Shown piece by piece: positions 1-64,000 of a DNA stretch of 64,000 bases. Below the pieces are notes generated by a model. The model was not told where the DNA came from and made no database searches. It saw nothing but the letters and a program-made list of their open reading frames with translations. The stretch is from Plantactinospora soyae. Lineage in GTDB: Bacteria; Actinomycetota; Actinomycetes; Mycobacteriales; Micromonosporaceae. Position numbers and translations under genes: made by a program. How positions within the stretch are numbered: position 1 is the stretch's first letter; each line of letters opens with the position of its first letter. Location of the stretch: positions 5,828,001 through 5,892,000 of the forward strand of contig NZ_JADBEB010000001.1 in assembly GCF_014874095.1 (NCBI RefSeq), given 5' to 3'.

Positions 1-1931
1 TGGTGAACCCGGACGTCTTCAAGGTGCGCGACGACGGAATCCTCGCCAAACAGCTCGCCGCCAAACACCTCGCCATCCACGCCCTGCCGGCCGGCGGTAC
101 GCAGGAGGTGGCGATCGACCCGCGGCGGCAGGAGCAGCCGGCGTTGACGGACGCGCAGGTCGTACGGCTCGTGCGGCTCGGGCGGCGGATCGAAGCGCAC
201 TTCGGCCGCCCGCAGGACATCGAATGGTGCCGGGTCGACGAGGACTTCCAGATCGTCCAGAGCCGGCCGATCACCACGCTGTTCCCCATCCCCGAGACCG
301 GTGACGCGGAGAATCACCTCTACGTCTCCGTCGGCCACCAACAGATGATGACCGACCCCATGAAGCCCCTGGGCATCTCCATGTGGCAGCTGACGGCCAT
401 GGCGCCGATGCACGAGGCGGGTGGGCGGCTCTTCGTCGACGCCATCCGGGCCCTGGCCTCGCCGGCCGGCCGCGCCGGCTTCCTGGAGATGGTGGGAAGA
501 TCCGATCCGCTGACCCGGGACGCGCTGGAGACCGTACTCGAGCGCGGCGACTTCGTACCGTCGCTTCCGGACGCGGGTCCCGGCAGGCCGCCGACCAGCG
601 GCGCGTCCACCCCGATCGAGACCGACCCGGCCATCGTCACCGAGCTGATCGCGCGCAGCGAGGCGTCCATCGCCGCCCTCCGGCGGGACATCGCGACGTT
701 GACCGGACCGGCGCTGTTCGACTTCCTGCTGGAGGCGTTCCAGGAGCAGAAACGAATCCTCGGTGAGCCGCTGAACTCGCAGGCGATCATGGCGGGGATG
801 GAGGCCACCTGGTGGCTCAACGACCAGTTGCAGGAGTGGCTGGGCGAGAAGAACGCGGCCGACACGCTCACGCTGTCCGCCCCCGACAACGTCACCTCGG
901 AGATGGGACTGGCGCTGCTCGACGTCGCGGACGTGATCCGCCCGCATCCGGAGGTGGTGGCGTTCCTGCGGGGCGTCGCGGACGAGAGCTTCCTGGACGA
1001 ACTGCCGAAGGTCGCGGGCGGGACCGAGGCGCGCGACGCCATCGAGGCATACCTCGACCAGTACGGCATGCGCTGCGCCGGCGAGATCGACATCACGAGG
1101 CCGCGCTGGAGCGAACGCCCCAGCACGCTGGTGCCCCTGATCCTCGACAACGTCCGGAACTTCGAGCCGGGCGCCGCGCAGCGGCGCTTCGCGCAGGGGC
1201 GGCAGGAGGCGCAGCGGATGGAACAGGACGTGCTGTCACGCCTGCGGGTCCTGCCGGACGGGGAGCGGAAAGCCGACGAGACCAAGCGGATGATCGATCG
1301 GGTCCGGACCTTCATCGGGTACCGGGAGTACCCGAAGTACGGCATCGTCAGCCGCTATTTCGTCTACAAGCAGGCCCTGCTGGCAGAGGCCGAGCGCCTC
1401 GTGCGGGCCAACGTGCTCCCGGACAAGGAGGACATCTTCTACCTCACGTTCCAGGAACTGCACGACGTCGTGCGCGCGAACCAGGTGGATGACCGGCTCG
1501 TCCAGCGGCGCAGGGAAGCGTTCCGGTCGTACCACGGGCTCACGGTGCCCCGGGTGCTCACCTCGGATGGCGAGGCCCTCACCGGGGCGTACCGGCGCGA
1601 CGACGTGCCGGCCGGTGCCCTGATCGGCCTACCAGTCTCCGCCGGGACCGTCGAGGGGAGGGCGCGGGTCATCCTCGACATGGCGGAGGCCGATCTCGAG
1701 GCGGGCGACATCCTGGTCACGGCCTACACCGACCCCAGTTGGTCGCCCCTGTTCGTCGCGATCGCGGGCCTGGTGACGGAGGTGGGAGGCCTGATGACCC
1801 ATGGCGCGGTGATCGCCCGGGAGTACGGCCTGCCGGCCGTCGTGAGCGTGCAGCAGGCCACCCGGCTGATCCGGGACGGTCAGCGGATCCGCGTACACGG
1901 AACCGACGGGTACGTCGAGATCCTGTCCTGA
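1..1931 (+). CDS. rph: Rifampicin phosphotransferase, 3' part (5' end outside window)
   Basis: This is the C-terminal 642 residues of a PEP-synthase-like enzyme. The family has about 865 residues, so roughly a quarter (most of the ATP-grasp domain) lies upstream of the window; the GTG at base 3 is internal and not a start. The end of the ATP-binding domain (SRPITTLFP) is followed by the rifampicin-binding insert, with the family-typical VGHQQMMTD stretch, and a C-terminal swivelling phosphohistidine domain (LMTHGAVIARE). The His codon at 1800-1802 (visible residue 600) is the phosphate-carrying residue. The family transfers the ATP beta-phosphate to rifampicin and inactivates it. Rph genes usually have a rifamycin-associated element upstream, which would be outside the window. 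A generic PEP-utilising enzyme is the alternative, but the rifampicin-domain similarity favours Rph. Confidence 0.9.
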   Translation, partial: VNPDVFKVRDDGILAKQLAAKHLAIHALPAGGTQEVAIDPRRQEQPALTDAQVVRLVRLGRRIEAHFGRPQDIEWCRVDEDFQIVQSRPITTLFPIPETGDAENHLYVSVGHQQMMTDPMKPLGISMWQLTAMAPMHEAGGRLFVDAIRALASPAGRAGFLEMVGRSDPLTRDALETVLERGDFVPSLPDAGPGRPPTSGASTPIETDPAIVTELIARSEASIAALRRDIATLTGPALFDFLLEAFQEQKRILGEPLNSQAIMAGMEATWWLNDQLQEWLGEKNAADTLTLSAPDNVTSEMGLALLDVADVIRPHPEVVAFLRGVADESFLDELPKVAGGTEARDAIEAYLDQYGMRCAGEIDITRPRWSERPSTLVPLILDNVRNFEPGAAQRRFAQGRQEAQRMEQDVLSRLRVLPDGERKADETKRMIDRVRTFIGYREYPKYGIVSRYFVYKQALLAEAERLVRANVLPDKEDIFYLTFQELHDVVRANQVDDRLVQRRREAFRSYHGLTVPRVLTSDGEALTGAYRRDDVPAGALIGLPVSAGTVEGRARVILDMAEADLEAGDILVTAYTDPSWSPLFVAIAGLVTEVGGLMTHGAVIAREYGLPAVVSVQQATRLIRDGQRIRVHGTDGYVEILS

Positions 1932-2059
1932 CCGACCAGACAGGGAAGGCCCGTCGACGCGTACGGCGAGGGGTCGAATGTCGTGGAAGGTGAGCTCCGA
2001 CACTGGCGGTAGGGGCTCTGCCGTCGCCACGGTGAGCCGAATGCCACCCTGCCAGCGTA

Positions 2060-2101
2060 TTCCCGGTGCCGGACCGACCCCTGTCCGGCCGGCACCGGGA
2101 A
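2060..2101. terminator. Hairpin downstream of rph, probable terminator
   Basis: An 11-bp perfect stem (TTCCCGGTGCC at 2060-2070 with GGCACCGGGAA at 2091-2101) has a further GGAC/GTCC pairing in its loop and outer GCCAGC/GCTGGC arms. It begins about 130 bases after the rph stop and precedes zwf. There is no T-tract, as is common for actinobacterial hairpin terminators; a regulatory structure for zwf is an alternative. Confidence 0.45.
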
Positions 2102-2272
2102 GAGGCTGGCAAGCTTGCTGTGTGGGGGACGGCGGAAGTGGTACGACTGGCATCGCCCCTACGCCGGTGACCGTCGCCACAGCCGTCGACGGCGTGTTCG
2201 GCAGCGCCTCTCAGCGATACTCAGACACTCGCGTGGGTCGATCGGCACCGCGCGATTGGAGGACCCAGGACC

Positions 2273-3775
2273 ATGGACAGCGCCCCTCAGATCACGTCTG
2301 AGCGCAACGCCCCACCAGCCACCTTGGTGATCTTCGGCGCGTCGGGTGACCTCACCCGCCGCAAGCTGATCCCCGCGGTGGCCAGCCTCGCCCGCCACCA
2401 CCGGCTGCCCCGCGAGTTCGCGCTGGTCGGGGTCGCGCGTACGGCGATGAGCGACGAGCAGTTCGCCGACTCCGCCCTCAACCGCCACGGCCTGCGTGAC
2501 TATCCGCAACTTGAGGGCGGGATCAGGTACGTGTCCGGTGGTTACGACGATCCGGAGACCTACAAGCGCCTCGCCGAGACGCTCGACCAGCTCGACGCCG
2601 AGCGCGGAACCGCGGGCAACCGCCTGTTCTACCTGTCGACTCCCGCCGAGGCGTTCGAGCCGGTCATCAACGGTCTCGCCGGTGCGGGCCTGAACCGCGC
2701 CCGGGAGGGCTCGTTCGCCCGACTGGTGATCGAGAAGCCGTACGGTCGCGACCTCGCCACCGCCCGTGAACTGGACGCGATCGTGCACTCCAGCTTCGAC
2801 GAGCCGCAGGTCTTCCGGATCGACCACTACCTGGGCAAGGACACCGTCCAGAACGTGATCGCGCTGCGCTTCGCCAACTCGATCTTCCAGCCGATCTGGG
2901 ACCGTAGCTGGGTCGACCACGTACAGATCACCGTTGCGGAGACGCTGGGGGTCGGCACCCGCGGCGGCTTCTACGAGAGCGCCGGGGCGATGCGCGACAT
3001 CGTGCAGAACCACGTGCTCCAGGTGCTCGCGCTCTCGCTGATGGAGCCACCGGCCTCGTTCGACGCGGAGGGGCTGCGCAACGAGAAGGTCAAGCTGCTC
3101 CAGGCGATCCGGCTGCCCACCGACCGGGACATCGCCGACCTGGCCGTTCGTGGCCAGTACACCCGCGGCGGTACCCGCGACGATCTGATGGCCGGCTACC
3201 GTGACGAGCCCGGTGTCGACCCGTTGTCGCGGACGGAGACGTACGCGGCGATGCGGCTCAACGTCGACAACTGGCGCTGGGCCGGGGTGCCGTTCTACGT
3301 GCGTACCGGTAAGCGGCTGCCGGCGCGGGTCACCGAGGTCGCGTTGCAGTTCCAGCGGCCCCCGCACCTGCCGATCCCGACCGACCAGCTCACCGAGTTG
3401 GACGCCGACGCGCTGATCCTGCGTATCCAGCCCAACGAGGGCATCTCGCTGCGCTTCGGCGCGAAGGTGCCCGGCCACTCGTTCCGGGTACGCACGGCGA
3501 GTATGGACTTCTCGTACGACAAGACGTTCCGCGAGGAGTCCCCGGAGGCGTACGAGCGGCTGCTGCTCGACGCGCTGCTGGGCGACCCGACGTTGTTCAT
3601 CCGTACCGACGAGGTCGAGCAGTGCTGGCGGATCGTGGACCCGATCATCGAACACTGGGCCAAGGACTCGTCTCCGATCCCTACGTACGAGGCCGCCTCG
3701 TGGGGTCCGACCGACGCCGAGCGCCTGATCGGCCGCAGCGGCCGTAGGTGGCGCAACGATGTGGGCGACTTCTGA
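2273..3775 (+). CDS. zwf: Glucose-6-phosphate 1-dehydrogenase
   Basis: The protein has 500 residues, the usual length for the family. It oxidises glucose 6-phosphate to 6-phosphogluconolactone with NADP+ in the cytosol, the entry step of the oxidative pentose phosphate pathway. The N-terminal Rossmann fingerprint GASGDLTRRKL starts at residue 22, and the substrate/catalytic signature RIDHYLGK is at residues 182-189. The ATG at 2273 is supported by GGAGGA at 2258-2263. The gene stands alone here, between the rph hairpin and a convergent ABC gene. Many actinomycetes carry several zwf paralogues, some linked to secondary metabolism, so this may not be the only copy; nothing in the window ties it to the neighbouring cluster. 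Confidence 0.96.
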   Translation: MDSAPQITSERNAPPATLVIFGASGDLTRRKLIPAVASLARHHRLPREFALVGVARTAMSDEQFADSALNRHGLRDYPQLEGGIRYVSGGYDDPETYKRLAETLDQLDAERGTAGNRLFYLSTPAEAFEPVINGLAGAGLNRAREGSFARLVIEKPYGRDLATARELDAIVHSSFDEPQVFRIDHYLGKDTVQNVIALRFANSIFQPIWDRSWVDHVQITVAETLGVGTRGGFYESAGAMRDIVQNHVLQVLALSLMEPPASFDAEGLRNEKVKLLQAIRLPTDRDIADLAVRGQYTRGGTRDDLMAGYRDEPGVDPLSRTETYAAMRLNVDNWRWAGVPFYVRTGKRLPARVTEVALQFQRPPHLPIPTDQLTELDADALILRIQPNEGISLRFGAKVPGHSFRVRTASMDFSYDKTFREESPEAYERLLLDALLGDPTLFIRTDEVEQCWRIVDPIIEHWAKDSSPIPTYEAASWGPTDAERLIGRSGRRWRNDVGDF

Positions 3776-3807
3776 CCCCGGCTCAACTGTGAGGGTTCGT
3801 GCCGGGG
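3776..3807. terminator. Hairpin between convergent zwf and ABC genes
   Basis: CCCCGGC (3776-3782) pairs with GCCGGGG (3801-3807) around an 18-base loop. It starts right after the zwf stop and ends 6 bases before the stop of the convergent ABC gene, a position fitting a bidirectional terminator. There is no U-tract. Confidence 0.45.
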
Positions 3808-3812
3808 TGGAG

Positions 3813-5615
3813 TCAGTCGAGGGTGTATGCGCGGCTGCTGATTTCGTAGAGTTCGGCGTACACCCCGCCCGCGGCGAGCAGGCTTTCGTGCCGCCCGGTC
3901 TCCACCAGGCGACCGCCCTGCATCACCAGGATCAGATCGGCGCCCGAGACCGTCGAGAACCGATGAGAGACGATGACGGTGACAGCGCCGGTCCGGGCGG
4001 CGAGATGGCGGGCCCGACGGACGTAATGCTCGAAGATGGCCCGCTCGCTGGGCGCGTCCAGCGACGCGGTCGGCTCGTCCAACACGAACAGCAGTGGCTC
4101 GTGTCGCATGCAGGCACGCGCCAGCCCGATCTTCTGCCACTGCCCCTCGGACAGTTCCCAACCGCCGAACTCGCGTCCCAAGGGTGTCGCCAGGCCATTC
4201 GGAAGCCGCTCGATCAGGCCGTCGGCGTCGGCGGCGGACACCGCTTCGAGGATGCGGCTCCGAGACCCGAGGTGTGGCAGGTCACCGAGGCCGACCGCCT
4301 CGCCCAACAGGGTGTGGTACCGGCCGAAGTCCTGGAACGTCACAGCCAGGCGCGCCCACCAGGAGGTGCCGTCCAGGTCGGCGAGGTCCGTGCCGTCCAA
4401 CAGGATCCGGCCGCTGCTCGGACGATGGAACTTGCACAGCACCTTCACCAGGGTGCTCTTGCCCGAGCCGTACTCGCCGACGATCGCGACGACGCTGCCT
4501 GCGGGAAAGTGGGCGGTGACGTCGTCGAGCGCGGCCCGATCGCTGCCCGGGTAGCGATAGGTCAGGTGCTCCAGCCGGATGCCGTCCCGCAGTGTCCGGG
4601 GTACCGCAGCACCGGCGGCCCGATCGTCGCCGTGCCCTCGCTCCCGGGCCGCGTAGTCCCGCAGCCACAGGTACGGCTCGAGCAGAACCGCGGAACTCGC
4701 CGTCAGCACCGACCGGGTCACCGCCTGCTGCACCAGGCCGCGCAGGCTGGTCGCAATCGCGATGGCGAGCACGACGTCACCGATGCTGCCGGCCCCACCC
4801 GCAGCGTCGTGGACGACCAGCGCGAGGGCCCCCGCGAAGCCGAGGGTGAAGATCGTCCACCCGCCGGCCGTCCACGCGGCGCCCACCAGTTGGGCTCGGA
4901 ACCGGGCCTCGTGGGCGGCGCGGAACGCGGCCGCCTGGCGGCGAATCAGTTCCGGCCCGGCCCCGGTGACCCGGATCTCCTTGCCGGAAGCGGCGTCGGT
5001 GGCGAGGTCGAACAGGTGACGCTGAAACCGCATGTCCTCAGCCGTCTCCGTCTCCGTCCGGATCACCGCCCGCCGGCCCCGGGTGTCGAACCACAGCGGG
5101 ATCACGGCGAAGGCCAACAGCAGCAACAGCAGCGGGCTGACCGTACTCAGCAGAATGAAGATGATCGCCAGCCGGACGACGTTGACCATCGCGTCGAGGG
5201 CGTTCCAGGCCGAGGCCAGCACTCCCCAGGAGGCGCCACGCAGTAGATCCACCCGGTCCAGGAAGTCACCGCGCTCCAGATGGTCCATGGTCTCGATGCC
5301 ACAGACATCTCGGAGGATCTCGGCGTCCAGTACCAGGAGCCCGGCCCGGTCCACCAGGTTGATCTTTACGGAGTTGCCGAGATACTCGACCGTCACGTTG
5401 ACGGTGTGCGCGGCCGCGGCACCGACCGCTCCGAGAATGGCAGCGTGCAGCACACCCGCGGTGCTGGAGTCCAGCGCCGACCGCAGCGCCAGCCCGGTGG
5501 CGGGAACCGTCACCAGGCTCAGCAGCCGGCAGGCGAACGCCGCCGCGGTCAGCCCCGGATAGTGCACGAAGCAGAGCCGCAGCAGCCGCCACCACAGTCG
5601 CGGGTATCGGGTCAC
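3813..5615 (-). CDS. ABC exporter half-transporter, subunit 2
   Basis: This 600-residue protein has an N-terminal transmembrane exporter domain (about residues 15-330, several hydrophobic helices) fused to a nucleotide-binding domain. It has Walker A GEYGSGKST, a non-canonical signature LSEGQ, Walker B FVLDEPTASLD and the H-loop VSHR. The start is the GTG at 5615, which overlaps the stop of the upstream half-transporter (GTGA); a longer frame upstream lies inside that gene. The pair probably forms a heterodimeric exporter with one degenerate and one consensus ATP site, as in other heterodimeric ABC exporters. It closes the divergon with the radical SAM and sulfotransferase genes, so export of a modified peptide or small molecule is the likely job. 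The substrate is unknown. Confidence 0.9.
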   Translation of the reverse strand: MTRYPRLWWRLLRLCFVHYPGLTAAAFACRLLSLVTVPATGLALRSALDSSTAGVLHAAILGAVGAAAAHTVNVTVEYLGNSVKINLVDRAGLLVLDAEILRDVCGIETMDHLERGDFLDRVDLLRGASWGVLASAWNALDAMVNVVRLAIIFILLSTVSPLLLLLLAFAVIPLWFDTRGRRAVIRTETETAEDMRFQRHLFDLATDAASGKEIRVTGAGPELIRRQAAAFRAAHEARFRAQLVGAAWTAGGWTIFTLGFAGALALVVHDAAGGAGSIGDVVLAIAIATSLRGLVQQAVTRSVLTASSAVLLEPYLWLRDYAARERGHGDDRAAGAAVPRTLRDGIRLEHLTYRYPGSDRAALDDVTAHFPAGSVVAIVGEYGSGKSTLVKVLCKFHRPSSGRILLDGTDLADLDGTSWWARLAVTFQDFGRYHTLLGEAVGLGDLPHLGSRSRILEAVSAADADGLIERLPNGLATPLGREFGGWELSEGQWQKIGLARACMRHEPLLFVLDEPTASLDAPSERAIFEHYVRRARHLAARTGAVTVIVSHRFSTVSGADLILVMQGGRLVETGRHESLLAAGGVYAELYEISSRAYTLD

Positions 5616-7501
5616 ATCGGCTCGCTGTCGATACGGTCGTCGTAGCCGTGGGTGAATCGCTGAGCCTGGATGCGGAACATGGCGGCGTACGACCCGTCGA
5701 GGCGGATCAGTTCCTCGTGTGTGCCGCATTCGGCGACTCGCCCACCGTCGAGCAGCACGATCCGGTCGGCCCGGCGTACGGTGGAGAGCCGGTGCGAGAT
5801 GAGCACGACACTGGCCCGGCCCGGCCGGGCCAACAGCCGGCCGAACAGCTCGAACTCGCTGCGCACGTCCAGGTGTGCGGTCGGTTCGTCCAGGACCAGC
5901 ACGCGGGCACCGGTGTGTACGGCGTAGAGCGCTCTGGCGAGCACCACCTGCTGCCACTGTCCGCCGGACAGGTCGACGCCGCCGGAGCGACCCCTGGCCA
6001 GCGGTGTCCGCCAGCCGTCCGGTAGCCGGGCGAGGAGGTGCTCCAGGCCGGCCTCGGCGGCAGCCCTCTTCCGTGCGGACGAGTTGGGCGGCACGACACC
6101 GTTCCCGAGCGTCACGTTGTCGGCGACAGACATCTCGTATCGGACGAAGTCCTGGAAGACGACGGAGAGGCGCTGTTGCCAGGCACCGATACCGAGCTGG
6201 CGGATATCGACACCGTCGGCGGTGATCCGGCCCGCGTCCGGCTCGTACAGTCCGGCCAACAGCTTGATCAGCGTCGACTTCCCGGTGCCGTTCAGCCCGA
6301 CGACGGCCAGTAGCTCATGCGGGTGAATGGTCAGGTTCAGGCCGTCGAGTACCGGACGCCCGGTGCCCGGGTAGGCGAAGCGGATCCCCGACAGTTCCAC
6401 CAGCGGTGTCCGGGTCGGCACCGCTCCGTCCGACCGCGTTCCAGCCCTGCCGTTCGACATCGGCGGCAGCACCCGGGTCAGGCCGCCCGGGAAATGGGAG
6501 GTGCCGAACTCCTCGCGCAGTCGCGCCATGGCCTGTAGCACCGGCAGCGCGCCCTCGATGTCCCCCGACTCGTCGAAGGTGCCGCCGACGGCGAGGTACA
6601 CACCCAGGCCGGCGGCGAACACGGCGGTCTGCACCGCGGCTGTCGTGTTCCCCTGCGTGACCGCGTGGGCCACGGCCGCGTAGCCGATGGCGAGCGGCAC
6701 GAACATGATCGCCGCGGTCGCGGTACTTCTTCGCCAGAGGCGCCGATTGAACGCCCACACCGGATCCAGCGAGGCGTGGATGCCCTGTGCCACTCGGTCC
6801 ACGGCCCACTCACCGAAGCCGTACACCCGCTGCTCCTTGCCCACGGCCGGGGACATGACCAGGTGCTTCCAGTAGTCGGCACGTCGACCCTGCCGTACCC
6901 CCTGGGCCCACAGCCGGGCCAGCTTGACGAAGTCGCGGCTGCGCACCGCACGCCCGACGAGCGCGGGCACGGCCAGGAGGGGGATCAACCACCAGGCGTA
7001 CGCGGCCAGCACCGCGGCGGCGCCGGCCGCGCCGACGTAGCGGGCGAGAAGGTGGAGCTGGGCGAGGGCGCCGTCACCGGGAGTCTTCTCGGTCCAGTTG
7101 CCGGGATCCGCCGCGACGAGGCGGATCCGGTCCCGGACTTGCGGGTCCTCCAGGCGGTCGAGGCTGGGGACCGCAGCCGCCAGACTCGCCACCTCGGCCC
7201 GGTGCGCACCATCGATCCGCGTCCTCACCAGGTAACGCAGCGGTTCGATGGCGGCGTCAACCAGATGGCCCAGCAGCAGGACCACGACGAACAGCGCCAA
7301 TGGTAGGGCCGCCGAGGAGAGGCCGCCGACGGCCAGCTGCACGTGTCCGATCAACAGGCCCATTGCCGCCGCCGAGGCCGCCGGGATCAGGGCGGACACC
7401 GCGTACGCGACGCTCAACGCGCCTACCGAGCCGGCACCGGCGTGGCGCAGCGCACCGAGCAGCATCAGCCGCCCCCGGAGCAGGGGCATCGGGCTGATCA
7501 T
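5612..7501 (-). CDS. ABC exporter half-transporter, subunit 1
   Basis: The transmembrane domain (about residues 15-330) is followed by a nucleotide-binding domain with canonical Walker A GLNGTGKST, signature LSGGQ, Walker B VLVLDEPTAHLD and H-loop ISHR. The ATG at 7501, preceded by a G-rich stretch, is preferred; a GTG at 7537, 9 bases after the radical SAM stop, is possible and would add 12 residues. Because this subunit keeps the consensus LSGGQ while its partner has LSEGQ, the two probably pair as a heterodimer. The gene is directly downstream of the radical SAM gene on the same strand, so co-transcription is very likely. Confidence 0.9.
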   Translation of the reverse strand: MISPMPLLRGRLMLLGALRHAGAGSVGALSVAYAVSALIPAASAAAMGLLIGHVQLAVGGLSSAALPLALFVVVLLLGHLVDAAIEPLRYLVRTRIDGAHRAEVASLAAAVPSLDRLEDPQVRDRIRLVAADPGNWTEKTPGDGALAQLHLLARYVGAAGAAAVLAAYAWWLIPLLAVPALVGRAVRSRDFVKLARLWAQGVRQGRRADYWKHLVMSPAVGKEQRVYGFGEWAVDRVAQGIHASLDPVWAFNRRLWRRSTATAAIMFVPLAIGYAAVAHAVTQGNTTAAVQTAVFAAGLGVYLAVGGTFDESGDIEGALPVLQAMARLREEFGTSHFPGGLTRVLPPMSNGRAGTRSDGAVPTRTPLVELSGIRFAYPGTGRPVLDGLNLTIHPHELLAVVGLNGTGKSTLIKLLAGLYEPDAGRITADGVDIRQLGIGAWQQRLSVVFQDFVRYEMSVADNVTLGNGVVPPNSSARKRAAAEAGLEHLLARLPDGWRTPLARGRSGGVDLSGGQWQQVVLARALYAVHTGARVLVLDEPTAHLDVRSEFELFGRLLARPGRASVVLISHRLSTVRRADRIVLLDGGRVAECGTHEELIRLDGSYAAMFRIQAQRFTHGYDDRIDSEPM

Positions 7502-7546
7502 GTGCGGTACCCCGCCGTCAGACTGCTGGGGCGGCACCGACCGACA

Positions 7547-8566
7547 TCACGGCCGGTCGCCGCCGGGGCTCGACCGTGGACGGACGGATCGGAAACACGG
7601 ACAGCGCTGGCACACCTCGTTCGTGGCCACGTCGAGCTCGGCGCGCCAGTGCACCGCAGCCGGCGAATTGACGACGGCGTGCAGGTCTCCCGCCTCGTGC
7701 AGGTTTCCGTAGGGCTCCAGGAAGAAACAGGGCCGGACGGTGCCGTCCACCTCGACGACTGCGGAGTCCCACGGGCGGCTGCAGGTCCGGTCGGCATGCT
7801 CCGCCAATCCGTGGAAGGCTCGGTAGTGCCCGTACAGGTACGTCCGTAGGTGGCTGGGCGACTCTTCAACGAGACCACTGGCGTACGAGTCGGCGCACTC
7901 CTCGGAGAGACGGTCGATCTCCGCTGCCAGCCGGGGCAGTTCGGCGGCCGGTACGGCCAGGTCGTGCTGTCGAGCCTCGTCCCATCCGCCGCTCCGGTTG
8001 AACGCCTCGGTGGTCAGATCGGCGGGGATGAAGCTGATCCGGTCTATGCCGAGCCGCTGCGCCGTACGCACGGTCTCCGGCAGGTGCCGGTAGTTGTAGC
8101 GGTGCACGGTACACCTGGCGAAGAGGGTGAAGTCCGGGTTCACCTTCCGCACCGCCGCGATGCCGGCCTCCAGCAACCGGAACGCATGCCGTACCCGGCG
8201 GACCTCGTCGTGGATCGTCGGCGGGCCGTCCAGGCTGACGAGAACGGCATCGAACCACGTGGTCACCTGTTCGGCGTACCTGCTCAGCAGCGGTCCGGTG
8301 GAGAGCAGTTCCAGCTTCATCCCGCGCTCGCGTAGCGGAGCGGCGATGCCGAACAGATTTCGGTGCATCAGTGGCTCGCCGCCGACGAGGACGACCTTCC
8401 GCACACCCAGCGCCGCCCACTGGTCGGCCCAGCGTTTCACGTCTGTGGCGTCGATCTCCCGACGAGACGTGTCTTGCCAGATGTCACACGACACGCAGCG
8501 CTGGTTGCAGCCCGCGTGTGGCCAGATGAACAGTTCGGACAGGGACGAGAGCACGTGTGCCACCAC
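7547..8566 (-). CDS. Radical SAM protein with SPASM-like C-terminus
   Basis: The protein has 339 residues. The [4Fe-4S]/SAM motif CxxxCxxC is at C20, C24 and C27, with GGEP at 62-65 for SAM binding. The C-terminal part contains a CSRPW block, a PCFF block and a CQRCPCF cluster, resembling the auxiliary-cluster (SPASM/twitch) regions of peptide- and sugar-modifying radical SAM enzymes. The GTG at 8566 has a strong GGAGG 5 bases upstream. It lies between the sulfotransferase and the exporter genes on the same strand. The family suggests radical modification of a peptide, nucleoside or sugar. No precursor peptide could be recognised in the 163 bases upstream, so a RiPP role is unproven. Confidence 0.85.
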   Translation of the reverse strand: MVAHVLSSLSELFIWPHAGCNQRCVSCDIWQDTSRREIDATDVKRWADQWAALGVRKVVLVGGEPLMHRNLFGIAAPLRERGMKLELLSTGPLLSRYAEQVTTWFDAVLVSLDGPPTIHDEVRRVRHAFRLLEAGIAAVRKVNPDFTLFARCTVHRYNYRHLPETVRTAQRLGIDRISFIPADLTTEAFNRSGGWDEARQHDLAVPAAELPRLAAEIDRLSEECADSYASGLVEESPSHLRTYLYGHYRAFHGLAEHADRTCSRPWDSAVVEVDGTVRPCFFLEPYGNLHEAGDLHAVVNSPAAVHWRAELDVATNEVCQRCPCFRSVRPRSSPGGDRP

Positions 8567-8729
8567 TACCTCCAGGTCCAGAGAGGTGTACGGAAGGCCG
8601 CAGCCTGCCTGCGGTCATCGCCTTTGTAGGTAGTGGGCTCTCAGCTCTCCAACCGGCGGTGGTGCGCGTCTCCCGCGTGACTCCGTCTCTGCGAGCAGTG
8701 ACCGGTCGACCGTCGGCGGCGAAGGGGTT

Positions 8730-9530
8730 TCACCGGAGGCCGCACCGTTTCCGCACTTCCGGTGGAAGGCCGGCTGCGATTCCGCTGCCGACCAGCTCCG
8801 TTCGAAAGCGTTCGGCAAATTCCTTGTTCAGGCTGGTACGCAGCACCTCGAGGTCGGAATTGGGTACGACCGTGTGCCGTACCCGAAGATATGCCAGGGC
8901 CTCCGTCGCCGCGCCCGCCGGGTCGGCCGCGAGATCCTCGTATCTGACCAGGTACGGTGCGATGCCCCGCTCGTCGAAGTAGCGGCGCCAACTCTTCTCG
9001 TCTTCCTGGATCACCCCGAGATAGTTGACCAAGAAGGAAAACTCGTACTCCGGTGGCTTGCTGGCGGGTCCCGCCGAGTTCTCGATATCGACGGTGGGTT
9101 CGCTGGTCCGTCGGTGGTAGATCCTGGTGGCCTCCGCAATCATCGCCGACACCGCCTGGGCAACCATGTCGTCCCGCCAGACGTAGATGTGCATCAGTTC
9201 AGGGCCGCGACGCTCGAACAACTCGAACGGGTCGATCCCGAGCCTCTCGCGACACCACGAAACCTGGTCCCAATGCACCTTGGCGGCCCGGGCGCCATTC
9301 TGGACAGCGAACTGGCGCGCATGCCGGAGGTAGTCGAATCCGGCACTCGGTTTCGGCTGCTGGCGGGTCGATCCCGGCGCCGCACCGCCCCAGGCAGTGA
9401 GGTTTACGTGCACTGAGCCACGGAAAAAGACCTCTCTCGGCGCCCCGGCTCCCGGAACGCTGGCCAGGGTGCTGCACAGCAGGCTGCTCCCGCTGCGTGG
9501 ATTGGCACACACGATGTATTCCAGCACCAC
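8730..9530 (-). CDS. Stf0-family sulfotransferase
   Basis: The N-terminus carries the PAPS 5'-phosphosulfate loop CANPRSGSSLL right after the first strand. Later blocks (YVWRDDMVAQAVS and LVRYEDLAADP) match the Stf0 group typified by mycobacterial trehalose 2-sulfotransferase. The enzyme would move sulfate from PAPS to a hydroxyl, usually on a sugar. I chose the GTG at 9530 because GGAGG at 9540-9544 is well spaced for it and Stf0 proteins start close to the PAPS loop; ATGs at 9539 and 9575 and a start at 9593 are alternatives. It is the first gene of the operon sulfotransferase, radical SAM, ABC, ABC. The acceptor is unknown; three glycosyltransferase-type genes nearby suggest a glycosylated intermediate. 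Confidence 0.85.
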   Translation of the reverse strand: MVLEYIVCANPRSGSSLLCSTLASVPGAGAPREVFFRGSVHVNLTAWGGAAPGSTRQQPKPSAGFDYLRHARQFAVQNGARAAKVHWDQVSWCRERLGIDPFELFERRGPELMHIYVWRDDMVAQAVSAMIAEATRIYHRRTSEPTVDIENSAGPASKPPEYEFSFLVNYLGVIQEDEKSWRRYFDERGIAPYLVRYEDLAADPAGAATEALAYLRVRHTVVPNSDLEVLRTSLNKEFAERFRTELVGSGIAAGLPPEVRKRCGLR

Positions 9531-9593
9531 GGCCCCCATCCTCCGTGTCACTCGACACCTGCGACGGTACGTCATAGATCGACAGACGTCCAC

Positions 9594-9971
9594 CTGGACC
9601 GCGCATTTCCGCGAGGCGGGTTGCGGACGGCGAGCTGGTGATAGCGAATGGTTACGGGACGGCGGTCTTTCGAGTGGATTGACGCCGCGCTGGACGTGAG
9701 GTCGCCTGTCGATTCGGGCCGGCCGTCGACGGTCGCCCGCCCATAGCCGCCCTGCGTGCGTTGGACCTTCTGCCCGGTCACCCTCCCTCGCGGGATCTCG
9801 TGATGAATAGCTACCGGAACTTCTCGTCTCCGCCGGGTGGCGTATCGATCAAGGTCATGCAATACTCGTCTCGAAAGATCAGCAGATGCCTATGGCACCC
9901 GCGACTGTAGCTGTCCTGAACCGGCTCATGCCGATCGCTGGCCGAGTCCCGGACCAAGGAGAGAAGTCCCG
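9594..9971. other. Intergenic region between divergent operons
   Basis: This is the stretch between the leftward sulfotransferase operon and the rightward methyltransferase-glycosyltransferase pair. It is less GC-rich than its surroundings, as expected of a divergent promoter region. I see no convincing coding frame, hairpin or palindrome in it. Confidence 0.4.
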
Positions 9972-10127
9972 ATGTCTGCGCGAAGAAGAAGCGCCGTCCA
10001 TCGTCTACCTGGCGCGCCGCAACGATCAGTACGTCGCCGCTGGGTGTCCGCCCAGGCATGCGGCCAGGCGGCCCTGTCGGTCGCCTCGGGTGCGAGTTTT
10101 CGCGCGGGATCGGAATTGTCGGCTTGA
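9972..10127 (+). CDS. Possible 51-residue ORF with strong ribosome binding site
   Basis: ATG at 9972 is preceded by AAGGAGAG (9956-9963) at a workable distance. The 51-residue product has an arginine-rich first half and an Ala/Ser/Gly-rich second half, and ends 92 bases before the methyltransferase start. Codon use is mixed: another frame across the first part has higher third-position GC, so this could be chance or a decayed gene. Small size, a good Shine-Dalgarno and its place in a radical SAM/sulfotransferase cluster make a leader or precursor peptide conceivable. No known precursor motif is recognised. Confidence 0.25.
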   Translation: MSARRRSAVHRLPGAPQRSVRRRWVSAQACGQAALSVASGASFRAGSELSA

Positions 10128-10219
10128 CTGGCGGAGAGGGGGCGCCCGCGGTGGCGAGCGGGCAAGCGTGCCACCACGACGACCGTCGTGCCGCGAGCGA
10201 CCGCAGGGACATTATCGCG

Positions 10220-10837
10220 ATGCAGGCGCTGGCTCCGTTGTCGTCGACCTATCTACCGTGGACCGTGAGTGCGATGCGGCCCAGTGGGGTCGTCGCGGTG
10301 CTGAACGAGATTGTCGTCAACCGGCGTCGTGCAGTTCTCGAGTTGGGCGGTGGCGTCTCAAGCTTCTACCTCGGCCGCCTACTGCGGAACCGGGGCGGGC
10401 ATCTCTGGACGGTGGAGCACGACGAGCGCTGGGCGGATCTGCTGGAACAGGATCTGGTGGGCGAGGGTCTGGATGGTGTGGTCACGGTCATCCGGGCTCC
10501 GCTGACACCGATCCCTTGCGGATGGCCGGGCGAGGATGCCGTCTGGTACGAACGTGAGAGGCTCATGGGTGCGCTCGCGCAGGTACCTGTCGACCTGCTC
10601 GTCATCGACGGGCCTCCCGCCTACCAGACCGGCCAGGAACATTCTCGGTATCCCGCCGTTCCTCTTCTGTCTCCAACGCTCGCCGACGACTACGCCATCG
10701 TCCTTGACGACATCAACAGGCCCGGTGAGCAGGAAATCATGCGGTGTTGGGAGGAGCAGTTCGAGCTGACGTTCGAGCGCCGCATCGTCGATGGCGGGAT
10801 CGGAATCGGTCGCCCCCGGCCCGCATACACCGTTTGA
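10220..10837 (+). CDS. Class I SAM-dependent methyltransferase
   Basis: This 205-residue protein has the pattern YLPWTVSAMRPSGVVAVLN, then motif I VLELGGGVSSFYLGRLL, an acidic strand (TVEHDERW) and VDLLVIDGPP. These features are typical of a small Rossmann-fold methyltransferase family often found in glycan or natural-product clusters. The ATG at 10220 is chosen because family similarity begins immediately after it; an in-frame extension upstream to 10058 shows no family sequence. The gene is followed 36 bases later by the PLOD-like glycosyltransferase, likely in one transcript. The substrate is unknown; a hydroxyl or carboxylate on the glycosylated product is plausible. Confidence 0.75.
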   Translation: MQALAPLSSTYLPWTVSAMRPSGVVAVLNEIVVNRRRAVLELGGGVSSFYLGRLLRNRGGHLWTVEHDERWADLLEQDLVGEGLDGVVTVIRAPLTPIPCGWPGEDAVWYERERLMGALAQVPVDLLVIDGPPAYQTGQEHSRYPAVPLLSPTLADDYAIVLDDINRPGEQEIMRCWEEQFELTFERRIVDGGIGIGRPRPAYTV

Positions 10838-10873
10838 CGCGCCACCTCGGCGTGTCCGGTTCGGAGGTTAGGG

Positions 10874-11761
10874 ATGAAGGTAGTCACCATAGCGACGGAT
10901 CTCGAGAACGCCTTCCTCAAGCGGTTGTTGACGACATCGTGCGAGGCTGTCGGTCTCGATCTGGTCATCCTCCACGTAGACAAGGAGGCGTTCAAGTTCA
11001 AGGACAAGCGGACGGCCCTTACCCGTTACCTCGCGCAATGTCCCAGGTCTGACGAGCTGATCGTCTTCACCGATGCCTATGACACGCTCTTCCTCCGTGG
11101 TGAGCAGTACATCCGCACCGCGTACGAAGGCTTCGCGCAGAAGGTGGTGTTCAGCGCCGAGCCGAACAGTTGGCCCTTGGGGGCCATCGGCTTCGCGCTG
11201 CAAGAGAGCCCGCCTGCCCGCCCCTATCCCTATCTGAACAGCGGCGGCTTCATAGGGTCCGTCGGCGATATTCTTGCTCTCTGTGCCAAGTATCCCAAGC
11301 CCCCTAGCGACCGGTTCCCACTACTGCGGCACCTGCGGGGGCACGACTACGATACGGACAAGCGGTTCGGCTTCAGTGACCAGTATTATTGGACGCTGGT
11401 TCGACTCCTTGAGGCCGAGACGGTCGGGCTCGACAATACCGCCAGGCTCTTCGAATATCTTGGCCCTGCGGTAGGGGATGTCTGGGACCCGAACATAAAA
11501 ATAGGAATCAAGGACTTCTTTGCCCGAGGTAAGGAGGCTGCGAGCTATCAACGTGAGCGCGAGCGGCTCGTGGCGCGGCTACAGTCGCCCAGCGACGCCG
11601 CCCAGGTCCATTTCGCGAGCATCATAACGAAGGCAGTGGCGCTCGACCTGTTCGACGAGGGCAGATTACCTGACTGGCTGGGCGGGTTTCGCGGAGCCAC
11701 GGGTTCGGATCGCCCTGCGACGGAGGTCGTACACGTGGGGTCCTGGCCCAATGCCACGTAG
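10874..11761 (+). CDS. PLOD-like glycosyltransferase, 3' end altered by transposon insertion
   Basis: This 295-residue protein resembles the glycosyltransferase domain of procollagen lysyl hydroxylase/galactosyltransferase proteins. It has an N-terminal MKVVTIATD strand, the DxxD-type metal site FTDAYDT (D67, D70), SAEPNSWP and the conserved YLNSGGFIG acceptor-side motif. A GGAGG precedes the ATG. It would transfer a sugar from a nucleotide sugar. The last three codons (Asn-Ala-Thr) and the stop come from the end of the 10-kb transposable unit. Joining 11748 to 21890 instead gives Asp and ten further residues before a stop at 21924-21926, i.e. an ancestral length of 303. The change is small and distant from the catalytic site, so activity may be kept. 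Confidence 0.85.
   Translation: MKVVTIATDLENAFLKRLLTTSCEAVGLDLVILHVDKEAFKFKDKRTALTRYLAQCPRSDELIVFTDAYDTLFLRGEQYIRTAYEGFAQKVVFSAEPNSWPLGAIGFALQESPPARPYPYLNSGGFIGSVGDILALCAKYPKPPSDRFPLLRHLRGHDYDTDKRFGFSDQYYWTLVRLLEAETVGLDNTARLFEYLGPAVGDVWDPNIKIGIKDFFARGKEAASYQRERERLVARLQSPSDAAQVHFASIITKAVALDLFDEGRLPDWLGGFRGATGSDRPATEVVHVGSWPNAT
11739..11748. repeat. Target-site duplication, left copy
   Basis: GGTCCTGGCC immediately precedes the left terminal inverted repeat and recurs at 21880-21889 immediately after the right one. A perfect 10-bp direct repeat is in the size range made by IS4-family transposases. Confidence 0.85.
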
Positions 11762-11773
11762 CTTAAGTCGATC
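11749..11773 (+). repeat. Left terminal inverted repeat of the transposable unit
   Basis: The sequence begins CAATGCCACGTAGCTTAAGT and ends GATC. It matches the reverse complement of 21855-21879 at 24 of 25 positions (C versus T near the inner end). It supplies the stop codon and last codons now used by the glycosyltransferase gene. Confidence 0.85.
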
Positions 11774-12044
11774 ATGTTGCCCGGGGGGGTTTGGTTGCAG
11801 TGGGCAGAACCTGGGGACGGGTGGCTCGGCGTGGCGTATGTCCAGTTCAGAGGTGCTCCTGACGCGGTAGGACGTGGGGCGTGCTCGCCGCCCCGATCAA
11901 CGTGGACGCCGTGTTCACCCGCGCCTGAACTCCGCTCACCCATCCCGGTGCCTTCAGGCGCCGCCGAGGCACTGAGACGGGCCTGTCTCGTGAACGGCAC
12001 CGCTTGAGCCGGCGCCCTAGTCTGGTGGGCCAGGCGGGTCGGCC
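11774..12044. other. Left interior of the transposable unit, no gene seen
   Basis: The stretch lies between the left inverted repeat and the blaI-like stop. It shows no resemblance to a transposase 3' end and no convincing reading frame, so nothing of the IS other than its end survives on this side. Confidence 0.4.
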
Positions 12045-12452
12045 TCACGGGTCGGAGTCCTCTTCGAGGAGCGCCCGCAGGATCTGTTCGTCCCGGTTGT
12101 CGAGGGTGCTGACAAACCGCCGCAGCACGGTGGTGCGGTCCGGTTCTGCGGCCAGCAGCCGGCTCATCCGCTCGGCGACCAGGCCGGCGGCATCGCGTAT
12201 CGCTCCGTAGCGGTATGCCCGACCGTCTCGCTCCCGGGTAACGGCACCCTTGTCGAACAGTCGGGTCAGGGTGGTCACCACGGTGCTGTAGGAGAGGGTG
12301 CCGTCGGGGTCGAGCCGCTCGCGGACCTCACCGGGGGTCAACGGGCCGACGGCATCGACGAGAACGGTGACTACCTGAGCTTCGAGCTGGCCGGGACGGC
12401 GGCGTCCACCTTCGGCCGGATCACCCTCGGCGGCGGACGGAGTAGTGCTCAT
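12045..12452 (-). CDS. BlaI/MecI-family transcriptional repressor
   Basis: This 135-residue winged-helix protein has LEAQVVTVLVDAVGPLTPGEVRERL, then TLSYSTVVTTLTRLFDKGAVTRERDGRAYRY, the helix-turn-helix and wing of the BlaI/MecI/CopY family. A C-terminal helical dimerisation part follows (to LLEEDSDP). It is divergent to an M56 metallopeptidase gene, the classic repressor-protease pair in which the membrane protease cleaves the repressor. TACAGT on the minus strand (12466-12461) lies 8 bases before the ATG with no Shine-Dalgarno, so the mRNA may be leaderless. No beta-lactamase gene is nearby; in actinomycetes such pairs often control respiratory or envelope genes, so targets are unknown. Confidence 0.88.
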   Translation of the reverse strand: MSTTPSAAEGDPAEGGRRRPGQLEAQVVTVLVDAVGPLTPGEVRERLDPDGTLSYSTVVTTLTRLFDKGAVTRERDGRAYRYGAIRDAAGLVAERMSRLLAAEPDRTTVLRRFVSTLDNRDEQILRALLEEDSDP

Positions 12453-12460
12453 CGCCGATC

Positions 12461-12466
12461 ACTGTA
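12461..12466 (-). promoter_or_regulatory. Putative -10 element for leaderless blaI-like gene
   Basis: On the minus strand TACAGT lies 8 bases upstream of the ATG and no ribosome binding site is seen between them, the pattern of a leaderless actinobacterial transcript. Confidence 0.4.
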
Positions 12467-12543
12467 TCGGGCTGGTGCGGTGCATTCGTCATGCCCGCCC
12501 GCGTTACGACGTGGCACACTCGATCGGTCGCGGACGGAGGGGC

Positions 12544-13455
12544 ATGTTCGATCATTTCGTATGGTCGGTGGTGGTGGTCCCGCCGCTGATCGTGCTGGCG
12601 ATGCGGCTGCTGGCCGACCGGCTTCCGCCTTCGGGCGCCGCTGTCACCATGGCCTGGTCGGCCGTTGCCGTGGGCGTGGCCAGCATGACCAACCTCACGG
12701 TGTTCGCACTCAAGGCGATCGCCGAGATACCGGCGGTCGGCCGCACGTTCGGCTGGTCGGGGCGGGTGGTTGCGGACGACACCGCCTATGTGTCCTGGGT
12801 GCCATGGCTGAGTGCGGCGCTGCTCGGGGCCGCACTCGTGTCGGTCGTCCGGCGGTGGCGTCAACATCGCGAAGCGCTCCGCCTCGGCCAGGTCGCGCTG
12901 CCTGACGGTAGCCAGCTCCTGGTGGTGTCCGACCCGACAGCGCAGGCTTTCGCCGTGCCGGGTCGGCCAGGGCACATCGTGGTGACCACCGGTATGCGGC
13001 AACTGCTCACCGATCGTCAGTTCGACGCGCTGCTCGCCCACGAGCACGCGCATCTGGCGGCCCGTCATCACCGGCTGATCCGGCTGGCCGAACTCGCCGC
13101 CGCGATGCATCCGGCCCTGTGGTGGGTGGCCCGGCAGGTCGACTACCTGGTGGAGCGGGCCGCCGACGAGCAGGCTGCGGTCGAGGTCGGCAGTCGTCGG
13201 TCGGTCGCCCAGGCCATCGGGGTGGCCGCACTGGCCGCGAGCGGGAGGCCGGACACCCCGTACGGGCTGCACGCCGTGTCCTCCGGTGGAGTCGTCCCGC
13301 GTCGGGTGGCCCAGCTGCTGAATCCGCAGGCCACCGTTCGGTCGCGTCTACTGCGTGTCCTGCCGGTGTCACTGGCGCTGGCTTCGGTGATCTGGACCGG
13401 TGAGGCGATCTACGACCTCTGCGAACTGCTGAACGCGGCCCGACCCGGCCGGTAG
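12544..13455 (+). CDS. M56-family membrane metallopeptidase (BlaR1/MecR1-like)
   Basis: The protein has 303 residues. Hydrophobic segments near residues 5-20, 30-60 and 85-102 precede a cytosolic-side zinc protease domain with HEHAH (H166, E167, H170), and a final hydrophobic segment lies near 275-290. It lacks the extracellular penicillin sensor of BlaR1, so it is the short sensor-less type common in actinomycetes. The ATG at 12544 has GGAGGGG just upstream; earlier in-frame starts encode no family sequence. It is divergent to the BlaI-like repressor and likely acts on it. It travels inside the transposable unit. Confidence 0.88.
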   Translation: MFDHFVWSVVVVPPLIVLAMRLLADRLPPSGAAVTMAWSAVAVGVASMTNLTVFALKAIAEIPAVGRTFGWSGRVVADDTAYVSWVPWLSAALLGAALVSVVRRWRQHREALRLGQVALPDGSQLLVVSDPTAQAFAVPGRPGHIVVTTGMRQLLTDRQFDALLAHEHAHLAARHHRLIRLAELAAAMHPALWWVARQVDYLVERAADEQAAVEVGSRRSVAQAIGVAALAASGRPDTPYGLHAVSSGGVVPRRVAQLLNPQATVRSRLLRVLPVSLALASVIWTGEAIYDLCELLNAARPGR

Positions 13456-13486
13456 CAGCCTGATCGGAACCGAGCCCGAGGCGGCG

Positions 13487-13529
13487 ACGAGTGACTATAC
13501 CCAGTACTCTACTCAGTATAGTCACTCGT
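13487..13529. promoter_or_regulatory. 14-bp-arm palindrome upstream of padR, probable operator
   Basis: ACGAGTGACTATAC (13487-13500) and GTATAGTCACTCGT (13516-13529) are perfect inverted arms around 15 bases that contain TACTCT. The right arm ends one base before the GGAGG (13530-13534) of padR, and the spacing covers the expected promoter. PadR proteins bind such palindromes, so autoregulation of the padR-ABC-FtsX operon is likely. Confidence 0.75.
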
Positions 13530-13539
13530 GGAGGCAGTC

Positions 13540-14130
13540 ATGAGCGTTCGGCACGCGTTGTTGGCCCTGCTCGCGGAGGGCCCGAAGTTCGGGTTGCAGC
13601 TACGGCAGGAGTTCGAGGAGCGGACCGGGGAGGTGTGGCCGCTCAACGTCGGTCAGGTGTACACGACCCTGCAGCGACTCGAACGTGACGGCCTGGTGGA
13701 GTCCGACGACGCCCAGGCGGAGGGCTCGCAGAAGGGATTCCGGATCACATCCGGCGGCGACCGTGAACTCGTCAGCTGGCTGCGTACCCCGCCGGACGCC
13801 AAGCTCCCGCCGCGCGACGAGTTGGTGATCAAGGTGCTGGTGGCGCTGACGGTGCCCGATGTGGACGTGCACGAGGTCGTGCAGGTGCACCGGCGGCACC
13901 TGGTCGAGGCGATGCAGCGGTACACCCGGTTGAAGGCGGACGCACCCGAGCACGACGTCGGGGTCGGACTCGTCGTCGATGCCGAGCTGTTCCGGCTGGA
14001 GGCGGTCGTCCGGTGGCTCGACGCGGCCGACACCCGGCTGCGGCGACGGCCGGCGCCCGGTCCCGCCCGTACCCCGGCACCGCCCGCCGCCGCGCCGCAG
14101 GCAGCCCGTCCGGCGGAGGCCCGCCGATGA
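13540..14130 (+). CDS. PadR-family transcriptional regulator
   Basis: This 196-residue protein has the PadR N-terminal winged helix: MSVRHALLALLAEGPKFGLQL, then the recognition part VGQVYTTLQRLERDGLVE. A C-terminal helical domain (about residues 90-175) and a Pro/Ala-rich tail follow. GGAGG at 13530-13534 sets the ATG at 13540. Its stop overlaps the start of the ABC ATPase (ATGA), making a three-gene operon. Such PadR-ABC-FtsX sets usually respond to membrane-active compounds or antibiotics and derepress an exporter; the ligand is unknown. Confidence 0.9.
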   Translation: MSVRHALLALLAEGPKFGLQLRQEFEERTGEVWPLNVGQVYTTLQRLERDGLVESDDAQAEGSQKGFRITSGGDRELVSWLRTPPDAKLPPRDELVIKVLVALTVPDVDVHEVVQVHRRHLVEAMQRYTRLKADAPEHDVGVGLVVDAELFRLEAVVRWLDAADTRLRRRPAPGPARTPAPPAAAPQAARPAEARR

Positions 14131-14852
14131 CCGCGCGGCTCGAGCTGCGACAGGTGACCAAGGTGTACGGGTCGGGCCCTACCGAGGTACGGGCACTCGA
14201 ACAGGCCGATCTGGTCGTCGAGGGTGGCGAACTGGTGGCCATCATGGGGCCCAGCGGCTCCGGCAAGAGCACCCTGCTGACGATCGCGGGCAGCCTGGAG
14301 CAGGCGACCAGCGGTCAGGTTCTGGTGGCCGGCACCGACCTGTCCCGGATGTCGGGCAATGATCGGGCGCGGATGCGTCGCCGCGCGATCGGGTACGTCT
14401 TCCAGGACTTCAACCTGCTCGCCGGGCTGACCGCCGCCGAGAACGTCGCCCTGCCGTTGGAGCTGGACGGGGTACGGGCCAGGGCCGCCCGGGGGATCGC
14501 TCTGCGGGCGCTGGAGGAGTTGGGACTCTCGGCGCGGGCGGGACGGTATCCCGACGAGCTCTCCGGTGGTGAGCGGCAGCGGGTGGCGATCGCCCGGGCC
14601 GTGGTCGGCGATCGTCAACTGTTGCTCGCCGACGAGCCGACCGGCGCGCTGGACTCGGCCACCGGCGAGGCGGTGATGCGCCTGCTGCGCGCCACCTGCC
14701 AGGGCGGGATCGCCGGAGTCATGGTCACCCACGACGCTCAACTCGCGTCCTGGGCCGACCGGGTGGTGTTCCTTCGGGATGGCCGGATCGTCGATCAGAC
14801 CATGCCGCCCGCCGGCCCGGAGTCGCTGCTCACGGCGGAGACCGGCCGGTGA
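14127..14852 (+). CDS. ABC transporter ATPase, MacB/LolD type
   Basis: This 241-residue protein has Walker A GPSGSGKST, Q-loop VFQDFNLL, signature LSGGERQRVAIARA, Walker B LLLADEPTGALD and H-loop VTHD. The LADEPTGALD form is typical of ATPases that partner FtsX-like permeases. The start overlaps the PadR stop and the stop overlaps the permease start, so translation is coupled along the operon. It powers the permease at 14849, probably moving a peptide, lipid or drug from the membrane. Confidence 0.93.
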   Translation: MTARLELRQVTKVYGSGPTEVRALEQADLVVEGGELVAIMGPSGSGKSTLLTIAGSLEQATSGQVLVAGTDLSRMSGNDRARMRRRAIGYVFQDFNLLAGLTAAENVALPLELDGVRARAARGIALRALEELGLSARAGRYPDELSGGERQRVAIARAVVGDRQLLLADEPTGALDSATGEAVMRLLRATCQGGIAGVMVTHDAQLASWADRVVFLRDGRIVDQTMPPAGPESLLTAETGR

Positions 14853-17335
14853 CCCGGTTGTCGTCGGTCAACGAGGTCGACCCGGCCGCGCCGCCGCGCA
14901 CCGGTGCCCGGGGACGCTCGGCTGGCGGGTTGCCGGCCCGGCGGGCGATTGGCCGCTGGGCGTGGCGGATCTTCCGTCGTCAGTGGCGACAGCAGATGCT
15001 CCTGCTGGCCCTGCTCACCGTCGCGGTGCTGGCCGCGATCTCCGGCGTGGCGGCCGCGTTCCACCTGACGCCGTCCCGGGACGCGCGGTTCGGCACGGCC
15101 GACCACATTCTGTCGTACGACGGGTCGGATCCGGCTGCGTTGCAGGCTGCCTTGGCCGCCACCCGGGAGTTCTTCGGCACTGTCGACGTCGTCGGACGGC
15201 GAGCCGCGCCGATTCCCGGCTCGGCCGACGATGTGCAGATCCGGGCGCAGGACCCGGACGGTGCGTTCAGTGGACCGATGCTGGGCCTGCGACAGGGCCG
15301 GTACCCGACCGGCGCGGACGAGATCGCCGTGACGGACGGGACGGCGATGGTCTTTGAGGTCCGGGTCGGGGATCGGCTGACCCTCGACGGTCGTAGCCGC
15401 TCCGTGGTGGGCCTGGTGGAGAACCCGAGCGACCTGAACGAAGAGTTCGCCCTCGTCTCCCCGCAGCACGCTGACCAGCCGCAGAGCGTGGCCGTGCTGG
15501 TGCGGGCCAGCGCCGACCGGGTGCACGAGTTCCGGGACCCCAGCGGCCGGCGGCCGGCCGCCGAGGACCGGGGAGTCGATCCGAGGAACCTGGCCACGGC
15601 GGGCGTACTCGCGTTGACCACGGTCGGCCTGCTGCTGGTCTGTCTGGTGGCCGCCGCCGGGTTCGCCGTCGTGGCCCAGCGCCGGCTGCGTGAACTCGGC
15701 ATGCTCGCCGCGTTGGGGGCGACCGAGCGGCACCTGCGCCTGGTGATGGTGGTCAACGGGGCCGTGGTGGGGGTGATCGCCGCGCTCGTCGGAGCCGGCG
15801 TGGGGCTGGCCGGTTGGATCGCCGTCGCACCGGCGTTCGAGTCGGCGGTCGGGCACCGGGTCAGCCGGTTCGACCTGCCCTGGCCGCTGATCGGCGTGGC
15901 CGCGCTGCTGGCCGTGGTGGCCGCCACCGGGGCGGCGTGGTGGCCAGCACGGGTGGTGGCGCGGGTGCCGATCGTGCTGGCCCTGTCCGCCCGGCCACCC
16001 CGACCGAAGCCGGCCCGGCGATCCGCGATCGCCGCCATCGGGTTTGTCGGCATCGGCGTCGGATGCCTGGCCAGCGCCGGGCAGAGCAATCCGTGGCTGA
16101 TCATCGGCGGCACCCTCGCCACGGCTGCCGGCCTGCTGCTCGCCAGTCCGTTGGCGATCAGGTTGCTGCCGCTGGTGGGTGGTTGGCTGCCGATCGCGCC
16201 CAGGCTGGCCCTGCGCGATCTGGGTCGATACCAGGCCCGTTCCGCGGCGGCACTGGCCGCGATCAGCCTCGGCCTGGCCATCCCGGTGGGAACGGTGGTG
16301 GTGGCCTCGGCCTCGGTGGCCAACTCCGCCGCCGCGTTCGGTAACCTCTCCGACCGGCAACTGGTGGTCCGGATCGACCGACAAGCCGAACCGATCGTTC
16401 CGGTCCGGACTCCGGAGCAGCTGGCGAGTCTCCAGACCCAGGTCGACCGGCTCGCGGGAACGCTCGGCGGCGCGGCCGTCATCCCGATGGACCTGCCGCT
16501 GCGCCCGGACTCCAGAGTGGAAAGTGGTCAGGACGGCAACGGGTCGGGGCGGCCGGCCATCGATCTGGGCTGGCCGCTCGGTGACGGGCGGCTGCGGGCT
16601 GTCCCGCTCTTCGTCGGTACGCCGGCCCAACTACGGCACTACGGGATCGACCCCGCTTCCATCAGCCCCGACATCGACGTGCTGACGGTGCGGGGCGAGC
16701 AGGACCTCCAGTTCTCCGGGGTCAGGGGGCGGGGGGAGCCGCTGAAGGTGCAGCGGATCGACGTGCCCGGCTACAGCTCGGCGCCGACCACACTGATCAC
16801 CGAGGACGCCATCCGAAGGCTGGGATGGCAGCAGGGCCGGGTCGGCTGGTTCGTCGAGGCGGCCGAGTCACTGCGCGACGAGCAACTCAGCCAGGCCCGG
16901 CAGGTCGCGGCGGACGCGGGACTGCACATCGAGTCCCGGGAGGCGCCGCTGAGTCTGGCGGCGCTCCAGAACGGCGTTACCGCCGGCGGCATGCTCCTCG
17001 CGCTGGGCGTACTGGCGATGACGGTGGGGTTGATCCGGGGGGAGGGGGCGCGCGATCTGCGTACCCTGACCGCCGCCGGGGCCACCAGCCGGGTCCGGCG
17101 GGTGCTGACCGCGGCCACGGCGGGTTCGCTGGCCCTGCTTGGCGTGCTGCTGGGTACGACCGCCGCGTACCTCGGACTGGTCGGCGGGTACTGGAGGGAG
17201 CTCGACAACCTGAGTCACGTACCCGTGGTCCATCTGCTCGCCCTGGTCGTCGGTCTTCCGTTGGTGGCCGCCGCCTGCGGTTGGCTGCTGGCCGGACGTG
17301 AACCGCCGGCCATCGCCCGGCAGGCCCTCGGCTGA
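14849..17335 (+). CDS. FtsX-like ABC permease
   Basis: This 828-residue protein starts at a GTG overlapping the ATPase stop. One membrane segment near residues 50-72 is followed by an extracytoplasmic domain, then three FtsX-type helices (about 250-400). Further hydrophobic stretches lie at 395-445 and 470-490, a second large external domain follows, and three C-terminal helices lie at about 710-815. The two-FtsX-domain layout is that of the long permeases paired with MacB-type ATPases. Substrate unknown; with the PadR regulator a detoxification or self-protection role is likely. Confidence 0.9.
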   Translation: MTRLSSVNEVDPAAPPRTGARGRSAGGLPARRAIGRWAWRIFRRQWRQQMLLLALLTVAVLAAISGVAAAFHLTPSRDARFGTADHILSYDGSDPAALQAALAATREFFGTVDVVGRRAAPIPGSADDVQIRAQDPDGAFSGPMLGLRQGRYPTGADEIAVTDGTAMVFEVRVGDRLTLDGRSRSVVGLVENPSDLNEEFALVSPQHADQPQSVAVLVRASADRVHEFRDPSGRRPAAEDRGVDPRNLATAGVLALTTVGLLLVCLVAAAGFAVVAQRRLRELGMLAALGATERHLRLVMVVNGAVVGVIAALVGAGVGLAGWIAVAPAFESAVGHRVSRFDLPWPLIGVAALLAVVAATGAAWWPARVVARVPIVLALSARPPRPKPARRSAIAAIGFVGIGVGCLASAGQSNPWLIIGGTLATAAGLLLASPLAIRLLPLVGGWLPIAPRLALRDLGRYQARSAAALAAISLGLAIPVGTVVVASASVANSAAAFGNLSDRQLVVRIDRQAEPIVPVRTPEQLASLQTQVDRLAGTLGGAAVIPMDLPLRPDSRVESGQDGNGSGRPAIDLGWPLGDGRLRAVPLFVGTPAQLRHYGIDPASISPDIDVLTVRGEQDLQFSGVRGRGEPLKVQRIDVPGYSSAPTTLITEDAIRRLGWQQGRVGWFVEAAESLRDEQLSQARQVAADAGLHIESREAPLSLAALQNGVTAGGMLLALGVLAMTVGLIRGEGARDLRTLTAAGATSRVRRVLTAATAGSLALLGVLLGTTAAYLGLVGGYWRELDNLSHVPVVHLLALVVGLPLVAAACGWLLAGREPPAIARQALG

Positions 17336-17418
17336 GCCCGGACCGCGCCGCACACACCTGTGCTGGCGGATCAACCGCAGGACAGGTGGGTGCGGGCGGC
17401 CGACCAACGCTAGCGAGG

Positions 17419-17437
17419 ATAGGTTAGGCTCTGCTAA
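17419..17437 (+). promoter_or_regulatory. IdeR/DtxR-type iron box upstream of efeU
   Basis: ATAGGTTAGGCTCTGCTAA matches 15 of 19 positions of the actinobacterial iron box TTAGGTTAGGCTAACCTAA. It lies about 130 bases before efeU, where an iron-dependent repressor would block the promoter. The iron-uptake function of the operon supports the call. Confidence 0.75.
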
Positions 17438-17565
17438 CTTCTACATCCAGTAGAGGAGCGGGTTCGGCTCCGGGTCGAGGACGACCTGACGTCGTACCCG
17501 GAAACCAGAGCAAGGCCCACCTGGGAGGCGGTTCGTTCAGGGGGTGCCGGAGAAGGATCGGTCCG

Positions 17566-18462
17566 ATGTTCGCCACCTACCTGATCGGGCTACGCGAAGG
17601 TCTCGAGGCCACCCTGGTCGTCAGCATCCTGGTGGCGTTCCTGGTCAAGTCGCAGCGGCGGGAACGGCTGCCGCAGGTCTGGCTCGGGGTCGGCCTCGCC
17701 GTCGCCGTCTCGGTGTTCTTCGGCTGGCTGATCGAGTACACCTCGACCACGCTGCTGGCCACCAGCGCTCAGCGGGAACTCTTCGAGGCGATCACCTCGG
17801 TGGCGGCCGTTGTCTTCGTCACCTGGATGATCTTCTGGATGCGCCGGGCCGCCCGGTCGATCGCGGGCGAACTGCGTAACCGGCTGACCGAGGCGCTCGC
17901 CGTCGGGTCGATCGCGGTGGCCACGATGGCCTTCTTGGCGGTGGTCCGGGAGGGACTGGAGACCGCGCTGATCTTCTACTCGGCCGCGCAGGGAGCGGCG
18001 GGCGACACCGGGCCGCTGCTCGCGCTGATCGGTGGGATCGCCACCGCGGTGGTGCTCGGCGTACTGATCTATGCCAGCGCGATGCGGATCAACCTCGGCA
18101 GGTTCTTCACCTGGACCGGTGCGCTGCTGATCCTGGTCGCCGCCGGCATCCTCAAGTACGGCGTGCACGACTTCCAAGAGGCTGGTGTACTGCCCGGCCT
18201 GAACAACCTGGCCTTCGACATCACCACCGTGCTCGACCCGAACACCTGGTACGCCACCCTGCTCGCCGGGATGTTCAACATCACCCCCGCCCCGACGGTG
18301 ATCGAGACGATCGCCTGGATCGGGTACGCGGTGCCCGTACTCCTGCTCTTCCTACGGCCCGGACGACGGACGTCAGCTCCCGCCCCGGTGACCCCGGCCG
18401 CCACCGACCCGACTTCCGTCACCAGCCCGACTTCCGACACAGCTGCCTCGCAGCCCGCCTGA
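17566..18462 (+). CDS. efeU: EfeU/FTR1-family iron permease
   Basis: This 298-residue membrane protein has the two REGLE iron-binding motifs of the family (residues 10-14 and 128-132), within seven predicted hydrophobic segments. It ends in a Pro/Thr/Ser-rich tail. It carries iron through the cytoplasmic membrane as part of EfeUOB. efeO follows after 23 bases and efeB after that, in the standard order, so the three make one operon under the iron box at 17419. The operon is part of the cargo of the transposable unit. Confidence 0.95.
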   Translation: MFATYLIGLREGLEATLVVSILVAFLVKSQRRERLPQVWLGVGLAVAVSVFFGWLIEYTSTTLLATSAQRELFEAITSVAAVVFVTWMIFWMRRAARSIAGELRNRLTEALAVGSIAVATMAFLAVVREGLETALIFYSAAQGAAGDTGPLLALIGGIATAVVLGVLIYASAMRINLGRFFTWTGALLILVAAGILKYGVHDFQEAGVLPGLNNLAFDITTVLDPNTWYATLLAGMFNITPAPTVIETIAWIGYAVPVLLLFLRPGRRTSAPAPVTPAATDPTSVTSPTSDTAASQPA

Positions 18463-18485
18463 TTCCCACAAGGAGACCCGACCCG

Positions 18486-19622
18486 ATGCGTACCTCCCGA
18501 TTCCTGGTGGCCGTCGCCGCAGGTGTCCTCGCCACCGCCGGGCTGGCCGGGTGTGGCGGCGACGGAGACGACGACGCGAACACTGCGGCCGGCGGCCCGA
18601 TCGCCGTCAAGGCCGACGACAGCACCTGTGCGGTCGCCAGCACCGACATCGCGGCCGGTACGGCCACCTTCAAAATCACCAACTCGGGTGCCAAGGTGAC
18701 CGAGTTCTACGTCTACGCCGACGGCGACCGGGTGATGGGCGAGGTCGAGAACATCGCTCCCGGACTGAGCCGGGAACTGCGGGTGGAACTGCCGGCGGGC
18801 ACCTACCAGACGGCCTGCAAGCCGGGAATGAGCGGCAAGGGCATCCGGAACGCGCTCACGGTCAGCGGCTCGGCCGAGCCGCTCACCGCCGACGCCGCGC
18901 TGGCCGACGCGACCGACAGTTACCAGCGGTACGTCAAGAGCCAGACCACCGCGCTGCTGGAGAAGACCGGAGAGTTCGTCGCCGCCGTCAAGGCCGGCGA
19001 CGTGGCCAAGGCCAAGGCGCTCTTCCCGGTGGCCCGCACCTATTGGGAGCGGATCGAACCGGTGGCGGAGATCTTCGGCGACCTCGACCCCAAGATCGAT
19101 GGTCGGGAGGAAGTCATCGAGGAGGGCATGGAGTTCACCGGCTTCCACCGGATCGAGAAGGACCTCTGGACCACCGGCGACATCAGCAAGGACGGCCCGC
19201 TCGCCGACCGGCTGATGACCGACATCCAGGAGATCGTGGCCAAGGCCAACGCGGAGAAGCTCTCCCCGCTGCAACTCGCGAACGGCGCGAAGGAACTGCT
19301 CGACGAGGTCGCCACCGGCAAAATCACCGGCGAGGAGGACCGCTACTCGCACACCGACCTGTGGGACTTCAGCGCCAACCTGGAAGGCTCCAAGGCTGCC
19401 ATCGCCGCGCTCCGTCCGGTGTTGCAGGACCGCGCTCCCGACCTGGTCAGCCAGCTCGACACGGAGTTCACCAACGTCGAGACGTTGCTCGGCAAGCACC
19501 GCGCCGGGGACGGCTGGAAGCTGCACACCGCGCTGAGCCAGCCCGAGCTGAAGGAACTCTCCGACGGCATCAACGCGCTCGCCGAGCCGATCAGCAAGGT
19601 CGCCGCGGTCGTCGCCAAGTAG
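18486..19622 (+). CDS. efeO: EfeO, periplasmic/lipoprotein iron-binding component
   Basis: This 378-residue protein has a lipoprotein signal peptide with lipobox LAGC near residue 22, a cupredoxin-like domain (about 35-125) and a C-terminal imelysin/M75-type helical domain. The latter contains the conserved GFHRIEKDLW motif (GxHxxE) and HTDLWDFSANLEGS. EfeO captures iron outside the membrane and works with EfeB and EfeU. Start and spacing from efeU (Shine-Dalgarno AAGGAG) are clear. Confidence 0.95.
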   Translation: MRTSRFLVAVAAGVLATAGLAGCGGDGDDDANTAAGGPIAVKADDSTCAVASTDIAAGTATFKITNSGAKVTEFYVYADGDRVMGEVENIAPGLSRELRVELPAGTYQTACKPGMSGKGIRNALTVSGSAEPLTADAALADATDSYQRYVKSQTTALLEKTGEFVAAVKAGDVAKAKALFPVARTYWERIEPVAEIFGDLDPKIDGREEVIEEGMEFTGFHRIEKDLWTTGDISKDGPLADRLMTDIQEIVAKANAEKLSPLQLANGAKELLDEVATGKITGEEDRYSHTDLWDFSANLEGSKAAIAALRPVLQDRAPDLVSQLDTEFTNVETLLGKHRAGDGWKLHTALSQPELKELSDGINALAEPISKVAAVVAK

Positions 19623-19673
19623 GTCGCGGACGTAGGTCGGCAACGTAGGTCGTACCACTCGAGGGGGAGCCCA

Positions 19674-20945
19674 ATGGGCGAGCGGACCAGTCGGCTCAGC
19701 CGGCGGCGGGCGATGACCCTGGCCGGGACGGGAGTGGCCGGGGCGGTCGGCGCGGCAGCGCTGGGCGGCAGTCGGTCATGGGACCGCCCCGGCACCGAGG
19801 ACCACGCCGCCGCGGCGGTGCCGTTCCACGGTGAGCACCAGGCCGGCATCACCACCCCGGCGCAGGACCGGCTGCACTTCGTGGCGTTCGACGTCATCAC
19901 CAAGGATCGGGCCAGGCTGGTCGCGCTCCTCCAGGACTGGAGCGCGGCTGCCGCCCGGATGACCGCCGGTCGGGACGCCGGGGAGCTCGGTGCGGTCGGC
20001 GGCGTACCCCAGGCGCCGCCGGACGACACCGGCGAAGCGCTCGGGCTGCCACCGTCCCAGCTCACCCTGACCATCGGCTTCGGCCCGTCGCTGTTCCGCG
20101 ACGCCCACGGGCGGGACCGGTTCGGCCTCGCCGACCGCCGGCCCGCCGCCCTGGCCGCGCTGCCCCGGTTCCCCGGCGACGCGCTGCGCCCGGAGATCTC
20201 CGGCGGCGACCTGTGCGTACAGGCGTGCGCCAACGATCCCCAGGTGGCCGTGCACGCGATCCGGAATCTGGCCCGGCTCGGCATGGGAGTGGTCAGCGTG
20301 CGCTGGTCGCAACTGGGCTTCGGGCGTACCTCGTCGACATCGCGGGACCAGGCGACCCCGCGCAACCTGTTCGGCTTCAAGGACGGCACCGCGAACGTGA
20401 AGGCGGAGGACGACGACCTGGCGGAGCAGCTCTGGGTGCAGCCGGGCGACGGTCCGGAGTGGATGACCGGCGGGTCGTACCTGGTGACCCGCAAGATCCG
20501 GATGGTGGTCGAGACCTGGGACCGGACCTCGCTGGGCGAGCAGGAGGCGCTGATCGGCCGGACCAAGGGCAGCGGCGCGCCGCTGGGCCGAGGTGACGAG
20601 TTCGACGAGTTGGACCTGGAGCTGACGGGCCCGGACGGCGAGCCGGCGATCGCCGAGCAGGCGCATGTCCGGCTGGCCCACCCGAGTCAGCACAACGGCG
20701 CGCGGCTGCTCCGGCGCGGATACAACTTCGTCGACGGCTCCGACGGGCTGGGCCGGCTCGACGCCGGGCTGTTCTTCATCGCGTACCAGCGGGATCCGCG
20801 CCGGCAGTTCGTGCCGATCCAGACCCAGCTCGCCCGGCACGACCTGCTGAACGAGTACCTGCGGTACATCTCCAGCGGGCTGTTCGCCTGCCCGCCCGGG
20901 GTACGCGACGGCGCCGACCACTGGGGACGGACACTGTTCGGCTGA
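19674..20945 (+). CDS. efeB: EfeB, Tat-exported Dyp-type haem peroxidase
   Basis: This 423-residue protein has an N-terminal twin-arginine signal (SRRRAMTLAG followed by a hydrophobic Ala/Gly stretch). The Dyp-peroxidase GxxDG motif is GFKDG at residues 234-238, and family blocks such as GGSYLVTRKIRM and the C-terminal FFIAYQRDPR are present. It is the haem-containing partner of EfeUOB iron uptake. The C-terminus looks complete. Directly after the stop the sequence becomes antisense to a truncated transposase, so the junction between cargo and IS lies within a few bases of the efeB stop. Confidence 0.94.
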   Translation: MGERTSRLSRRRAMTLAGTGVAGAVGAAALGGSRSWDRPGTEDHAAAAVPFHGEHQAGITTPAQDRLHFVAFDVITKDRARLVALLQDWSAAAARMTAGRDAGELGAVGGVPQAPPDDTGEALGLPPSQLTLTIGFGPSLFRDAHGRDRFGLADRRPAALAALPRFPGDALRPEISGGDLCVQACANDPQVAVHAIRNLARLGMGVVSVRWSQLGFGRTSSTSRDQATPRNLFGFKDGTANVKAEDDDLAEQLWVQPGDGPEWMTGGSYLVTRKIRMVVETWDRTSLGEQEALIGRTKGSGAPLGRGDEFDELDLELTGPDGEPAIAEQAHVRLAHPSQHNGARLLRRGYNFVDGSDGLGRLDAGLFFIAYQRDPRRQFVPIQTQLARHDLLNEYLRYISSGLFACPPGVRDGADHWGRTLFG

Positions 20946-21823
20946 CGTCCGACGGGCTGCTCGCGGTGGTGGCCTCGAATGCTCGGGTCGATCAGGACCG
21001 ACAGATACGTGCCGTCGGACAGGACTTCAACGACCGGGAGCCCCAGTTGTGTCGGCGCCCGCCAACACAATGCCGCGCCGGTGCCCGCGGCGGCGCCGAA
21101 CGCCTGGAAGCTGTAGAAGCCCCGGTCAGCCATCAGCAGCCAGTCCGGCGACAGTGCGGCGAGCAGTGTGGCGGCCATCGCCTTCTCGCTGCGCGGCCAC
21201 GGGCCGACCTCGGCATCGATGAACGCCCGCGAGCCGCATTCGGCGACCGCGACCACCCGTACCTTCGGAAACGCCGAACGGGTCCGGTCGTTGCCGGCGT
21301 AGCCGAACTCGGCGGCGTTGTCGGCGGTGTCGGGCACATCGACGTCGAACCCGTCGATGGCTACCAACCGTCGATCCCGCAGCCACGCACCACGCGTCGC
21401 CGGCTGCGCAACCGGCTCCGCGACCCGGTAGAACGTCTCACGCAACACGTCACGGCCCAGACGTCTACGAGCCTGCGTGATCCCCGACGACGTCGGCGGC
21501 GTCCACCCGGCGTCCCACACCCCGAAAGCCGACAACGAACCGGTCACCTTCTCCGCGACCTCTTCCGCGCTGTCCTGCGCGAACAGGCACAACGCCATCG
21601 TCAGATACGCAGTGACATGCGGCGGTAACTTCCCACCCCGACGCAGCTCCGCAACACCGCAAGCCGCAACCGCCTCCTCGACCTTGAACCGAGGAACCGC
21701 CGCGACCAGCACCCCCACCGACACCTGGTCCAGCCGGCCGACCAAACCAGCCCCACCAACCGATGCCCCAGCCCCGTCCACCATCCGGCCGCGGTAGAAC
21801 CACCCGGGCCGGCCACAGGCCAC
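20946..21823 (-). pseudogene. IS4-family transposase, C-terminal part lost
   Basis: The N-terminal region (KVEEAVAACGVAELRRGGKLPPHVTAYLTMALCLF) and the first two catalytic aspartates (LVAIDGFDVDVPD and LLMADRGFYSF) of an IS4-group DDE transposase are present. Similarity continues to about LSDGTYLSVLIDPSIR. The part that should hold the catalytic Glu (YREK region) is missing; the frame instead runs into the antisense of efeB. The right-hand IS end (21855-21879) lies just upstream of the gene, as expected. The product cannot be an active transposase. Confidence 0.85.
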
Positions 21824-21854
21824 GCCGCGTCAAACAAGATCATCACCCAGCCGA

Positions 21855-21879
21855 GATCAACTTAAGCTACGTGGCATTG
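21855..21879 (-). repeat. Right terminal inverted repeat of the transposable unit
   Basis: This is the reverse complement of 11749-11773 with one mismatch. It is followed directly by the second copy of the 10-bp target duplication. Confidence 0.85.
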
Positions 21880-21889
21880 GGTCCTGGCC
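21880..21889. repeat. Target-site duplication, right copy
   Basis: GGTCCTGGCC, identical to 11739-11748, immediately outside the right inverted repeat. Confidence 0.85.
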
Positions 21890-21926
21890 AGACAATGAGG
21901 GTGCCTCTCCGTCCGGTCGGAACTGA
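21890..21926 (+). pseudogene. Displaced 3' end of the PLOD-like glycosyltransferase gene
   Basis: In frame with the glycosyltransferase across the rejoined target site, these bases encode Asp-Asn-Glu-Gly-Ala-Ser-Pro-Ser-Gly-Arg-Asn and then TGA. They are the original C-terminus cut off by the transposon insertion and are no longer translated with the gene. Confidence 0.75.
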
Positions 21927-22002
21927 CCCCGAGTCGATGCTCGTGCCACCACCGAAGTGTCCGGGCGCGGGCATCCCGCAGTGCCCGGGCCCGTTCGTGG
22001 GC

Positions 22003-23628
22003 TCAGGCGCCCGACCGCGTGCGTAGTGTTCTGCGGAGTGCCATGAGAAGCCGGCCAACCTGATTTTCTCCGTCGCCTTCGGATGCGCCCCAAAAACCTC
22101 CGCCCCCGGGCGATCCGTTGACGATGACCCGATCTCCCGTGTCGATCAGTTCGGCACGGAGCTGTGGGTCACGGAATTTCTCACGATGTAGCCGTCGCAT
22201 CAGTGGTAGCTTGACGTCCGCCCAATTCTCTCGATGTGAGCCGATACCGCTCAGGCTTCGCACATGGAATGCCGTCGGCGCCGCACGGATCCGGACGCGC
22301 AGCGCCTGCTCGATTATCCTGGCAGCATAATAGGCGTGTCCGACACTCGGATAGACCTCGCCCTCGAACACGACCGGGGCCGGATGGAAGATGTCCAGGA
22401 AATTCCCTTCATCTTCGCCGGAATCCATTACGGTGGGCGTGAAACGGTCCGGTGCTGGGGCCAGTGCCTGAGACAAGCCCGCACGTACCGCATAGTCGAT
22501 CGCCGGTCTGAGATCATCCGCCAGGTCCGCCAGGACGGACGGAGCGACGAAACAGCGGAGCGCGCCGGGGGCAAACGTGTTCAGTGCCTGCTCGGCCTCC
22601 GACGTCATTCGGCATTCGGAGAAGCGCGGCCCTCGGGAGGTGTCCTGAGCGGCGAGGCCGAGCACGACGGCGGTCAGTAGGAGCCGTTTGACGGTGTCGA
22701 CCGAGATGCAGTCGAAGACCGAGGCTCCTGATATGAGGCCCGTCGCCGTATCCAATGTCGCGGTCAGACCCTCCTCGTCGAAGGCCCAGCCAAGTGCCAG
22801 GTCTCGTGCCGGAATCCTTTTCCATCCGTACGGCGGTGCCGCACGGAACAGGCAGTATGCTCGCCCGGTCGCCCACGAGAAATAGGGCAGGATCGGCATG
22901 TTCGCCAGCACCGGTCCGAGAAGTGAGGCCGGGGTGTCCCGCGACCAGCTCACAGACCTACGTGCGCCATGGCTCTCATTTCCGGCGACACTCGGTAGGT
23001 CTCGATGTTCCACCAGGTTGGGGACCGCCACCACCGCGGGGATACGCGAGGCCCGGATGAAGGCGAGGAGGGCGTCGTCATCTTCGATTTCGGGCCCGAG
23101 TTCGTGTGTCACAAACTCGTCGAATGCCAGGCATGCCTGAGCCGGCATGACAAGTGCCTGCGTCGGGACGTACTCGTCCACCGCCTCGACCCAGTTCGCG
23201 CCCACCAGGCTCGCCACTCGGGCCGCGTGTGACGTCCTTGATCCCCATTCGGTGAACAGGGCGATGGCATGATCGGGCAGCCGCTGGATCGCGCCGAGGA
23301 CCTTCTCCAGGAAATCCGGCCCCAGGATGATGTCGTCCTGCACGACGAGGTGGTGCGTTGCTCCCGGTGGAACGCTGGACCAGGCCAGGCGGGCGGTGCG
23401 GAGTGTGCCTCTCGGGACCCCGGGAAGCGGATCTTTTACGATTTGGAATGGGATATCCGGGTGCTTTCCGGTAAACCGCGTGGCGAGATCGATCCGAGCG
23501 TCGTGTGTCATTATCGCCGCAGACAGGACCACCTCCCGCGTGACGTCTTTGCTTTCCTGCTGTTTTCCCGAGCGACTGCGGACTCGGAATGCCGTACCGG
23601 GCCTTACTGGTTCTGCGGACCGGGTCAT
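22003..23628 (-). CDS. Glycosyltransferase-like protein fused to a C-terminal NADAR-like domain
   Basis: This 541-residue protein starts at the ATG at 23628, 7 bases after the stop of the upstream radical SAM gene. Residues about 35-250 look like a GT-A type glycosyltransferase (strand, then HLVVQDDIILGPDFLEKVL with a DxD-like site). The middle is unassigned. Residues about 405-535 resemble the NADAR fold: YPSVGHAYYAARI, then ENW, KFRDPQLRAELIDTGDRVIV, GFWGASEGDGENQVGRLLMALRRTL. NADAR proteins cleave N-glycosidic bonds (riboflavin intermediates; ADP-ribosyl-guanine). The usual Glu in the SvEHAYqA motif is Gly here, so catalysis is doubtful. It is convergent with the old end of the PLOD-like gene. 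Function unknown; a nucleoside- or sugar-handling role is plausible. Confidence 0.7.
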   Translation of the reverse strand: MTRSAEPVRPGTAFRVRSRSGKQQESKDVTREVVLSAAIMTHDARIDLATRFTGKHPDIPFQIVKDPLPGVPRGTLRTARLAWSSVPPGATHHLVVQDDIILGPDFLEKVLGAIQRLPDHAIALFTEWGSRTSHAARVASLVGANWVEAVDEYVPTQALVMPAQACLAFDEFVTHELGPEIEDDDALLAFIRASRIPAVVAVPNLVEHRDLPSVAGNESHGARRSVSWSRDTPASLLGPVLANMPILPYFSWATGRAYCLFRAAPPYGWKRIPARDLALGWAFDEEGLTATLDTATGLISGASVFDCISVDTVKRLLLTAVVLGLAAQDTSRGPRFSECRMTSEAEQALNTFAPGALRCFVAPSVLADLADDLRPAIDYAVRAGLSQALAPAPDRFTPTVMDSGEDEGNFLDIFHPAPVVFEGEVYPSVGHAYYAARIIEQALRVRIRAAPTAFHVRSLSGIGSHRENWADVKLPLMRRLHREKFRDPQLRAELIDTGDRVIVNGSPGGGGFWGASEGDGENQVGRLLMALRRTLRTRSGA

Positions 23629-23635
23629 TTGCCGA

Positions 23636-25078
23636 CTATAAGCGGACTTCCGAGTCGGAAACAAGGCCGATCGCATCGGCGAATGCGTTCCGCGCTTCGG
23701 TGTGCCCTCCACCGTTCTCGATCGCCTCGATCACGCTGTCCCGGATGAGCCGGACGCGTGAGTCCTGGAACTCCCAGGACGGTACCGGCCACTCCTGGGC
23801 GAGCCAGCCGGCCCGACGGTACTGGTGCCAGAGGGTAGTGCCGGGATGCGCGAAGATCTCGCACAGGAACTGCCAGGTGCTCACGTAACCGCAGGCATCG
23901 ATCACCCGCAGTGACTCACGTAACTCCTCCGGCGTGGAGGCCGGGTGGTAAGTGAGGATCCCCGGGATGACCTCGATACCCAACTCCTGCAGTCCGCCGA
24001 CGCGGGAGCGGACGAACTCGACGTCGTACGGGACACCGTAGCGCTTGTTGTAGAAGGTCAGTTGGTCGCCGCTACCCGTCTCGATTCCGACGAACACCCG
24101 GTAGAGGCCGGCTCGGCGCAACTCGCGGAAGACGTCCGGATCGGCCGAGTCGAGCCGACAGTCGAGCATGAACGGGATCCGTACGTCGCGCTCGATCATC
24201 GTGTGGGCGAATTCGACCGCCCGGGCCAGCGAGTGAGGCGTCTTGGCCACGAACAGATCGTCCACGATGGTGATGTGCGGGATCTGGTAGTCCCGGACGA
24301 GACGCTCGATCTCGTCGACGACCGGGCCGACCGAACGCTCCCGGTAGGCCAGCTTCTTGTGTAGCTGGCCAGCGGTCTGCCCGGTAGTGCAGTAGTTGCA
24401 CCGGTACGGGCAGCCACGGGTGGTGTAGACGGTTGCGCTGACTCCGATCTCCAGGATCTTCGGCAGCTCATCCCGGGCGATCTCGGGCAGGGTGTCGAGG
24501 TCGAGCGGCTCGACCTTCGGTGGGCGTACCTGGGTGGTTCCGTTGGCGTCCCGGTAGGCGATGCCCTCGATCCGTTCCAGGTCGGCGGTTGCGGTCACCC
24601 CGGCCAGCGCGACGATCGTGGTCTCGCCCTCGCCGAGGGTCACCACGTCGAATTCGGGATAGTCGGCGAGGATGCGTCGGTAGTTGAGGGTTGCGAACTG
24701 GTTGCCGAGGACGATCAACGCGTCCGGCCATTGCCGCCGCGCCCGGCGAGCGAGTTCCAGGTTCTCCTCGAACACCTGGCACGGCCCCGAGAGGCCGACA
24801 AGACTGACGTCGATCGTATCGCCGGCAGCACGCATCGCCGCCCAGGTCTGGTCGAGGAACCGGTGGCACTCGGTCTGCCCGTTCACGCTGCGGACGGGTA
24901 CGTCGGCCGCACGCAGGACCGCGACGAGGGCCATCAGCCCGAGATGCTCACCCGGGTAGGACTTGTACCAGTACTGGTCGGTGAAGCTCCTCTCGTACTC
25001 GAAGTAGGACATCTGGCCGCCGAGGCCCCTGGCCTCCAGCGCGGCCAGGGTCGGCGGGTTGGCAAGCAGCACACCCAT
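23636..25078 (-). CDS. B12-binding-type radical SAM protein
   Basis: This 480-residue protein has an N-terminal Rossmann-like region (about 1-165, VSLVGLSGP and VVTLGEGETT) typical of the cobalamin-binding domain of BchE/methylthiotransferase-like radical SAM proteins. The radical SAM core has CxxxCxxC at C223, C227 and C230 (RGCPYRCNYC). Later blocks IDDLFVAK, FVGIETGS and PGILTYHPASTPEEL fit the family. Cobalamin itself cannot be proved from sequence. Such enzymes methylate or rearrange unactivated carbons. It heads a leftward pair with the glycosyltransferase-NADAR gene and follows a histidine phosphatase gene 60 bases away. Confidence 0.85.
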   Translation of the reverse strand: MGVLLANPPTLAALEARGLGGQMSYFEYERSFTDQYWYKSYPGEHLGLMALVAVLRAADVPVRSVNGQTECHRFLDQTWAAMRAAGDTIDVSLVGLSGPCQVFEENLELARRARRQWPDALIVLGNQFATLNYRRILADYPEFDVVTLGEGETTIVALAGVTATADLERIEGIAYRDANGTTQVRPPKVEPLDLDTLPEIARDELPKILEIGVSATVYTTRGCPYRCNYCTTGQTAGQLHKKLAYRERSVGPVVDEIERLVRDYQIPHITIVDDLFVAKTPHSLARAVEFAHTMIERDVRIPFMLDCRLDSADPDVFRELRRAGLYRVFVGIETGSGDQLTFYNKRYGVPYDVEFVRSRVGGLQELGIEVIPGILTYHPASTPEELRESLRVIDACGYVSTWQFLCEIFAHPGTTLWHQYRRAGWLAQEWPVPSWEFQDSRVRLIRDSVIEAIENGGGHTEARNAFADAIGLVSDSEVRL

Positions 25079-25138
25079 CCTCGTTCTCCATTCCGTTCGG
25101 ACGACGGCGGTGGCAGTGGTGCCGGGTCGGTGCGGTGG

Positions 25139-25690
25139 TCAGGTCAGCCATGTCACCGCCGCGGTGTCGAGTCGGCGGCCGGTGACGCTCCAGATGGCAA
25201 CGGCGTGGGTGAGCACCAGCACCGGGTCGTCCCCGGCATGGCGACCGAGGACCTGGCGGATCCGGGCGGCCAGGTCGTGCCGGCTCTCGTACGGCGGACC
25301 GTCGAAGTCGACCGGCTCGATGCCGGCCCAGAGCGCGGTGAGCGGTCGGTCGACCTGGCTCGGATCGGTCCAGTTGAAGGTGAGGTCCGGTACCCACTCG
25401 TGTAGGTCGAGTTCGACGTGGAGCGGAAGGTTGAGGCAGCCGGCGGCGATGGCGGCCGACTGAACTGCCCGGGTCATCGGCGACGACACCACGTAGCGCA
25501 ATGGGATGCCCCGTAGTTCCCCGCACCGTCGGCGCACCTCCTCCACTCCGGCCGAGGTCAGCGGGGCGAGGTCGTTGGCGTGCCCGGGCAGCCGACGCAC
25601 GTTCACCAGCGGCCAGTTGGTCTCGCCGTGACGCATCAGCAGGAAGCCGCCAGCGGTCAAGGCAGTCGCCGTTCGCCGTGGCCCGGGCAC
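25139..25690 (-). CDS. Histidine phosphatase family protein
   Basis: This 183-residue protein, from a GTG start, has the phosphate pocket LMRHGETN near residues 18-25, SSPMTRAVQSA and a C-terminal catalytic His in VLTHAVAI, the phosphoglycerate-mutase-like fold. It would remove a phosphate from a small molecule. Its place inside the cluster suggests dephosphorylation of a pathway intermediate, for instance after a kinase or nucleotide-transfer step. That is inference; the family is broad. Confidence 0.85.
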   Translation of the reverse strand: MPGPRRTATALTAGGFLLMRHGETNWPLVNVRRLPGHANDLAPLTSAGVEEVRRRCGELRGIPLRYVVSSPMTRAVQSAAIAAGCLNLPLHVELDLHEWVPDLTFNWTDPSQVDRPLTALWAGIEPVDFDGPPYESRHDLAARIRQVLGRHAGDDPVLVLTHAVAIWSVTGRRLDTAAVTWLT

Positions 25691-25940
25691 TGCGAGCGTC
25701 CGTCCTGGTCGAGCACCGGGGACGGGTGGGAAAGGCCCGGTGCGAATGTCGGGCGGTGCGCACCCAGCCGCTCGGTCATGGTGCGGGCCCTTCTCGGTAG
25801 GCGTCGCGCGGATGACTGTCGAAGGCTCTGCGAGCGCGGCGCCTCGGGCCTCTCGGGCGGGTCCGGGCCGGTGGCCGGGGGCAGCCGCAGGTGGGCCAAC
25901 CAGCGCACGATGGCTGGGTTGACTGGGCGTCGGCCGGTGG

Positions 25941-26726
25941 TCAGTGATGGTTCCGACCCGCAGGCTCTTCCCGGCGCAGCACCCAGGTCTCCCGGAGCGT
26001 GTCCGGCTCGGGCTCGGACGAGGTGTAGTCGGCCGTTGCCCCGACCGTGGTGAAGCCGGACCGGTTCGCGGAGTTCCGAATGGTGTCGTGGTCGAACCAC
26101 CATTGTCGATGCTGCTCCTCCTCGCGGCGGAACCCGTCGTCGGCCCGGGTGAACAGCGTTATGAGGAAGTCGGTGGCGCCCCGGGTGGGGTCGTACCGAT
26201 TGCGCCACACGTACGCGAAGTCGCCCTGGTCGTCCCCGTACTGGCTCGAGCCGAAGACCTCCTCGAGCTTGTAGCGGCTGTTGACGTCGAAGACGAACAG
26301 CCCGCCGGGCCGCAGCGCCGACGCCACCGTCGCGAAGAACCCCTGCAACGCGGATGGGGGCAGGTAGTTGACACTGTCGAAGCAGCAGATCGCGGCGTCG
26401 AAGACGGCCGGGGTGAACGGCAACTCGGCGGGCAGGATCACCTGGTGCAGTTCGACCAGCGGACCGAGGCGGTCACGGGCGACCCCGAGCATCGCGGCCG
26501 ACCCGTCGATGCCGGCGACCTGGTACCCACGGTCCCGTAGTCGGACGGCCATGCTGCCGGTTCCGCAGCAGACGTCGAGCACCCGGGCACCGCTGCCGAT
26601 CCCGGCCTGCGCCAGCCGAGCGGTGATGAAGTCGACCCAGCGGTCGTACGGGTTCGGATCGGTCCACCGGTCGTAGACGCCGGCCAGCGCCGTGTACGGC
26701 TCGCCGAGAGCGGCTAGCCCGGTCAT
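25941..26726 (-). CDS. Class I SAM-dependent methyltransferase
   Basis: This 261-residue protein starts at the ATG at 26726, which overlaps the stop of the preceding methyltransferase gene (ATGA). Motif I VLDVCCGTGSMAVRL, an acidic strand end (VAGIDGSAAML) and FDAAICCFDSVNYL place it in the UbiE/Methyltransf_25 group. Coupled translation with the upstream methyltransferase suggests that the two act in one pathway, perhaps as successive N- or O-methylations. Substrate unknown. Confidence 0.85.
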   Translation of the reverse strand: MTGLAALGEPYTALAGVYDRWTDPNPYDRWVDFITARLAQAGIGSGARVLDVCCGTGSMAVRLRDRGYQVAGIDGSAAMLGVARDRLGPLVELHQVILPAELPFTPAVFDAAICCFDSVNYLPPSALQGFFATVASALRPGGLFVFDVNSRYKLEEVFGSSQYGDDQGDFAYVWRNRYDPTRGATDFLITLFTRADDGFRREEEQHRQWWFDHDTIRNSANRSGFTTVGATADYTSSEPEPDTLRETWVLRREEPAGRNHH

Positions 26727-27553
26727 GTCGGTTTCCGAACCTTGATCATGAGGTTCGTTCCCCGCTCGGCCCAACATCCCTGCTCGGAGGCCGCCAGTTC
26801 GAGGTCGAGGGCGGTTCGGAAGTACGTCTCGTCGGCAAGTGCCCGGGAGACGGCACTGATGCCGTGATAGGGGTAGCCGAAGTCCTCCGGCCCGGGATGC
26901 ACGATCGAGGTCACCCCGAACATCGCCTGCACCTCGAAGCCCGCCCCGGTGGCGAGATCGGTCAGCTCGGCCGAACTGTACACCCGCAGCGGCGGCACCG
27001 TCGGGGACCACTGCACCACGTGGGTCTCCAGGAGGGCCCGCAGCTCCGCCGCACCGGCGCCGTCCCGACAGGCCTTCGACGACAGCGCGTTGGACAACGA
27101 GTGGCTCATCAGCAGACCGGTTGCGCCGGGCCGGAGTACCCGGGCCAGGGTCGCGAACGCGGCGGTCGGATCGTCGAGGAAGCTGAGCACCCCGTAGGTG
27201 CTGATCACGGCGTCGAACTCGGCGTCGGCGAGTTCCGGGGCGTCCTCCAGATCGCAGTGCACCAGCCGGACGCCGTCGGGGACCTGCCGCTGGGCCTCGG
27301 CCAGCATGGCTGCCGACTTGTCGGCCACGGTGACCTTGGCGTGGAACTCGTCGGCGAGCCACGCGCCCCATCGACCGGTCCCGCCGCCCGCGTCCAGCAC
27401 GCGGTCACCCGACGCCGGCCCGATGTGTCTTCTGATCAGCTCTTTGATCAGCTCGTCGGCCAGGCGCCAGTAGCTCGCTTCGTAGAAGCCCTCGACGTTG
27501 CCGGCGTAGGTCTCGAAGAAGTCGTTGAACTGGTTGTCGGTCATCAGCGTCAT
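26723..27553 (-). CDS. Class I SAM-dependent methyltransferase
   Basis: This 276-residue protein has motif I VLDAGGGTGRWGAWL, VTVADKSAAML, an acidic HCDLEDAPEL and FDAVISTYGVLSFLDD. The ATG at 27553 is used; an in-frame ATG at 27544 is possible, and the GGGACGAG upstream fits 27553. It is transcribed after the AsnRS-like gene and before the second methyltransferase. Substrate unknown. Confidence 0.85.
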   Translation of the reverse strand: MTLMTDNQFNDFFETYAGNVEGFYEASYWRLADELIKELIRRHIGPASGDRVLDAGGGTGRWGAWLADEFHAKVTVADKSAAMLAEAQRQVPDGVRLVHCDLEDAPELADAEFDAVISTYGVLSFLDDPTAAFATLARVLRPGATGLLMSHSLSNALSSKACRDGAGAAELRALLETHVVQWSPTVPPLRVYSSAELTDLATGAGFEVQAMFGVTSIVHPGPEDFGYPYHGISAVSRALADETYFRTALDLELAASEQGCWAERGTNLMIKVRKPT

Positions 27554-27609
27554 CGATGCTCGTCCCTATCTGCGTGTCGGTGGGGAAGTACGGACGGAGC
27601 CCGGCAAGG

Positions 27610-28632
27610 TCAGGGAACGATGTTGCTCCCGTTCTCGCGGAGGAAGATGGCGAAGTCGCGGATGTCGGCGTTGCCGGTCAGCCACATGAGAAACCGTTCG
27701 ACTCCCAAGCCGAATCCGGCCGTCTGGAGTGGCGCCGTCTCCTTCATCTGGAGGTACCAGTCGTACGTGTCGGCCGAGACGCCGTGGCTGGCGAGCGCGG
27801 CCCGGACAGCGGCCGCGGTGGCGTGGCGTTCGCCGCAGCCGACGACCTCACCGGGCCCGAAGAGCAGGTCGCCGTTCAGGGCCCTGCCCCGGTCGTCGAC
27901 CGCCTGATAGAACGGCGTCGCCTGGTGATCCCAGTGGGTGACCCAGACGAAGTCACCCGCGCGCCTCATCAGCTCCGCCTCGCCGGCGCGGGTCATCGTG
28001 CGCCAACCAGCCTCGCTCCGGATGTACCGAGGGTCGTGACCGAGCAGCTCGGCGGCCTCGTCGAAGGTGAACCGGCCGAAGGACTCGGTCCGGTCCAGCA
28101 GCCGGTACAGGTGGGCGGGTTCGCCGCCGACGGCCGAGGCGAGCTGGGACTCGTGCGCCGCCAGCAGGTCGGTGGTGAGTCGCCGGACGTACGCCTCGAC
28201 GAGGGGCAGTACGACGTCCAGCCCGCCGGGTACCTCGGCCTCGCTGTGGAAGAACTGGGCCAGATGGGTACCGTCGGTGGCCTCGCCGCGGAACGACGGC
28301 ATCAGGTAGTAGGCACCCCTCGGGCTGAGCCGGCACAGGTACTCCAGCCCGAACTGCATCGAGTCGGCCAGATAGGTCTGCACCCCGAACATCGACACCT
28401 CGACCGGCCGGGAGTCACTGCCCCGCCCCATCGGGGACGAGATCGATCCGGTGGTGATCGGAAGGTGCCCGAAGCGCAGCCCTCGTTCCGACCAGAACGC
28501 CACGGTGGACGAGGTGAGCGTGTCCTGAAGCTCGACCAGCATGCGGTACCAACTCGACGTCATCGCCGTCAGGTAGTGGGTCTGCGGCGCGGTCCAACTG
28601 CGGGTCGGTTCGATGTGCAGTGCGGTGGTCAT
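27610..28632 (-). CDS. AsnRS-like class II synthetase core without anticodon-binding domain
   Basis: This 340-residue protein resembles the catalytic domain of asparaginyl-tRNA synthetase. VEVSMFGVQTYLADSMQFGLEYL is the beginning of the core, motif 2 is SFRGEATDGTHLAQFF, and motif 3 is GFGLGVERFLMWLTG with its Arg kept. The N-terminal OB-fold that reads the anticodon is absent. Free-standing cores of this type in archaea act as asparagine synthetases (AS-AR), so it may make Asn or an aminoacyl-adenylate rather than charge tRNA. In this cluster it could activate Asp/Asn or a related acid for amide formation. It starts the leftward operon AsnRS-like, methyltransferase, methyltransferase. Confidence 0.8.
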   Translation of the reverse strand: MTTALHIEPTRSWTAPQTHYLTAMTSSWYRMLVELQDTLTSSTVAFWSERGLRFGHLPITTGSISSPMGRGSDSRPVEVSMFGVQTYLADSMQFGLEYLCRLSPRGAYYLMPSFRGEATDGTHLAQFFHSEAEVPGGLDVVLPLVEAYVRRLTTDLLAAHESQLASAVGGEPAHLYRLLDRTESFGRFTFDEAAELLGHDPRYIRSEAGWRTMTRAGEAELMRRAGDFVWVTHWDHQATPFYQAVDDRGRALNGDLLFGPGEVVGCGERHATAAAVRAALASHGVSADTYDWYLQMKETAPLQTAGFGLGVERFLMWLTGNADIRDFAIFLRENGSNIVP

Positions 28633-28799
28633 GGAGTCCTCACTGTCTGCGGTCGACGCTCAGGCAGGAGCCGGTCTGTCGGCCGACGGGCGGGCACCGA
28701 TGCGCGGAGCGCAGTGGCGGCCCGGCGTCGGTGGCCGATCGTCCACCTCCCCGTTCGCCCCCGGTTTCCAGGGACTGCCGTGACCGTAGGGACCGCCAG

Positions 28800-29057
28800 T
28801 TAGAGCATGGTTATGTGCGTGCCATCGCGCGGATCGGTTCGGGTGGCCCGAAGACGGGCGAGGTAGGCGAGGCACAGCTCGTGGTCGCCGTGGAACCCGC
28901 CGGCCCGCCAGCCCGCCAGCAGGGCCAGGTCGAGGGGCCAGATCGTGTAGCGGCCTTCGTCGTCGACCACCACACGAAAGAACTCCTCGTGGGGTTCCAC
29001 CGGCCTGTACCTTCCTCCGGGGGCGGTCCGGACGTGGTCGCGCCCAGGGGCGACCAT
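28800..29057 (-). CDS. MbtH-like protein (divergent, no NRPS in view)
   Basis: This 85-residue protein shows the MbtH pattern FFRVVVDDEGRYTIWPLDLALLAGWRAGGF followed by CLAYL and a terminal TRTDPR. The first Trp-Pro and the GWR block are kept; the usual C-terminal WTDMRP is weak. MbtH proteins bind and activate NRPS adenylation domains. No adenylation domain is present in this window, so its partner is elsewhere or it serves another adenylating enzyme, for example one of the tRNA-synthetase-like proteins (speculative). Confidence 0.75.
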   Translation of the reverse strand: MVAPGRDHVRTAPGGRYRPVEPHEEFFRVVVDDEGRYTIWPLDLALLAGWRAGGFHGDHELCLAYLARLRATRTDPRDGTHITML

Positions 29058-29171
29058 CCCGGGGGAGAGTAGGTCGGCGTGGTTAGTCGGCGGTTATGCG
29101 TGGAACCGGGCCAGCCCGCGGCGACGGGCTGGCCGGCCCCGGTGGCCGGCTCTATCGGGTACGGCGGTGGC

Positions 29172-29879
29172 TCAGGTCAACACGGCCGGTGGCGGGTGTC
29201 GGGACGGCTGGTCGTCATCGTCGATCGCCGGCAGGAGACGGGCGGCGGCGGCCTTGCGGATCGCGTCGATGCGGGAGACCGCGCCGAGCTTCGCGTAGAT
29301 GTTCGTGAGGTGCCGCTTGACTGTTCCCTCCGCGATGAACAACCGATGGGCGATCTCCGTGTTGCTCAACGCCTCCGCGGCCAGGCAGAGGACTTCGTGC
29401 TCTCGGGCCGAGAGCGGGTTGGTTTCCGGCCGTGCCTGGTCGAGACCCTCGAAGGTCCCACGGGAGATTCGCAGCAGCACGCTCGACTGGTCCCGGCAGA
29501 CCGAGCGGAGCGCGGCGACCAGCTCGTCGCAGGCGATCGTCTTCACCAGGTACGCCGCCGCGCCCCGCTTGAGCAGCTCGTGCACGAGGACCGACTCCTC
29601 GTGCATGGTGAGGATGACGATCCGGGTATGCGGATTGATCTGGGCGACCCTACGCAGTACGGCCCGTGGGCCGGGACCGGGCATCTCCACGTCGAGCAGG
29701 AGCAGGTCGGGGCGGAACTGCGCGGTCAGTGCGATCGCCTCGTCGCCAGTCGCCCCCTCGGCGAGTACGTCGAGTCCCGGTACGCCGCCGAGCAGTTCCC
29801 GGATTCCCTGTCGGAACAGTGTGTGGTCGTCTGCGATGACCAGCCGGATCGACCGCTCGTCGGGTTGGCTCACATCCAT
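29172..29879 (-). CDS. LuxR/NarL-type response regulator
   Basis: This 235-residue protein has a receiver domain with acidic pocket (IADD near residue 15) and phospho-acceptor D63 in LLLLDVEMPG. The C-terminal LuxR helix-turn-helix is LSAREHEVLCLAAEALSNTEIAHRL, then EGTVKRHLTNIYAKL. The ATG overlaps the 3' end of the kinase gene, so kinase and regulator are co-translated. It probably controls cluster genes. The neighbouring 407-base space and the SARP gene are candidate targets. Confidence 0.92.
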   Translation of the reverse strand: MDVSQPDERSIRLVIADDHTLFRQGIRELLGGVPGLDVLAEGATGDEAIALTAQFRPDLLLLDVEMPGPGPRAVLRRVAQINPHTRIVILTMHEESVLVHELLKRGAAAYLVKTIACDELVAALRSVCRDQSSVLLRISRGTFEGLDQARPETNPLSAREHEVLCLAAEALSNTEIAHRLFIAEGTVKRHLTNIYAKLGAVSRIDAIRKAAAARLLPAIDDDDQPSRHPPPAVLT

Positions 29880-30961
29880 GCCTGTGCGGTCGGAACGGTG
29901 ATGGTCACCGACGTGCCGAGATGGCCGTCGCTGCTGACGTCGACGACACCGCCGAGCAGCCCGGCCCGTTCGCTCATCGACAGGAGACCGCCACTGGCCG
30001 GGTCGGTCAGCGTCCGCTGTGGATCGAATCCGCGACCGTTGTCGACCACGGTGATCGTCACCGCGCCCGCGTCGACCGCGACATGGGCGCGAAGCTCGGT
30101 CATGTCGGCGTGCAGTACCGCGTTGCGGATCGCCTCCCGCGCGATGAGGTAGAGCTCCTCGCCGATTTCGGCCGGCAGCGTGGTGATGTCACCGGCCGAG
30201 GTCACCTCGTGCCGGACCGAACCGGGGACGGTACTGGTCAGATAACTGCGGACAGCCTCGGCGAGGGTGGCGTCACCGACCGTCTGGCGTAGCTGGGCCG
30301 AGAGGGAGCGGATGATGCCGACCGCTTCCCGCAGTGCCTCCTCGGCGTTGGCGAACCGGCTCGCCGAGCGCTCCGGATCGTCGGCGTAGCGTCGGGACAG
30401 TTCCAGGCTCTGTAGCGCGATTCCGATGCCGTGGGCAGCCCGGTCGTGCAACTCGCGGGCGACCCGCTGCCGCTCGTGCTGATGGGAGCTGCGCAGGTTC
30501 TTGAGAAGGAAGCTGACGTACGGGACGGCGGCCACGGCGACCCGGCGCATGATGGCCTGGTTCAGGGCGACGCCGATCGCGGCTCCGGTCGTACTGGGGG
30601 CATCGGCCGGGCAGAGCTCGTCCAGGATCACCGGAAGGGCCGCTTCGAACAGCAGGGTGGCGGCCTGCAACGAGGCGCTGGGGTGGATGCCCTGGGTCGG
30701 CCGGGCCGAATCGACCTCGACCGTCTCCTGCCAGTCCACCGGTGTCTGTTTCAGGAAGGCGTTCGAGGAATTGGCCACCTCGACCACGTCGTCGAGAACG
30801 TGCGATGCCTGGGTCAACAGCGTGACCCGCGCTCGCGCGTCGACGACGATCGGATTCCGGGTCCGCTCGAGTGCGGTCAGCAGGCTCTCGAGAATTCTGG
30901 TACGAGCCGCATCGGCTAGGTGGACCTGATCCGGTGGCTGTGTCGCCGCTTGATCCAGCAT
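29870..30961 (-). CDS. Sensor histidine kinase (HisKA_3/HATPase)
   Basis: This 363-residue protein has an N-terminal part (1-160) with no clear transmembrane helix, then the dimerisation and phospho-acceptor motif RVARELHDRAAHGIG with H172. The ATPase domain has AREAIRNAVLHA (N box) and VDNGRGFD (G box), plus GLLSMSERAGLLGG. It is of the NarX/DegS-like class and pairs with the response regulator that follows. Lack of membrane segments suggests a cytosolic signal, maybe an intracellular intermediate. Confidence 0.9.
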   Translation of the reverse strand: MLDQAATQPPDQVHLADAARTRILESLLTALERTRNPIVVDARARVTLLTQASHVLDDVVEVANSSNAFLKQTPVDWQETVEVDSARPTQGIHPSASLQAATLLFEAALPVILDELCPADAPSTTGAAIGVALNQAIMRRVAVAAVPYVSFLLKNLRSSHQHERQRVARELHDRAAHGIGIALQSLELSRRYADDPERSASRFANAEEALREAVGIIRSLSAQLRQTVGDATLAEAVRSYLTSTVPGSVRHEVTSAGDITTLPAEIGEELYLIAREAIRNAVLHADMTELRAHVAVDAGAVTITVVDNGRGFDPQRTLTDPASGGLLSMSERAGLLGGVVDVSSDGHLGTSVTITVPTAQAWM

Positions 30962-31368
30962 GGTTTATCTTCCCCCGTTGGTCAGCACAGAAGTTAGATA
31001 TATCCACGATCGCCAATAAGATCATCGTAACGGCATCGCCATGGCAGTCAACTGGATCTTGAGCTGGATCGCCTTAGATAGCCGGCATACCCGGGTGTAA
31101 CCGTGCGTGGAGCCCGGATGCTCAGGCGGTGACGGGATGCCCGTGTGTACGGTCCCGATCATCCCGAGCAGGAGTTGATCTCAACGACCGACCCGCCCGC
31201 GGTTATCCGAAAGACATGCCCTGAACGGCACATCCGCCACTACGACCTTCGGGGTAATGGGCGTCCCCGCTCGGTTGTGCTCCTTCCACGCCGACGAGGG
31301 TCCACCTTGTCGCGCATAAATGGTCGACATAGCGTCCACAGTCATCAAGCCAACCGAGTGGAGGGTGG
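30962..31368. other. Intergenic region between the two-component operon and the SARP gene
   Basis: The stretch separates divergent operons. It holds the candidate SARP promoter at 31307-31335. I see no convincing gene; a rightward 81-codon frame inside it lacks family sequence. Confidence 0.4.
31307..31335 (+). promoter_or_regulatory. Putative promoter of the SARP gene
   Basis: TTGTCG (31307-31312), a 17-base spacer and TAGCGT (31330-31335) resemble a vegetative actinobacterial promoter, 34 bases before the ATG. GGAGGG at 31360-31365 is the ribosome binding site. Confidence 0.4.
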
Positions 31369-32211
31369 ATGTCTACCACCACGGCGATGATCTCCGTCCG
31401 TTGTCTCGGTCCGTTCACGGCGACCCTCGGGAAGAGGGAGATCGGGCCCTGGCGTGCCGGCAAGGCACGCGGGCTGTTCCAGTTCCTGTTGGTCAACCGG
31501 GGCCGGCCGGTGCCGCGGGACAAGCTGCACGATGTCCTCTGGCCTCAGGCGCCGTGGTCACCCGGCTCGAGCTCGCTCAAGGTCGCGGTCCACGGCGTCC
31601 GGCAGATCCTGGCCGGTACGGGCGCCGACTCGGCATCGACCGCCGAGATTCGTTTCGACGACCGTGGCTATCGGTTCCAGGCGGACGACATCTGGGTCGA
31701 CGTCGAGGAGTTCGAGTCTGCGATGGACCTGGCCGCGGTCCGGGCCGCGGGCGGTGACCGCGACGGCGCACTACGGCTCTACCGGCGCGCAGCCGAACTG
31801 CACCAGGGCGACTTCCTGGAGGGTGAGGCCGCGGACTGGGTGGTCGAGCATCGCGGCTGGATCCAGGCGAAGGCGTTGCGGGGGCTGACCAGTCTCCGCG
31901 ACGACGCGCACGCTCGGTCTGACCTGGCCGAGGTCATCCTCTGGTGCCGGCGGATCCTGCGCATCGATCCCTACCACGAGGCCACCTACCGGATGCTCAT
32001 GCTGACCCATGGCCAACTCGGCGAGCTGGGTCAGGTCCGCAGTTGGCATGCCATCTGCGTGCGGCGGTTGCGCGAGGACCTGGCGGTCGAGCCACAACCC
32101 GAGACCGACCTCGTGCTCCGGCGGTTCCTGGGAGCCCGCCGTCGCGGCGCCCCAGCCGAAATCCAGCCGCTGGGGAACTGGAGGCACCGTGTCCGGGTCC
32201 CAGCTTGTTGA
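31369..32211 (+). CDS. SARP/BTAD-type pathway regulator
   Basis: This 280-residue protein has an N-terminal OmpR-like winged helix (about 8-105, ISVRCLGPFTATLG followed by KARGLFQFLLVNRGRPVPRDKLHDVLW). A bacterial transcriptional activation domain with TPR-like helices follows (about 110-260, ending near LREDLAVEPQPET). It is the SARP/DnrI type that switches on antibiotic clusters. It overlaps the next gene by 23 bases, so it probably heads the rightward operon through the PhyH gene. Its presence is strong contextual evidence for a specialised-metabolite locus. Confidence 0.9.
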   Translation: MSTTTAMISVRCLGPFTATLGKREIGPWRAGKARGLFQFLLVNRGRPVPRDKLHDVLWPQAPWSPGSSSLKVAVHGVRQILAGTGADSASTAEIRFDDRGYRFQADDIWVDVEEFESAMDLAAVRAAGGDRDGALRLYRRAAELHQGDFLEGEAADWVVEHRGWIQAKALRGLTSLRDDAHARSDLAEVILWCRRILRIDPYHEATYRMLMLTHGQLGELGQVRSWHAICVRRLREDLAVEPQPETDLVLRRFLGARRRGAPAEIQPLGNWRHRVRVPAC

Positions 32212-34201
32212 CATCACCACGACCTCGGTCGGCCGCGCCACCCTGATCGACACGTACGAGAGCTTTTTCGCCCGGGTACGGTTCAGCGGGCGGTTTCGGG
32301 TGGTGGTGACGATCGACCCCGCGTACGGCGTGCAGGCCGACGAGCTGGCCCGGGTGATGGACTACCTGGCGGACCTGCCGGGCCGGCACCCGATCGTCGA
32401 GTCCGTCGACACGGAGCGCTTCACGCACCAGGTCGGCCTCTCCGCCGCGCTGCGGGTGCTGTTCGCGATGTCCACGACGGAGTTCGGCGTCCACCTCGAG
32501 GACGACTGGCGGTTCACCGACGACATCGACCTGGACGCGCTGATCGACGACCTGGACCGGTTCGACAGCACGGAGATCGTGCTGACCAACTCACACGTGG
32601 CCCGAGGTGGGACGTTCACCCGTACCGGTGAGGTCGAGCGGGTCGTCGGGTCGAAATCGGCCCTGCTCCGGCTGACCTCGGCGAGCTGGGCGGCCAACTA
32701 CCTGCCGCTGTGTCCGCACCTGCACCGCGGGCGTCGTTGGATGCCAGCCGTCGCCCGGGCCCTCGCCCTCAGCGATGACGACGCCTGCCCGGACGAACGT
32801 GTCCGAGAACTCGTCGCGGCGGAACGCGCCGCTTCCGTCCACAACGTCTTGTGGACCGAGGCAGTGGTCGCACACGACATCGGCCGGGCCTGGCTGGCCG
32901 CCCGAGGCCGGTACCGGGCGATAACCCCGGAAAGTACTGCCACCGCCGCGACCTCGCTACCCCGGCTGGGCAGTGGTGAGGCGCTCGAGCTGACCCGGTC
33001 GGACCAGTGGCGACAGCGGGCCGAGGCGTTGATCCCGGGGATGACCCAGACCTACCTGAAACGCCCGCTGAACTTCTGTGAGGGTGAGTACCCGGTCTAC
33101 CTGGAGCGGGGTTCCGGCGCCATCGTCCACGACGTCGACGGCAACGCGTACGTGGACTTCGTCTGCGCCCTCGGCGCGGCCACGCTCGGTCACAGCCACC
33201 CGGTCGTCACCAACACCATCCGGGAGCGGGTCGGCCGCGGGGTGCTGCCGTCACTTCCGTCTCCGTCCGAGGTGACCGCGGCCGAGCGAATGGTCGCCGC
33301 GATCCCCGGCGTGGAGATGGTCCGGTTTCTCAAGACCGGCGCGGACGCGTGCTCGGCGGCGATCCGACTGGCCCGGTATGTGACCGGACGGGACGACATC
33401 ATCGGCGCCGGCTACCACGGTTGGCACGACCAGCTCATGTGTGTCGGGCCCGGGATACCGGAGGGCATCGCGCGGATGTGCACGCGGGTCGCCCTGGCCA
33501 CCGAGGATGACGACGAACGACTCGTTTCCACAGTGGAGCGGTCCGGTAACCGGCTTGCGGCGGTCCTCCTCTCCACCCCCTACCATCGGCGGCTGACCCG
33601 GGAGTTCCTGCTGCGCCTGCGGGCCGCCTGCGACGCGACGGGGGCACTACTCGTACTCGACGAGGTCGTCACCGGGTTCCGACTCGCACCGGGCGGTCTG
33701 GGCCAGTTCCTCGACGTACCGGCCGATCTGCTCTGCTTCTCCAAGGGCATCGCGGCCGGCCTGCCGATCTCCGCCCTGGCCGGGCCGGCCCACCGGATGC
33801 GCCCCTTGGCCGACCTCGTCGTGTCGACCACGTTCGGCGGCGAGACCCTCTCCCTCGAGGTGTTGAAAGCCGTGCTCGGGGAGTACGCGGCCGGCGACTA
33901 CTACCAGCGGATCGCGCGACTCGGACGTCGGCTCCGGGACGGATTCAACGGCTGTGCCGCCGAGCGCGGCCTGGATCCCGTGGTCGTCGGTTACGACCCG
34001 ATGCCGTGCCTGCGATTCAGCCCCGATCCACCGACACATCAACGGGTTGCCGCCAGATTCGTCGGCGCGATGGCGCGCCGGGGCGTACTCCTGCGCCGCG
34101 ACGTCAACTTCATCAACGCCGCGCACACCGAGGCCCAGGTGGACCATGCCGTCGAGGCGGCCGGGAAGGTCCTCGGGCAGATTGCGGTGACGTCGCGATG
34201 A
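32189..34201 (+). CDS. Glycosyltransferase-like domain fused to class III aminotransferase (GSA-type)
   Basis: This 670-residue protein starts at a GTG at 32189 with GGAG a few bases upstream, inside the end of the SARP gene. Residues about 15-250 look like a GT-A glycosyltransferase (FRVVVTIDPAYG and the acidic EFGVHLEDDWRF site). Residues about 275-665 are a PLP aminotransferase of the glutamate-1-semialdehyde 2,1-aminomutase type: VDFVCALGAATLGHSHP, LLVLDEVVTGFR, and K519 in CFSKGIAAGLP as the Schiff-base lysine. Both halves keep key residues. The fusion suggests sequential sugar transfer and transamination (or an amino shift) on one intermediate. The order of action is inference. Confidence 0.8.
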   Translation: MSGSQLVDITTTSVGRATLIDTYESFFARVRFSGRFRVVVTIDPAYGVQADELARVMDYLADLPGRHPIVESVDTERFTHQVGLSAALRVLFAMSTTEFGVHLEDDWRFTDDIDLDALIDDLDRFDSTEIVLTNSHVARGGTFTRTGEVERVVGSKSALLRLTSASWAANYLPLCPHLHRGRRWMPAVARALALSDDDACPDERVRELVAAERAASVHNVLWTEAVVAHDIGRAWLAARGRYRAITPESTATAATSLPRLGSGEALELTRSDQWRQRAEALIPGMTQTYLKRPLNFCEGEYPVYLERGSGAIVHDVDGNAYVDFVCALGAATLGHSHPVVTNTIRERVGRGVLPSLPSPSEVTAAERMVAAIPGVEMVRFLKTGADACSAAIRLARYVTGRDDIIGAGYHGWHDQLMCVGPGIPEGIARMCTRVALATEDDDERLVSTVERSGNRLAAVLLSTPYHRRLTREFLLRLRAACDATGALLVLDEVVTGFRLAPGGLGQFLDVPADLLCFSKGIAAGLPISALAGPAHRMRPLADLVVSTTFGGETLSLEVLKAVLGEYAAGDYYQRIARLGRRLRDGFNGCAAERGLDPVVVGYDPMPCLRFSPDPPTHQRVAARFVGAMARRGVLLRRDVNFINAAHTEAQVDHAVEAAGKVLGQIAVTSR

Positions 34202-34788
34202 CGGGACCGACGCGTCCGGTCGTGGCGGCCCGACTCGGCTGGGAGGACGAGTACCGTCGAGGGCGCTGGGGCTACCTGGCCGACGCGGTCGAATCGGCCC
34301 GGTACGCGGCGATCGCGGCCCACATCGGGCCGACCGCCCTGGTGCTCGACGTCGGCTGCGGCGCCTCCGTTCTCTATGACGTGCTCGGCGGGCCGCGGCG
34401 TCCCGGCGCCTACCTGGGCGTCGACTGGTCGCTGGCCGCGCTGCGGTCGGGCGGCTGGGGCCCCGGTCACGGGGTCGTCTGCGGTGACGTCAACGACCCG
34501 CCGGTCCGCGGTCGCTCCGACGTGATCGTGCTGAGCGAGGTCCTCTACTACCTCGACCGGCCGATGGACGTGGTCGACCGGCTGCACGCATCCCTGACCG
34601 ACCACGGCGTCCTGCTGATCACGCTGTACCGACCGACGGTCGACCGGCATCCCGAGTGGGCGCGGTACATCGACGCGTTGGCTGCGGGGCTGCTCGTCCG
34701 GTTCCCGGACATGCCTCCGGCCGAGGTTGTCCGGACCGGCCGGCGGACGTGGACTCTCCATGCGCTACCCGCCCCAGGCTCCGGCTGA
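34198..34788 (+). CDS. Class I SAM-dependent methyltransferase
   Basis: This 196-residue protein starts at an ATG that overlaps the fusion-gene stop (ATGA). Motif I is LVLDVGCGASVLYDVL, and VIVLSEVLYYLDRP and VLLITLYRP match the NodS/Methyltransf_23-like group. Small methyltransferases of this group often N-methylate amino sugars, which would fit its coupling to an aminotransferase. That link is inference. Confidence 0.8.
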   Translation: MTGPTRPVVAARLGWEDEYRRGRWGYLADAVESARYAAIAAHIGPTALVLDVGCGASVLYDVLGGPRRPGAYLGVDWSLAALRSGGWGPGHGVVCGDVNDPPVRGRSDVIVLSEVLYYLDRPMDVVDRLHASLTDHGVLLITLYRPTVDRHPEWARYIDALAAGLLVRFPDMPPAEVVRTGRRTWTLHALPAPGSG

Positions 34789-34814
34789 GCAGCAGCTACT
34801 GGAGGAGCGAGATC

Positions 34815-35717
34815 ATGGGACCGTTGCTCGAATCCACGTTGGACGACCACCTGCGGGAAAGACTCCGCCGGGATGGTTACGTGTACCTGCCCGGCCTGCG
34901 TACGGACGAGGAGACGGGTCCGCTCCTGGCCGACCTCCGGCGCGTACTGGCCGACGCCGGTTGGCTGGCCGATCCCGTCGAATGGCGGGTCGCTGCCGAG
35001 GCCGGGCTGACCGCCAACTCGTTCTGGACCGTCTACCCGGCCGTGCAGGCGCTGGAGAGCCTGCACCGGTTCGCCCACGGGACCCGGGTACGGCAGGTGG
35101 CCCGGGCGATTCTGGGCGGTGAGGTGTTCTGCCATCCGGCGAAGGTCGCCCGGCTGACCCCGCCGACCACCGTCGACCGGGCGTACAGTACCGATGCTCA
35201 TCAGGACTTCGTGAAGCTGCATGTCGAGCCGGACGTGCTGACGGTCTGGACGGCCCTGACCCCGTGCTCGCCGGACCGTCAGGGCCTGCGGGTGCTGGCC
35301 GGCTCACACCGGCGCGGCTTCCTCGCGGTGGAACCGGAGCTGGGCCGGTCCCTGCCGGTCTACCTTCCGGTGGCGGCCGACGATCCACGGTGGTTGACCG
35401 CCGACTTCGCGGTCGGTGACGTGGTGGTGTTCCACAGCCTGACCGTCCACGGTGGCGGACCCAACCGGACGAGTGAACTCCGGTTGTCGACCGACGTCCG
35501 TTACCAGCGCCGGGACGCGCCGATGCGCCCCGAGCACGCTCAGCCGCACGGCTGGCCCGAGACACCCGGGTGGGAGAGCCTGACCGCAGGGTGGCGGGAC
35601 CGGTCGTGGGTGACCGCGCCGCCAGACGTCGTACTGCGTCCGATGCCGGTCGGGGTGTCGTACGCGGAGTACCTGGCTGAGCTGTCCGTTCCGCGTTCTC
35701 GATTGCTCGGTCGATGA
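34815..35717 (+). CDS. PhyH-family Fe(II)/2-oxoglutarate dioxygenase
   Basis: This 300-residue protein is set by GGAGGA near 34800-34806 and the ATG at 34815. It has the phytanoyl-CoA dioxygenase pattern: DGYVYLPGL at the N-terminus, HxD at H129/D131 (DAHQDF), distal H212 in TVHGGGPN and an Arg in RLSTDVRYQ for 2-oxoglutarate. It would hydroxylate, desaturate or otherwise oxidise an intermediate. It is the last gene of the rightward operon SARP, GT-aminotransferase, methyltransferase, PhyH. Confidence 0.88.
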   Translation: MGPLLESTLDDHLRERLRRDGYVYLPGLRTDEETGPLLADLRRVLADAGWLADPVEWRVAAEAGLTANSFWTVYPAVQALESLHRFAHGTRVRQVARAILGGEVFCHPAKVARLTPPTTVDRAYSTDAHQDFVKLHVEPDVLTVWTALTPCSPDRQGLRVLAGSHRRGFLAVEPELGRSLPVYLPVAADDPRWLTADFAVGDVVVFHSLTVHGGGPNRTSELRLSTDVRYQRRDAPMRPEHAQPHGWPETPGWESLTAGWRDRSWVTAPPDVVLRPMPVGVSYAEYLAELSVPRSRLLGR

Positions 35718-35731
35718 CCGACAGCCGCGGG

Positions 35732-36697
35732 CTACCGCCAGCCCGTCCGGTGCCGGATCCAGTCGCGGCAGGTACGCGCCTGCGCCCGCTGCCAGGGCCG
35801 GGGGTCCCACAGGCCCGGTGGCGGTGGCAGATGTTCCTGTTCGGTGTAGAAGCCAGCGGCCGCGACCGCCGCCGCGGTCACGCCCTCCGAAGGTGCGTCG
35901 CGCATGCTGGGGGAGTGCGCGAGAACCCACTCGGGTTCGGGGCCGCCCATCGTCGTCACGGTCGGGGCGAAGTTGACCACGTCGAGCCAGCCGGGGCCGA
36001 GACTCGCCCACGGCCAGTCCACCAACATGACCTCCGCCCCGGCCAGCACGATGTTGTCAGCGCGGAGGTCGCCGTGCAGCAGGCCGTCCCCGTGGGTGAG
36101 GCTGGGCCAGGTCGCCTCGACCGCGGCCAACCGTTCGAGATTCCGGCGCGACCAGTCGTCGAGATCGGCCGGCGGTGCTTCGGCGAGTCGCTGCCAGGCC
36201 CGCAGCGCCGTCGCGTTGGCCACGGCAGCCTGCTCGAGGCCGTCGACCCGCGCCGGCGTGTTGCGCCGCTGGAATTCGGCCAGCGCGGTCAGCACCCGCA
36301 GTACGTCATCGTTCCGCCACGGCAGGCGCGGGGTCGTACCGCCGACATCGTCGGACATGAGCGCGACCCAGACCCCGTCGTCGTAGCCGCCCCACAGGGT
36401 CGGTACCGCCGGATCCGTGTGCAGACCGGCCGCCACCCGCAGTTCGCGCCGGTGCAGCTCGGCTGAGCGCTCGTTCACCCGTGAGGAGACCGCTTTGACG
36501 AACGCACGGCGACCACCGGACGTGCGAAGCCGGCAGACCGCACCCGGCGAGAAACCACCGGCCGTGGTCACCGCCTCGACGACCGGCCCACCAAGAAGTC
36601 CCTCAGCCCAGTGCCGGACCTCGTCCGGCAGATCCGCCCAGGCCGTCCGATGGCTCCCGTTCGACAGGAGCGAACTCAGGCCGGGCGCTCCGGTCAC
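35732..36697 (-). CDS. APH-family phosphotransferase
   Basis: This 321-residue protein has an N-lobe nucleotide-binding pattern, catalytic loop HGDLRADNI and a metal-binding Asp in VMLVDWPWA: the aminoglycoside phosphotransferase/choline kinase fold. It is adjacent to the MetRS gene on the same strand, so the pair is probably co-transcribed. In antibiotic clusters such kinases often protect the producer by phosphorylating the product, or act in biosynthesis. The histidine phosphatase at 25139 could reverse it. Substrate unknown. Confidence 0.85.
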   Translation of the reverse strand: MTGAPGLSSLLSNGSHRTAWADLPDEVRHWAEGLLGGPVVEAVTTAGGFSPGAVCRLRTSGGRRAFVKAVSSRVNERSAELHRRELRVAAGLHTDPAVPTLWGGYDDGVWVALMSDDVGGTTPRLPWRNDDVLRVLTALAEFQRRNTPARVDGLEQAAVANATALRAWQRLAEAPPADLDDWSRRNLERLAAVEATWPSLTHGDGLLHGDLRADNIVLAGAEVMLVDWPWASLGPGWLDVVNFAPTVTTMGGPEPEWVLAHSPSMRDAPSEGVTAAAVAAAGFYTEQEHLPPPPGLWDPRPWQRAQARTCRDWIRHRTGWR

Positions 36698-36698
36698 C

Positions 36699-38246
36699 TC
36701 ACAGCTCGATCCTCGGGAAGATCGGACCCGCCTTGACCACCTTACGGCCGGCCAGTTCGGTCAGCGAGTCGAGGCTCGCGGCCGGGTCCTCGCCGACCGC
36801 GCCGAGCAGCCGACCGCTGCCGGCCGGAATGAACGGCCGCAGCAGGATCGCGATGCGTCGTACGACGTCGATGCCGCAGTACAGCACGGCGTCCAGCGTA
36901 CGGGCCGCGTCCTCGTCACCGGCGTCGGCCGCCTTGGCCAGGTGCCAGGGTGCCCGCTCGCCGACGTAGGCGTTGCTGCGCCGGACCAACTCGCCGATCC
37001 GGGCCAGCGCCTCCCGATGGTCGAACCGGTCCATCGCGGCCACACTGTCGCGGACGGCGTCGGCTGTCCGGGACTCCAGTTCAACCTCGAGGTCGCCGGC
37101 CTCGCCTCGCGCCGGCACTGTCCCGCCCCGGTACCGTTCCACCATCGAGGTCAGCCGGCTGGCGAGATTGCCGATGCCGTTGGCGAGATCGTTGTTGTAC
37201 CGGGCGACCAGGCGCTCCTCGGCAAAGTCGCCATCACCGAACGGGGAGAGCTCGGCCAGCAGGTAGTACCGGACGGCATCCTGCCCGAAGGCGGCGACCA
37301 GTTCCTCCGGGTCGACCGCGTTACCGAGAGACTTGCTCAGTTTCTGGCCGGCGTTGGTGATGTATCCGTGCACCATGACGTCGGTCGGCAGCGGCAGCTT
37401 GGCCGCGAGCAGCATGGCCGGCCAGTAGACGGCGTGGAATCGCAGCACACCCTTGCCCAGGACATGGATGCGCCGCTCGGCGTCGGCCCAGTAGCGGTGA
37501 TAGCCCGGGTCGTCCTGGATCCAGTCGAACGTGTTGATGTAGTTGGTGAGCGCGTCGATCCAGACGTACATGACCTGGCTCGGATCCCCGGGAACCGGGA
37601 TGCCCCAGCCGCGCGCCCGGGTCGCCGACCGGGAGATGCTGATGTCGGCCAGGCCGCTGCGGATGAAGCTGAGCGTTTCGTTGAGCCGGGTGTGCGGGTG
37701 GACCTGGAGTCGGCCCGACTCGATGGCCTCGGCGAGTTGGTCGCCGTAGCGGGACAGTCGGAAGAAGTAGTTGCGCTCGCTCACCAGCTCCGGCTCGACG
37801 AGGTGCTCCGGGCACTTCCCGTCGACGAGGTCGGACGGCTCGTAGAACTGCTCGCAGCCGACGCAGTACAGGCCAGCGTAATCCTTGGCGTAGATGTCGT
37901 CGTTGGCATCGAGCCGACGCCAGACCTCCGCCGCCCCGGCCAGGTGGTGCGGGTCGATGCTGGTGCGGATGAACGCGGTCGTTACGACGCCGAGCGAGGC
38001 CAACAGCTCCTCGAAGTAGCTCACGTTGCGGTCGACCAGGGCCTGCGTGGTCATGCCGGCCTTCTCGGCGGCCAGCACGTTCTTCAGGCTGTTCTCGTCC
38101 GAGCCGGTGAGGAAGTAGACCTCACGGCCCGTCATGGTCAGATGCCGGGAGATCGAGTCCGCCTGGACGTACTCGAACGCGTGCCCGAGATGCGGACGCG
38201 CGTTCACATAGGGGATCGTGGTGGAAACGTAAGCGGTGGCTGGCAT
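36699..38246 (-). CDS. Methionyl-tRNA synthetase, probably a second copy
   Basis: This 515-residue class I synthetase has an HLGH nucleotide-binding motif (19-22), a CP-domain zinc-type block CVGCEQFYE with a further Cys in GKCPEH, the KLSKS loop (302-306) and a C-terminal helical anticodon domain. It has no C-terminal tRNA-binding appendix. Sequence suggests an active enzyme that charges tRNA-Met. Because it sits between an APH-type kinase and a divergent S66 peptidase in a SARP-controlled locus, it may be a resistant duplicate protecting against a product that hits MetRS, or a supplier of activated Met. Whether another metG exists in the genome cannot be seen here. Confidence 0.9.
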   Translation of the reverse strand: MPATAYVSTTIPYVNARPHLGHAFEYVQADSISRHLTMTGREVYFLTGSDENSLKNVLAAEKAGMTTQALVDRNVSYFEELLASLGVVTTAFIRTSIDPHHLAGAAEVWRRLDANDDIYAKDYAGLYCVGCEQFYEPSDLVDGKCPEHLVEPELVSERNYFFRLSRYGDQLAEAIESGRLQVHPHTRLNETLSFIRSGLADISISRSATRARGWGIPVPGDPSQVMYVWIDALTNYINTFDWIQDDPGYHRYWADAERRIHVLGKGVLRFHAVYWPAMLLAAKLPLPTDVMVHGYITNAGQKLSKSLGNAVDPEELVAAFGQDAVRYYLLAELSPFGDGDFAEERLVARYNNDLANGIGNLASRLTSMVERYRGGTVPARGEAGDLEVELESRTADAVRDSVAAMDRFDHREALARIGELVRRSNAYVGERAPWHLAKAADAGDEDAARTLDAVLYCGIDVVRRIAILLRPFIPAGSGRLLGAVGEDPAASLDSLTELAGRKVVKAGPIFPRIEL

Positions 38247-38395
38247 GACCCCTCTTCGCGGCCGTTATCGGCATCGCACCTCGCGGCTAGCTGGCTGAGG
38301 GCGCGGTGTGCGGACTGCAGTCTACTCAATTCCGGCTCCTCGGTCGGACCCGGATCACACGCCACCATACCGTCACGAATCGTAGTGATCGATCG

Positions 38396-39394
38396 ATGAC
38401 TCGAGCCATGATACTTCCACCCGGACTCCGCCCCGGTGACGCGGTAGGGCTGATCAGCCCGTCCGGCCCGGTCCGTACGCCGGCTCGGCTCGCCCGGGCG
38501 GCCGACGCGCTGGCCGACCTCGGACTACGCCCCGTTATCGGGGAGATCGGCGCGACCGGCCGGACCGGGGCCGGCCCGGCCGAGCGAGCCGGTGAACTCA
38601 ACGCGTTTCTCGGCGACGCCGATATCAGGGCGGTGATCGCCACCATCGGTGGCCACACAAGCAGCGAACTGCTACCCCTGCTCGACTATGACGCGCTGCT
38701 GGCCGATCCGAAGGTCATCATCGGCTACAGCGACATCACCGCCATCCTGCTCGGCGTCTATGCCCGGACCGGTCTGGTGACATTTCACGGCCCGACCGCA
38801 CTGGCCGAGCTGGGCGAGTATCCACGGCCGTTGTCGGGCACCTCGGCGGGACTCGTCGCGGCGGTGCGGTGCGGCGATCCGGTCGGCGAGCTCCGGCCCG
38901 CGCGGGAGTGGACCGAGGAGTTCCTGGCCTGGGACCGCGACGACCACCGACCCCGGGTCACGAGGACATCGGACGGTTGGGCGTACCGGGGGAGCAGGGT
39001 CGTGACAGGTCGCCTGATCGGGGGCAACCTCGACACGATGGCCGCCCTGCTCGGCACGCCGTACTTCCCGGACCTCGCCGGAGCGGTCCTGTTCTGGGAG
39101 ACGCTGACGACCGATCTAGGCGAGATCGACCGGCTCCTGCACCAGTTGGTCCGCAGTGGTGTCCTCGACGACGTGGTCGGCCTGCTCGTCGGTCGTACCT
39201 TCCGTGGCAACCCGGGCCTGGAGGCTGACGTTCGGCGCCTGGTGGCCGAGCGGTTCGCCGACCCGGACATTCCCGTTGTCACCGGCATGGACATCGGACA
39301 CACCGACCCGATGCTCACGCTGCCGATCGGGGTACGGGCCCGGATCGACCCGGGCGCCCAGCAGGTGGAGATCCTCGATGCAGCCATCCGGTGA
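38396..39394 (+). CDS. S66 peptidase, LD-carboxypeptidase/MccF-like
   Basis: This 332-residue protein has the S66 layout: PGDAVGLISPSGP at the N-terminus, nucleophile S112 in IIGYSDITAI, Glu235 in LFWETLTTD and H302 in GHTDPMLTLPIG as the likely Ser-Glu-His triad. The ATG at 38396 or 38408 is the start. The family includes murein LD-carboxypeptidases and MccF, which cleaves aminoacyl-adenylate-type toxins such as processed microcin C and gives immunity. Its location divergent to a MetRS and upstream of a ProRS-like gene makes the MccF-like self-immunity role attractive. A cell-wall role is the alternative. Confidence 0.85.
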   Translation: MTRAMILPPGLRPGDAVGLISPSGPVRTPARLARAADALADLGLRPVIGEIGATGRTGAGPAERAGELNAFLGDADIRAVIATIGGHTSSELLPLLDYDALLADPKVIIGYSDITAILLGVYARTGLVTFHGPTALAELGEYPRPLSGTSAGLVAAVRCGDPVGELRPAREWTEEFLAWDRDDHRPRVTRTSDGWAYRGSRVVTGRLIGGNLDTMAALLGTPYFPDLAGAVLFWETLTTDLGEIDRLLHQLVRSGVLDDVVGLLVGRTFRGNPGLEADVRRLVAERFADPDIPVVTGMDIGHTDPMLTLPIGVRARIDPGAQQVEILDAAIR

Positions 39395-39815
39395 CCTGCA
39401 GTCCGTGCTGTGTAGACACGGATTCGAGGAGATCCTGGCCGTGCCGGCCGTACCGGACGTACCCGGATCACCGGTCCGCTACGACCGGGCAGTCACGGTC
39501 GAGCCCGGCGGCCAGACCTGGTACGTCCGTGCCTTCGGCACCGGGTTCAGCATTCTGCCGCCGCAGTGGCTCCGCGGCGGATTGACCCGGGTCTACTCAC
39601 TCGACGGCCCGCTGCTGCTCGCCCAGGCGGTCCTCGACACCGAGGCCGAGGCAGCGGGGCTCGGTCGGGCGATCGTCGCGGACCTGGCATCGATCGCGCC
39701 GCGGCTGGCTCACGAGGTGCGGCCCGATCGGCGGCGCTGGAGCCTCGTCGTCGCGGCCGAACTGGCCGTCGGGCCGGCCGTGGTCACCGGGTCGACGGGG
39801 ACGGTGCCGGGGTGA
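39378..39815 (+). CDS. Unrecognised 145-residue protein
   Basis: The ATG at 39378 overlaps the end of the S66 peptidase gene and the stop overlaps the GTG of the ProRS-like gene, so translation is coupled on both sides. The protein is Arg/Val/Ala-rich, with possible mixed alpha-beta character (ILAVPAVPDVPGSP, then TWYVRAFGTGFSILPPQWL), and has no signal or membrane segment. I do not recognise a family. The tight coupling suggests that it works with one or both neighbours, perhaps as a partner of the synthetase-like protein. Confidence 0.7.
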   Translation: MQPSGDLQSVLCRHGFEEILAVPAVPDVPGSPVRYDRAVTVEPGGQTWYVRAFGTGFSILPPQWLRGGLTRVYSLDGPLLLAQAVLDTEAEAAGLGRAIVADLASIAPRLAHEVRPDRRRWSLVVAAELAVGPAVVTGSTGTVPG

Positions 39816-41038
39816 GCGCGCCGTACCACAGGGCCCTCGTCGAGGCCGAACTGATCGCGGCCACCGCCTACCCGGGTGGCATCACGGTGTGGCGCTCACG
39901 TGGGCTCCGGCTGGTAGCGGCCCTGGTCGAACAGTTCCGGGCCGAGGTCGCCAGCGTCACCCCGGCGGTTCCGGTCCACCACGGGTTCCTGCAGAGCCTG
40001 GCCGACTACCGGCGGGTGTTCCCCACCTACACCAACGTGTTCACCGCCGGCGAGCACGTCCTGCGGGCGGACAACATGCACACCAACGTGGCGCACATCC
40101 GGGCGTCCGGCCAGGGACCGGTCGTCTCGGCGAACGGATTGATCCGTAGCCTGCGTGGCGGCCCGGCGCCGCTGTTCCGTGAACGGCACATCTGGCCGGC
40201 GATCCAGCTCAACGATGTCGTGCCCCGCTCGGTCGCGGTGAGCCGGCTCGCGCACTACGCGGGCGCGCTGGAACGGACCCTCGCCCGTGCCGGCCTGCCG
40301 GCGATCACCATCGAGACCGGGCCGATCGGCGGCTACGGACGGCTGACGTACCTGACGGTCGCCTCGTTGCCGGACGGCCGCCCCACCATCGTCGCGACCG
40401 CCTACGTCATGGCTGACCGGTACCGCGAGGCGCTCGCCGTACCGGGCGACGTCATCGATGTCGGCTTCACCGGCAAGGTCATCGCGCTCCTCGCCATGCA
40501 CCATCGGGATCGGATCGGCCTGCAACTGCCGTCACGGTTGGCCCCGGTGCAGGTCGGGGTGGTGAGCAGTGGTCCGCTGGCGGCGCGATGGCTGGACTCG
40601 CTGGGTCGGGCCGGACTACGGGTCGAGGTCGTCAGCCTGCCCGTCGCCTCCGACACGGCGGGACGGCGGGCGCGTGCCGAGCGACGTCTGCTCCGGCTGG
40701 GCGTCCCGGTCGTGGTCGGTCTGCGAGAGAACCGGCCCGACGTACGGGTGACGACGCGACGCCCCTTGACCAGGGAGTGCGTGGATGACCTCCCCACCGC
40801 CGAGCGGCTCGCGCAGTTGCTGGAGGCGCACGATCGACGTCAGGCGGAACTGGCCGGGGAACGGTTCCGCCGGGGTCTGCGGGCGACCGGGCTGATCCGG
40901 GGAATCTGTCCGGCCTGCGCCGGCGAGCAGGGCGCCCGGGTGTACGGCTGGATCCGGCCCAGCCGACCGGTGGCCTGCACGACCTGCCAACGACCGGGCA
41001 CGGAGGCGCTGGTCACTGACTCGGGCCGCTTCTACTGA
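39812..41038 (+). CDS. ProRS-like class II synthetase paralogue with altered motif 3
   Basis: This 408-residue protein starts at a GTG that overlaps the preceding stop. It is recognisable by a motif-2-like LFRERHIWPAIQL and the prolyl-synthetase block GLQLPSRLAPVQV that joins the catalytic core to an anticodon-type domain. A C-terminal Cys-rich end (CPAC and CTTC) recalls the zinc region of archaeal-type ProRS. The motif 3 Arg expected before this block is Lys (GFTGKVIALLAMHH), and much of the core is divergent. Canonical Pro-tRNA charging is therefore unlikely; roles such as aminoacyl-adenylate ligase, editing or regulatory subunit are possible. Family assignment is by pattern only. Confidence 0.65.
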   Translation: MSAPYHRALVEAELIAATAYPGGITVWRSRGLRLVAALVEQFRAEVASVTPAVPVHHGFLQSLADYRRVFPTYTNVFTAGEHVLRADNMHTNVAHIRASGQGPVVSANGLIRSLRGGPAPLFRERHIWPAIQLNDVVPRSVAVSRLAHYAGALERTLARAGLPAITIETGPIGGYGRLTYLTVASLPDGRPTIVATAYVMADRYREALAVPGDVIDVGFTGKVIALLAMHHRDRIGLQLPSRLAPVQVGVVSSGPLAARWLDSLGRAGLRVEVVSLPVASDTAGRRARAERRLLRLGVPVVVGLRENRPDVRVTTRRPLTRECVDDLPTAERLAQLLEAHDRRQAELAGERFRRGLRATGLIRGICPACAGEQGARVYGWIRPSRPVACTTCQRPGTEALVTDSGRFY

Positions 41039-41058
41039 TTTGGAAAGGTGGATGCCCT

Positions 41059-41820
41059 GTGTCGATCCAACTCATCGTGCAGGCCGACGACTACGGCATG
41101 TGCGCATCGGTCACCGACGGCATCCTGGCCGCCCACCTGTCGGGGAGTGTGACCCAGGCTTCGATCATGGTGCCGGCCCCGGACGCCCGCCGGGCGATGT
41201 GGTTGGCCGGCCGGCAGGGCCTGCCGCTCGGCGTCCACCTCGTACTGGCCTGCGAGTGGGAGTACTGGCGCTACTACCCGTTGACGGCGGCGAGCAGCCT
41301 GCGGGTGGACGATGGCGCGTTTCCGCCCGGGATCGCGGAGCTGCGGCAGCAGGCCGACCCGGCGGAGGTCGTGGCCGAGTTGGAGGCACAGGTCGCCGCG
41401 GTCCGGCTCGCCGGAATCGAACCGACGCATGTCGAGTCCCATGTGCGCGTCTACGACCCGACGGTGCTGGCCCGGCTGGCCGCGCGGTGGGGCGTGTGGT
41501 GCCGTGACGAGCTGTCCCCACCGGTCGATCCGCCGCTGACCACCCTCTGGCACCTGTCCACCCGTCCGCCGTCGTCCAAGCTGGCCGACCTGCTGGCCCA
41601 TGTCCGGTCCCTGCCGGACGGGCTGCACATGATCGTGGCGCATCCGGCGGTGGACGGTCCCGAGCTGCAGACCTTGTGCCGGCCGGATTCACGCCGATGG
41701 CGCTGGGCCCGCGAGGTCCGGGTGACCGATCTGATGGCTCTGACCGATCGGGCTTTCGCGACCACCTGCGCCGAGCAGGGCGTCGAGCTGGTCAGCCTGG
41801 CCACGCTGCGGGTTCCGTAA
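41059..41820 (+). CDS. ChbG/YdjC-like carbohydrate deacetylase
   Basis: This 253-residue protein, from a GTG start 20 bases after the ProRS-like stop, has a GGAAAGG ribosome binding site at 41042-41048. The metal-site pattern VQADDYGMC, GVHLVLACEW and the distal His in THVESHVRVY match the YdjC/ChbG family, which removes acetyl groups from N-acetylated sugars. It would deacetylate an N-acetylhexosamine unit of the product or its precursor, fitting the glycosyltransferases in the locus. It closes the S66, unknown, ProRS-like, deacetylase operon. Confidence 0.85.
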   Translation: MSIQLIVQADDYGMCASVTDGILAAHLSGSVTQASIMVPAPDARRAMWLAGRQGLPLGVHLVLACEWEYWRYYPLTAASSLRVDDGAFPPGIAELRQQADPAEVVAELEAQVAAVRLAGIEPTHVESHVRVYDPTVLARLAARWGVWCRDELSPPVDPPLTTLWHLSTRPPSSKLADLLAHVRSLPDGLHMIVAHPAVDGPELQTLCRPDSRRWRWAREVRVTDLMALTDRAFATTCAEQGVELVSLATLRVP

Positions 41821-41849
41821 CGCTCGGCCCGCCGCACCCGCTGGTGGAT

Positions 41850-41884
41850 TTGACAGCGCTATAGCTACCGGTTATCTAATAGCG
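41850..41884 (+). promoter_or_regulatory. Promoter and overlapping palindrome before second padR
   Basis: TTGACA (41850-41855), a 17-base spacer and TATCTA (41873-41878) form a near-consensus promoter. Inverted arms CGCTAT (41857-41862) and ATAGCG (41879-41884) sit in and next to it, so a bound PadR dimer would occlude the polymerase. The GTG start at 41913 follows. Confidence 0.65.
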
Positions 41885-41912
41885 GTCTGTCGGTCCGAAG
41901 GGGTGTGCCCGG

Positions 41913-42452
41913 GTGCAGGATGTGGTGCTGGCCATGCTGGCGAAGGAGCCGGCGTACGGGTACGAGCTGCGCAGCCGGATGCGGGACGCCCTCGGTCCGG
42001 TCGGTGATGCGATGAACGCCGGGCAGATCTACGTGGTGCTGGCCCGGCTGGCGAAGGCCGGGCTGGTGACCTCGGAGCGGGTCGAGGGCCTGCCGGATCG
42101 GCCTGATCGGCGGGTCCACGCGCTGACGCCGGCCGGACAGCAGCGGGTCGCCGGCTGGCTGACCGAGGTGAGCTGGCCGAAGCCGGACCTCACGGAGTTC
42201 CACCTGAAGCTCGTGGCCGCCGCGGCCGGCCGGCTCGCCGATCCCGTGGCGCTGGTCGACGCGCAGCGGCGCGAGGTGCTGCGCCGGTTGCGCGACACCC
42301 AGCGCGCGGCGCTGGACCGGTCGGTGGATCCGGTGGCCGGGGTGCTGCTGGAGGGCGTGGTGCTGCGGCTGCGGGCCGACCTGGAGTGGCTGGAGGTGTG
42401 CGAGCGCATGTGGACCGAGCGTGATCGGACTGAACGGAAGGCGGAGGCGTGA
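41913..42452 (+). CDS. PadR-family transcriptional regulator
   Basis: This 179-residue protein, from a GTG start, has the winged helix VQDVVLAMLAKEPAYGYEL, then AGQIYVVLARLAKAGLVTSERV, and a helical C-terminal domain. It overlaps the ABC ATPase start (GTGA). It probably represses its own operon through the palindrome at 41850-41884. The arrangement repeats the PadR-ABC-FtsX set inside the transposable unit, but the protein sequences differ clearly. Confidence 0.9.
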   Translation: MQDVVLAMLAKEPAYGYELRSRMRDALGPVGDAMNAGQIYVVLARLAKAGLVTSERVEGLPDRPDRRVHALTPAGQQRVAGWLTEVSWPKPDLTEFHLKLVAAAAGRLADPVALVDAQRREVLRRLRDTQRAALDRSVDPVAGVLLEGVVLRLRADLEWLEVCERMWTERDRTERKAEA

Positions 42453-43177
42453 CCGGCTCGATGGCGTTGCAGGCGCGTGGGCTGACCAAGCGGTACGGCT
42501 GGAGCAACGCGCTGGTGCGCGCGGTCGACGAGGTCGATCTGGACGTGCCCGACGGGCAGGCGTTGGCGATCATGGGGCCCAGCGGCTGCGGCAAGTCCAC
42601 CCTGCTGCAGCTGCTCGGCGGGCTGCAACGCCCCACCGACGGGGAGGTGTGGCTGGCCGGGCGCCGGATCGACGCGATGAGCGAACGGGCCCTGGCCCGG
42701 CTGCGGCGCGACAGCGTCGGGTTCGTCTTCCAGTCGTTCCACCTGATGGAGGAGCTCACCGCGGTGGAGAACGTCGAACTGGCCGCGCTGCTGGCCGGGC
42801 AGCCTCCCCGCAGGGCCCGCAGGCGGGCCCTGCACCTGCTCGACCGGATCGGGCTCGCCGACCGCGCCGCGCACCTACCGTCGGCGTTGTCCGGCGGCCA
42901 GCGTCAACGGGTCGCCATCGCCCGCGCGCTGAGCAACGAGCCGCTGGTCGTGCTGGCCGACGAACCCACCGGCAACCTGGACAGCGCCGCCACCCTGGAC
43001 GTGCTGCGGCTGTTCGAAGAGCTGCGCACCACGGGACAGACGCTGGTGGTGGTCACCCACGACGCCCGCATCGCGGCGGTCGCCGACCGGGTGATCGCCA
43101 TGCGCGACGGGGCCTTCGCCGACGACAGCATGCTCGCCGGCGCCGCCAGCGGTACCGTCTACGACGGGCGGCGCTGA
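42449..43177 (+). CDS. ABC transporter ATPase, MacB/LolD type
   Basis: This 242-residue protein has Walker A GPSGCGKST, Q-loop VFQSFHLM, signature LSGGQRQRVAIARA, Walker B VLADEPTGNLD and H-loop VTHD. Translation is coupled to padR by a GTGA overlap, and the permease starts one base after its stop. Partner of the FtsX-like permease. Confidence 0.93.
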   Translation: MTGSMALQARGLTKRYGWSNALVRAVDEVDLDVPDGQALAIMGPSGCGKSTLLQLLGGLQRPTDGEVWLAGRRIDAMSERALARLRRDSVGFVFQSFHLMEELTAVENVELAALLAGQPPRRARRRALHLLDRIGLADRAAHLPSALSGGQRQRVAIARALSNEPLVVLADEPTGNLDSAATLDVLRLFEELRTTGQTLVVVTHDARIAAVADRVIAMRDGAFADDSMLAGAASGTVYDGRR

Positions 43178-43178
43178 C

Positions 43179-44969
43179 GTGAACGGCCGCCTACTGCTCG
43201 TCTGCCGACTGCTGGTCCGGGACCTGCGCCGGCGCCGGACCGAGACCGTACTGCTGCTGGTCGCGATCACCGCCGCGACCGCGACGCTTACCCTCGGCCT
43301 CGCCCTCAACGAGCTTCTCAGCCGTCCGTACGAGCAGACCAGAGCCGCCACCGCGGGCCCGGACCTGGTGGTGGAGCCGGCACGCACCGGCCCGGAGGCG
43401 CTGGCCGCCCTCGCACCGCTGACGACGGCGCCCGGCGTCACCGGCCACAGCGGACCGTACCCCCTGCTGTTCAAGGCGCTGACCGCCCGCGACCTGAACG
43501 TCCGGGTCGTCGTCGAGGGCCGGGACGCCGCCCCGGCCGCGCTCGACCGTCCGGCGGTGACCGACGGCACCTGGGTACGCCCCGGCGGCGTGGTCGTCGA
43601 GCGTGCCTTCGCCGACGCCCTCGGCGTGCACAGGGGCGACACGGTCAGCATCGACGGCCATCCGCTGCGGGTGGCCGGGACCGCGGTCACCGCGGCCAGG
43701 CCCGCCTACCCGTACGCCGGGTGGCACCTACCGGGCAGCATCCTGAGCGAGGCCGGCGGCCTGGTCTGGGTCGACCGCAGCGACATCGCCACGCTCGCCG
43801 GCACCGCGCCACTGACGTTCACCCTGAACCTGAAACTGGCCGACCCGCAGGCCGGCATCTCGGTCGTCGACCCGTCGCACGGCGATCCCAGGTTCCGCGG
43901 CTGGCACTTCAACACCTGGCAGCAGATCGCGGAGGTCAACGGCCGGCTGAACCACAAGGCGCAGGAGGCCCTGCTGGTCGGCAGTTGGCTGCTGACCGTT
44001 CTCGCGCTGGCCGGCGTCGCCGGCATCGTCGCGGGTCGGGTCATCGGCCAGCGCCGCCGGGTGGGGCTACTCAAGGCCGCCGGCGCCGGGCCCGTCATGA
44101 TCGCCGCCGTCCACCTCGCCGAGTACCTCGTGATCGGGCTCGCCGCCGCCGGCACCGGCCTGGCCGCCGGTTGGCTCGCCGCGCCACCGCTGTTCCGCCC
44201 GACCGCCGGACTCATCGGCTCCGTCGGCGTCCAACCACCGCTGCGCGTGGTGGCCGCCGCCACCACTCTCGCCCTCGGGATCGCCATCGCGGCGACCCTG
44301 GTACCGGTGGTACGCGCCGCCGCCACCGACACCATCCACATGCTGGCCGACGCCGCCGCGCCGCCGCGCCGCCGACGGTGGATCATCTGGCTGTCCCGCC
44401 GGCTGCCCACCGCCCTGCTGATCGGGGTACGCATCAACGCACGCCGGCCCCGTCGCGCCCGGCTCGTCACGGTGAACACCCTGGTCACCACAGCCATACT
44501 CGCCGCCGTACTGATGGCCAAGGCGCAGGATCACACCCCGGTACCACTCGGCTACTCGACGCTTCCCGACCGCCGCGACGAGCGAATCATCCAGGCGATC
44601 CTCCTCGTCGCCCTCGTGGCGTGCGTCCTCGCGCTGATCAACGCCATCGTGAGCACCTGGACCGCGGTCCTCGACGCCCGGCAACCGCTGGTCATCGCCC
44701 GCGCGCTCGGCGCGACGCCCGGACAGGCCGGTACGGGCCTGGCGGTGGCACAACTGCTACCCGCCGTACCCGGGATCGCCGCCGGAATCCCCATTGGCAT
44801 CGGACTGTATCTGTTCTTCACCAACGGTGATCTTCGATACGCGCCCGTCTCCTGGATACTCGCCCTGGCCCTCGGAGTCCTGCTCGCCATCGCCGCGCTC
44901 ACCGCCATCCCCGCCCTGGCCGCCGCACGCCACCCGGTCGGGGACACGCTCCAGTCGGTACCGACCTGA
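43179..44969 (+). CDS. FtsX-like ABC permease
   Basis: This 596-residue protein has an N-terminal helix (about 18-45), an external domain to about 265, then three helices (265-400 region), further hydrophobic segments near 420-445 and 475-505, and C-terminal helices ending near 585. This is a shorter two-block FtsX permease. With its ATPase it probably exports a hydrophobic or peptide compound under PadR control. Its position next to the biosynthetic locus suggests self-resistance, which is inference. Confidence 0.9.
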   Translation: MNGRLLLVCRLLVRDLRRRRTETVLLLVAITAATATLTLGLALNELLSRPYEQTRAATAGPDLVVEPARTGPEALAALAPLTTAPGVTGHSGPYPLLFKALTARDLNVRVVVEGRDAAPAALDRPAVTDGTWVRPGGVVVERAFADALGVHRGDTVSIDGHPLRVAGTAVTAARPAYPYAGWHLPGSILSEAGGLVWVDRSDIATLAGTAPLTFTLNLKLADPQAGISVVDPSHGDPRFRGWHFNTWQQIAEVNGRLNHKAQEALLVGSWLLTVLALAGVAGIVAGRVIGQRRRVGLLKAAGAGPVMIAAVHLAEYLVIGLAAAGTGLAAGWLAAPPLFRPTAGLIGSVGVQPPLRVVAAATTLALGIAIAATLVPVVRAAATDTIHMLADAAAPPRRRRWIIWLSRRLPTALLIGVRINARRPRRARLVTVNTLVTTAILAAVLMAKAQDHTPVPLGYSTLPDRRDERIIQAILLVALVACVLALINAIVSTWTAVLDARQPLVIARALGATPGQAGTGLAVAQLLPAVPGIAAGIPIGIGLYLFFTNGDLRYAPVSWILALALGVLLAIAALTAIPALAAARHPVGDTLQSVPT

Positions 44970-45030
44970 CAGTCGTCGACGGCATGCGTCGGCCGTACCT
45001 CGGCACATGCTCCCGTCGATGCGGCGTGGG

Positions 45031-46494
45031 TCAGGCGGGGAAGCCGACGGAGTGGGTGTCCATGAATTCGCGGACGCCCTCGATGCCCATCTCGCGGCCC
45101 ATTCCACTGTGGTTGAAGCCGCCGAACGGGGCGCGCTCGTCGAGGTGGGCGGCGCCGTGGGCGTTGACGAAGGTGTAGCCGGTCCGCAGCCGGGACGCGA
45201 GTGCCGCGGCGCGGTCGAGGTCCGCGGTCCAGACGGAGGAGCAGAGCCCTGACCACGTGTGGTTGGCGCGGGCCACGGCGTCGTCCTCGTCGTCGAACGG
45301 CAGGATCGGCAGGGTCGGACCGAACTGCTCCTCGACCACGACGCGGGCGTCGTCGGAGGGGTCGAGCACCAGGGACGGCCGGAGGAAGTTGCCCCGGGAG
45401 ATGTCCGCCCCCGGGGCAGCCTGCCCGAACTCGCGGACCTCGGCGCCGGACTCGTGCGCCTGTGCGGTGAGCTCCCGTACGTACTCCAGTTGTCGCCGGC
45501 TGTGCAGCGGGCCCATGGTCACGCCCTCGTCGAGGCCGTGGCCCAACCGGGTCGCGGAGAGGAGCCCGGAGAGACCCTCGACCACCTCGTCGTAGCGCGA
45601 CCGATGTACGTAGAGGCGCTTGGTCGCCATGCAGATCTGGCCGGTGGAGTCGAAGGTGCCCGCGAAGAGGCGTTGCATCGCGTCGGTACCGAGGTCGGCG
45701 TCGGCGAGCACGATCGCGGGGTCGTTGCCGCCCAGTTCCAGTGCCACCCGGGTCAGTGACTCGGCGGCCATGGACATGATCCGCTTGCCGCCGGTCGGAC
45801 TGCCGGTGAAACAGACCTTCTTGACGCGATCGTCCTGGATCAGCGCCGCACCGATTTCGGCGTCGGCGCCGGTGACGACGTTCAGCACACCCGGGGGCAG
45901 TGACTGCGCCACCAGTCGCACGGTGCGTACGGTGGCCAGTGGCGCGGTGGGCGGCGGCTTCACCACGACGGTGTTACCGGCCAGCAGGGCCTGCGGCAGC
46001 GAGGCGGCCAGGATCGCCAGCGGCCAGTTGAACGGCACGATGATCGTCACCACGCCCAGGGGCAGGTACGAGACCTCGGTGCGGTACGGCGGAGCCGGCA
46101 GGTACGTCACGCGCTCGAGCTCGTCGGTCAGGCCCGTGGCCAGGTTGAAGCGGTGCGCGAACACGACGGAATCGATGAACGACTCCATCCGGATCTTGCC
46201 GTTCTCGCGGGTGAGTACCTCCGCCGTTGCCGGGCGGTCGGCCTCCAACGGGGCAAGTGCCGCTGTCAGCAGCGCGGCCCGCTCCTGTGGGCTACGGGCC
46301 GCCCACGCCGGGAACGCCCGATGGGCCGCGGCGACCGCGGACGTGGCCTGCTTGGCGCTGGCCGCTGCGGCGTGGCCCACCACCGACACGCCGTCGGCGG
46401 GGTCGATCACCTGCAGCGTGTCGTCGGCAGTGTGGGTCTCGCCGCCGATGAAGAGCTCGGTCCTGATCTCGGGCAGCTGGTCCAAGGACACCAT
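45031..46494 (-). CDS. NAD(P)-dependent aldehyde dehydrogenase
   Basis: This 487-residue protein has VVTIIVPFNWPLA (cofactor region), FTGSPTGGKRIM, LELGGND with the general-base Glu, and nucleophile C288 in GQICMATKRL. The C-terminal block is DERAPFGGFNHSGMGRE. The ATG at 46494 has GGAGGA 6 bases upstream. The frame stays open far beyond 46494 because it runs antisense through the DUF4132 gene, but family similarity starts only at this ATG. It oxidises an aldehyde to an acid; substrate unknown. Confidence 0.92.
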   Translation of the reverse strand: MVSLDQLPEIRTELFIGGETHTADDTLQVIDPADGVSVVGHAAAASAKQATSAVAAAHRAFPAWAARSPQERAALLTAALAPLEADRPATAEVLTRENGKIRMESFIDSVVFAHRFNLATGLTDELERVTYLPAPPYRTEVSYLPLGVVTIIVPFNWPLAILAASLPQALLAGNTVVVKPPPTAPLATVRTVRLVAQSLPPGVLNVVTGADAEIGAALIQDDRVKKVCFTGSPTGGKRIMSMAAESLTRVALELGGNDPAIVLADADLGTDAMQRLFAGTFDSTGQICMATKRLYVHRSRYDEVVEGLSGLLSATRLGHGLDEGVTMGPLHSRRQLEYVRELTAQAHESGAEVREFGQAAPGADISRGNFLRPSLVLDPSDDARVVVEEQFGPTLPILPFDDEDDAVARANHTWSGLCSSVWTADLDRAAALASRLRTGYTFVNAHGAAHLDERAPFGGFNHSGMGREMGIEGVREFMDTHSVGFPA

Positions 46495-46754
46495 CGTCTG
46501 TTCCTCCGAGGCTCGCAGGGGCCGCAGAACGGCTCGCACTCTGCGCGAGGCCACGATAGATCGAACGTCGGGCGATTCCCAGGGGCGTTGGACCTGACCT
46601 GCCCGGTGCGATCTGGAAGGTCGGGTAGAGACATCTGACGTAGCGGTGAGCTGCGGCGTTCTCCCGCGCGGTCCGGAGCGCAGGCTCGTCGCGCCGGCCT
46701 GCGGTGCGCGCCCGGCGGGCTTCGCCGGCCCGGACTTTTGTCGGGCGGGCGCCC

Positions 46755-46760
46755 TAGACT
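46755..46760 (+). promoter_or_regulatory. Putative -10 of a leaderless transcript
   Basis: TAGACT lies 8 bases upstream of the ATG at 46769 and no Shine-Dalgarno is present, the usual picture of leaderless expression in actinomycetes. Confidence 0.4.
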
Positions 46761-46768
46761 CCGGCGCC

Positions 46769-47161
46769 ATGACGATGGTGAGTTTCGTCGACGAGACGAC
46801 CTCGGGCGAGCGCAGTGCCGCGTGGCACCTGGAAATCTTCGAGGAGCGGCTACCGCTGCGGGAGGTGATCCGTCGGCGCGTCTTCCAGGAGGTCGCCGAG
46901 CACAACGCGAAGGGCGGCGACGTCTTCCGCGGTCTGGTGCAGCCGACCGACACCGAACGGACGCGGGGTGGGTTCAAGCTCAGGCAGCCCCGCCGGGTGG
47001 ATCCGGCGGAGCAGGCCGACCGGGCCCTGGAAGCCTTCTCCCACAACGGGTACGTCGTACTCGTCGACGACCGGCAGGTCGAGGAGCTGGACACGGTGCT
47101 GGAGCTGAGCCGCGGGACGGAGATCACCTTCCTCAAGCTCGTACCGCTGGTGGGTGGCTGA
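46769..47161 (+). CDS. Unrecognised 130-residue protein coupled to DUF4132 protein
   Basis: The protein is charged and apparently soluble. It starts TMVSFVDETTSGERSAAWHLEIFEERLPLREVIRRRV and ends LELSRGTEITFLKLVPLVGG. I do not recognise the family. The stop overlaps the ATG of the DUF4132 gene (TGATG) and the gene seems to be leaderless, so the two are expressed together. It may be a partner or activator of the large protein. Confidence 0.75.
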   Translation: MTMVSFVDETTSGERSAAWHLEIFEERLPLREVIRRRVFQEVAEHNAKGGDVFRGLVQPTDTERTRGGFKLRQPRRVDPAEQADRALEAFSHNGYVVLVDDRQVEELDTVLELSRGTEITFLKLVPLVGG

Positions 47162-49647
47162 TGCCGACGCCGCTGGACGACCGTGCCAAGGCGATGGCGG
47201 AGCTGGCCCGACGCGGTGACATCGAGAGCCTCGCCGACGAGGTCGTGGCGTACGCCGCCGCCGACAACGATCGCGGGCGCCGGGGAAGCCGCGTGGCCAA
47301 CGCCCTCCGGCTCGTCCCGGCCGGGCGCGGGCCCGAGCTGCTGATGGCGCTGCTGGAGCGTTGCTGCCTGGTCACCGACGCCGAGCAGCGTCAGGTCATC
47401 AACCAGCTGCTGGAGACCCTGGTCAAGCCGTACAGCACGACCGGGACACCCGACGCGGCCGAGGTCGCGCTCGCCTTCGCCGCCCGGCACACCGCCTACT
47501 TCGGCGGCGCGGAGCAGCGGCACATGGCCGAGCTTCTGCTCGAGGCCGGTCGGCCGGTCCCGCTGGAGGTCGTCGCGATGATGCGCCGCGCCGTCGCGCA
47601 CGGCTACTGGGGCTCGGTCGCGGCCCTCAAGCCGTTCCTGGCCAGGCTCGACGCACCGGCGCTGAACCCGGGCGAGGCGTGGGCCGACCGCGCCCTGACC
47701 GACGTCGGGTCGCTCGATCCGGCCGAGACCACCCGGTGGCACGCGCTGTTCCGGCACGCGGCGACCGCGACGAGCGCCAAGCCGTCGCAGAAGTGGGAGA
47801 CGGCCGGTCGCGGGCTGCTCGACGGGCTGACCGAGCCCGGTGACCGGCTGCGGAGCTGGCTCACGCTGGTCGGTCGGCCTCGTACGGTCCGGCTCAACCG
47901 CACCCAGTGGGAGCAGGACATCAACGAGTCCCTGGACCCGTACAACGCGACGCCGCTGCGCGGGCTCGTCTGGTTGGCGTCGTTCCTCCCCGAGCATCCG
48001 GAGACGCCACGGGTGCTCGGCGCGCTCGTGGAGACGTCCCTGCGCAAGGTCGCCGGGATCGGCCCGCGCAGCCCCAAGATCGCCAACGCCGGGGTGTACG
48101 CGTTGTCGCGGATTCCGTCCGAGAATGCCCTCGCCCAGATCGCCCGGCTCGCCGCGCGGGTCACCTTCAAGGGCACGCTGAAGGAGCTGAACGCTGCCCT
48201 CGACGCCCGGGCGGCGGCGCTGGGCCTGTCCCGGGACGAGGTCGAGGAACTCGCCGTCCCGGCGTACGGGCTGACCGAGGCGGGCCGGCGCGTCGAGCAC
48301 TTCGGCGCCGCCTCGGCGACCCTGGACGCCACCTCCGGAACGGTCACGGTCACCTGGCAGAACAGTGCCGGAAAGGTCGTCAAGTCGGTACCCGCCTCGG
48401 TGCGGTCCGAGCACCCGGAGCAGCTCGCCGAGTTCAAGGCCGCCGTCAAGGACGTCGAGAAGATGCTCTCGGCCCAGGCGGAACGCCTCGACCGCCAGTT
48501 CCTCGGCCAGCGGGTCTGGCAGTTCGAGGCGTGGCGTAGCCGCTATCTCGACCATCCCCTGGTCGGTACGCTGGCTCGCCGGCTGATCTGGCTGGTTGAC
48601 GACGTGCCCTGCGCGTATGGGGACGGCGTCCTGCGTACCCACGAGGACAAGGAGATCGCGGCCGGCGAGAGCGTACGGCTGTGGCACCCGATCGGCCGTG
48701 AGGTGGCCGAGGTGCTCGCGTGGCGCGGGTGGCTGGAGGACCGGCGGGTGACCCAGCCGTTCAAGCAGGCGCACCGTGAGCTCTACCTGCTGACCGCGGC
48801 GGAGGAGAACACCCGGCTCTACTCCAACCGGTATGCCGCGCACATCCTGCGCCAGCACCAGTTCCACGCCCTGGCCGCGGCCCGGGGCTGGCGCAACAGG
48901 CTGCGGCTGATGGTCGACGACGAGTACGAGCCGGCCACCCGCGAGCTGCCGCAGTGGGGGCTGCGGGCGGAGTTCTGGATTGAGGGAATCGGCGACGACT
49001 GGGGGGCCGACACCACCGAGTCGGGGGCGTACCTGCGGCTCGCCACCGACCAGGTCCGGTTCTATCCGATCAACGCGCCCGAGCACTACGCGCACGCCGG
49101 TGGCGGCGGCTACGAGCAGTGGGTGCACCAGGAGGCGGAGCCGACCGAGCCGGTGCCGCTGGCCGAGGTGCCGCCGCTGGTGCTCAGCGAGGTGCTCCGC
49201 GACGTGGACCTGTTCGTCGGCGTGGCCAGCGTCGGCAACGACCCGACGTGGCAGGACGGCGGTCCCGATGGACGGTTCCGCGAGTACTGGGCCTCCTACA
49301 GCTTCGGCGAGTTGAGCGGTACCGCGCAGACCCGCCGGGAGATGCTCGAACGCCTCGTTCCCCGGCTGGCCATCGCGGAGCGGGCGACGGTCGATGGTCG
49401 GTTCCTCGTGGTCCGGGGCGACCTGCGCACTTACAAGATCCATCTCGGTTCGGGCAACATCCTGATGAGCCCGAACGACCAGTACCTCTGCATCGTGCCG
49501 AAGCAGTCGACCGGCTCCTCGACCGGCAATGTCTTCCTTCCGTTCGACGGCGACCGGGTGCTCGCCGTCATTCTCAGCAAGGCACTGATGCTGGCCAAGG
49601 ACACCCAGATCACCGATCCCACGATCACCCAGCAGCTACGGCGCTGA
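47161..49647 (+). CDS. DUF4132-domain protein (MolR-like)
   Basis: This large 828-residue soluble protein has N-terminal helical repeats (about 1-330; repeated LARRG, ALLERC and RIPSENALAQIARLA-type helices). The C-terminal region contains VWQFEAWRSRYLDHPLVGTLARRLIW, QFHALAAARGWRNRL and the terminal YLCIVPKQ...VFLPFDGDRVLAVILSKALMLA blocks typical of DUF4132. The biochemical role of the family is unknown; related proteins occur beside MoxR/VWA-type systems. Coupled to the small upstream gene. Confidence 0.8.
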   Translation: MPTPLDDRAKAMAELARRGDIESLADEVVAYAAADNDRGRRGSRVANALRLVPAGRGPELLMALLERCCLVTDAEQRQVINQLLETLVKPYSTTGTPDAAEVALAFAARHTAYFGGAEQRHMAELLLEAGRPVPLEVVAMMRRAVAHGYWGSVAALKPFLARLDAPALNPGEAWADRALTDVGSLDPAETTRWHALFRHAATATSAKPSQKWETAGRGLLDGLTEPGDRLRSWLTLVGRPRTVRLNRTQWEQDINESLDPYNATPLRGLVWLASFLPEHPETPRVLGALVETSLRKVAGIGPRSPKIANAGVYALSRIPSENALAQIARLAARVTFKGTLKELNAALDARAAALGLSRDEVEELAVPAYGLTEAGRRVEHFGAASATLDATSGTVTVTWQNSAGKVVKSVPASVRSEHPEQLAEFKAAVKDVEKMLSAQAERLDRQFLGQRVWQFEAWRSRYLDHPLVGTLARRLIWLVDDVPCAYGDGVLRTHEDKEIAAGESVRLWHPIGREVAEVLAWRGWLEDRRVTQPFKQAHRELYLLTAAEENTRLYSNRYAAHILRQHQFHALAAARGWRNRLRLMVDDEYEPATRELPQWGLRAEFWIEGIGDDWGADTTESGAYLRLATDQVRFYPINAPEHYAHAGGGGYEQWVHQEAEPTEPVPLAEVPPLVLSEVLRDVDLFVGVASVGNDPTWQDGGPDGRFREYWASYSFGELSGTAQTRREMLERLVPRLAIAERATVDGRFLVVRGDLRTYKIHLGSGNILMSPNDQYLCIVPKQSTGSSTGNVFLPFDGDRVLAVILSKALMLAKDTQITDPTITQQLRR

Positions 49648-49838
49648 CCGTCAACGCACCGGCCCGGGGTGGCGGTCACGCCGCCACCCACCGCCTCGAT
49701 CTCCGGCTCCCACCTCAACCCGACAGGCCCGGCCCGGCCGCCCACCCGGCTCCCGGAACAACAGCCCCGGGCCCCGCCGCGACATCGGCGGAACGGGAAG
49801 CTGACCCAGGCGGGCCAGGCGGCCGAACCTCGTCTGCG

Positions 49839-50465
49839 CTACGTCACACCGTTCCGGCCCGACACGGTCCGTCTGCCCACACCAGGCCAGAACCGGCCGA
49901 CGCGAGCGGCGTACCCGGCATAGGCAACGCCGTGCGTGCGGGTCAGGTACGGCTCTTCGACCGCGCGGACCTGTACCTGAATCGACACGACGAGGAGCAC
50001 GACGGCGGCAACCGCGACCGGGGTGGGCACCATCATGGCCAGGCCGAGGGTCGTCGCGGTCATCGCGGTGAAGATCGGATTGCGGGCCAGGGCGAACGCG
50101 CCCCCGGTGACGAGTGCGGTGCGCTCGCCCGGATCGACGCCGACCCGCCAGGAGGCGCCCATCTGCAACTGGGCGGCAAGGGTGGCGAGGACCCCGGCGA
50201 CGGCCAGTAGCAATCCGACCAGCTGAATCCAGCCGTGATCGACAAGCGTGATCGGCGCCAGTCCGGCGAGTCCGGCGAGCGGACCGGCCAGGCCGAGCAG
50301 CAGGGCGGCGACGAAGAGAAGCCTCGCCCACCAGCCGATCGATCCGACCGGGCCGGCGTCCAGGCGCAGTCCCGTGTCGCCGGTGGCGCGCCACTGTGCG
50401 AAGCTGCGGCACCCGAACGCCAGACCGAGACCCAGCAGGTAGAGAACGAGGGCCGGCACGCTCAT
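49839..50465 (-). CDS. ICMT/phospholipid-methyltransferase-like membrane protein
   Basis: This 208-residue protein, from an ATG that overlaps the CDF stop (ATGA), has about five hydrophobic segments. A C-terminal motif region LVTGGAFALARNPIFTAM and VEEPYLTRTHGVAYAGYAARVGRFWP is typical of isoprenylcysteine carboxyl methyltransferase-like enzymes (the ARNPIF and EEP Y blocks bind SAM). Genes of this type often follow metal-transport genes in actinomycetes; its methyl acceptor is unknown. Confidence 0.85.
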   Translation of the reverse strand: MSVPALVLYLLGLGLAFGCRSFAQWRATGDTGLRLDAGPVGSIGWWARLLFVAALLLGLAGPLAGLAGLAPITLVDHGWIQLVGLLLAVAGVLATLAAQLQMGASWRVGVDPGERTALVTGGAFALARNPIFTAMTATTLGLAMMVPTPVAVAAVVLLVVSIQVQVRAVEEPYLTRTHGVAYAGYAARVGRFWPGVGRRTVSGRNGVT

Positions 50466-51178
50466 GAGCGTGTCTCGCCCGTGCTGCAACAGCCGTCCGA
50501 GCAGCCAGCAGTGCCGACTGACGCGGGGCGTAGCGCGGCGGTGGGGGAGCAACACGCGTCGCCGCGCCATGCCTCGCGCCCCTCCTTGACCGCGACAGCG
50601 GCGATGACCAGCGCGGCGACCGGATCGGCCCACCCCCATCCGAACAGCGAATTCACCGCGAGGCCGACAAGCAGCACTGCGGACAGATAGGTACAGAGCA
50701 GGGTCTGCTTGGAGTCGGCCACGGCCGACGCCGACCCGAGTTCACGGCCGGCGCGCCGCTGTGCGATCGACAGCACCGGCATCACCAGCAACGACACGGC
50801 GGCGAGGACAAGGCCGACGCTGGAGTGCTCGGCCCGGTCTCCAACAAGCAGCGCCCTCGTCGACTCGATGGCAACGTAGCCGGCGAGCGCGAAGAAGGAG
50901 ATCGCGATGATCCGCAAGGCGGTGCGTTCCCGGCGCTCGGGGTCGCTGCTGGCGAACTGCCACGCGATCGCCGCCGCCGAGGACACCTCGATAACCGAGT
51001 CGAGGCCAAAGCCGATCAAGGCGGTCGACGAGGCGAGGGTCCCGGCGGTGATCGCCACGACCGCCTCGATGATGTTGTAGGTGATCGTCGCGGCGACGAA
51101 CAGCCGCACCCGTCGGGTGAGTACCGCCCGCCGCGCCGGCGGTGGCCCAACCGACACCATCGGAAGATGGGCGGTCAC
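50462..51178 (-). CDS. Cation diffusion facilitator-type transporter
   Basis: This 238-residue protein, from a GTG start overlapping the small ORF upstream, has about six hydrophobic segments with conserved metal-site helices FGLDSVIE and ADSKQTLLC. A Cys-rich tail (DACCSP and GCSDGCCS) probably binds metal. It resembles cation transporters linked to ArsR/CmtR sensors. It is likely to export a heavy metal such as Cd, Pb or Zn, under control of the ArsR protein in the same operon. Confidence 0.88.
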   Translation of the reverse strand: MTAHLPMVSVGPPPARRAVLTRRVRLFVAATITYNIIEAVVAITAGTLASSTALIGFGLDSVIEVSSAAAIAWQFASSDPERRERTALRIIAISFFALAGYVAIESTRALLVGDRAEHSSVGLVLAAVSLLVMPVLSIAQRRAGRELGSASAVADSKQTLLCTYLSAVLLVGLAVNSLFGWGWADPVAALVIAAVAVKEGREAWRGDACCSPTAALRPASVGTAGCSDGCCSTGETRS

Positions 51179-51294
51179 CAGCAGCCACCGTCCTTGGCTG
51201 CGGCGACCGCGATGCCTTCGCCAGGGTTGGCACCGATGCTGAACCAGGCGTAGTGGGCGGATGACCTGATGTCGGGCGGGATGGTCGCAGTCAT
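51175..51294 (-). CDS. 39-residue ORF translationally coupled between arsR and CDF genes
   Basis: The ATG at 51294 overlaps the arsR stop (ATGA) and the stop overlaps the GTG of the CDF gene (GTGA), so every base between the two genes is used by this frame. The peptide starts MTATIPPDIRSSAHYAW and ends AAAKDGGCW. I do not recognise it. Double coupling is good evidence of real translation; it may be a small metal-binding or membrane-associated helper, or serve only to couple the neighbours. Confidence 0.65.
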   Translation of the reverse strand: MTATIPPDIRSSAHYAWFSIGANPGEGIAVAAAKDGGCW

Positions 51295-51665
51295 CCGCAG
51301 CTCTCCGTACAGCCGGGGGCGGGAGTGCCGTAGTTCGGGCACAGCGCGACCTGGTGGCCGGTCGCGGCGAGGAACCCTTCGGCGGCGGTGAGCAGGTCGA
51401 GTAGCTCGGGCCGAGCCAGGGCGTAGAACATCTGCCGGCCCTGCGGTCGGCCGGAGATCAGGCCGCAGCCGCGTAGGCACGCCAGGTGTGCGGACACCGT
51501 GGACTGGGCCAGCCCCAGCTCCGCGGTGAGGTCCACGACGCGGGCTTCGCCGTCGGCGAGCCGACGCAGGATCGCCAGTCGGGTGGGGTCTGCCAGCCCA
51601 CGGAACAGCGCCGCCGCGGGTAGCAGGTCTTCGCCGGGCCGGACGGGTACGGCATCACTTATCAT
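51291..51665 (-). CDS. ArsR/SmtB-family metal sensor
   Basis: This 124-residue winged-helix repressor has LFRGLADPTRLAILRRLADGEARVVDLTAELGLAQSTVSAHLACLRGCGL, with Cys residues in the recognition region and at the C-terminal CPNYGTPAPGCTESCG, resembling the Cd/Pb sensor CmtR. The ATG at 51665 lies inside the perfect palindrome at 51660-51683, which supports both the start and autoregulation. It heads the operon arsR, 39-residue ORF, CDF, ICMT-like. Confidence 0.9.
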   Translation of the reverse strand: MISDAVPVRPGEDLLPAAALFRGLADPTRLAILRRLADGEARVVDLTAELGLAQSTVSAHLACLRGCGLISGRPQGRQMFYALARPELLDLLTAAEGFLAATGHQVALCPNYGTPAPGCTESCG

Positions 51666-51683
51666 CGCCACTCGGCGATGATA
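51660..51683. promoter_or_regulatory. ArsR operator palindrome over the arsR start codon
   Basis: TATCATCGCC (51660-51669) and GGCGATGATA (51674-51683) are perfect 10-bp inverted arms with a 4-base spacer. The ATG of arsR (complement of 51663-51665) lies in one arm. Operators of this form are typical for ArsR/SmtB proteins. Confidence 0.8.
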
Positions 51684-51786
51684 GCGAAATCTCCCGATCA
51701 TCGGAAGTCGACGTGCCCTGTCCGGCGGGCCCACCGCTCCGACCGGCGCCGACAGTGGCAGCGGGTCCCGGGACAAGACGGGGGCG

Positions 51787-51833
51787 AGCCCGAGCCGGCG
51801 TCGAACTCTGGGGATCGAAAGCCGGCTCGGGCT
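51787..51833. terminator. Strong hairpin downstream of the secreted-protein gene
   Basis: AGCCCGAGCCGGC (51787-51799) pairs perfectly with GCCGGCTCGGGCT (51821-51833) around a 21-base loop. It lies between the 3' end of the secreted-protein gene and the arsR promoter, on the path of leftward transcription. No U-tract. Confidence 0.5.
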
Positions 51834-51957
51834 ACGCTGCCTGCGGATATTCGTCGATCAGTCTGCCGAGGACCGGGCGTCGTTGGATCTTCCGAGCGGC
51901 TCGGTTGACGACCGGCGCTCCGGATCGGAACTACGTCACCGGTCCGGCATCGCTAGC

Positions 51958-52443
51958 TCAGTGCCAGACGCGGAACTCCACCGTCTGCATGACGGGGTCG
52001 ATGTAGTCGATGGCGTAGATGACGATGTACTGGGCGTTATTGGGCACGTTGCGGGCCAACACCGTCCGGTGTCGGCCACAGGCGGTTACCGGTTCGGTGT
52101 AGACGAGGGAGCCGTCGACGAGTGGCCAGAAGCCGAGCAGGAAGGTCTGGCAGCGGTCGGTCGGATTGGCGGGATCCTGGACGTGGGAGACGCTGATCGT
52201 CGTGCAGCTGGAGTTCGGCGTCGTCAGCTCCTCGCTGCCGATCCGGCCGCCCGCGTAGAAGCCGGTCTCGGGTCGGATCGACACGCACCGGTCGGCGGTC
52301 CTGCCGGCGTGACTCGTGGTCGACTGGCCGGCGTTGGCCGGCGGCGCTCCCGTGGTCGCCAGCGCTCCGGCGAGCAACATGGCGGCGGCGACGCGTACGG
52401 CTCCGCGGCGCTGACGGCTGCGGGAGGTTGATGGTTGACGCAT
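51958..52443 (-). CDS. Secreted protein of unknown function
   Basis: This 161-residue protein has an Arg-rich N-terminus, a hydrophobic stretch and a probable signal-peptidase site at PPANAGQ (about residue 39-40). The mature part has four or more Cys residues (DRCVSIRP, SSCTT, DRCQTF, ACGRH), suggesting disulfides, and ends IYAIDYIDPVMQTVEFRVWH. A GAGGAAG precedes the ATG. I do not recognise the family; a small extracellular binding or inhibitor protein is possible. Confidence 0.75.
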   Translation of the reverse strand: MRQPSTSRSRQRRGAVRVAAAMLLAGALATTGAPPANAGQSTTSHAGRTADRCVSIRPETGFYAGGRIGSEELTTPNSSCTTISVSHVQDPANPTDRCQTFLLGFWPLVDGSLVYTEPVTACGRHRTVLARNVPNNAQYIVIYAIDYIDPVMQTVEFRVWH

Positions 52444-52816
52444 GAGGGACTCCGCTTCCTCGGTACCTGGATGAGCTGTCAACCCGTTGGTCCTACGACC
52501 AACGCCATCGGTTCGCCCATGTCGGGGAGATGACAGTTCACCCACGGAGCCGTTCCACTCGTCGGGCCGGTCGCCGAGCCGCTTCCGCGCCCGGCCGGGC
52601 GTCCTGCGGCCGACAGCCGGCCGGAGCCGGCCCGACCGGTTGGTGATCACCCTTGCCCACCTCCGACCCCGGTGTGGCCGAGGTTCGTCGAGGATCAGGG
52701 CGGCGATCCGGTACGGCGTCCAAACGGCGTACCGGCACCGCGGGGCGACCTGGGCGGGTCGCTCTGCGATGCCGGTACGAGTGCAGCTGGTCGCCCCGGT
52801 TGGGCGTGCGGGCCGG
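52444..52816. other. Intergenic region with a short palindrome
   Basis: The stretch lies between two leftward genes. CGTTGGTC (52485-52492) and GACCAACG (52497-52504) form a perfect 8-bp inverted repeat with a 4-base spacer, 42 bases upstream of the secreted-protein start, a candidate operator. I see no gene in the rest. Confidence 0.45.
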
Positions 52817-53857
52817 TCAGCCGGTGGTGCAGGAGCGGATCTGTGCGCGGGCGCTGCTGTTTCCGTTGAACATGGTGGTGAGGCCGAAGGTGCTGCCGCT
52901 GCCGTTCGACCGCATGGTCAGCACGGTGCCGCTGCTGTCCAGGCTGGCCGTGCCGTTCCAGGTGGTGGTGATCCTCTGCGGTGCGGTTACCGCCACGACC
53001 ACGCTCCAGTTGCTGGCGCCGCTGACCGTCACCGAGGTGTTGTACCTGTCACCCCAGACGTTGGGGGTCGTCGCCGTCGCGGTGCAGTTGCCGCCGCTCG
53101 GCGGGGGAGTGGTGGTGCCGCCGGTCGGCGGGGTGCTGCCGTCGGGTGCGACCGCGCGACCGGTGGACGACGAGATCATGCCGGGGCACAGGTTGCGGCT
53201 GGTGAGGTTGGACATGATCTGCGGGATCGCGTCGCGGGTGTTCTGGAGTCCGTCGTGCATCAGGATTACCTGGCCGGCCTGGAGGCGGCCGGCGTTGGAC
53301 ACGATCTGGCTGACGCTGGCGCCGTTCCAATCCTGGGAGTCCACATCCCAGGTGACCTGCCGCATGCCCAGCGACGAGGCGACGGACTGGAGGGTGGCGT
53401 TGGTCTCCCCGTACGGCGGCCGGAACAGTTGCGGCCGGCTGCCGGTGGCCGACTGGATCGCCGAGCTCGTCTGGGACAGGTCGGACTGCATCTGAGACTG
53501 GCTCATCGAGGTCATGTGCGAGTGGTTCCAGCTGTGATTGGCGACCCACATGCCGGCAGAGACCTGCGCCTGCGCCGCCGAGCGGTTGTTCTGGACGTTC
53601 TGCCCGACGTTGAACATGGTGGCCCGAACGCCGTTGTTGCGCAGTACGGACAGCAGCGCGCTGGTGCTGCCGGTCGGTCCGTCGTCGAAGGTCAGTCCGA
53701 CGTAACCGTTGCAGGCGGCGGCGCTGGACGGGGTCGCGTTGACCGCGATGGCGGTACCACCCGTCGCCACGGCGATGGCGAGGACGACCAGCCGGGCGGT
53801 ACGGCCGAATCGGCGTGGGGTGCTCGGGGGGCGAGGGGTGCCGAAGGTGCCGAACAT
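52817..53857 (-). CDS. Secreted polysaccharide deacetylase with CBM2
   Basis: This 346-residue protein starts at the ATG at 53857 behind GGAGGA. It has a signal sequence ending near SSAAAC, and a NodB/CE4 domain with LTFDDGP, HSWNHSHM, RPPYGETN, WDVDSQDW and ILMHDG (all five CE4 motifs). A Pro/Thr/Gly linker and a C-terminal CBM2 domain (VWGDRYNTSVTVSGASNWSVVV, ITTTWNG) follow. It would deacetylate chitin oligomers, xylan or peptidoglycan outside the cell; the cellulose/xylan-binding CBM2 favours acetylxylan or chitin. Confidence 0.92.
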   Translation of the reverse strand: MFGTFGTPRPPSTPRRFGRTARLVVLAIAVATGGTAIAVNATPSSAAACNGYVGLTFDDGPTGSTSALLSVLRNNGVRATMFNVGQNVQNNRSAAQAQVSAGMWVANHSWNHSHMTSMSQSQMQSDLSQTSSAIQSATGSRPQLFRPPYGETNATLQSVASSLGMRQVTWDVDSQDWNGASVSQIVSNAGRLQAGQVILMHDGLQNTRDAIPQIMSNLTSRNLCPGMISSSTGRAVAPDGSTPPTGGTTTPPPSGGNCTATATTPNVWGDRYNTSVTVSGASNWSVVVAVTAPQRITTTWNGTASLDSSGTVLTMRSNGSGSTFGLTTMFNGNSSARAQIRSCTTG

Positions 53858-54826
53858 ACCGAGGTCCTCCTTGGAAATGCGTGGCCGACCGCGCGGGGCG
53901 GAACGCGGGCGGTGCCAGTTGTCCGGTCCGGACATGTGGGGGTGAGCGGCGAGGCCGACGGACAGCCCGACCATGTCGGATCGCATCGACCCCAATGGAT
54001 CAAAGTATTACAGCGATGATTCCGGGACGTCAACAACTTCCGGAAGTGTTCCGGATCGGCCAGCACCGCCAGGAGGACGATCAGTGGTTCTGACATGTAG
54101 CTCCGCTGCTGGCGCCCGGTGCGGCTGGTGGAATCTGGATCTCTCCCTGGTTGGCCGGACCTGAAGTTTTCCGGAAGCTCTCCGGAAGGGCGTGCACCGC
54201 GCTTGGGCCACCTCCTGCTGGATTCGGCGAGCGCCGCCGCGGCGTCCGGCCCGCCCGTCGGCCGTCGGGGCAGGGCCGGCGGTAAGTCGCCGATCGGCCA
54301 GTCGGTGCTGGAGCCGTGCGTGGTGTCGGTGGCCGGGGCGCGGGGCCTCGGCGCCGCCTCGCACGGCTGGACCCGTTGTGCCATGCGTAGGGTCGTGGGC
54401 GCCGAGACCTTTACTGAGAGACTCTCTTCGATTGCTTGACACGTCTGGTGTGATCGCTAACACTTGTCCGCGAAGGAGCCTTTTCGGACCCAAGAGGGTT
54501 TGATGAACGTCATTGCAAGCGGTACCTGCTGATGCCTGGGGACTCCCGCTCGTGACAGCAGGCCACCATGGCGGCTGAAACTCCGCGTGCCCGATGTTCC
54601 GGTCAGAGCGACGGTCCGGAGAGGAGGTGGTGGGTCCTTTGGGGCCGAGAATGCCCCACCGCAGACCTGAGCCTCCAGAAAGGCCAAGCGCGGTCAGGTG
54701 ACGACCGCGCAAGGCCAGTCAGCCGACGAAGTATCAGATCATGCGGACGCTCTTGATTCCACGAGACAGCCAACCGTTCGCCTCTGCCGTGGCGCGTGGG
54801 CGACGCCGTTGAAGGAGAACACCGCA
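53858..54826. other. Long intergenic region with repeated TTCCGGAA sites and a LacI-like site
   Basis: No convincing gene is seen between the divergent deacetylase and metalloprotease genes. On the deacetylase side are ACTTCCGGAAGT (54036-54047), a nearby GTTCCGGA, and a second pair at 54169-54176 (TTCCGGAA) and 54181-54187 (TCCGGAA). On the other side TTGACA (54436-54441) is followed by TGTGATCGCTAACA (54449-54462), which matches 11 of 14 positions of the TGTTAGCGCTAACA-type site common before actinobacterial hydrolase genes. Confidence 0.45.
54036..54187. promoter_or_regulatory. Cluster of TTCCGGAA-type sites upstream of the deacetylase gene
   Basis: The perfect palindrome ACTTCCGGAAGT at 54036-54047 is followed by a half-like GTTCCGGA at 54048-54055. 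The theme recurs about 130 bases further on as TTCCGGAA (54169-54176) and TCCGGAA (54181-54187). Repetition of one palindromic word suggests a transcription-factor array controlling the secreted deacetylase. Confidence 0.4.
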
Positions 54827-55435
54827 ATGATCGTACTTCGCCTCAGGCAGATAGCTCTCTCCGTGCTTGTCATCGGCGTCATAGCTTCGCCCAGCGCGGT
54901 CCACGCCGCCCCGGCTGCCACGCGGACGGCCGAGAATCAGGTCACGGCGGCGGCGACGATCACCTGGACTCTTGCCCGGGCACAGAACCCCACTGCCGAC
55001 CAACAGGACGCGTATGCGCGCATCACGTCGGCGATGAACGCTGCCGTCGCGCGGTACAACGCACTGAGCGACCTGGGCAAGTCGATCACCGTGCACTATG
55101 TACCTGGCGTCCCGACAGCCGACGGCAATATCAACGGCAGCATTCGGTTCGGTAGCAACCGCAGTTATATGAATGAGCGGACCGCGTTGCACGAGACGGC
55201 CCATACACTGGGCGTCGGTCTGAGTGGCGGTTGGCGTACCCTCGGCGGCAGCGGTAGCTGGACCGGCGCCCAGGCGACAGCCCTCGTACGACAATACGAT
55301 GGCGCGAACGCGGTCCTTCGTACTGGTGGGGGACACTTCTGGCCCTACGGCCTCAACTACGACAACGAGTTCAGCCAGACTAACGCCGACCGCCACGTGT
55401 GGATCGTCGTGGCGATGAAGCGCGACGGACTATGA
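54827..55435 (+). CDS. Secreted zinc metalloprotease-like protein
   Basis: This 202-residue protein has a clear signal peptide (hydrophobic core near residues 8-22, cleavage near VHAAPA). The mature part has the zinc motif HETAHTLGVGL (HExxHxxG), and FWPYGLNYDNEFSQTNADRHVWIV at the end. GAAGGAG lies upstream of the ATG. The motif is of the metzincin/peptidase type found in small secreted actinomycete proteins; a lectin-like or collagen-binding domain is absent. Likely an extracellular peptidase. Confidence 0.75.
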   Translation: MIVLRLRQIALSVLVIGVIASPSAVHAAPAATRTAENQVTAAATITWTLARAQNPTADQQDAYARITSAMNAAVARYNALSDLGKSITVHYVPGVPTADGNINGSIRFGSNRSYMNERTALHETAHTLGVGLSGGWRTLGGSGSWTGAQATALVRQYDGANAVLRTGGGHFWPYGLNYDNEFSQTNADRHVWIVVAMKRDGL

Positions 55436-55526
55436 GCTTCGCGTCCAACGTCTGAATCGGGCAATTTTCCCGCTCTATCGGGGGAAGGACATTGGAACGG
55501 AATGAACGACGACGGCCGGGCTTGGC

Positions 55527-55759
55527 TCAGCCCAGCGCGTCCATCACGGCGGTGACATAGGCATCCAGCCGCTCCTCCACGGCTGGGGTCGTTCACGGGT
55601 GCTTCCGTCCCGCGTGCCGATGGTCAGTCTCCGCATTTCGGCAGTGATACCGCCGTGCAGCGCCTCGGTCCTGACGATCCGCTCGCCGGCCTCCAGGTGC
55701 CGGCTCACCCAGGCCAGTGTCAACGCCCGGACGGCCGCCGCCTCACCGTGGTTGGTCAC
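55527..55759 (-). pseudogene. Relic of an APH-type phosphotransferase gene
   Basis: From a GTG at 55759 that overlaps the HxlR stop (GTGA), the frame encodes about 56 residues resembling the N-terminus of aminoglycoside-phosphotransferase-like proteins (WVSRHLEAGERIVRTEALHGGITAEMRRL). A C-terminus-like piece in a different frame follows (PAVEERLDAYVTAVMDALG, stop at 55527-55529). The roughly 220 residues between, including the catalytic loop, are missing. An internal deletion with frameshift in a former HxlR-kinase operon explains this. Confidence 0.55.
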
Positions 55760-56160
55760 CGGTCGAACCGTTCGCGGGCATGTTGAACGTCGGGCATGGT
55801 GACGGAAGCCCACCGCAGAAGCGCGTCGATGAGGTCCTGAAGCGTCTTGCCGAGCGCGGAGATGCGGTACTCGACGGCAATTGGTCGGCTGTTCACGATG
55901 TCGCGTTCGATCATCCCGTTGCGCTCGAGGCGGCGCAGGGTAGCCGTCAGCGACTTCTGCGTCACGACAGGGATGGCGCGGCGGAGTTCGTTGAAGCGCC
56001 GTGGCCGCTCGCACAGCTTGTCGAGCACCTGCAGGGACCACTTGTCGAGCACCTGGTCGAGCAGCTCACGGTGCTCAGCGCTGAGCTGGGCCTGAGCCGG
56101 AACGGAAGCCGAGGTTTCTTCCACGCTACCTAGTCTCGTTGAAGTTTCCTTCAGATACAA
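55756..56160 (-). CDS. HxlR-family transcriptional regulator
   Basis: This 134-residue winged-helix protein has LDKWSLQVLDKLCERPRRFNELRRAIPVVTQKSLTATLRRLERNGMIERDIV, the HxlR core. The N-terminal Cys used by thiol-sensing HxlR members is absent. The ATG at 56160 lies within the repeat region shared with the divergent RidA gene; a GTG at 56124 would also fit. It probably regulates ridA and itself. Confidence 0.85.
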   Translation of the reverse strand: MYLKETSTRLGSVEETSASVPAQAQLSAEHRELLDQVLDKWSLQVLDKLCERPRRFNELRRAIPVVTQKSLTATLRRLERNGMIERDIVNSRPIAVEYRISALGKTLQDLIDALLRWASVTMPDVQHARERFDR

Positions 56161-56184
56161 GGTAGACCTTAGATACCTAGTAGA
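56153..56184. promoter_or_regulatory. Direct repeats in the HxlR-RidA divergent promoter
   Basis: AGATACAAGGTAGA (56153-56166) and AGATACCTAGTAGA (56171-56184) repeat with an 18-base period; TACCTAGT also occurs at 56127-56134 and 56174-56181. Position between the divergent starts makes this the likely HxlR binding region. Confidence 0.5.
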
Positions 56185-56202
56185 ACGAGCGGAGGAGCCT
56201 CC

Positions 56203-56613
56203 ATGACAGTCGAGCTACTCACCCCCGACGGCATGTTCCAGCCGGTCCCGTACCACCACGTGTCGGTCAGCACGGGCACCCGACACGTCCACGTCGCGGG
56301 CCAGATCGCACGGGACGCCGACGGGAACCCCGTTGCCACCGGCGACCTCGCCGGCCAGCTCGCCCACGCCATGCGCAACACCGCGAGGGGACTCGCGGGC
56401 GCCGGCGCCACCTTCTCCGACGTGGTGCGCCTGCGGTTCTTCGTCACGAACTGGAGCCCCGAGAAGTACGACGACTTCGTCGCCGGTATCGAAGAGGTCG
56501 CCGACGAACTCGGACTGCCCCGGCCACTGCCGCCGCTGTCCGCGATCGGTGTCGACTATCTCTTCGAACCCGATGTGCTCGTCGAGGTCGAGGCGTACGC
56601 CATTCTCGATTGA
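56203..56613 (+). CDS. RidA/YjgF-family protein
   Basis: This 136-residue protein, behind GGAGGAG, has HVHVAGQIARDADGNPVATGDLAGQLAHAMRN, VVRLRFFVTNWSPEKYDDF and the family C-terminus (SAIGVDYLFEPDVLVEVEAYA). RidA proteins hydrolyse reactive enamine/imine intermediates; the Arg that acts in canonical RidA is not obvious, so this may be a divergent subgroup member. Divergent from an HxlR regulator, a pairing often seen. Confidence 0.88.
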   Translation: MTVELLTPDGMFQPVPYHHVSVSTGTRHVHVAGQIARDADGNPVATGDLAGQLAHAMRNTARGLAGAGATFSDVVRLRFFVTNWSPEKYDDFVAGIEEVADELGLPRPLPPLSAIGVDYLFEPDVLVEVEAYAILD

Positions 56614-56735
56614 CCGTCCGGCGTGCCGAGTGACCTCTCTGCCGCGCTGCCCACTCGGGCACCTCCTCGTCCTGCACGTGCGGGATCACCCGCTCCGGCG
56701 CCTCGACCCGGCGCCGGGGTGCCCAGATCTTGCAG

Positions 56736-56771
56736 GGTACCGGGCGTACTCTATAGGGTACGCCCGGTACC
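56736..56771. promoter_or_regulatory. 14-bp-arm palindrome upstream of the TIM-barrel gene, probable operator
   Basis: GGTACCGGGCGTAC (56736-56749) and GTACGCCCGGTACC (56758-56771) are perfect inverted arms with an 8-base spacer TCTATAGG. The spacer may contain the -10, and the arms lie 28-63 bases before the ATG at 56799. An RNA hairpin is an alternative, but the position suits a repressor site. Confidence 0.7.
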
Positions 56772-56798
56772 TTAGGAGCGAGGAAAGAGAGCCGTCCA

Positions 56799-57812
56799 AT
56801 GCGCGTCTTCGGCATGAACTACGACACCGGTTTCGTGAGTGCGGGGTCCACGACCCACGAGCCGTTCGACCACGAGACCGTGCGGCGCGACCTGCGCGTC
56901 ATCCGCGACGAGCTGCACTGCGACGCGGTGCGCATCACCGGCGGGATCCAGGACCGGCTCGAGCTGACCGCGAGGCTCGCCGCCGAGGTCGGGCTCGAGG
57001 TGTGGTACTGCCCGTTCACCAACGGCCTCGACCGCGACGGGCTGATGGCGTTCGTGCTCGACGGCGCGGAGCGGGCCGAGCGGCTGCGGCGGAGCGGGGC
57101 ATCGGTCGTGTACCTCACCGGCTCCGAGATCGCGATGTTCACCGACGGCTTCCTGCCCGGCCGCGACCTGGCCGAGCGCATGGCGCTGTTCACCGACCCG
57201 ATGCGGATGCGGGAGGCGGTTCCGGCCGCGCGCGCGGCGGTGCACGACTTCCTCGTCGAGGCGGTGCCCAAGGTGCGGGAGCGGTTCGGCGGGCCGGTCG
57301 GCTACGCCTCGATCCCGCTGGAGGCCGTGGACTGGGCGCCGTTCGACATCATCGCCAGCGACGCCGGGTACCGCGACGCGACCAACGCGGCGGCGTTCCC
57401 GCAGACCCTGGCGGCTGCGGTGGGGCAGGGCAAGCCGTATGCCGCGACCGAGTTCGGCTGCTGCACGTTCCGTGGCGCGGCCGACAACGCGGGCAGCGCG
57501 GAGCCGGTGGCGTACGACGAACACGGCCGCGCCGCGAAGCTCACCGCGGAGTTGGAGCGCGACGAGGAGGGCCAGGCCCGCTACATCGTGGACCTGCTGC
57601 GCGACTACGAGGCCGGTGGGGTGGAGGCGGCGTTCGTGTACACCTTCGCGAACCGGCACCTGCCGACCACCGACGACCCCGAGCGCGACTTCGACCTGGC
57701 CGCACGCGGGATCGTGCGGGTGCTGCCGGACGGCTCGTGGACGCCGAAGGCCGCCTTCCACGCCCTTGCCGCGTACGGCCACTCGCGCGCGCAACGCCGG
57801 TCAGCCGCCTGA
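56799..57812 (+). CDS. TIM-barrel glycosidase-like protein (often labelled abortive infection protein)
   Basis: This 337-residue soluble protein begins MRVFGMNYDTGFVSAG, with DLRVIRDELHCDAVRITGG, VVYLTGSEIAMF, DWAPFDIIASDAGYRD, YAATEFGCCTFRG and AAFVYTFANRHLPT. Acidic residues at strand ends (E in GSEI, E in TEFG) resemble the acid/base and nucleophile of clan-A glycoside hydrolases. Homologues are widely called abortive infection proteins, but I know of no strong support for that name. It is set behind a GAGGAAAG and the large palindrome at 56736. Function uncertain. Confidence 0.75.
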   Translation: MRVFGMNYDTGFVSAGSTTHEPFDHETVRRDLRVIRDELHCDAVRITGGIQDRLELTARLAAEVGLEVWYCPFTNGLDRDGLMAFVLDGAERAERLRRSGASVVYLTGSEIAMFTDGFLPGRDLAERMALFTDPMRMREAVPAARAAVHDFLVEAVPKVRERFGGPVGYASIPLEAVDWAPFDIIASDAGYRDATNAAAFPQTLAAAVGQGKPYAATEFGCCTFRGAADNAGSAEPVAYDEHGRAAKLTAELERDEEGQARYIVDLLRDYEAGGVEAAFVYTFANRHLPTTDDPERDFDLAARGIVRVLPDGSWTPKAAFHALAAYGHSRAQRRSAA

Positions 57813-57845
57813 CCCGGCGCTAATTCCAGGAGGACGTACCCGGGA

Positions 57846-58361
57846 TCAGCGGGTGATGTCCCCGGCCGCGCCGCCTTCGCAGTCGGGCCCGGTCCGTTCC
57901 ATGGCGATCGCGAGGGTCGCCAGCTTCTCCAGCGCGCTGTTGAGGTGGACGATCTCCGTCTCGGTGAGGGCGGCGAGGAAAGCGGTGTTCCGGGCCCGCG
58001 CCGCGGCGATCAGCCCCCGGTACGTCCGCCGGCCGGCCGGTGTCAGGGAGATCGGTGAACTGTTGCCGGGTCCGCTGGAGCGGACGACAAAACCGCGGTC
58101 GACGAGCTTCGTGACGATACGGCTCATTTGAGCGGGGTCGATGCCGGCGAGTCGGGCAATGCGATTCGTGGTGCTCGCCACGCCGCCGCCGAGCAGTGCC
58201 AGGGCCCGCCATTCACCCAGGCTGACGTCGAATTCCCGACGGAAGAGCAGCGCCGCGCTGCGCTCGAATGCATTGACCACCCGGTGCAGTCGAAATGAGA
58301 GCAGCTCGGTTATCACCATATCCGTCGCTAGCGTCTCCCCGCCTGCGGTCGCTTCCACCAT
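57846..58361 (-). CDS. MarR-family transcriptional regulator
   Basis: This 171-residue protein, from the ATG at 58361, has FDVSLGEWRALALLGGGVASTTNRIARLAGIDPAQMSRIVTKLVDRGFVVRSSGPGNSSPISLTPAGRRTY, the MarR winged helix, with dimerisation helices at both ends. Longer upstream frames show only Arg/Pro-rich sequence. It is divergent to the acyl-CoA operon and probably represses it, with an acyl-CoA or aromatic acid as the likely ligand (inference). Confidence 0.88.
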   Translation of the reverse strand: MVEATAGGETLATDMVITELLSFRLHRVVNAFERSAALLFRREFDVSLGEWRALALLGGGVASTTNRIARLAGIDPAQMSRIVTKLVDRGFVVRSSGPGNSSPISLTPAGRRTYRGLIAAARARNTAFLAALTETEIVHLNSALEKLATLAIAMERTGPDCEGGAAGDITR

Positions 58362-58654
58362 GCGGGCAAGTTTGCCACGCCGGATTCGGACCGCCCCGGG
58401 CCGGCCGTGCCCCGGCGCCGGCCCCGGCGGTGGCCCCGGGTCGATGGTGCGCGGTACCGAGGCGGGTAGCCGTGTCGATGTCCCGCCGATCGGACCTGCT
58501 TCGCGCCGCCGCCGTGGCCGACCCGCCGACGACCGACGTCGCACGAGACTGTTGACAATCACAACACCCGGTACACATACTCTGCGATCATCACCACCGG
58601 CCCTGGCCCCGTTCGTCCTGGCTGCGGGCGGTCGGCCCTCGGAACGGAGAACCC

Positions 58655-60775
58655 ATGCAGACTCTGCGGTACGAGTCGATCCGCTACCTGTTGCGGCCGG
58701 CGAGCATCGCCGTCGTCGGCGCGTCGGACCGTCCGGACCGGATCGGGGGCCGCCCGCTGCGCATCCTCGCCGAGCGTGGCTACCGCGGGTCGATCTACCC
58801 GGTCAACCCCAAGTACGAATCGGTGCAGGGCATGCGCTGCTATCCGGACATCGCCTCGCTGCCGGCGGATGTCGAGCTGTTCGTCATCTGCATTCCCGCC
58901 GAGGCGGCGGTGGCCGCGCTGGAGGAGGCGGCCGAGCGTGGGGCGCGGGCGGCGGTGGTGTTCGGCGGCGGATTCGCCGAGAGCGGCGCCGACGGAAAGG
59001 CGCTACAGGATCGGCTGTCGCAGATCGCCGAATCGGCCGGAATCGCGCTCGCCGGACCGAACAGCCTGGGGCTCGCGTCGTTCGCACACCGCTCCTTCGC
59101 GACGTTCGCGACGACCCTCGAAACCATGCCGGCGATCGAGGCGGGCGGGGTGGCTCTCGTCTCGCAGAGCGGTGGCACCGCCTTCAACCTGCTGACCGAG
59201 GCGTACTGGGCGGGCGGGCGCTTCTCGCACGTCATCGCCACCGGCAACGAGGCGGGTGTGACCTTCCCCGACTACCTCCGCTACCTCGCCACCGATCCCG
59301 CCACCTCGGCCGTGATCGGGTACGTCGAGGGCGTGGCGAGCGGTGAACAGCTGGCGGTCGCGCTCGGCGAGTTGCAGTCCGCCGGCAAGCCGGTCTTCCT
59401 GCTGAAGTCCGGCGCGTCCGAGCGGGGAAGCAGATCGGTGGCCTCGCACACCGCGCAGTTCTCCGGTGTGGACAGTGCTTTCGACGCCGTCTTCGACCGG
59501 TTCGGCGCGGTCCGGCTGCGGGGCATGGACGACGCGGTCGACGTCGCCCGCGCCCTGACCATCGACACCCCGGTCGACGGGCTGGCGGTGGCGACCAACT
59601 CCGGCGGCGCCGCGGCGTACCTGTCGGACGCGTGCGACCGGTTCGGCGTACCGCTGACGGATTTGACCGACGACACGATGCGGGCACTGCGGGCGGCGCT
59701 GCCGGCGTTCGCCGGGCTGACCAATCCGATCGACTTCACCGCCCAGGTGATCAACGACGTCGACCTGATGGCGAACACCCTGCGGATCCTCGACCGCGAC
59801 CCCTCGGTCGACACGTTGCTGGTCTTCCTCGGCAGCATGGAGTACCTCGGCGAGGACCTGATCGACATCCTCGTCCGGACGCGTGCCGAGCTGCGCAATC
59901 CCCTCGTGCTGTCCTGGCTCGGCGTGAGTGACCGGATCCGCCTCGCCGCCGCCCAGGCCGGCCTGGTGGTCGGCGCCGACCCGGCCCGGGCACTGCGCGG
60001 GATGGGACTCGTCCGGGCCGCTCGACGCGGCCAGCGGCAGGCGCCGGGCAGGTCCGGATCGACGACGGCGGTCGACCTCGGCGGGACGGTCGGCGACGAT
60101 CTGCCCCGGTTCGGGAACGGCCAGCGGCAGGGCCTCGACGAGGCGCGGGCGATGGAGCTGCTGGACCGGCTGGGTGTCCGCACGCCGCGACGGGTCGAGG
60201 TCACCACCGGGCCGGGCGCGCTGGCGGCGGCCGAGAAGGTCGGCTACCCCTGCGTACTCAAGCTCGTCGAGCCCTTCCTGGCGCATCGCGCGCGGCAGGG
60301 CGCGGTCGAGGTCGGGCTCGACGGCCCGGACCGGCTCGCCGCGGCGTACGAGCGGATGACCGGGCAGTTCGGGATGACGAAGGCGCTGGTCGTCGAGCAG
60401 GTACCGGCCGGACCGGAGCTGATCGTCGGGGTACTCGCCGACGCGACCTTCGGCAGTCGCGCCGTACTCGGCAGCGGTGGGATCTGGGCGAACGAGATCG
60501 ACGACGTACGCACCCTGGTACCGCCGTACGACCCGGCGTACGTCGAGCACGAGTTGCGGCGGCTCAAGCTCGCGGCGCAGTTCGAGGGGCAGGCGGCGGT
60601 CGACGTACCGGGGCTGGCCAAGGATCTCGGCGCCGTGCTGGCCAGGCTGGACGCCGTCGTCCGGGACGAGGCGGTCGGGATCGGGGAGATCGAGTGCAAT
60701 CCGATCCGGGTGGTCGACGGCGGGACAGTGGTGCTCGACGCGCTGGCCTTCACCACCGGTGAGGCCGGCCGATGA
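58655..60775 (+). CDS. NDP-forming acyl-CoA synthetase family protein
   Basis: This 706-residue protein has an N-terminal CoA-binding Rossmann domain (SIAVVGASDRPDRIGGRPL), and succinyl-CoA-ligase-like domains with GPNSLGLASF, VALVSQSGGTAFNLL and a HTAQFSGVD block (active-site His region). A C-terminal ATP-grasp domain (about 500-700, YPCVLKLVEPFLAHR, GIGEIECNPIRVV) follows. The enzyme would make an acyl-CoA with ATP, giving ADP and phosphate. It is the first gene of a coupled four-gene operon. Confidence 0.9.
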   Translation: MQTLRYESIRYLLRPASIAVVGASDRPDRIGGRPLRILAERGYRGSIYPVNPKYESVQGMRCYPDIASLPADVELFVICIPAEAAVAALEEAAERGARAAVVFGGGFAESGADGKALQDRLSQIAESAGIALAGPNSLGLASFAHRSFATFATTLETMPAIEAGGVALVSQSGGTAFNLLTEAYWAGGRFSHVIATGNEAGVTFPDYLRYLATDPATSAVIGYVEGVASGEQLAVALGELQSAGKPVFLLKSGASERGSRSVASHTAQFSGVDSAFDAVFDRFGAVRLRGMDDAVDVARALTIDTPVDGLAVATNSGGAAAYLSDACDRFGVPLTDLTDDTMRALRAALPAFAGLTNPIDFTAQVINDVDLMANTLRILDRDPSVDTLLVFLGSMEYLGEDLIDILVRTRAELRNPLVLSWLGVSDRIRLAAAQAGLVVGADPARALRGMGLVRAARRGQRQAPGRSGSTTAVDLGGTVGDDLPRFGNGQRQGLDEARAMELLDRLGVRTPRRVEVTTGPGALAAAEKVGYPCVLKLVEPFLAHRARQGAVEVGLDGPDRLAAAYERMTGQFGMTKALVVEQVPAGPELIVGVLADATFGSRAVLGSGGIWANEIDDVRTLVPPYDPAYVEHELRRLKLAAQFEGQAAVDVPGLAKDLGAVLARLDAVVRDEAVGIGEIECNPIRVVDGGTVVLDALAFTTGEAGR

Positions 60776-61602
60776 GCGGTACGGCATCCGAGCCGGCGCT
60801 GCACCGCCCCGGTTTCGGCATCTCCACGAACGTCGGGCACGCGAACGCCCAGCGGATCGAACTGCGCCGCTACGACCTGGTCGACGACCTGATCGGGCAC
60901 ACCTCGTACACCGAGACGCTGCTGCTCACCGTGACCGGTCGGCGGCCCTCCGCCGCGCAGGTCGGAGCGGTGGACGCCGTGCTGGTCAGCCTGGTCGACC
61001 ACGGGATGCAGCCGAGCGCCCTGGCCGCCCGCCTGACCTACTCGGCGGCGCCGGACGCGCTCCAGGGCGCGCTGGCCGCCGGTGTGCTGGGTGCGGGCAG
61101 CTCGCTGCTCGGCTCGATGGAGCAGGCCGGCAAGCTGTTGGCCGACATCGGAGCCGAGGTACGCGCCGGCACCGGTCCCCGGGGCGCCGCCGAGCGCGCG
61201 GTCAACCGGATCCTCGACGACGGCCGGCGGGTGCCCGGGTTCGGGCACGGGCTGCACCGCGACGGTGATCCTCGGGCGATCCGCCTGCTGGAGGTCGCGA
61301 GCGAGCTGGGCGTCGCGGTCGAGGAGACCGGTTGGCTCGCCGCGGTCGGCGCCGCGATCGAGGAACGGACCGGTCGTCGACTCGTCGTGAACGCCACCGG
61401 CGCGGCCGCGACGATCCTGCTCGGCGTCGGCATCCCCTGGCACCTGCACCGGGGACTGGCGATCATCAGCCGCACCGCCGGGCTGCTCGCGCACATCGGC
61501 GAGGAACTCGACCAGCCGATCGCCCCACAGGTACGCAACGCGCTGCGCGAGGCCAGCTGGCTGACCGAGGAGCACGGCCCGACGGGAGGACCCGATGCAT
61601 GA
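60772..61602 (+). CDS. Citryl-CoA lyase / citrate-synthase-like protein
   Basis: This 276-residue protein, ATG overlapping the preceding stop, is citrate-synthase-like but short. It has STNVGHANAQRIELRRYDLVDDLIGHTSYTETLLLTVTGRRP, then GFGHGLHRDGDPRA with the catalytic His, and a C-terminal region without the usual large-domain end. Such short proteins are annotated as citryl-CoA lyases and cleave or form citryl-type CoA thioesters. With the CoA ligase upstream, activation then retro-aldol cleavage of a hydroxy-dicarboxylate is plausible. Confidence 0.82.
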   Translation: MSGTASEPALHRPGFGISTNVGHANAQRIELRRYDLVDDLIGHTSYTETLLLTVTGRRPSAAQVGAVDAVLVSLVDHGMQPSALAARLTYSAAPDALQGALAAGVLGAGSSLLGSMEQAGKLLADIGAEVRAGTGPRGAAERAVNRILDDGRRVPGFGHGLHRDGDPRAIRLLEVASELGVAVEETGWLAAVGAAIEERTGRRLVVNATGAAATILLGVGIPWHLHRGLAIISRTAGLLAHIGEELDQPIAPQVRNALREASWLTEEHGPTGGPDA

Positions 61603-62557
61603 CCCGTCGGCGATCGTCGGCAACAGCACCGGCTGGGCGCCGTTCGTCTGCGAGCGCTGGCGGGCCGAGCGGGTCCGGGAGGTGTCCGGGCTCGTCCAGC
61701 ACCCCTACCTGCCGGTGGACGGCCGGGCCGAGCTGGTTCCGCCGTCCTTCCTGAGCGCGCAGTACGTGGACGCCTTCGACCTGGGCATCCCGGACGCGCC
61801 CGCCCGGCTCAACGGCGGGAACGCGTGCCGCTGGCTGGCGGACGTACGGGTCGGCGAGGCGCTCGAACGCAACTCGACGGTGGTCGACGTCGAGGTCAAG
61901 CGTGGCCGGACCGGCCGGCTGGAGCTCTACACCATCGAGACGGTGTACCGCCGGACCGCCGACTCCCGGGCGGAGGTGGCGAAGCTCCGGTACACCGCGA
62001 TCCGGCGGTTCCCGCAGTCACCGACAGCCCCGTCAGCTTCACCCGGTCCGCGGCCGACCGGGAATGGCCGGCCGACCGGGGCGGAGCTGCCCGAGGGCGC
62101 GACCCGGGTCTTCACCGCCACCGTGTCTCCCCGGGACGTCGTCCGGTACGCGGTCGCCACCGAGGACCTCTACGAGGCGCACTACGACGAGTCCGCCGCA
62201 CGGGCCAGTGGTCTGCCCGGGACCATCGTGCACGGGCTGTTGAAGCTGGCCTGGCTGGCCCGGGGCGCACTGGAGTACGGCGGCACCGGCAGCGTGCTGC
62301 GGGAGCTGTCGGCCTCGTACCGGGGAATGGACCTGGTCAAGGACGACTTCACGGTCTGGGTCGCGCCCGAACCGGCCGGAACCGGGGCCACCGGAACAAG
62401 GTTGCACCTGTTCGGGCAGTCCCGGGGTGGCGCGATCTCCACCGTCGGCACCGCCGTTGTCGAACCGGTGCCGACCTCGTCGATATCCAGCGCGGCCGGG
62501 GCGAGCCCGGACCGCGCGCGTACCCAGACTCGATTTCAGACGCAGGAAGAGGAGTGA
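61595..62557 (+). CDS. MaoC-like double-hotdog hydratase
   Basis: This 320-residue protein overlaps the lyase gene by 8 bases. An N-terminal hotdog domain (about 1-150, with RLNGGNACRWLADVRVGEALERNSTVVDVEVKRGRTG) and a C-terminal one (about 165-295, RDVVRYAVATEDLYEAHYDESAARASGLPGTIVHG) resemble MaoC/FAS1-type dehydratases. A Pro/Ser-rich linker separates the halves and a polar tail follows. It probably hydrates an enoyl-CoA or dehydrates a hydroxyacyl-CoA in the operon's pathway. Confidence 0.85.
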   Translation: MHDPSAIVGNSTGWAPFVCERWRAERVREVSGLVQHPYLPVDGRAELVPPSFLSAQYVDAFDLGIPDAPARLNGGNACRWLADVRVGEALERNSTVVDVEVKRGRTGRLELYTIETVYRRTADSRAEVAKLRYTAIRRFPQSPTAPSASPGPRPTGNGRPTGAELPEGATRVFTATVSPRDVVRYAVATEDLYEAHYDESAARASGLPGTIVHGLLKLAWLARGALEYGGTGSVLRELSASYRGMDLVKDDFTVWVAPEPAGTGATGTRLHLFGQSRGGAISTVGTAVVEPVPTSSISSAAGASPDRARTQTRFQTQEEE

Positions 62558-64000
62558 GTGTCGTGGGTCAACCCGCCACCGCAGAATTCGACGCCGACCT
62601 GCTGCCCGGCGAGCCCGGTCGGACCCTGCTCGTCGCCGGGAAGTGGACGACGGCCGAGACGACGTTCGACGTACTCGACCCGGCGACGCTCGAGGTCGTC
62701 GGGCGGGCCGCCGACGCGGGGGAGTCGGAGGCCCGAGCCGCGGTCGAGGCGGCGGTGGCCGCGTACGACGGCTGGCGCGCCGAGGCCGCCGAGGCACGGG
62801 CCACACGGCTGCGGGCCGCCGTGGACGCCATCCGCGCCCACGCCGAGGGACTCGCCCGGCTGCTGTCGGTCGAGAACGGCAAGCCGTACGCCGAGGCGTA
62901 CGGCGAGATCCTCCGGGGCGCCGCCATGCTCGAGTGGGGTGTCGAGGAGGGCCGTCGCGCGTACGGTCGGATCACCCCGTCCTCGGCCAACGGACGCGGC
63001 CTCGTCCTCACCTCCCCGGTCGGTCCGGCGCTGCTGATCACTCCGTGGAACTTCCCGGCGAGCATGCTTCTGCGCAAGATCGGGCTGTCGCTCGCCGCCG
63101 GTTCGCCGGTGGTGGCCAAGCCGGCGGAGCAGACCCCGCTCGTCGCGGTCGCCGTGACCAGGCTGATCAACGAGCAGCTTCCGCCCGGCGTGCTGAACGT
63201 GCTCACCACCTCGCGGCCCGCCGAGGTCGTCAACGCGGTGATGGACGATCCCCGGATCCGCAAGGTGAGCTTCACCGGCTCCACCGAGGTGGGGCTGAGC
63301 CTGGCCCGCCGGCCGGGCGCCGTGCTGCGGCGCGTCTCGCTGGAGATGGGCGGCCACTCGCCGGCCATCGTCTTTCCCGACGCCGACCTGCACAGCACGG
63401 TCGACAACCTCATGTTCGCGAAGTTCCCCAACGCGGGCCAGAGCTGCATCTCGGTCAACCGGCTGTTCGTGCACCGCTCCCTGGTGGCCGAACTGACCGG
63501 CCGGCTCGCCGAGCGGATCGCCGCGCTGCGCCTCGGGCGCGGGCTCACCGCCGGGGTGACGACCGGGCCGCTGATCGACTTCGCCGGCCTCGCCAAGGTG
63601 GAACGGCACGTCGCGGACGCGGTCGCGAAGGGGGCGACCGTGCTCGTCGGCGGCAACCGTTGGACGCCGGACGACCCTCGGCTCAGGGGCGCCTTCCACG
63701 AGCCGACCCTGCTGACCGACGTGCACGAGGGGATGGAGATCGCCTCCGAGGAGACCTTCGGGCCGGTGCTTCCCGTCTACCCGTTCGACGATGGCGAGGA
63801 CGTGATCGCCCGCGCGAACGACACCACGTACGGCCTCGCCGCGTACGTGTTCGGCGCGGACTTCAACCGGCTCTGGGACGCGATGGAACGTCTCGAGTTC
63901 GGCGTCATCGGAGTCAACGACGCCTTCCCCAACCGCCCGGAGCTGCCGTTTGGGGGCTTCAAGAACAGCGGCCAGGGCCGCGAGGGCGGCACCGAGGGCA
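62554..64000 (+). CDS. Aldehyde dehydrogenase, 3' end outside window
   Basis: At least 482 residues are visible. The GTG at 62554 overlaps the hydratase stop (GTGA); a GTG at 62563 with GAGGAG at good spacing is an alternative. Family blocks present are LLITPWNFPASMLL, SFTGSTEVGLSLA, LEMGGHSP with the general-base Glu, nucleophile Cys in NAGQSCISVNRLF, and SEETFGPVLPVYPF and PFGGFKNSGQGREGG near the window end. Only a few C-terminal residues are missing. It resembles succinate-semialdehyde-type dehydrogenases and would oxidise the aldehyde product of the operon's pathway. Confidence 0.92.
   Translation, partial: MSVVGQPATAEFDADLLPGEPGRTLLVAGKWTTAETTFDVLDPATLEVVGRAADAGESEARAAVEAAVAAYDGWRAEAAEARATRLRAAVDAIRAHAEGLARLLSVENGKPYAEAYGEILRGAAMLEWGVEEGRRAYGRITPSSANGRGLVLTSPVGPALLITPWNFPASMLLRKIGLSLAAGSPVVAKPAEQTPLVAVAVTRLINEQLPPGVLNVLTTSRPAEVVNAVMDDPRIRKVSFTGSTEVGLSLARRPGAVLRRVSLEMGGHSPAIVFPDADLHSTVDNLMFAKFPNAGQSCISVNRLFVHRSLVAELTGRLAERIAALRLGRGLTAGVTTGPLIDFAGLAKVERHVADAVAKGATVLVGGNRWTPDDPRLRGAFHEPTLLTDVHEGMEIASEETFGPVLPVYPFDDGEDVIARANDTTYGLAAYVFGADFNRLWDAMERLEFGVIGVNDAFPNRPELPFGGFKNSGQGREGGTEG

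Follow-up and report, generated by a model that had tools for sequence, protein, structure and literature searches.

The window, i.e., the whole 64,000-nt stretch of DNA of the soil actinomycete Plantactinospora soyae that was analyzed (GCF_014874095.1, NZ_JADBEB010000001.1, positions 5,828,001-5,892,000, forward strand), holds at 3813..41820 a set of genes that includes several tRNA-synthetase-like proteins (Table 1). These genes are real, although the locus is smaller than first drawn.

Table 1. Features of the window. Agn names refer to agrocin 84 proteins encoded by pAgK84; G and L numbers denote genomes and AgnA-type loci, respectively.
Feature	Position	Strand	Basis	Counterparts
Island A: two ABC proteins, SPASM radical SAM, Stf0, methyltransferase, GT_PLOD	3813..11761	.
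Stf0 gene (island A)	8730-9593
Genus-shared DNA	12032..20945	.	BlaI-like and M48-type peptidase genes; PadR, ABC, FtsX and EfeUOB genes named by eye
NADAR-domain protein and B12-binding radical SAM protein	22003..25078	-	beside IS4-type transposase
Histidine-phosphatase-superfamily protein	25139..25690	-	PF00300	39-49% in G114 and G104
MT_b, SAM methyltransferase, AgnC3 homologue	25941..26702	-	Pfam methyltransferase; start set from alignments	L022/G104, L067, G114, G124
MT_a, SAM methyltransferase	26723..27553	-	Pfam
AgnA homologue, AsnRS-like catalytic core without anticodon-binding domain	27610..28632	-	PF00152
Orphan MbtH-like protein	28800..29057	-	PF03621	unmatched in relatives' loci searched
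Response regulator and histidine kinase	29172..30961	-	Pfam	unmatched in G104/G114 clusters; 66% DNA match in G113, at another site
SARP/BTAD regulator	31369..32211	+	PF03704	larger ORF in G104 cluster, 28%
GSA-type aminotransferase with conserved N-terminal extension	32009..34201	+	PF00202	57-60% over 695-713 aa in G104 and G114; alignment starts about 32162
MT_c, SAM methyltransferase	34240..34788	+	Pfam; start set from alignments	40-42% in G104, G114
PhyH-type dioxygenase, AgnC6 homologue	34845..35717	+	PF05721; start set from alignments
APH-like kinase	35732..36697	-	no Pfam match; named by eye and from sub-cut-off NCBIfam kinase matches	32-46% in G104, G114, L067
Extra full MetRS	36699..38246	-	PF09334, Anticodon_3
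MccF-like S66 peptidase, AgnC5 homologue	38306..39394 (ORF limits)	+	matched domain from about 38402
u39k, small protein preceding ProRS-like/AgnC1 genes	39378..39815	+
ProRS-like protein, AgnC1 homologue	39812..41038	+
ChbG/YdjC-type deacetylase	41059..41820	+	PF04794	51-57% in G104, G114

Extent of the locus

A sequence-only reading had treated the locus as one unit. Judged from comparison with relatives, this holds for a core of about 25.1-41.8 kb, the part that is kept in them. Since the DNA at 12.0-20.9 kb also occurs in a cluster-less relative, the drawn locus is two islands, at 3.8-12.0 kb (A) and about 21.0-41.8 kb (B), and the genus-shared DNA between them lies outside the pathway. 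That relative (G092) has no match to the AsnRS-like protein and carries 12.03-13.45 and 17.27-20.94 kb side by side at 86-93% identity. G104 carries 12.05-14.06 kb and most of 14.11-20.9 kb, G058 carries 12.04-13.45 kb at 77%, and no such match was found in G032 or G113. From 41.84 kb on, the DNA is again common to all five relatives compared. No NRPS or PKS was seen among 30 scanned ORFs, just two of which come from 41.9-64 kb.

Thirteen island-B genes co-occur in the Plantactinospora alkalitolerans genome G104 and in G114, which belongs to another genus of the same family, with differing gene orders; G114 also carries a second locus. The core genes are thus together in these genomes rather than scattered, and their co-occurrence, as judged from the sequences, exceeds chance. 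A chance neighborhood of horizontally acquired genes, serving no single pathway, could be argued from the interruption of the first-drawn locus by DNA of a cluster-less relative and from the fact that neither island A nor the NADAR/B12 radical SAM pair has counterparts in the G104/G114 clusters; given the 13 linked genes, we regard it as highly improbable overall, disfavored for the core and conceivable for island A. Whether island A belongs to the pathway is uncertain because the DNA of the cluster-less relative separates it from the core. Stf0, GT_PLOD, the NADAR protein and both radical SAM genes were unmatched in the G104 and G114 clusters, where absence from the former rests on one 53.5-kb contig, and Stf0 had no match in any AgnA-type locus or relative's cluster searched. 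The product had been proposed to be sulfated, which the position and distribution of Stf0 do not favor. The SPASM radical SAM protein of island A is 28% identical to AgnC7, which may reflect general radical SAM similarity, and the role of the NADAR/B12 pair is uncertain. Glycosyltransferase domains suggested for two fusion proteins were not recovered: over cut-off, Pfam found only NADAR in one (22003-23712) and only the aminotransferase in the other (32009-34201), and when the N-terminal portion of the latter was searched against PDB sequences (E<=1), no match was obtained.

Comparison with agrocin 84 and AgnA-type loci

Proteins of pAgK84 from Rhizobium rhizogenes K84 (CP000632.1), which carries the agn genes, were compared with the window by tblastn (E<=1e-3). 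The AsnRS-like protein aligned along 336 of 340 aa, at 43% identity, with AgnA, which is the synthetase of agrocin 84, and its Arg115 and Arg313 (motifs 2 and 3) were kept in all 85 rows of the alignment. Homologues of AgnC1 (29% over 268 aa), AgnC3 (36% over 234 aa), AgnC5 (37%) and AgnC6 (34% over 259 aa) were also found, so that agrocin 84 and the core have at least five genes in common, the rarest included; for the AgnC5 homologue, MccF entries made up the first 11 PDB rows. Annotations in pAgK84 include 'Agrocin84-synthetase', 'MccF-like protein', 'Agrocin 84-resistant leucyl-tRNA synthetase' and 'phytanoil-CoA alpha hydroxylase protein', and AgnC1 is a 'hypothetical protein'. According to a passage of PMC4392301, agnA encodes a truncated AsnRS homologue without an anticodon-binding domain that serves as a biosynthetic enzyme. 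The proposal of a specialized-metabolite locus built on synthetase-like enzymes, probably with a nucleotide-type product, is supported; the view that the gene set matches no described pathway does not stand, as agrocin 84 shares at least five genes.

An AF2 model of the ProRS-like protein (pLDDT 83) matched the fold of ProRS (archaeal/eukaryotic-type), which suggests a ProRS-like fold for AgnC1 as well. Its Lys222 aligned to an Arg of Thermus ProRS, presumably the class II motif-3 arginine, and was Lys in 9 of 9 rows; the C-terminal Tyr was kept. The small protein u39k showed a weak class II synthetase-like fold, and an unannotated counterpart precedes agnC1 in pAgK84 (HMM E 4e-9), suggesting that the agrocin cluster contains an overlooked gene.

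The two systems also differ. AgnC2, AgnC4, AgnD3, AgnE1, AgnE2, AgnF, AgnG and the two NUDIX proteins of pAgK84 were unmatched in the window at the same threshold; the listed Agn proteins may represent agrocin-specific tailoring and transport. AgnD1 matched over 107 aa only, outside the core, and AgnB2 (LeuRS) over 31 aa only. The MT2 methyltransferase encoded next to agnA (Arad_15003) matched only MT_b, over 79 aa, and the core has no full homologue of the MT2 family; the G104/G114 copies of MT_c resembled it weakly (28-31% over 97-99 aa). The MT_a family may stand in for MT2, for it occurs in 18 of the 80 AgnA-type loci examined (the best of 117) and is accompanied by MT2 in just one of the 18. 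Both clusters have a u39k counterpart, a resident full-length synthetase and an ABC protein, but that synthetase is LeuRS in agn and MetRS in Plantactinospora, where an aminotransferase, ChbG, phosphatase, kinase and SARP are added. Agrocin 84 itself, which is LeuRS-directed, does not fit, the cluster synthetase being a MetRS rather than a resistant LeuRS of the AgnB2 kind. By sequence, the cluster is a relative of the one that directs agrocin 84, a decoy nucleotide with antibiotic action.

A total of 117 AgnA-type loci were found, and in the best 80, 27 of them shorter than 20 kb, a repeating gene set spans distant phyla. An S66 gene was present in 60 of the 80 loci, against 0.44 expected (a background based on 8 genomes, all of one family, with 21 copies among them, cluster copies counted too), a methyltransferase in 57, and another synthetase-like gene in 48, the last counted with custom HMMs at 1e-6 that mix truncated and full-length enzymes; 13 loci had neither S66 nor methyltransferase. 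Some full-length synthetases (e.g., in L043, L062, and L086) may be housekeeping enzymes. LeuRS was found in L033, L036, L088 and Xenorhabdus L149, CysRS in L092, and an annotated AlaRS in L159 and L160.

That the AsnRS-like protein is instead an ordinary tRNA-independent asparagine synthetase, feeding Asn to an unrelated pathway, is improbable. Its best NCBIfam models are indeed 'asparagine synthetase A' (PRK06462), several plasmid records so label its relatives, and its PDB matches include archaeal asparagine synthetase A (3p8t), an AsnRS-related chain of 294 residues. However, the model scores fall far under their cut-offs (209.7 vs 322; 176.3 vs 389; 74.6 vs 368; 67.9 vs 309), the best-matched stretch with 3p8t is confined to residues 241-333 of the AsnRS-like protein, and a relative with a described role, AgnA, belongs to an antibiotic pathway. 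Linkage to MccF-like genes across phyla would also be unexpected for a plain Asn supplier.

The extra MetRS

The cluster MetRS is full length, with an anticodon domain and HLGH and KLSKS motifs, and is an extra copy, as P. soyae encodes its ordinary MetRS at another genome site. The ordinary enzyme (79-100% identity) was found in 11 of 13 genomes and was missing, deleted at its syntenic place, in G114, which has the cluster, and in G034. G034 has no strong AgnA-type match and carries a cluster-type MetRS (64%). In these two genomes the cluster-type enzyme thus seems, from gene content, able to replace the ordinary one. We propose, by analogy, that it is a self-immunity synthetase and the counterpart of AgnB2 LeuRS, and that MetRS is probably the target of the product. 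Passages of PMC5059758 describe AgnB2 as the resistant LeuRS, and TM84 as containing an N-acyl phosphoramidate. The earlier suggestion that synthetase paralogues act as amide-forming enzymes or self-resistance copies is supported.

Presence of MetRS inside the cluster is, however, weaker evidence for the target than it appears, because such genes are common without the cluster: cluster-type MetRS occurred in 69 of 200 family genomes (E<=1e-60, 40-91% identity), and in the MetRS tree cluster and stand-alone copies were intermixed, with several long-branched rows (L067, L120, and L127 among these). G124 has the AsnRS-like, MT_a, MT_b and S66 genes and no MetRS within the 60 kb read. A biosynthetic MetRS, supplying Met-tRNA or Met-AMP, could account for its place within the cluster in four Micromonosporaceae genomes (the window, G104, G114, and G189), two Catenulispora and Streptantibioticus, the last with a distant enzyme (35-36%). 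We consider such a role unlikely, if somewhat less so than a plain asparagine synthetase, in view of the intact full-length enzyme, its apparent ability to replace the ordinary MetRS, the common stand-alone copies and the AgnB2 precedent.

Proposed pathway and significance

Taken from gene content, the core is fairly likely to encode an agrocin-84-type pathway to an N-acyl-phosphoramidate nucleotide, probably aimed at MetRS. Such a product would be a stable mimic of an aminoacyl-adenylate. The AsnRS-like enzyme would use ATP to form the P-N or acyl-phosphoramidate link; the ProRS-like protein and u39k would activate an acyl part that mimics the target enzyme's own amino acid; and the methyltransferases, PhyH, aminotransferase, ChbG, phosphatase and kinase would tailor the acyl and sugar parts. 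ProRS-like protein and MetRS make an odd pair unless the former uses a substrate other than proline. The extra MetRS would charge tRNA despite the product, as AgnB2 does against agrocin 84, so that MetRS would be the likely target. The MccF-like peptidase would either clear stray aminoacyl-nucleotide (immunity) or perform a biosynthetic deacylation. The agrocin-84-type reading leaves the MbtH-like protein unexplained.

Phosmidosine, made by Streptomyces, is a prolyl phosphoramidate of 8-oxoadenosine with an O-methyl group. It would fit an AgnA-type gene with methyltransferase and synthetase-like genes and is likewise a phosphoramidate nucleotide from an actinomycete (a passage of PMC6429109); no phosmidosine gene cluster was among the matches listed. 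Microcin C shares the chemistry of N-acyl-phosphoramidate nucleotides and has a peptidase of the MccF type (in parts of PMC7157772 and PMC12250964), but in mcc the substrate is a ribosomal peptide, adenylated by MccB, which is ThiF-type, and neither MccB nor a precursor peptide was noticed in the Pfam results for the scanned window ORFs. A pathway to a nucleoside sulfamate or sulfonamide like ascamycin or SB-203208, dependent on a sulfotransferase, would make use of Stf0, and cleavage of such products by MccF-like enzymes is conceivable. In these pathways the synthetase-like enzymes AcmF and SbzA aminoacylate the product (a passage of PMC12945691), but they are AlaRS-like and IleRS-like, respectively, whereas the window enzyme is an AgnA homologue, and Stf0 lies in island A, beyond DNA present in a cluster-less relative. 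We therefore hold the sulfamate-type pathway to be as improbable as the asparagine supplier and retain the agrocin-84-type reading.

More tentatively, and with the balance rather against it, AgnA-type loci may constitute a modular and widespread way of making mimics of aminoacyl-adenylates without the ribosome, in which Asn donates the P-N nitrogen, S66 strips Asp and interchangeable synthetase-like enzymes load the acyl group. The AsnRS-like enzyme would act on free asparagine as MccB acts on a peptide C-terminal Asn: Asn would be activated, a succinimide closed and the nitrogen placed onto the nucleotide phosphate, giving aspartyl-NH-P-nucleoside, from which the MccF-like enzyme would cleave off Asp in a biosynthetic step, yielding a nucleoside 5'-phosphoramidate. 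A second, interchangeable enzyme (ProRS-like with u39k, AlaRS-like or ThrRS-like) would then load the acyl group and a methyltransferase would cap the phosphoramidate, while the full-length cluster synthetase (LeuRS, MetRS, CysRS or AlaRS) would shield the host and reveal the target.

Agrocin 84 is one among a handful of phosphoramidate nucleotide antibiotics (a passage of PMC6429109). With the AgnA-type synthetase tied to the 80 loci examined of 117 found, the bond-forming step becomes testable on many small operons, and where a full-length synthetase is resident, the likely target of a cluster may be readable from sequence. The Plantactinospora cluster is predicted to make an inhibitor of MetRS, and in two relatives the cluster type seems to have taken the place of the ordinary MetRS.

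Extent and gene content of the locus

Pfam scans of 30 window proteins from the 9.7-Mb single-contig genome confirmed most of the gene list of the sequence-only reading. Of two supposed glycosyltransferase fusions, one carries a NADAR domain and the other is a GSA-type aminotransferase; neither N-terminal part gave a Pfam match over the cut-off, and the glycosyltransferase naming of those parts is unsupported.

The same reading had treated 38 kb as one locus. In G092, a genome of the same genus with no AsnRS-like match, two window segments lie adjacent at 86-93% identity (see table). Most of the 12-20.9 kb stretch is present, on other contigs, in G104 (same genus, cluster-bearing), and part of it in G058; no such match occurs in G032 or G113. 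DNA from 41.84 kb onward was found in all five relatives searched. Since the intervening DNA occurs in a relative without the cluster, the 38 kb falls into one island at 3.8-12.0 kb and another at about 21.0-41.8 kb, which flank cluster-independent DNA.

Genes for the AsnRS-like protein, PhyH, three methyltransferases (MT_a, MT_b, MT_c), phosphatase, ChbG, aminotransferase fusion, ProRS-like protein, u39k (a small protein encoded before it), S66 peptidase, kinase, and MetRS are grouped, in differing orders, in G104 and in G114, a cluster-bearing member of another genus. The Stf0, GT_PLOD, and methyltransferase proteins of the first island, both window radical SAM proteins, the NADAR protein, MbtH, and the two-component system had no match in the G104 and G114 stretches read. 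Four genes common to both relatives but absent from the window, each named by eye, encode a radical SAM protein, a P450, an AMP-binding enzyme, and an FkbM-like protein.

Positions of the features discussed
Feature	Record	Position	Observation
PEP-utilising-enzyme-like gene (named by eye)	window	3-1931	outside core; C-terminal part 38% to pAgK84 AgnD1 over 107 aa
Segments adjacent in G092	window	12,032-13,449; 17,266-20,940	
NADAR gene	window	22003-23712	N-terminal part without assignment, NADAR C-terminal; adjoins B12-binding radical SAM gene and IS4-type transposase
AsnRS-like gene	window	27610-28632 (-)	
MbtH-like orphan gene	window	28800-29057	no NRPS seen nearby; no match in searched loci of relatives
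Resident MetRS gene	window	36699-38246 (-)	
Deleted ordinary MetRS	G114:C1	near 6457985-6458029	
Remnant of ordinary MetRS	G034:C1	5633485-5633641	
LysRS-like gene (named by eye)	G124:C1	near 3727800-3729300	adjoins MT_b and S66 genes
Unannotated ORF, ~139 codons	L146 (CP000632.1, pAgK84)	flanked by agnB2 (end 24300) and agnC1 (start 24711)	matches u39k, E 4e-9

Kinship with agrocin 84 and the wider family

Searching 72,556 plasmid records by tblastn with the AsnRS-like protein gave 23 matches, six in Agrobacterium or Rhizobium, among them the pAgK84 gene annotated agnA, 'Agrocin84-synthetase'. agnA has been described as a truncated AsnRS homologue without the anticodon-binding domain, and agnB2 as an immune LeuRS (PMC4392301). 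When window proteins were compared by BLASTP with 21 pAgK84 proteins, the AsnRS-like protein matched AgnA at 43% (336/340 aa), and other window proteins gave matches to the 'MccF-like' AgnC5 (S66, 37%), AgnC3 (36%), AgnC6 (34%), AgnC1 (ProRS-like, 29%), AgnC7 (28%), and an ABC protein (32%); AgnC2, C4, D3, E1, E2, F, and G had no match in the window. The core is probably an actinomycete pathway of the agrocin 84 type, is predicted to be MetRS-directed, and opens the way to a broad family. The unannotated pAgK84 ORF probably represents an agrocin 84 cluster gene overlooked in annotation.

A genome-collection scan with the AsnRS-like protein found 117 relatives, and gene content was scored in the best 80 of these 117 loci by our own gene calls and HMMs within the fetched stretches. 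S66 was present in 60/80, a methyltransferase of either of two families in 57, both in 50, and neither in 13; a further synthetase-like gene occurred in 48, and all three together in 33. By taxonomic group, assigned from record titles, S66 accompanied 31/38 actinomycete, 16/24 Bacillota, 7/11 proteobacterial and myxobacterial, 4/4 CPR, and 2/3 other loci; chance would give 0.44 in 1.48 Mb (background: eight genomes carrying 21 S66 copies in all). The methyltransferase families co-occurred in 1 of these loci versus 9 expected (P 1e-5, relatedness ignored), as if one substitutes for the other. The motif 2 and motif 3 arginines are kept in 85/85 aligned AsnRS-like rows.

AgnA-type genes also lie on plasmids (L147-L149, L159-L162; Pantoea agglomerans H2-H6, H8) of Streptomyces, Pantoea, Xenorhabdus, Peribacillus, and Exiguobacterium; those of Pantoea sit under a gene annotated GNAT acetyltransferase, and those of Exiguobacterium accompany CDP-sugar genes and a deoxynucleoside kinase. 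F23, an unnamed family of ~370 aa found in L045, L063, L065, L070, L076, L087, L091, and L095 (hosts CPR bacteria, Bacillota, and others), may be an additional partner gene.

Resident synthetases and the predicted target

The MetRS of the window is additional to the ordinary enzyme (32% identical), which is encoded at 2.81 Mb. Across the 13 genomes compared, 11 have the ordinary form (79-100% identity), and it is missing from G114 and G034, which belong to one genus and both carry a cluster-type MetRS. Relative to G079, it is deleted at the syntenic place in G114, and just its two ends are left in G034. The cluster MetRS is kept in G114 (65%). What remains in G034 is a close relative of that enzyme; its surroundings showed no other cluster gene, and the genome gave no strong AsnRS-like match. 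Loss of the ordinary gene with retention of the cluster type argues that the latter is active in tRNA charging in vivo and that these lineages found dropping the ordinary enzyme useful, as expected if a MetRS poison were about, although other reasons are possible.

As a target marker, however, MetRS calls for caution, because such proteins (E<=1e-60, 40-91% identity) occur in 69/200 family genomes by tally, nearly all without an AgnA-type gene, cluster and stand-alone forms are intermixed in the tree, and G124, with AsnRS-like, MT_a, MT_b, and S66 genes, has no MetRS in the 60 kb read. Its LysRS-like gene may mark a different target, or may have a housekeeping role. Elsewhere, resident class I enzymes over NCBIfam cut-offs were LeuRS (L033, L036, L088), CysRS (L092), and MetRS (L043, L048, L067, L086), with those of L062 and L082 under the cut-offs. 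A LeuRS is annotated on a Xenorhabdus bovienii plasmid, and on Peribacillus and Exiguobacterium plasmids the AsnRS-like, methyltransferase, and S66 genes have as neighbours those for a short AlaRS-related protein and an 'alanine--tRNA ligase'.

Proposed chemistry and the role of S66

With two ATP, MccB converts a C-terminal Asn through a succinimide to a phosphoramidate with AMP (PMC12250964). AgnA-type enzymes may act on free Asn as MccB does; the AgnA-type pocket (Leu-Glu) resembles that of AsnRS structures (Leu- or Ala-Glu) and not the class IIb outgroup (Lys-Gln). In that case, S66 would strip Asp to leave a phosphoramidate amine, which the ProRS-like enzyme would then acylate. In TM84, the toxic part of agrocin 84, a stable N-acyl phosphoramidate replaces the Leu-AMP anhydride (PMC5059758). 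AgnC1 accompanies a leucine-like acyl group in agrocin 84, and so by analogy the window ProRS-like enzyme need not use proline.

The plainer alternative is that S66 confers immunity, as in microcin C, where the peptidase MccF, of the same type, cuts the carboxamide joining aspartamide and AMP (PMC7157772). A biosynthetic S66, if true, would explain both a constancy equal to that of the methyltransferase and its presence beside a resistant synthetase that already protects the cell.
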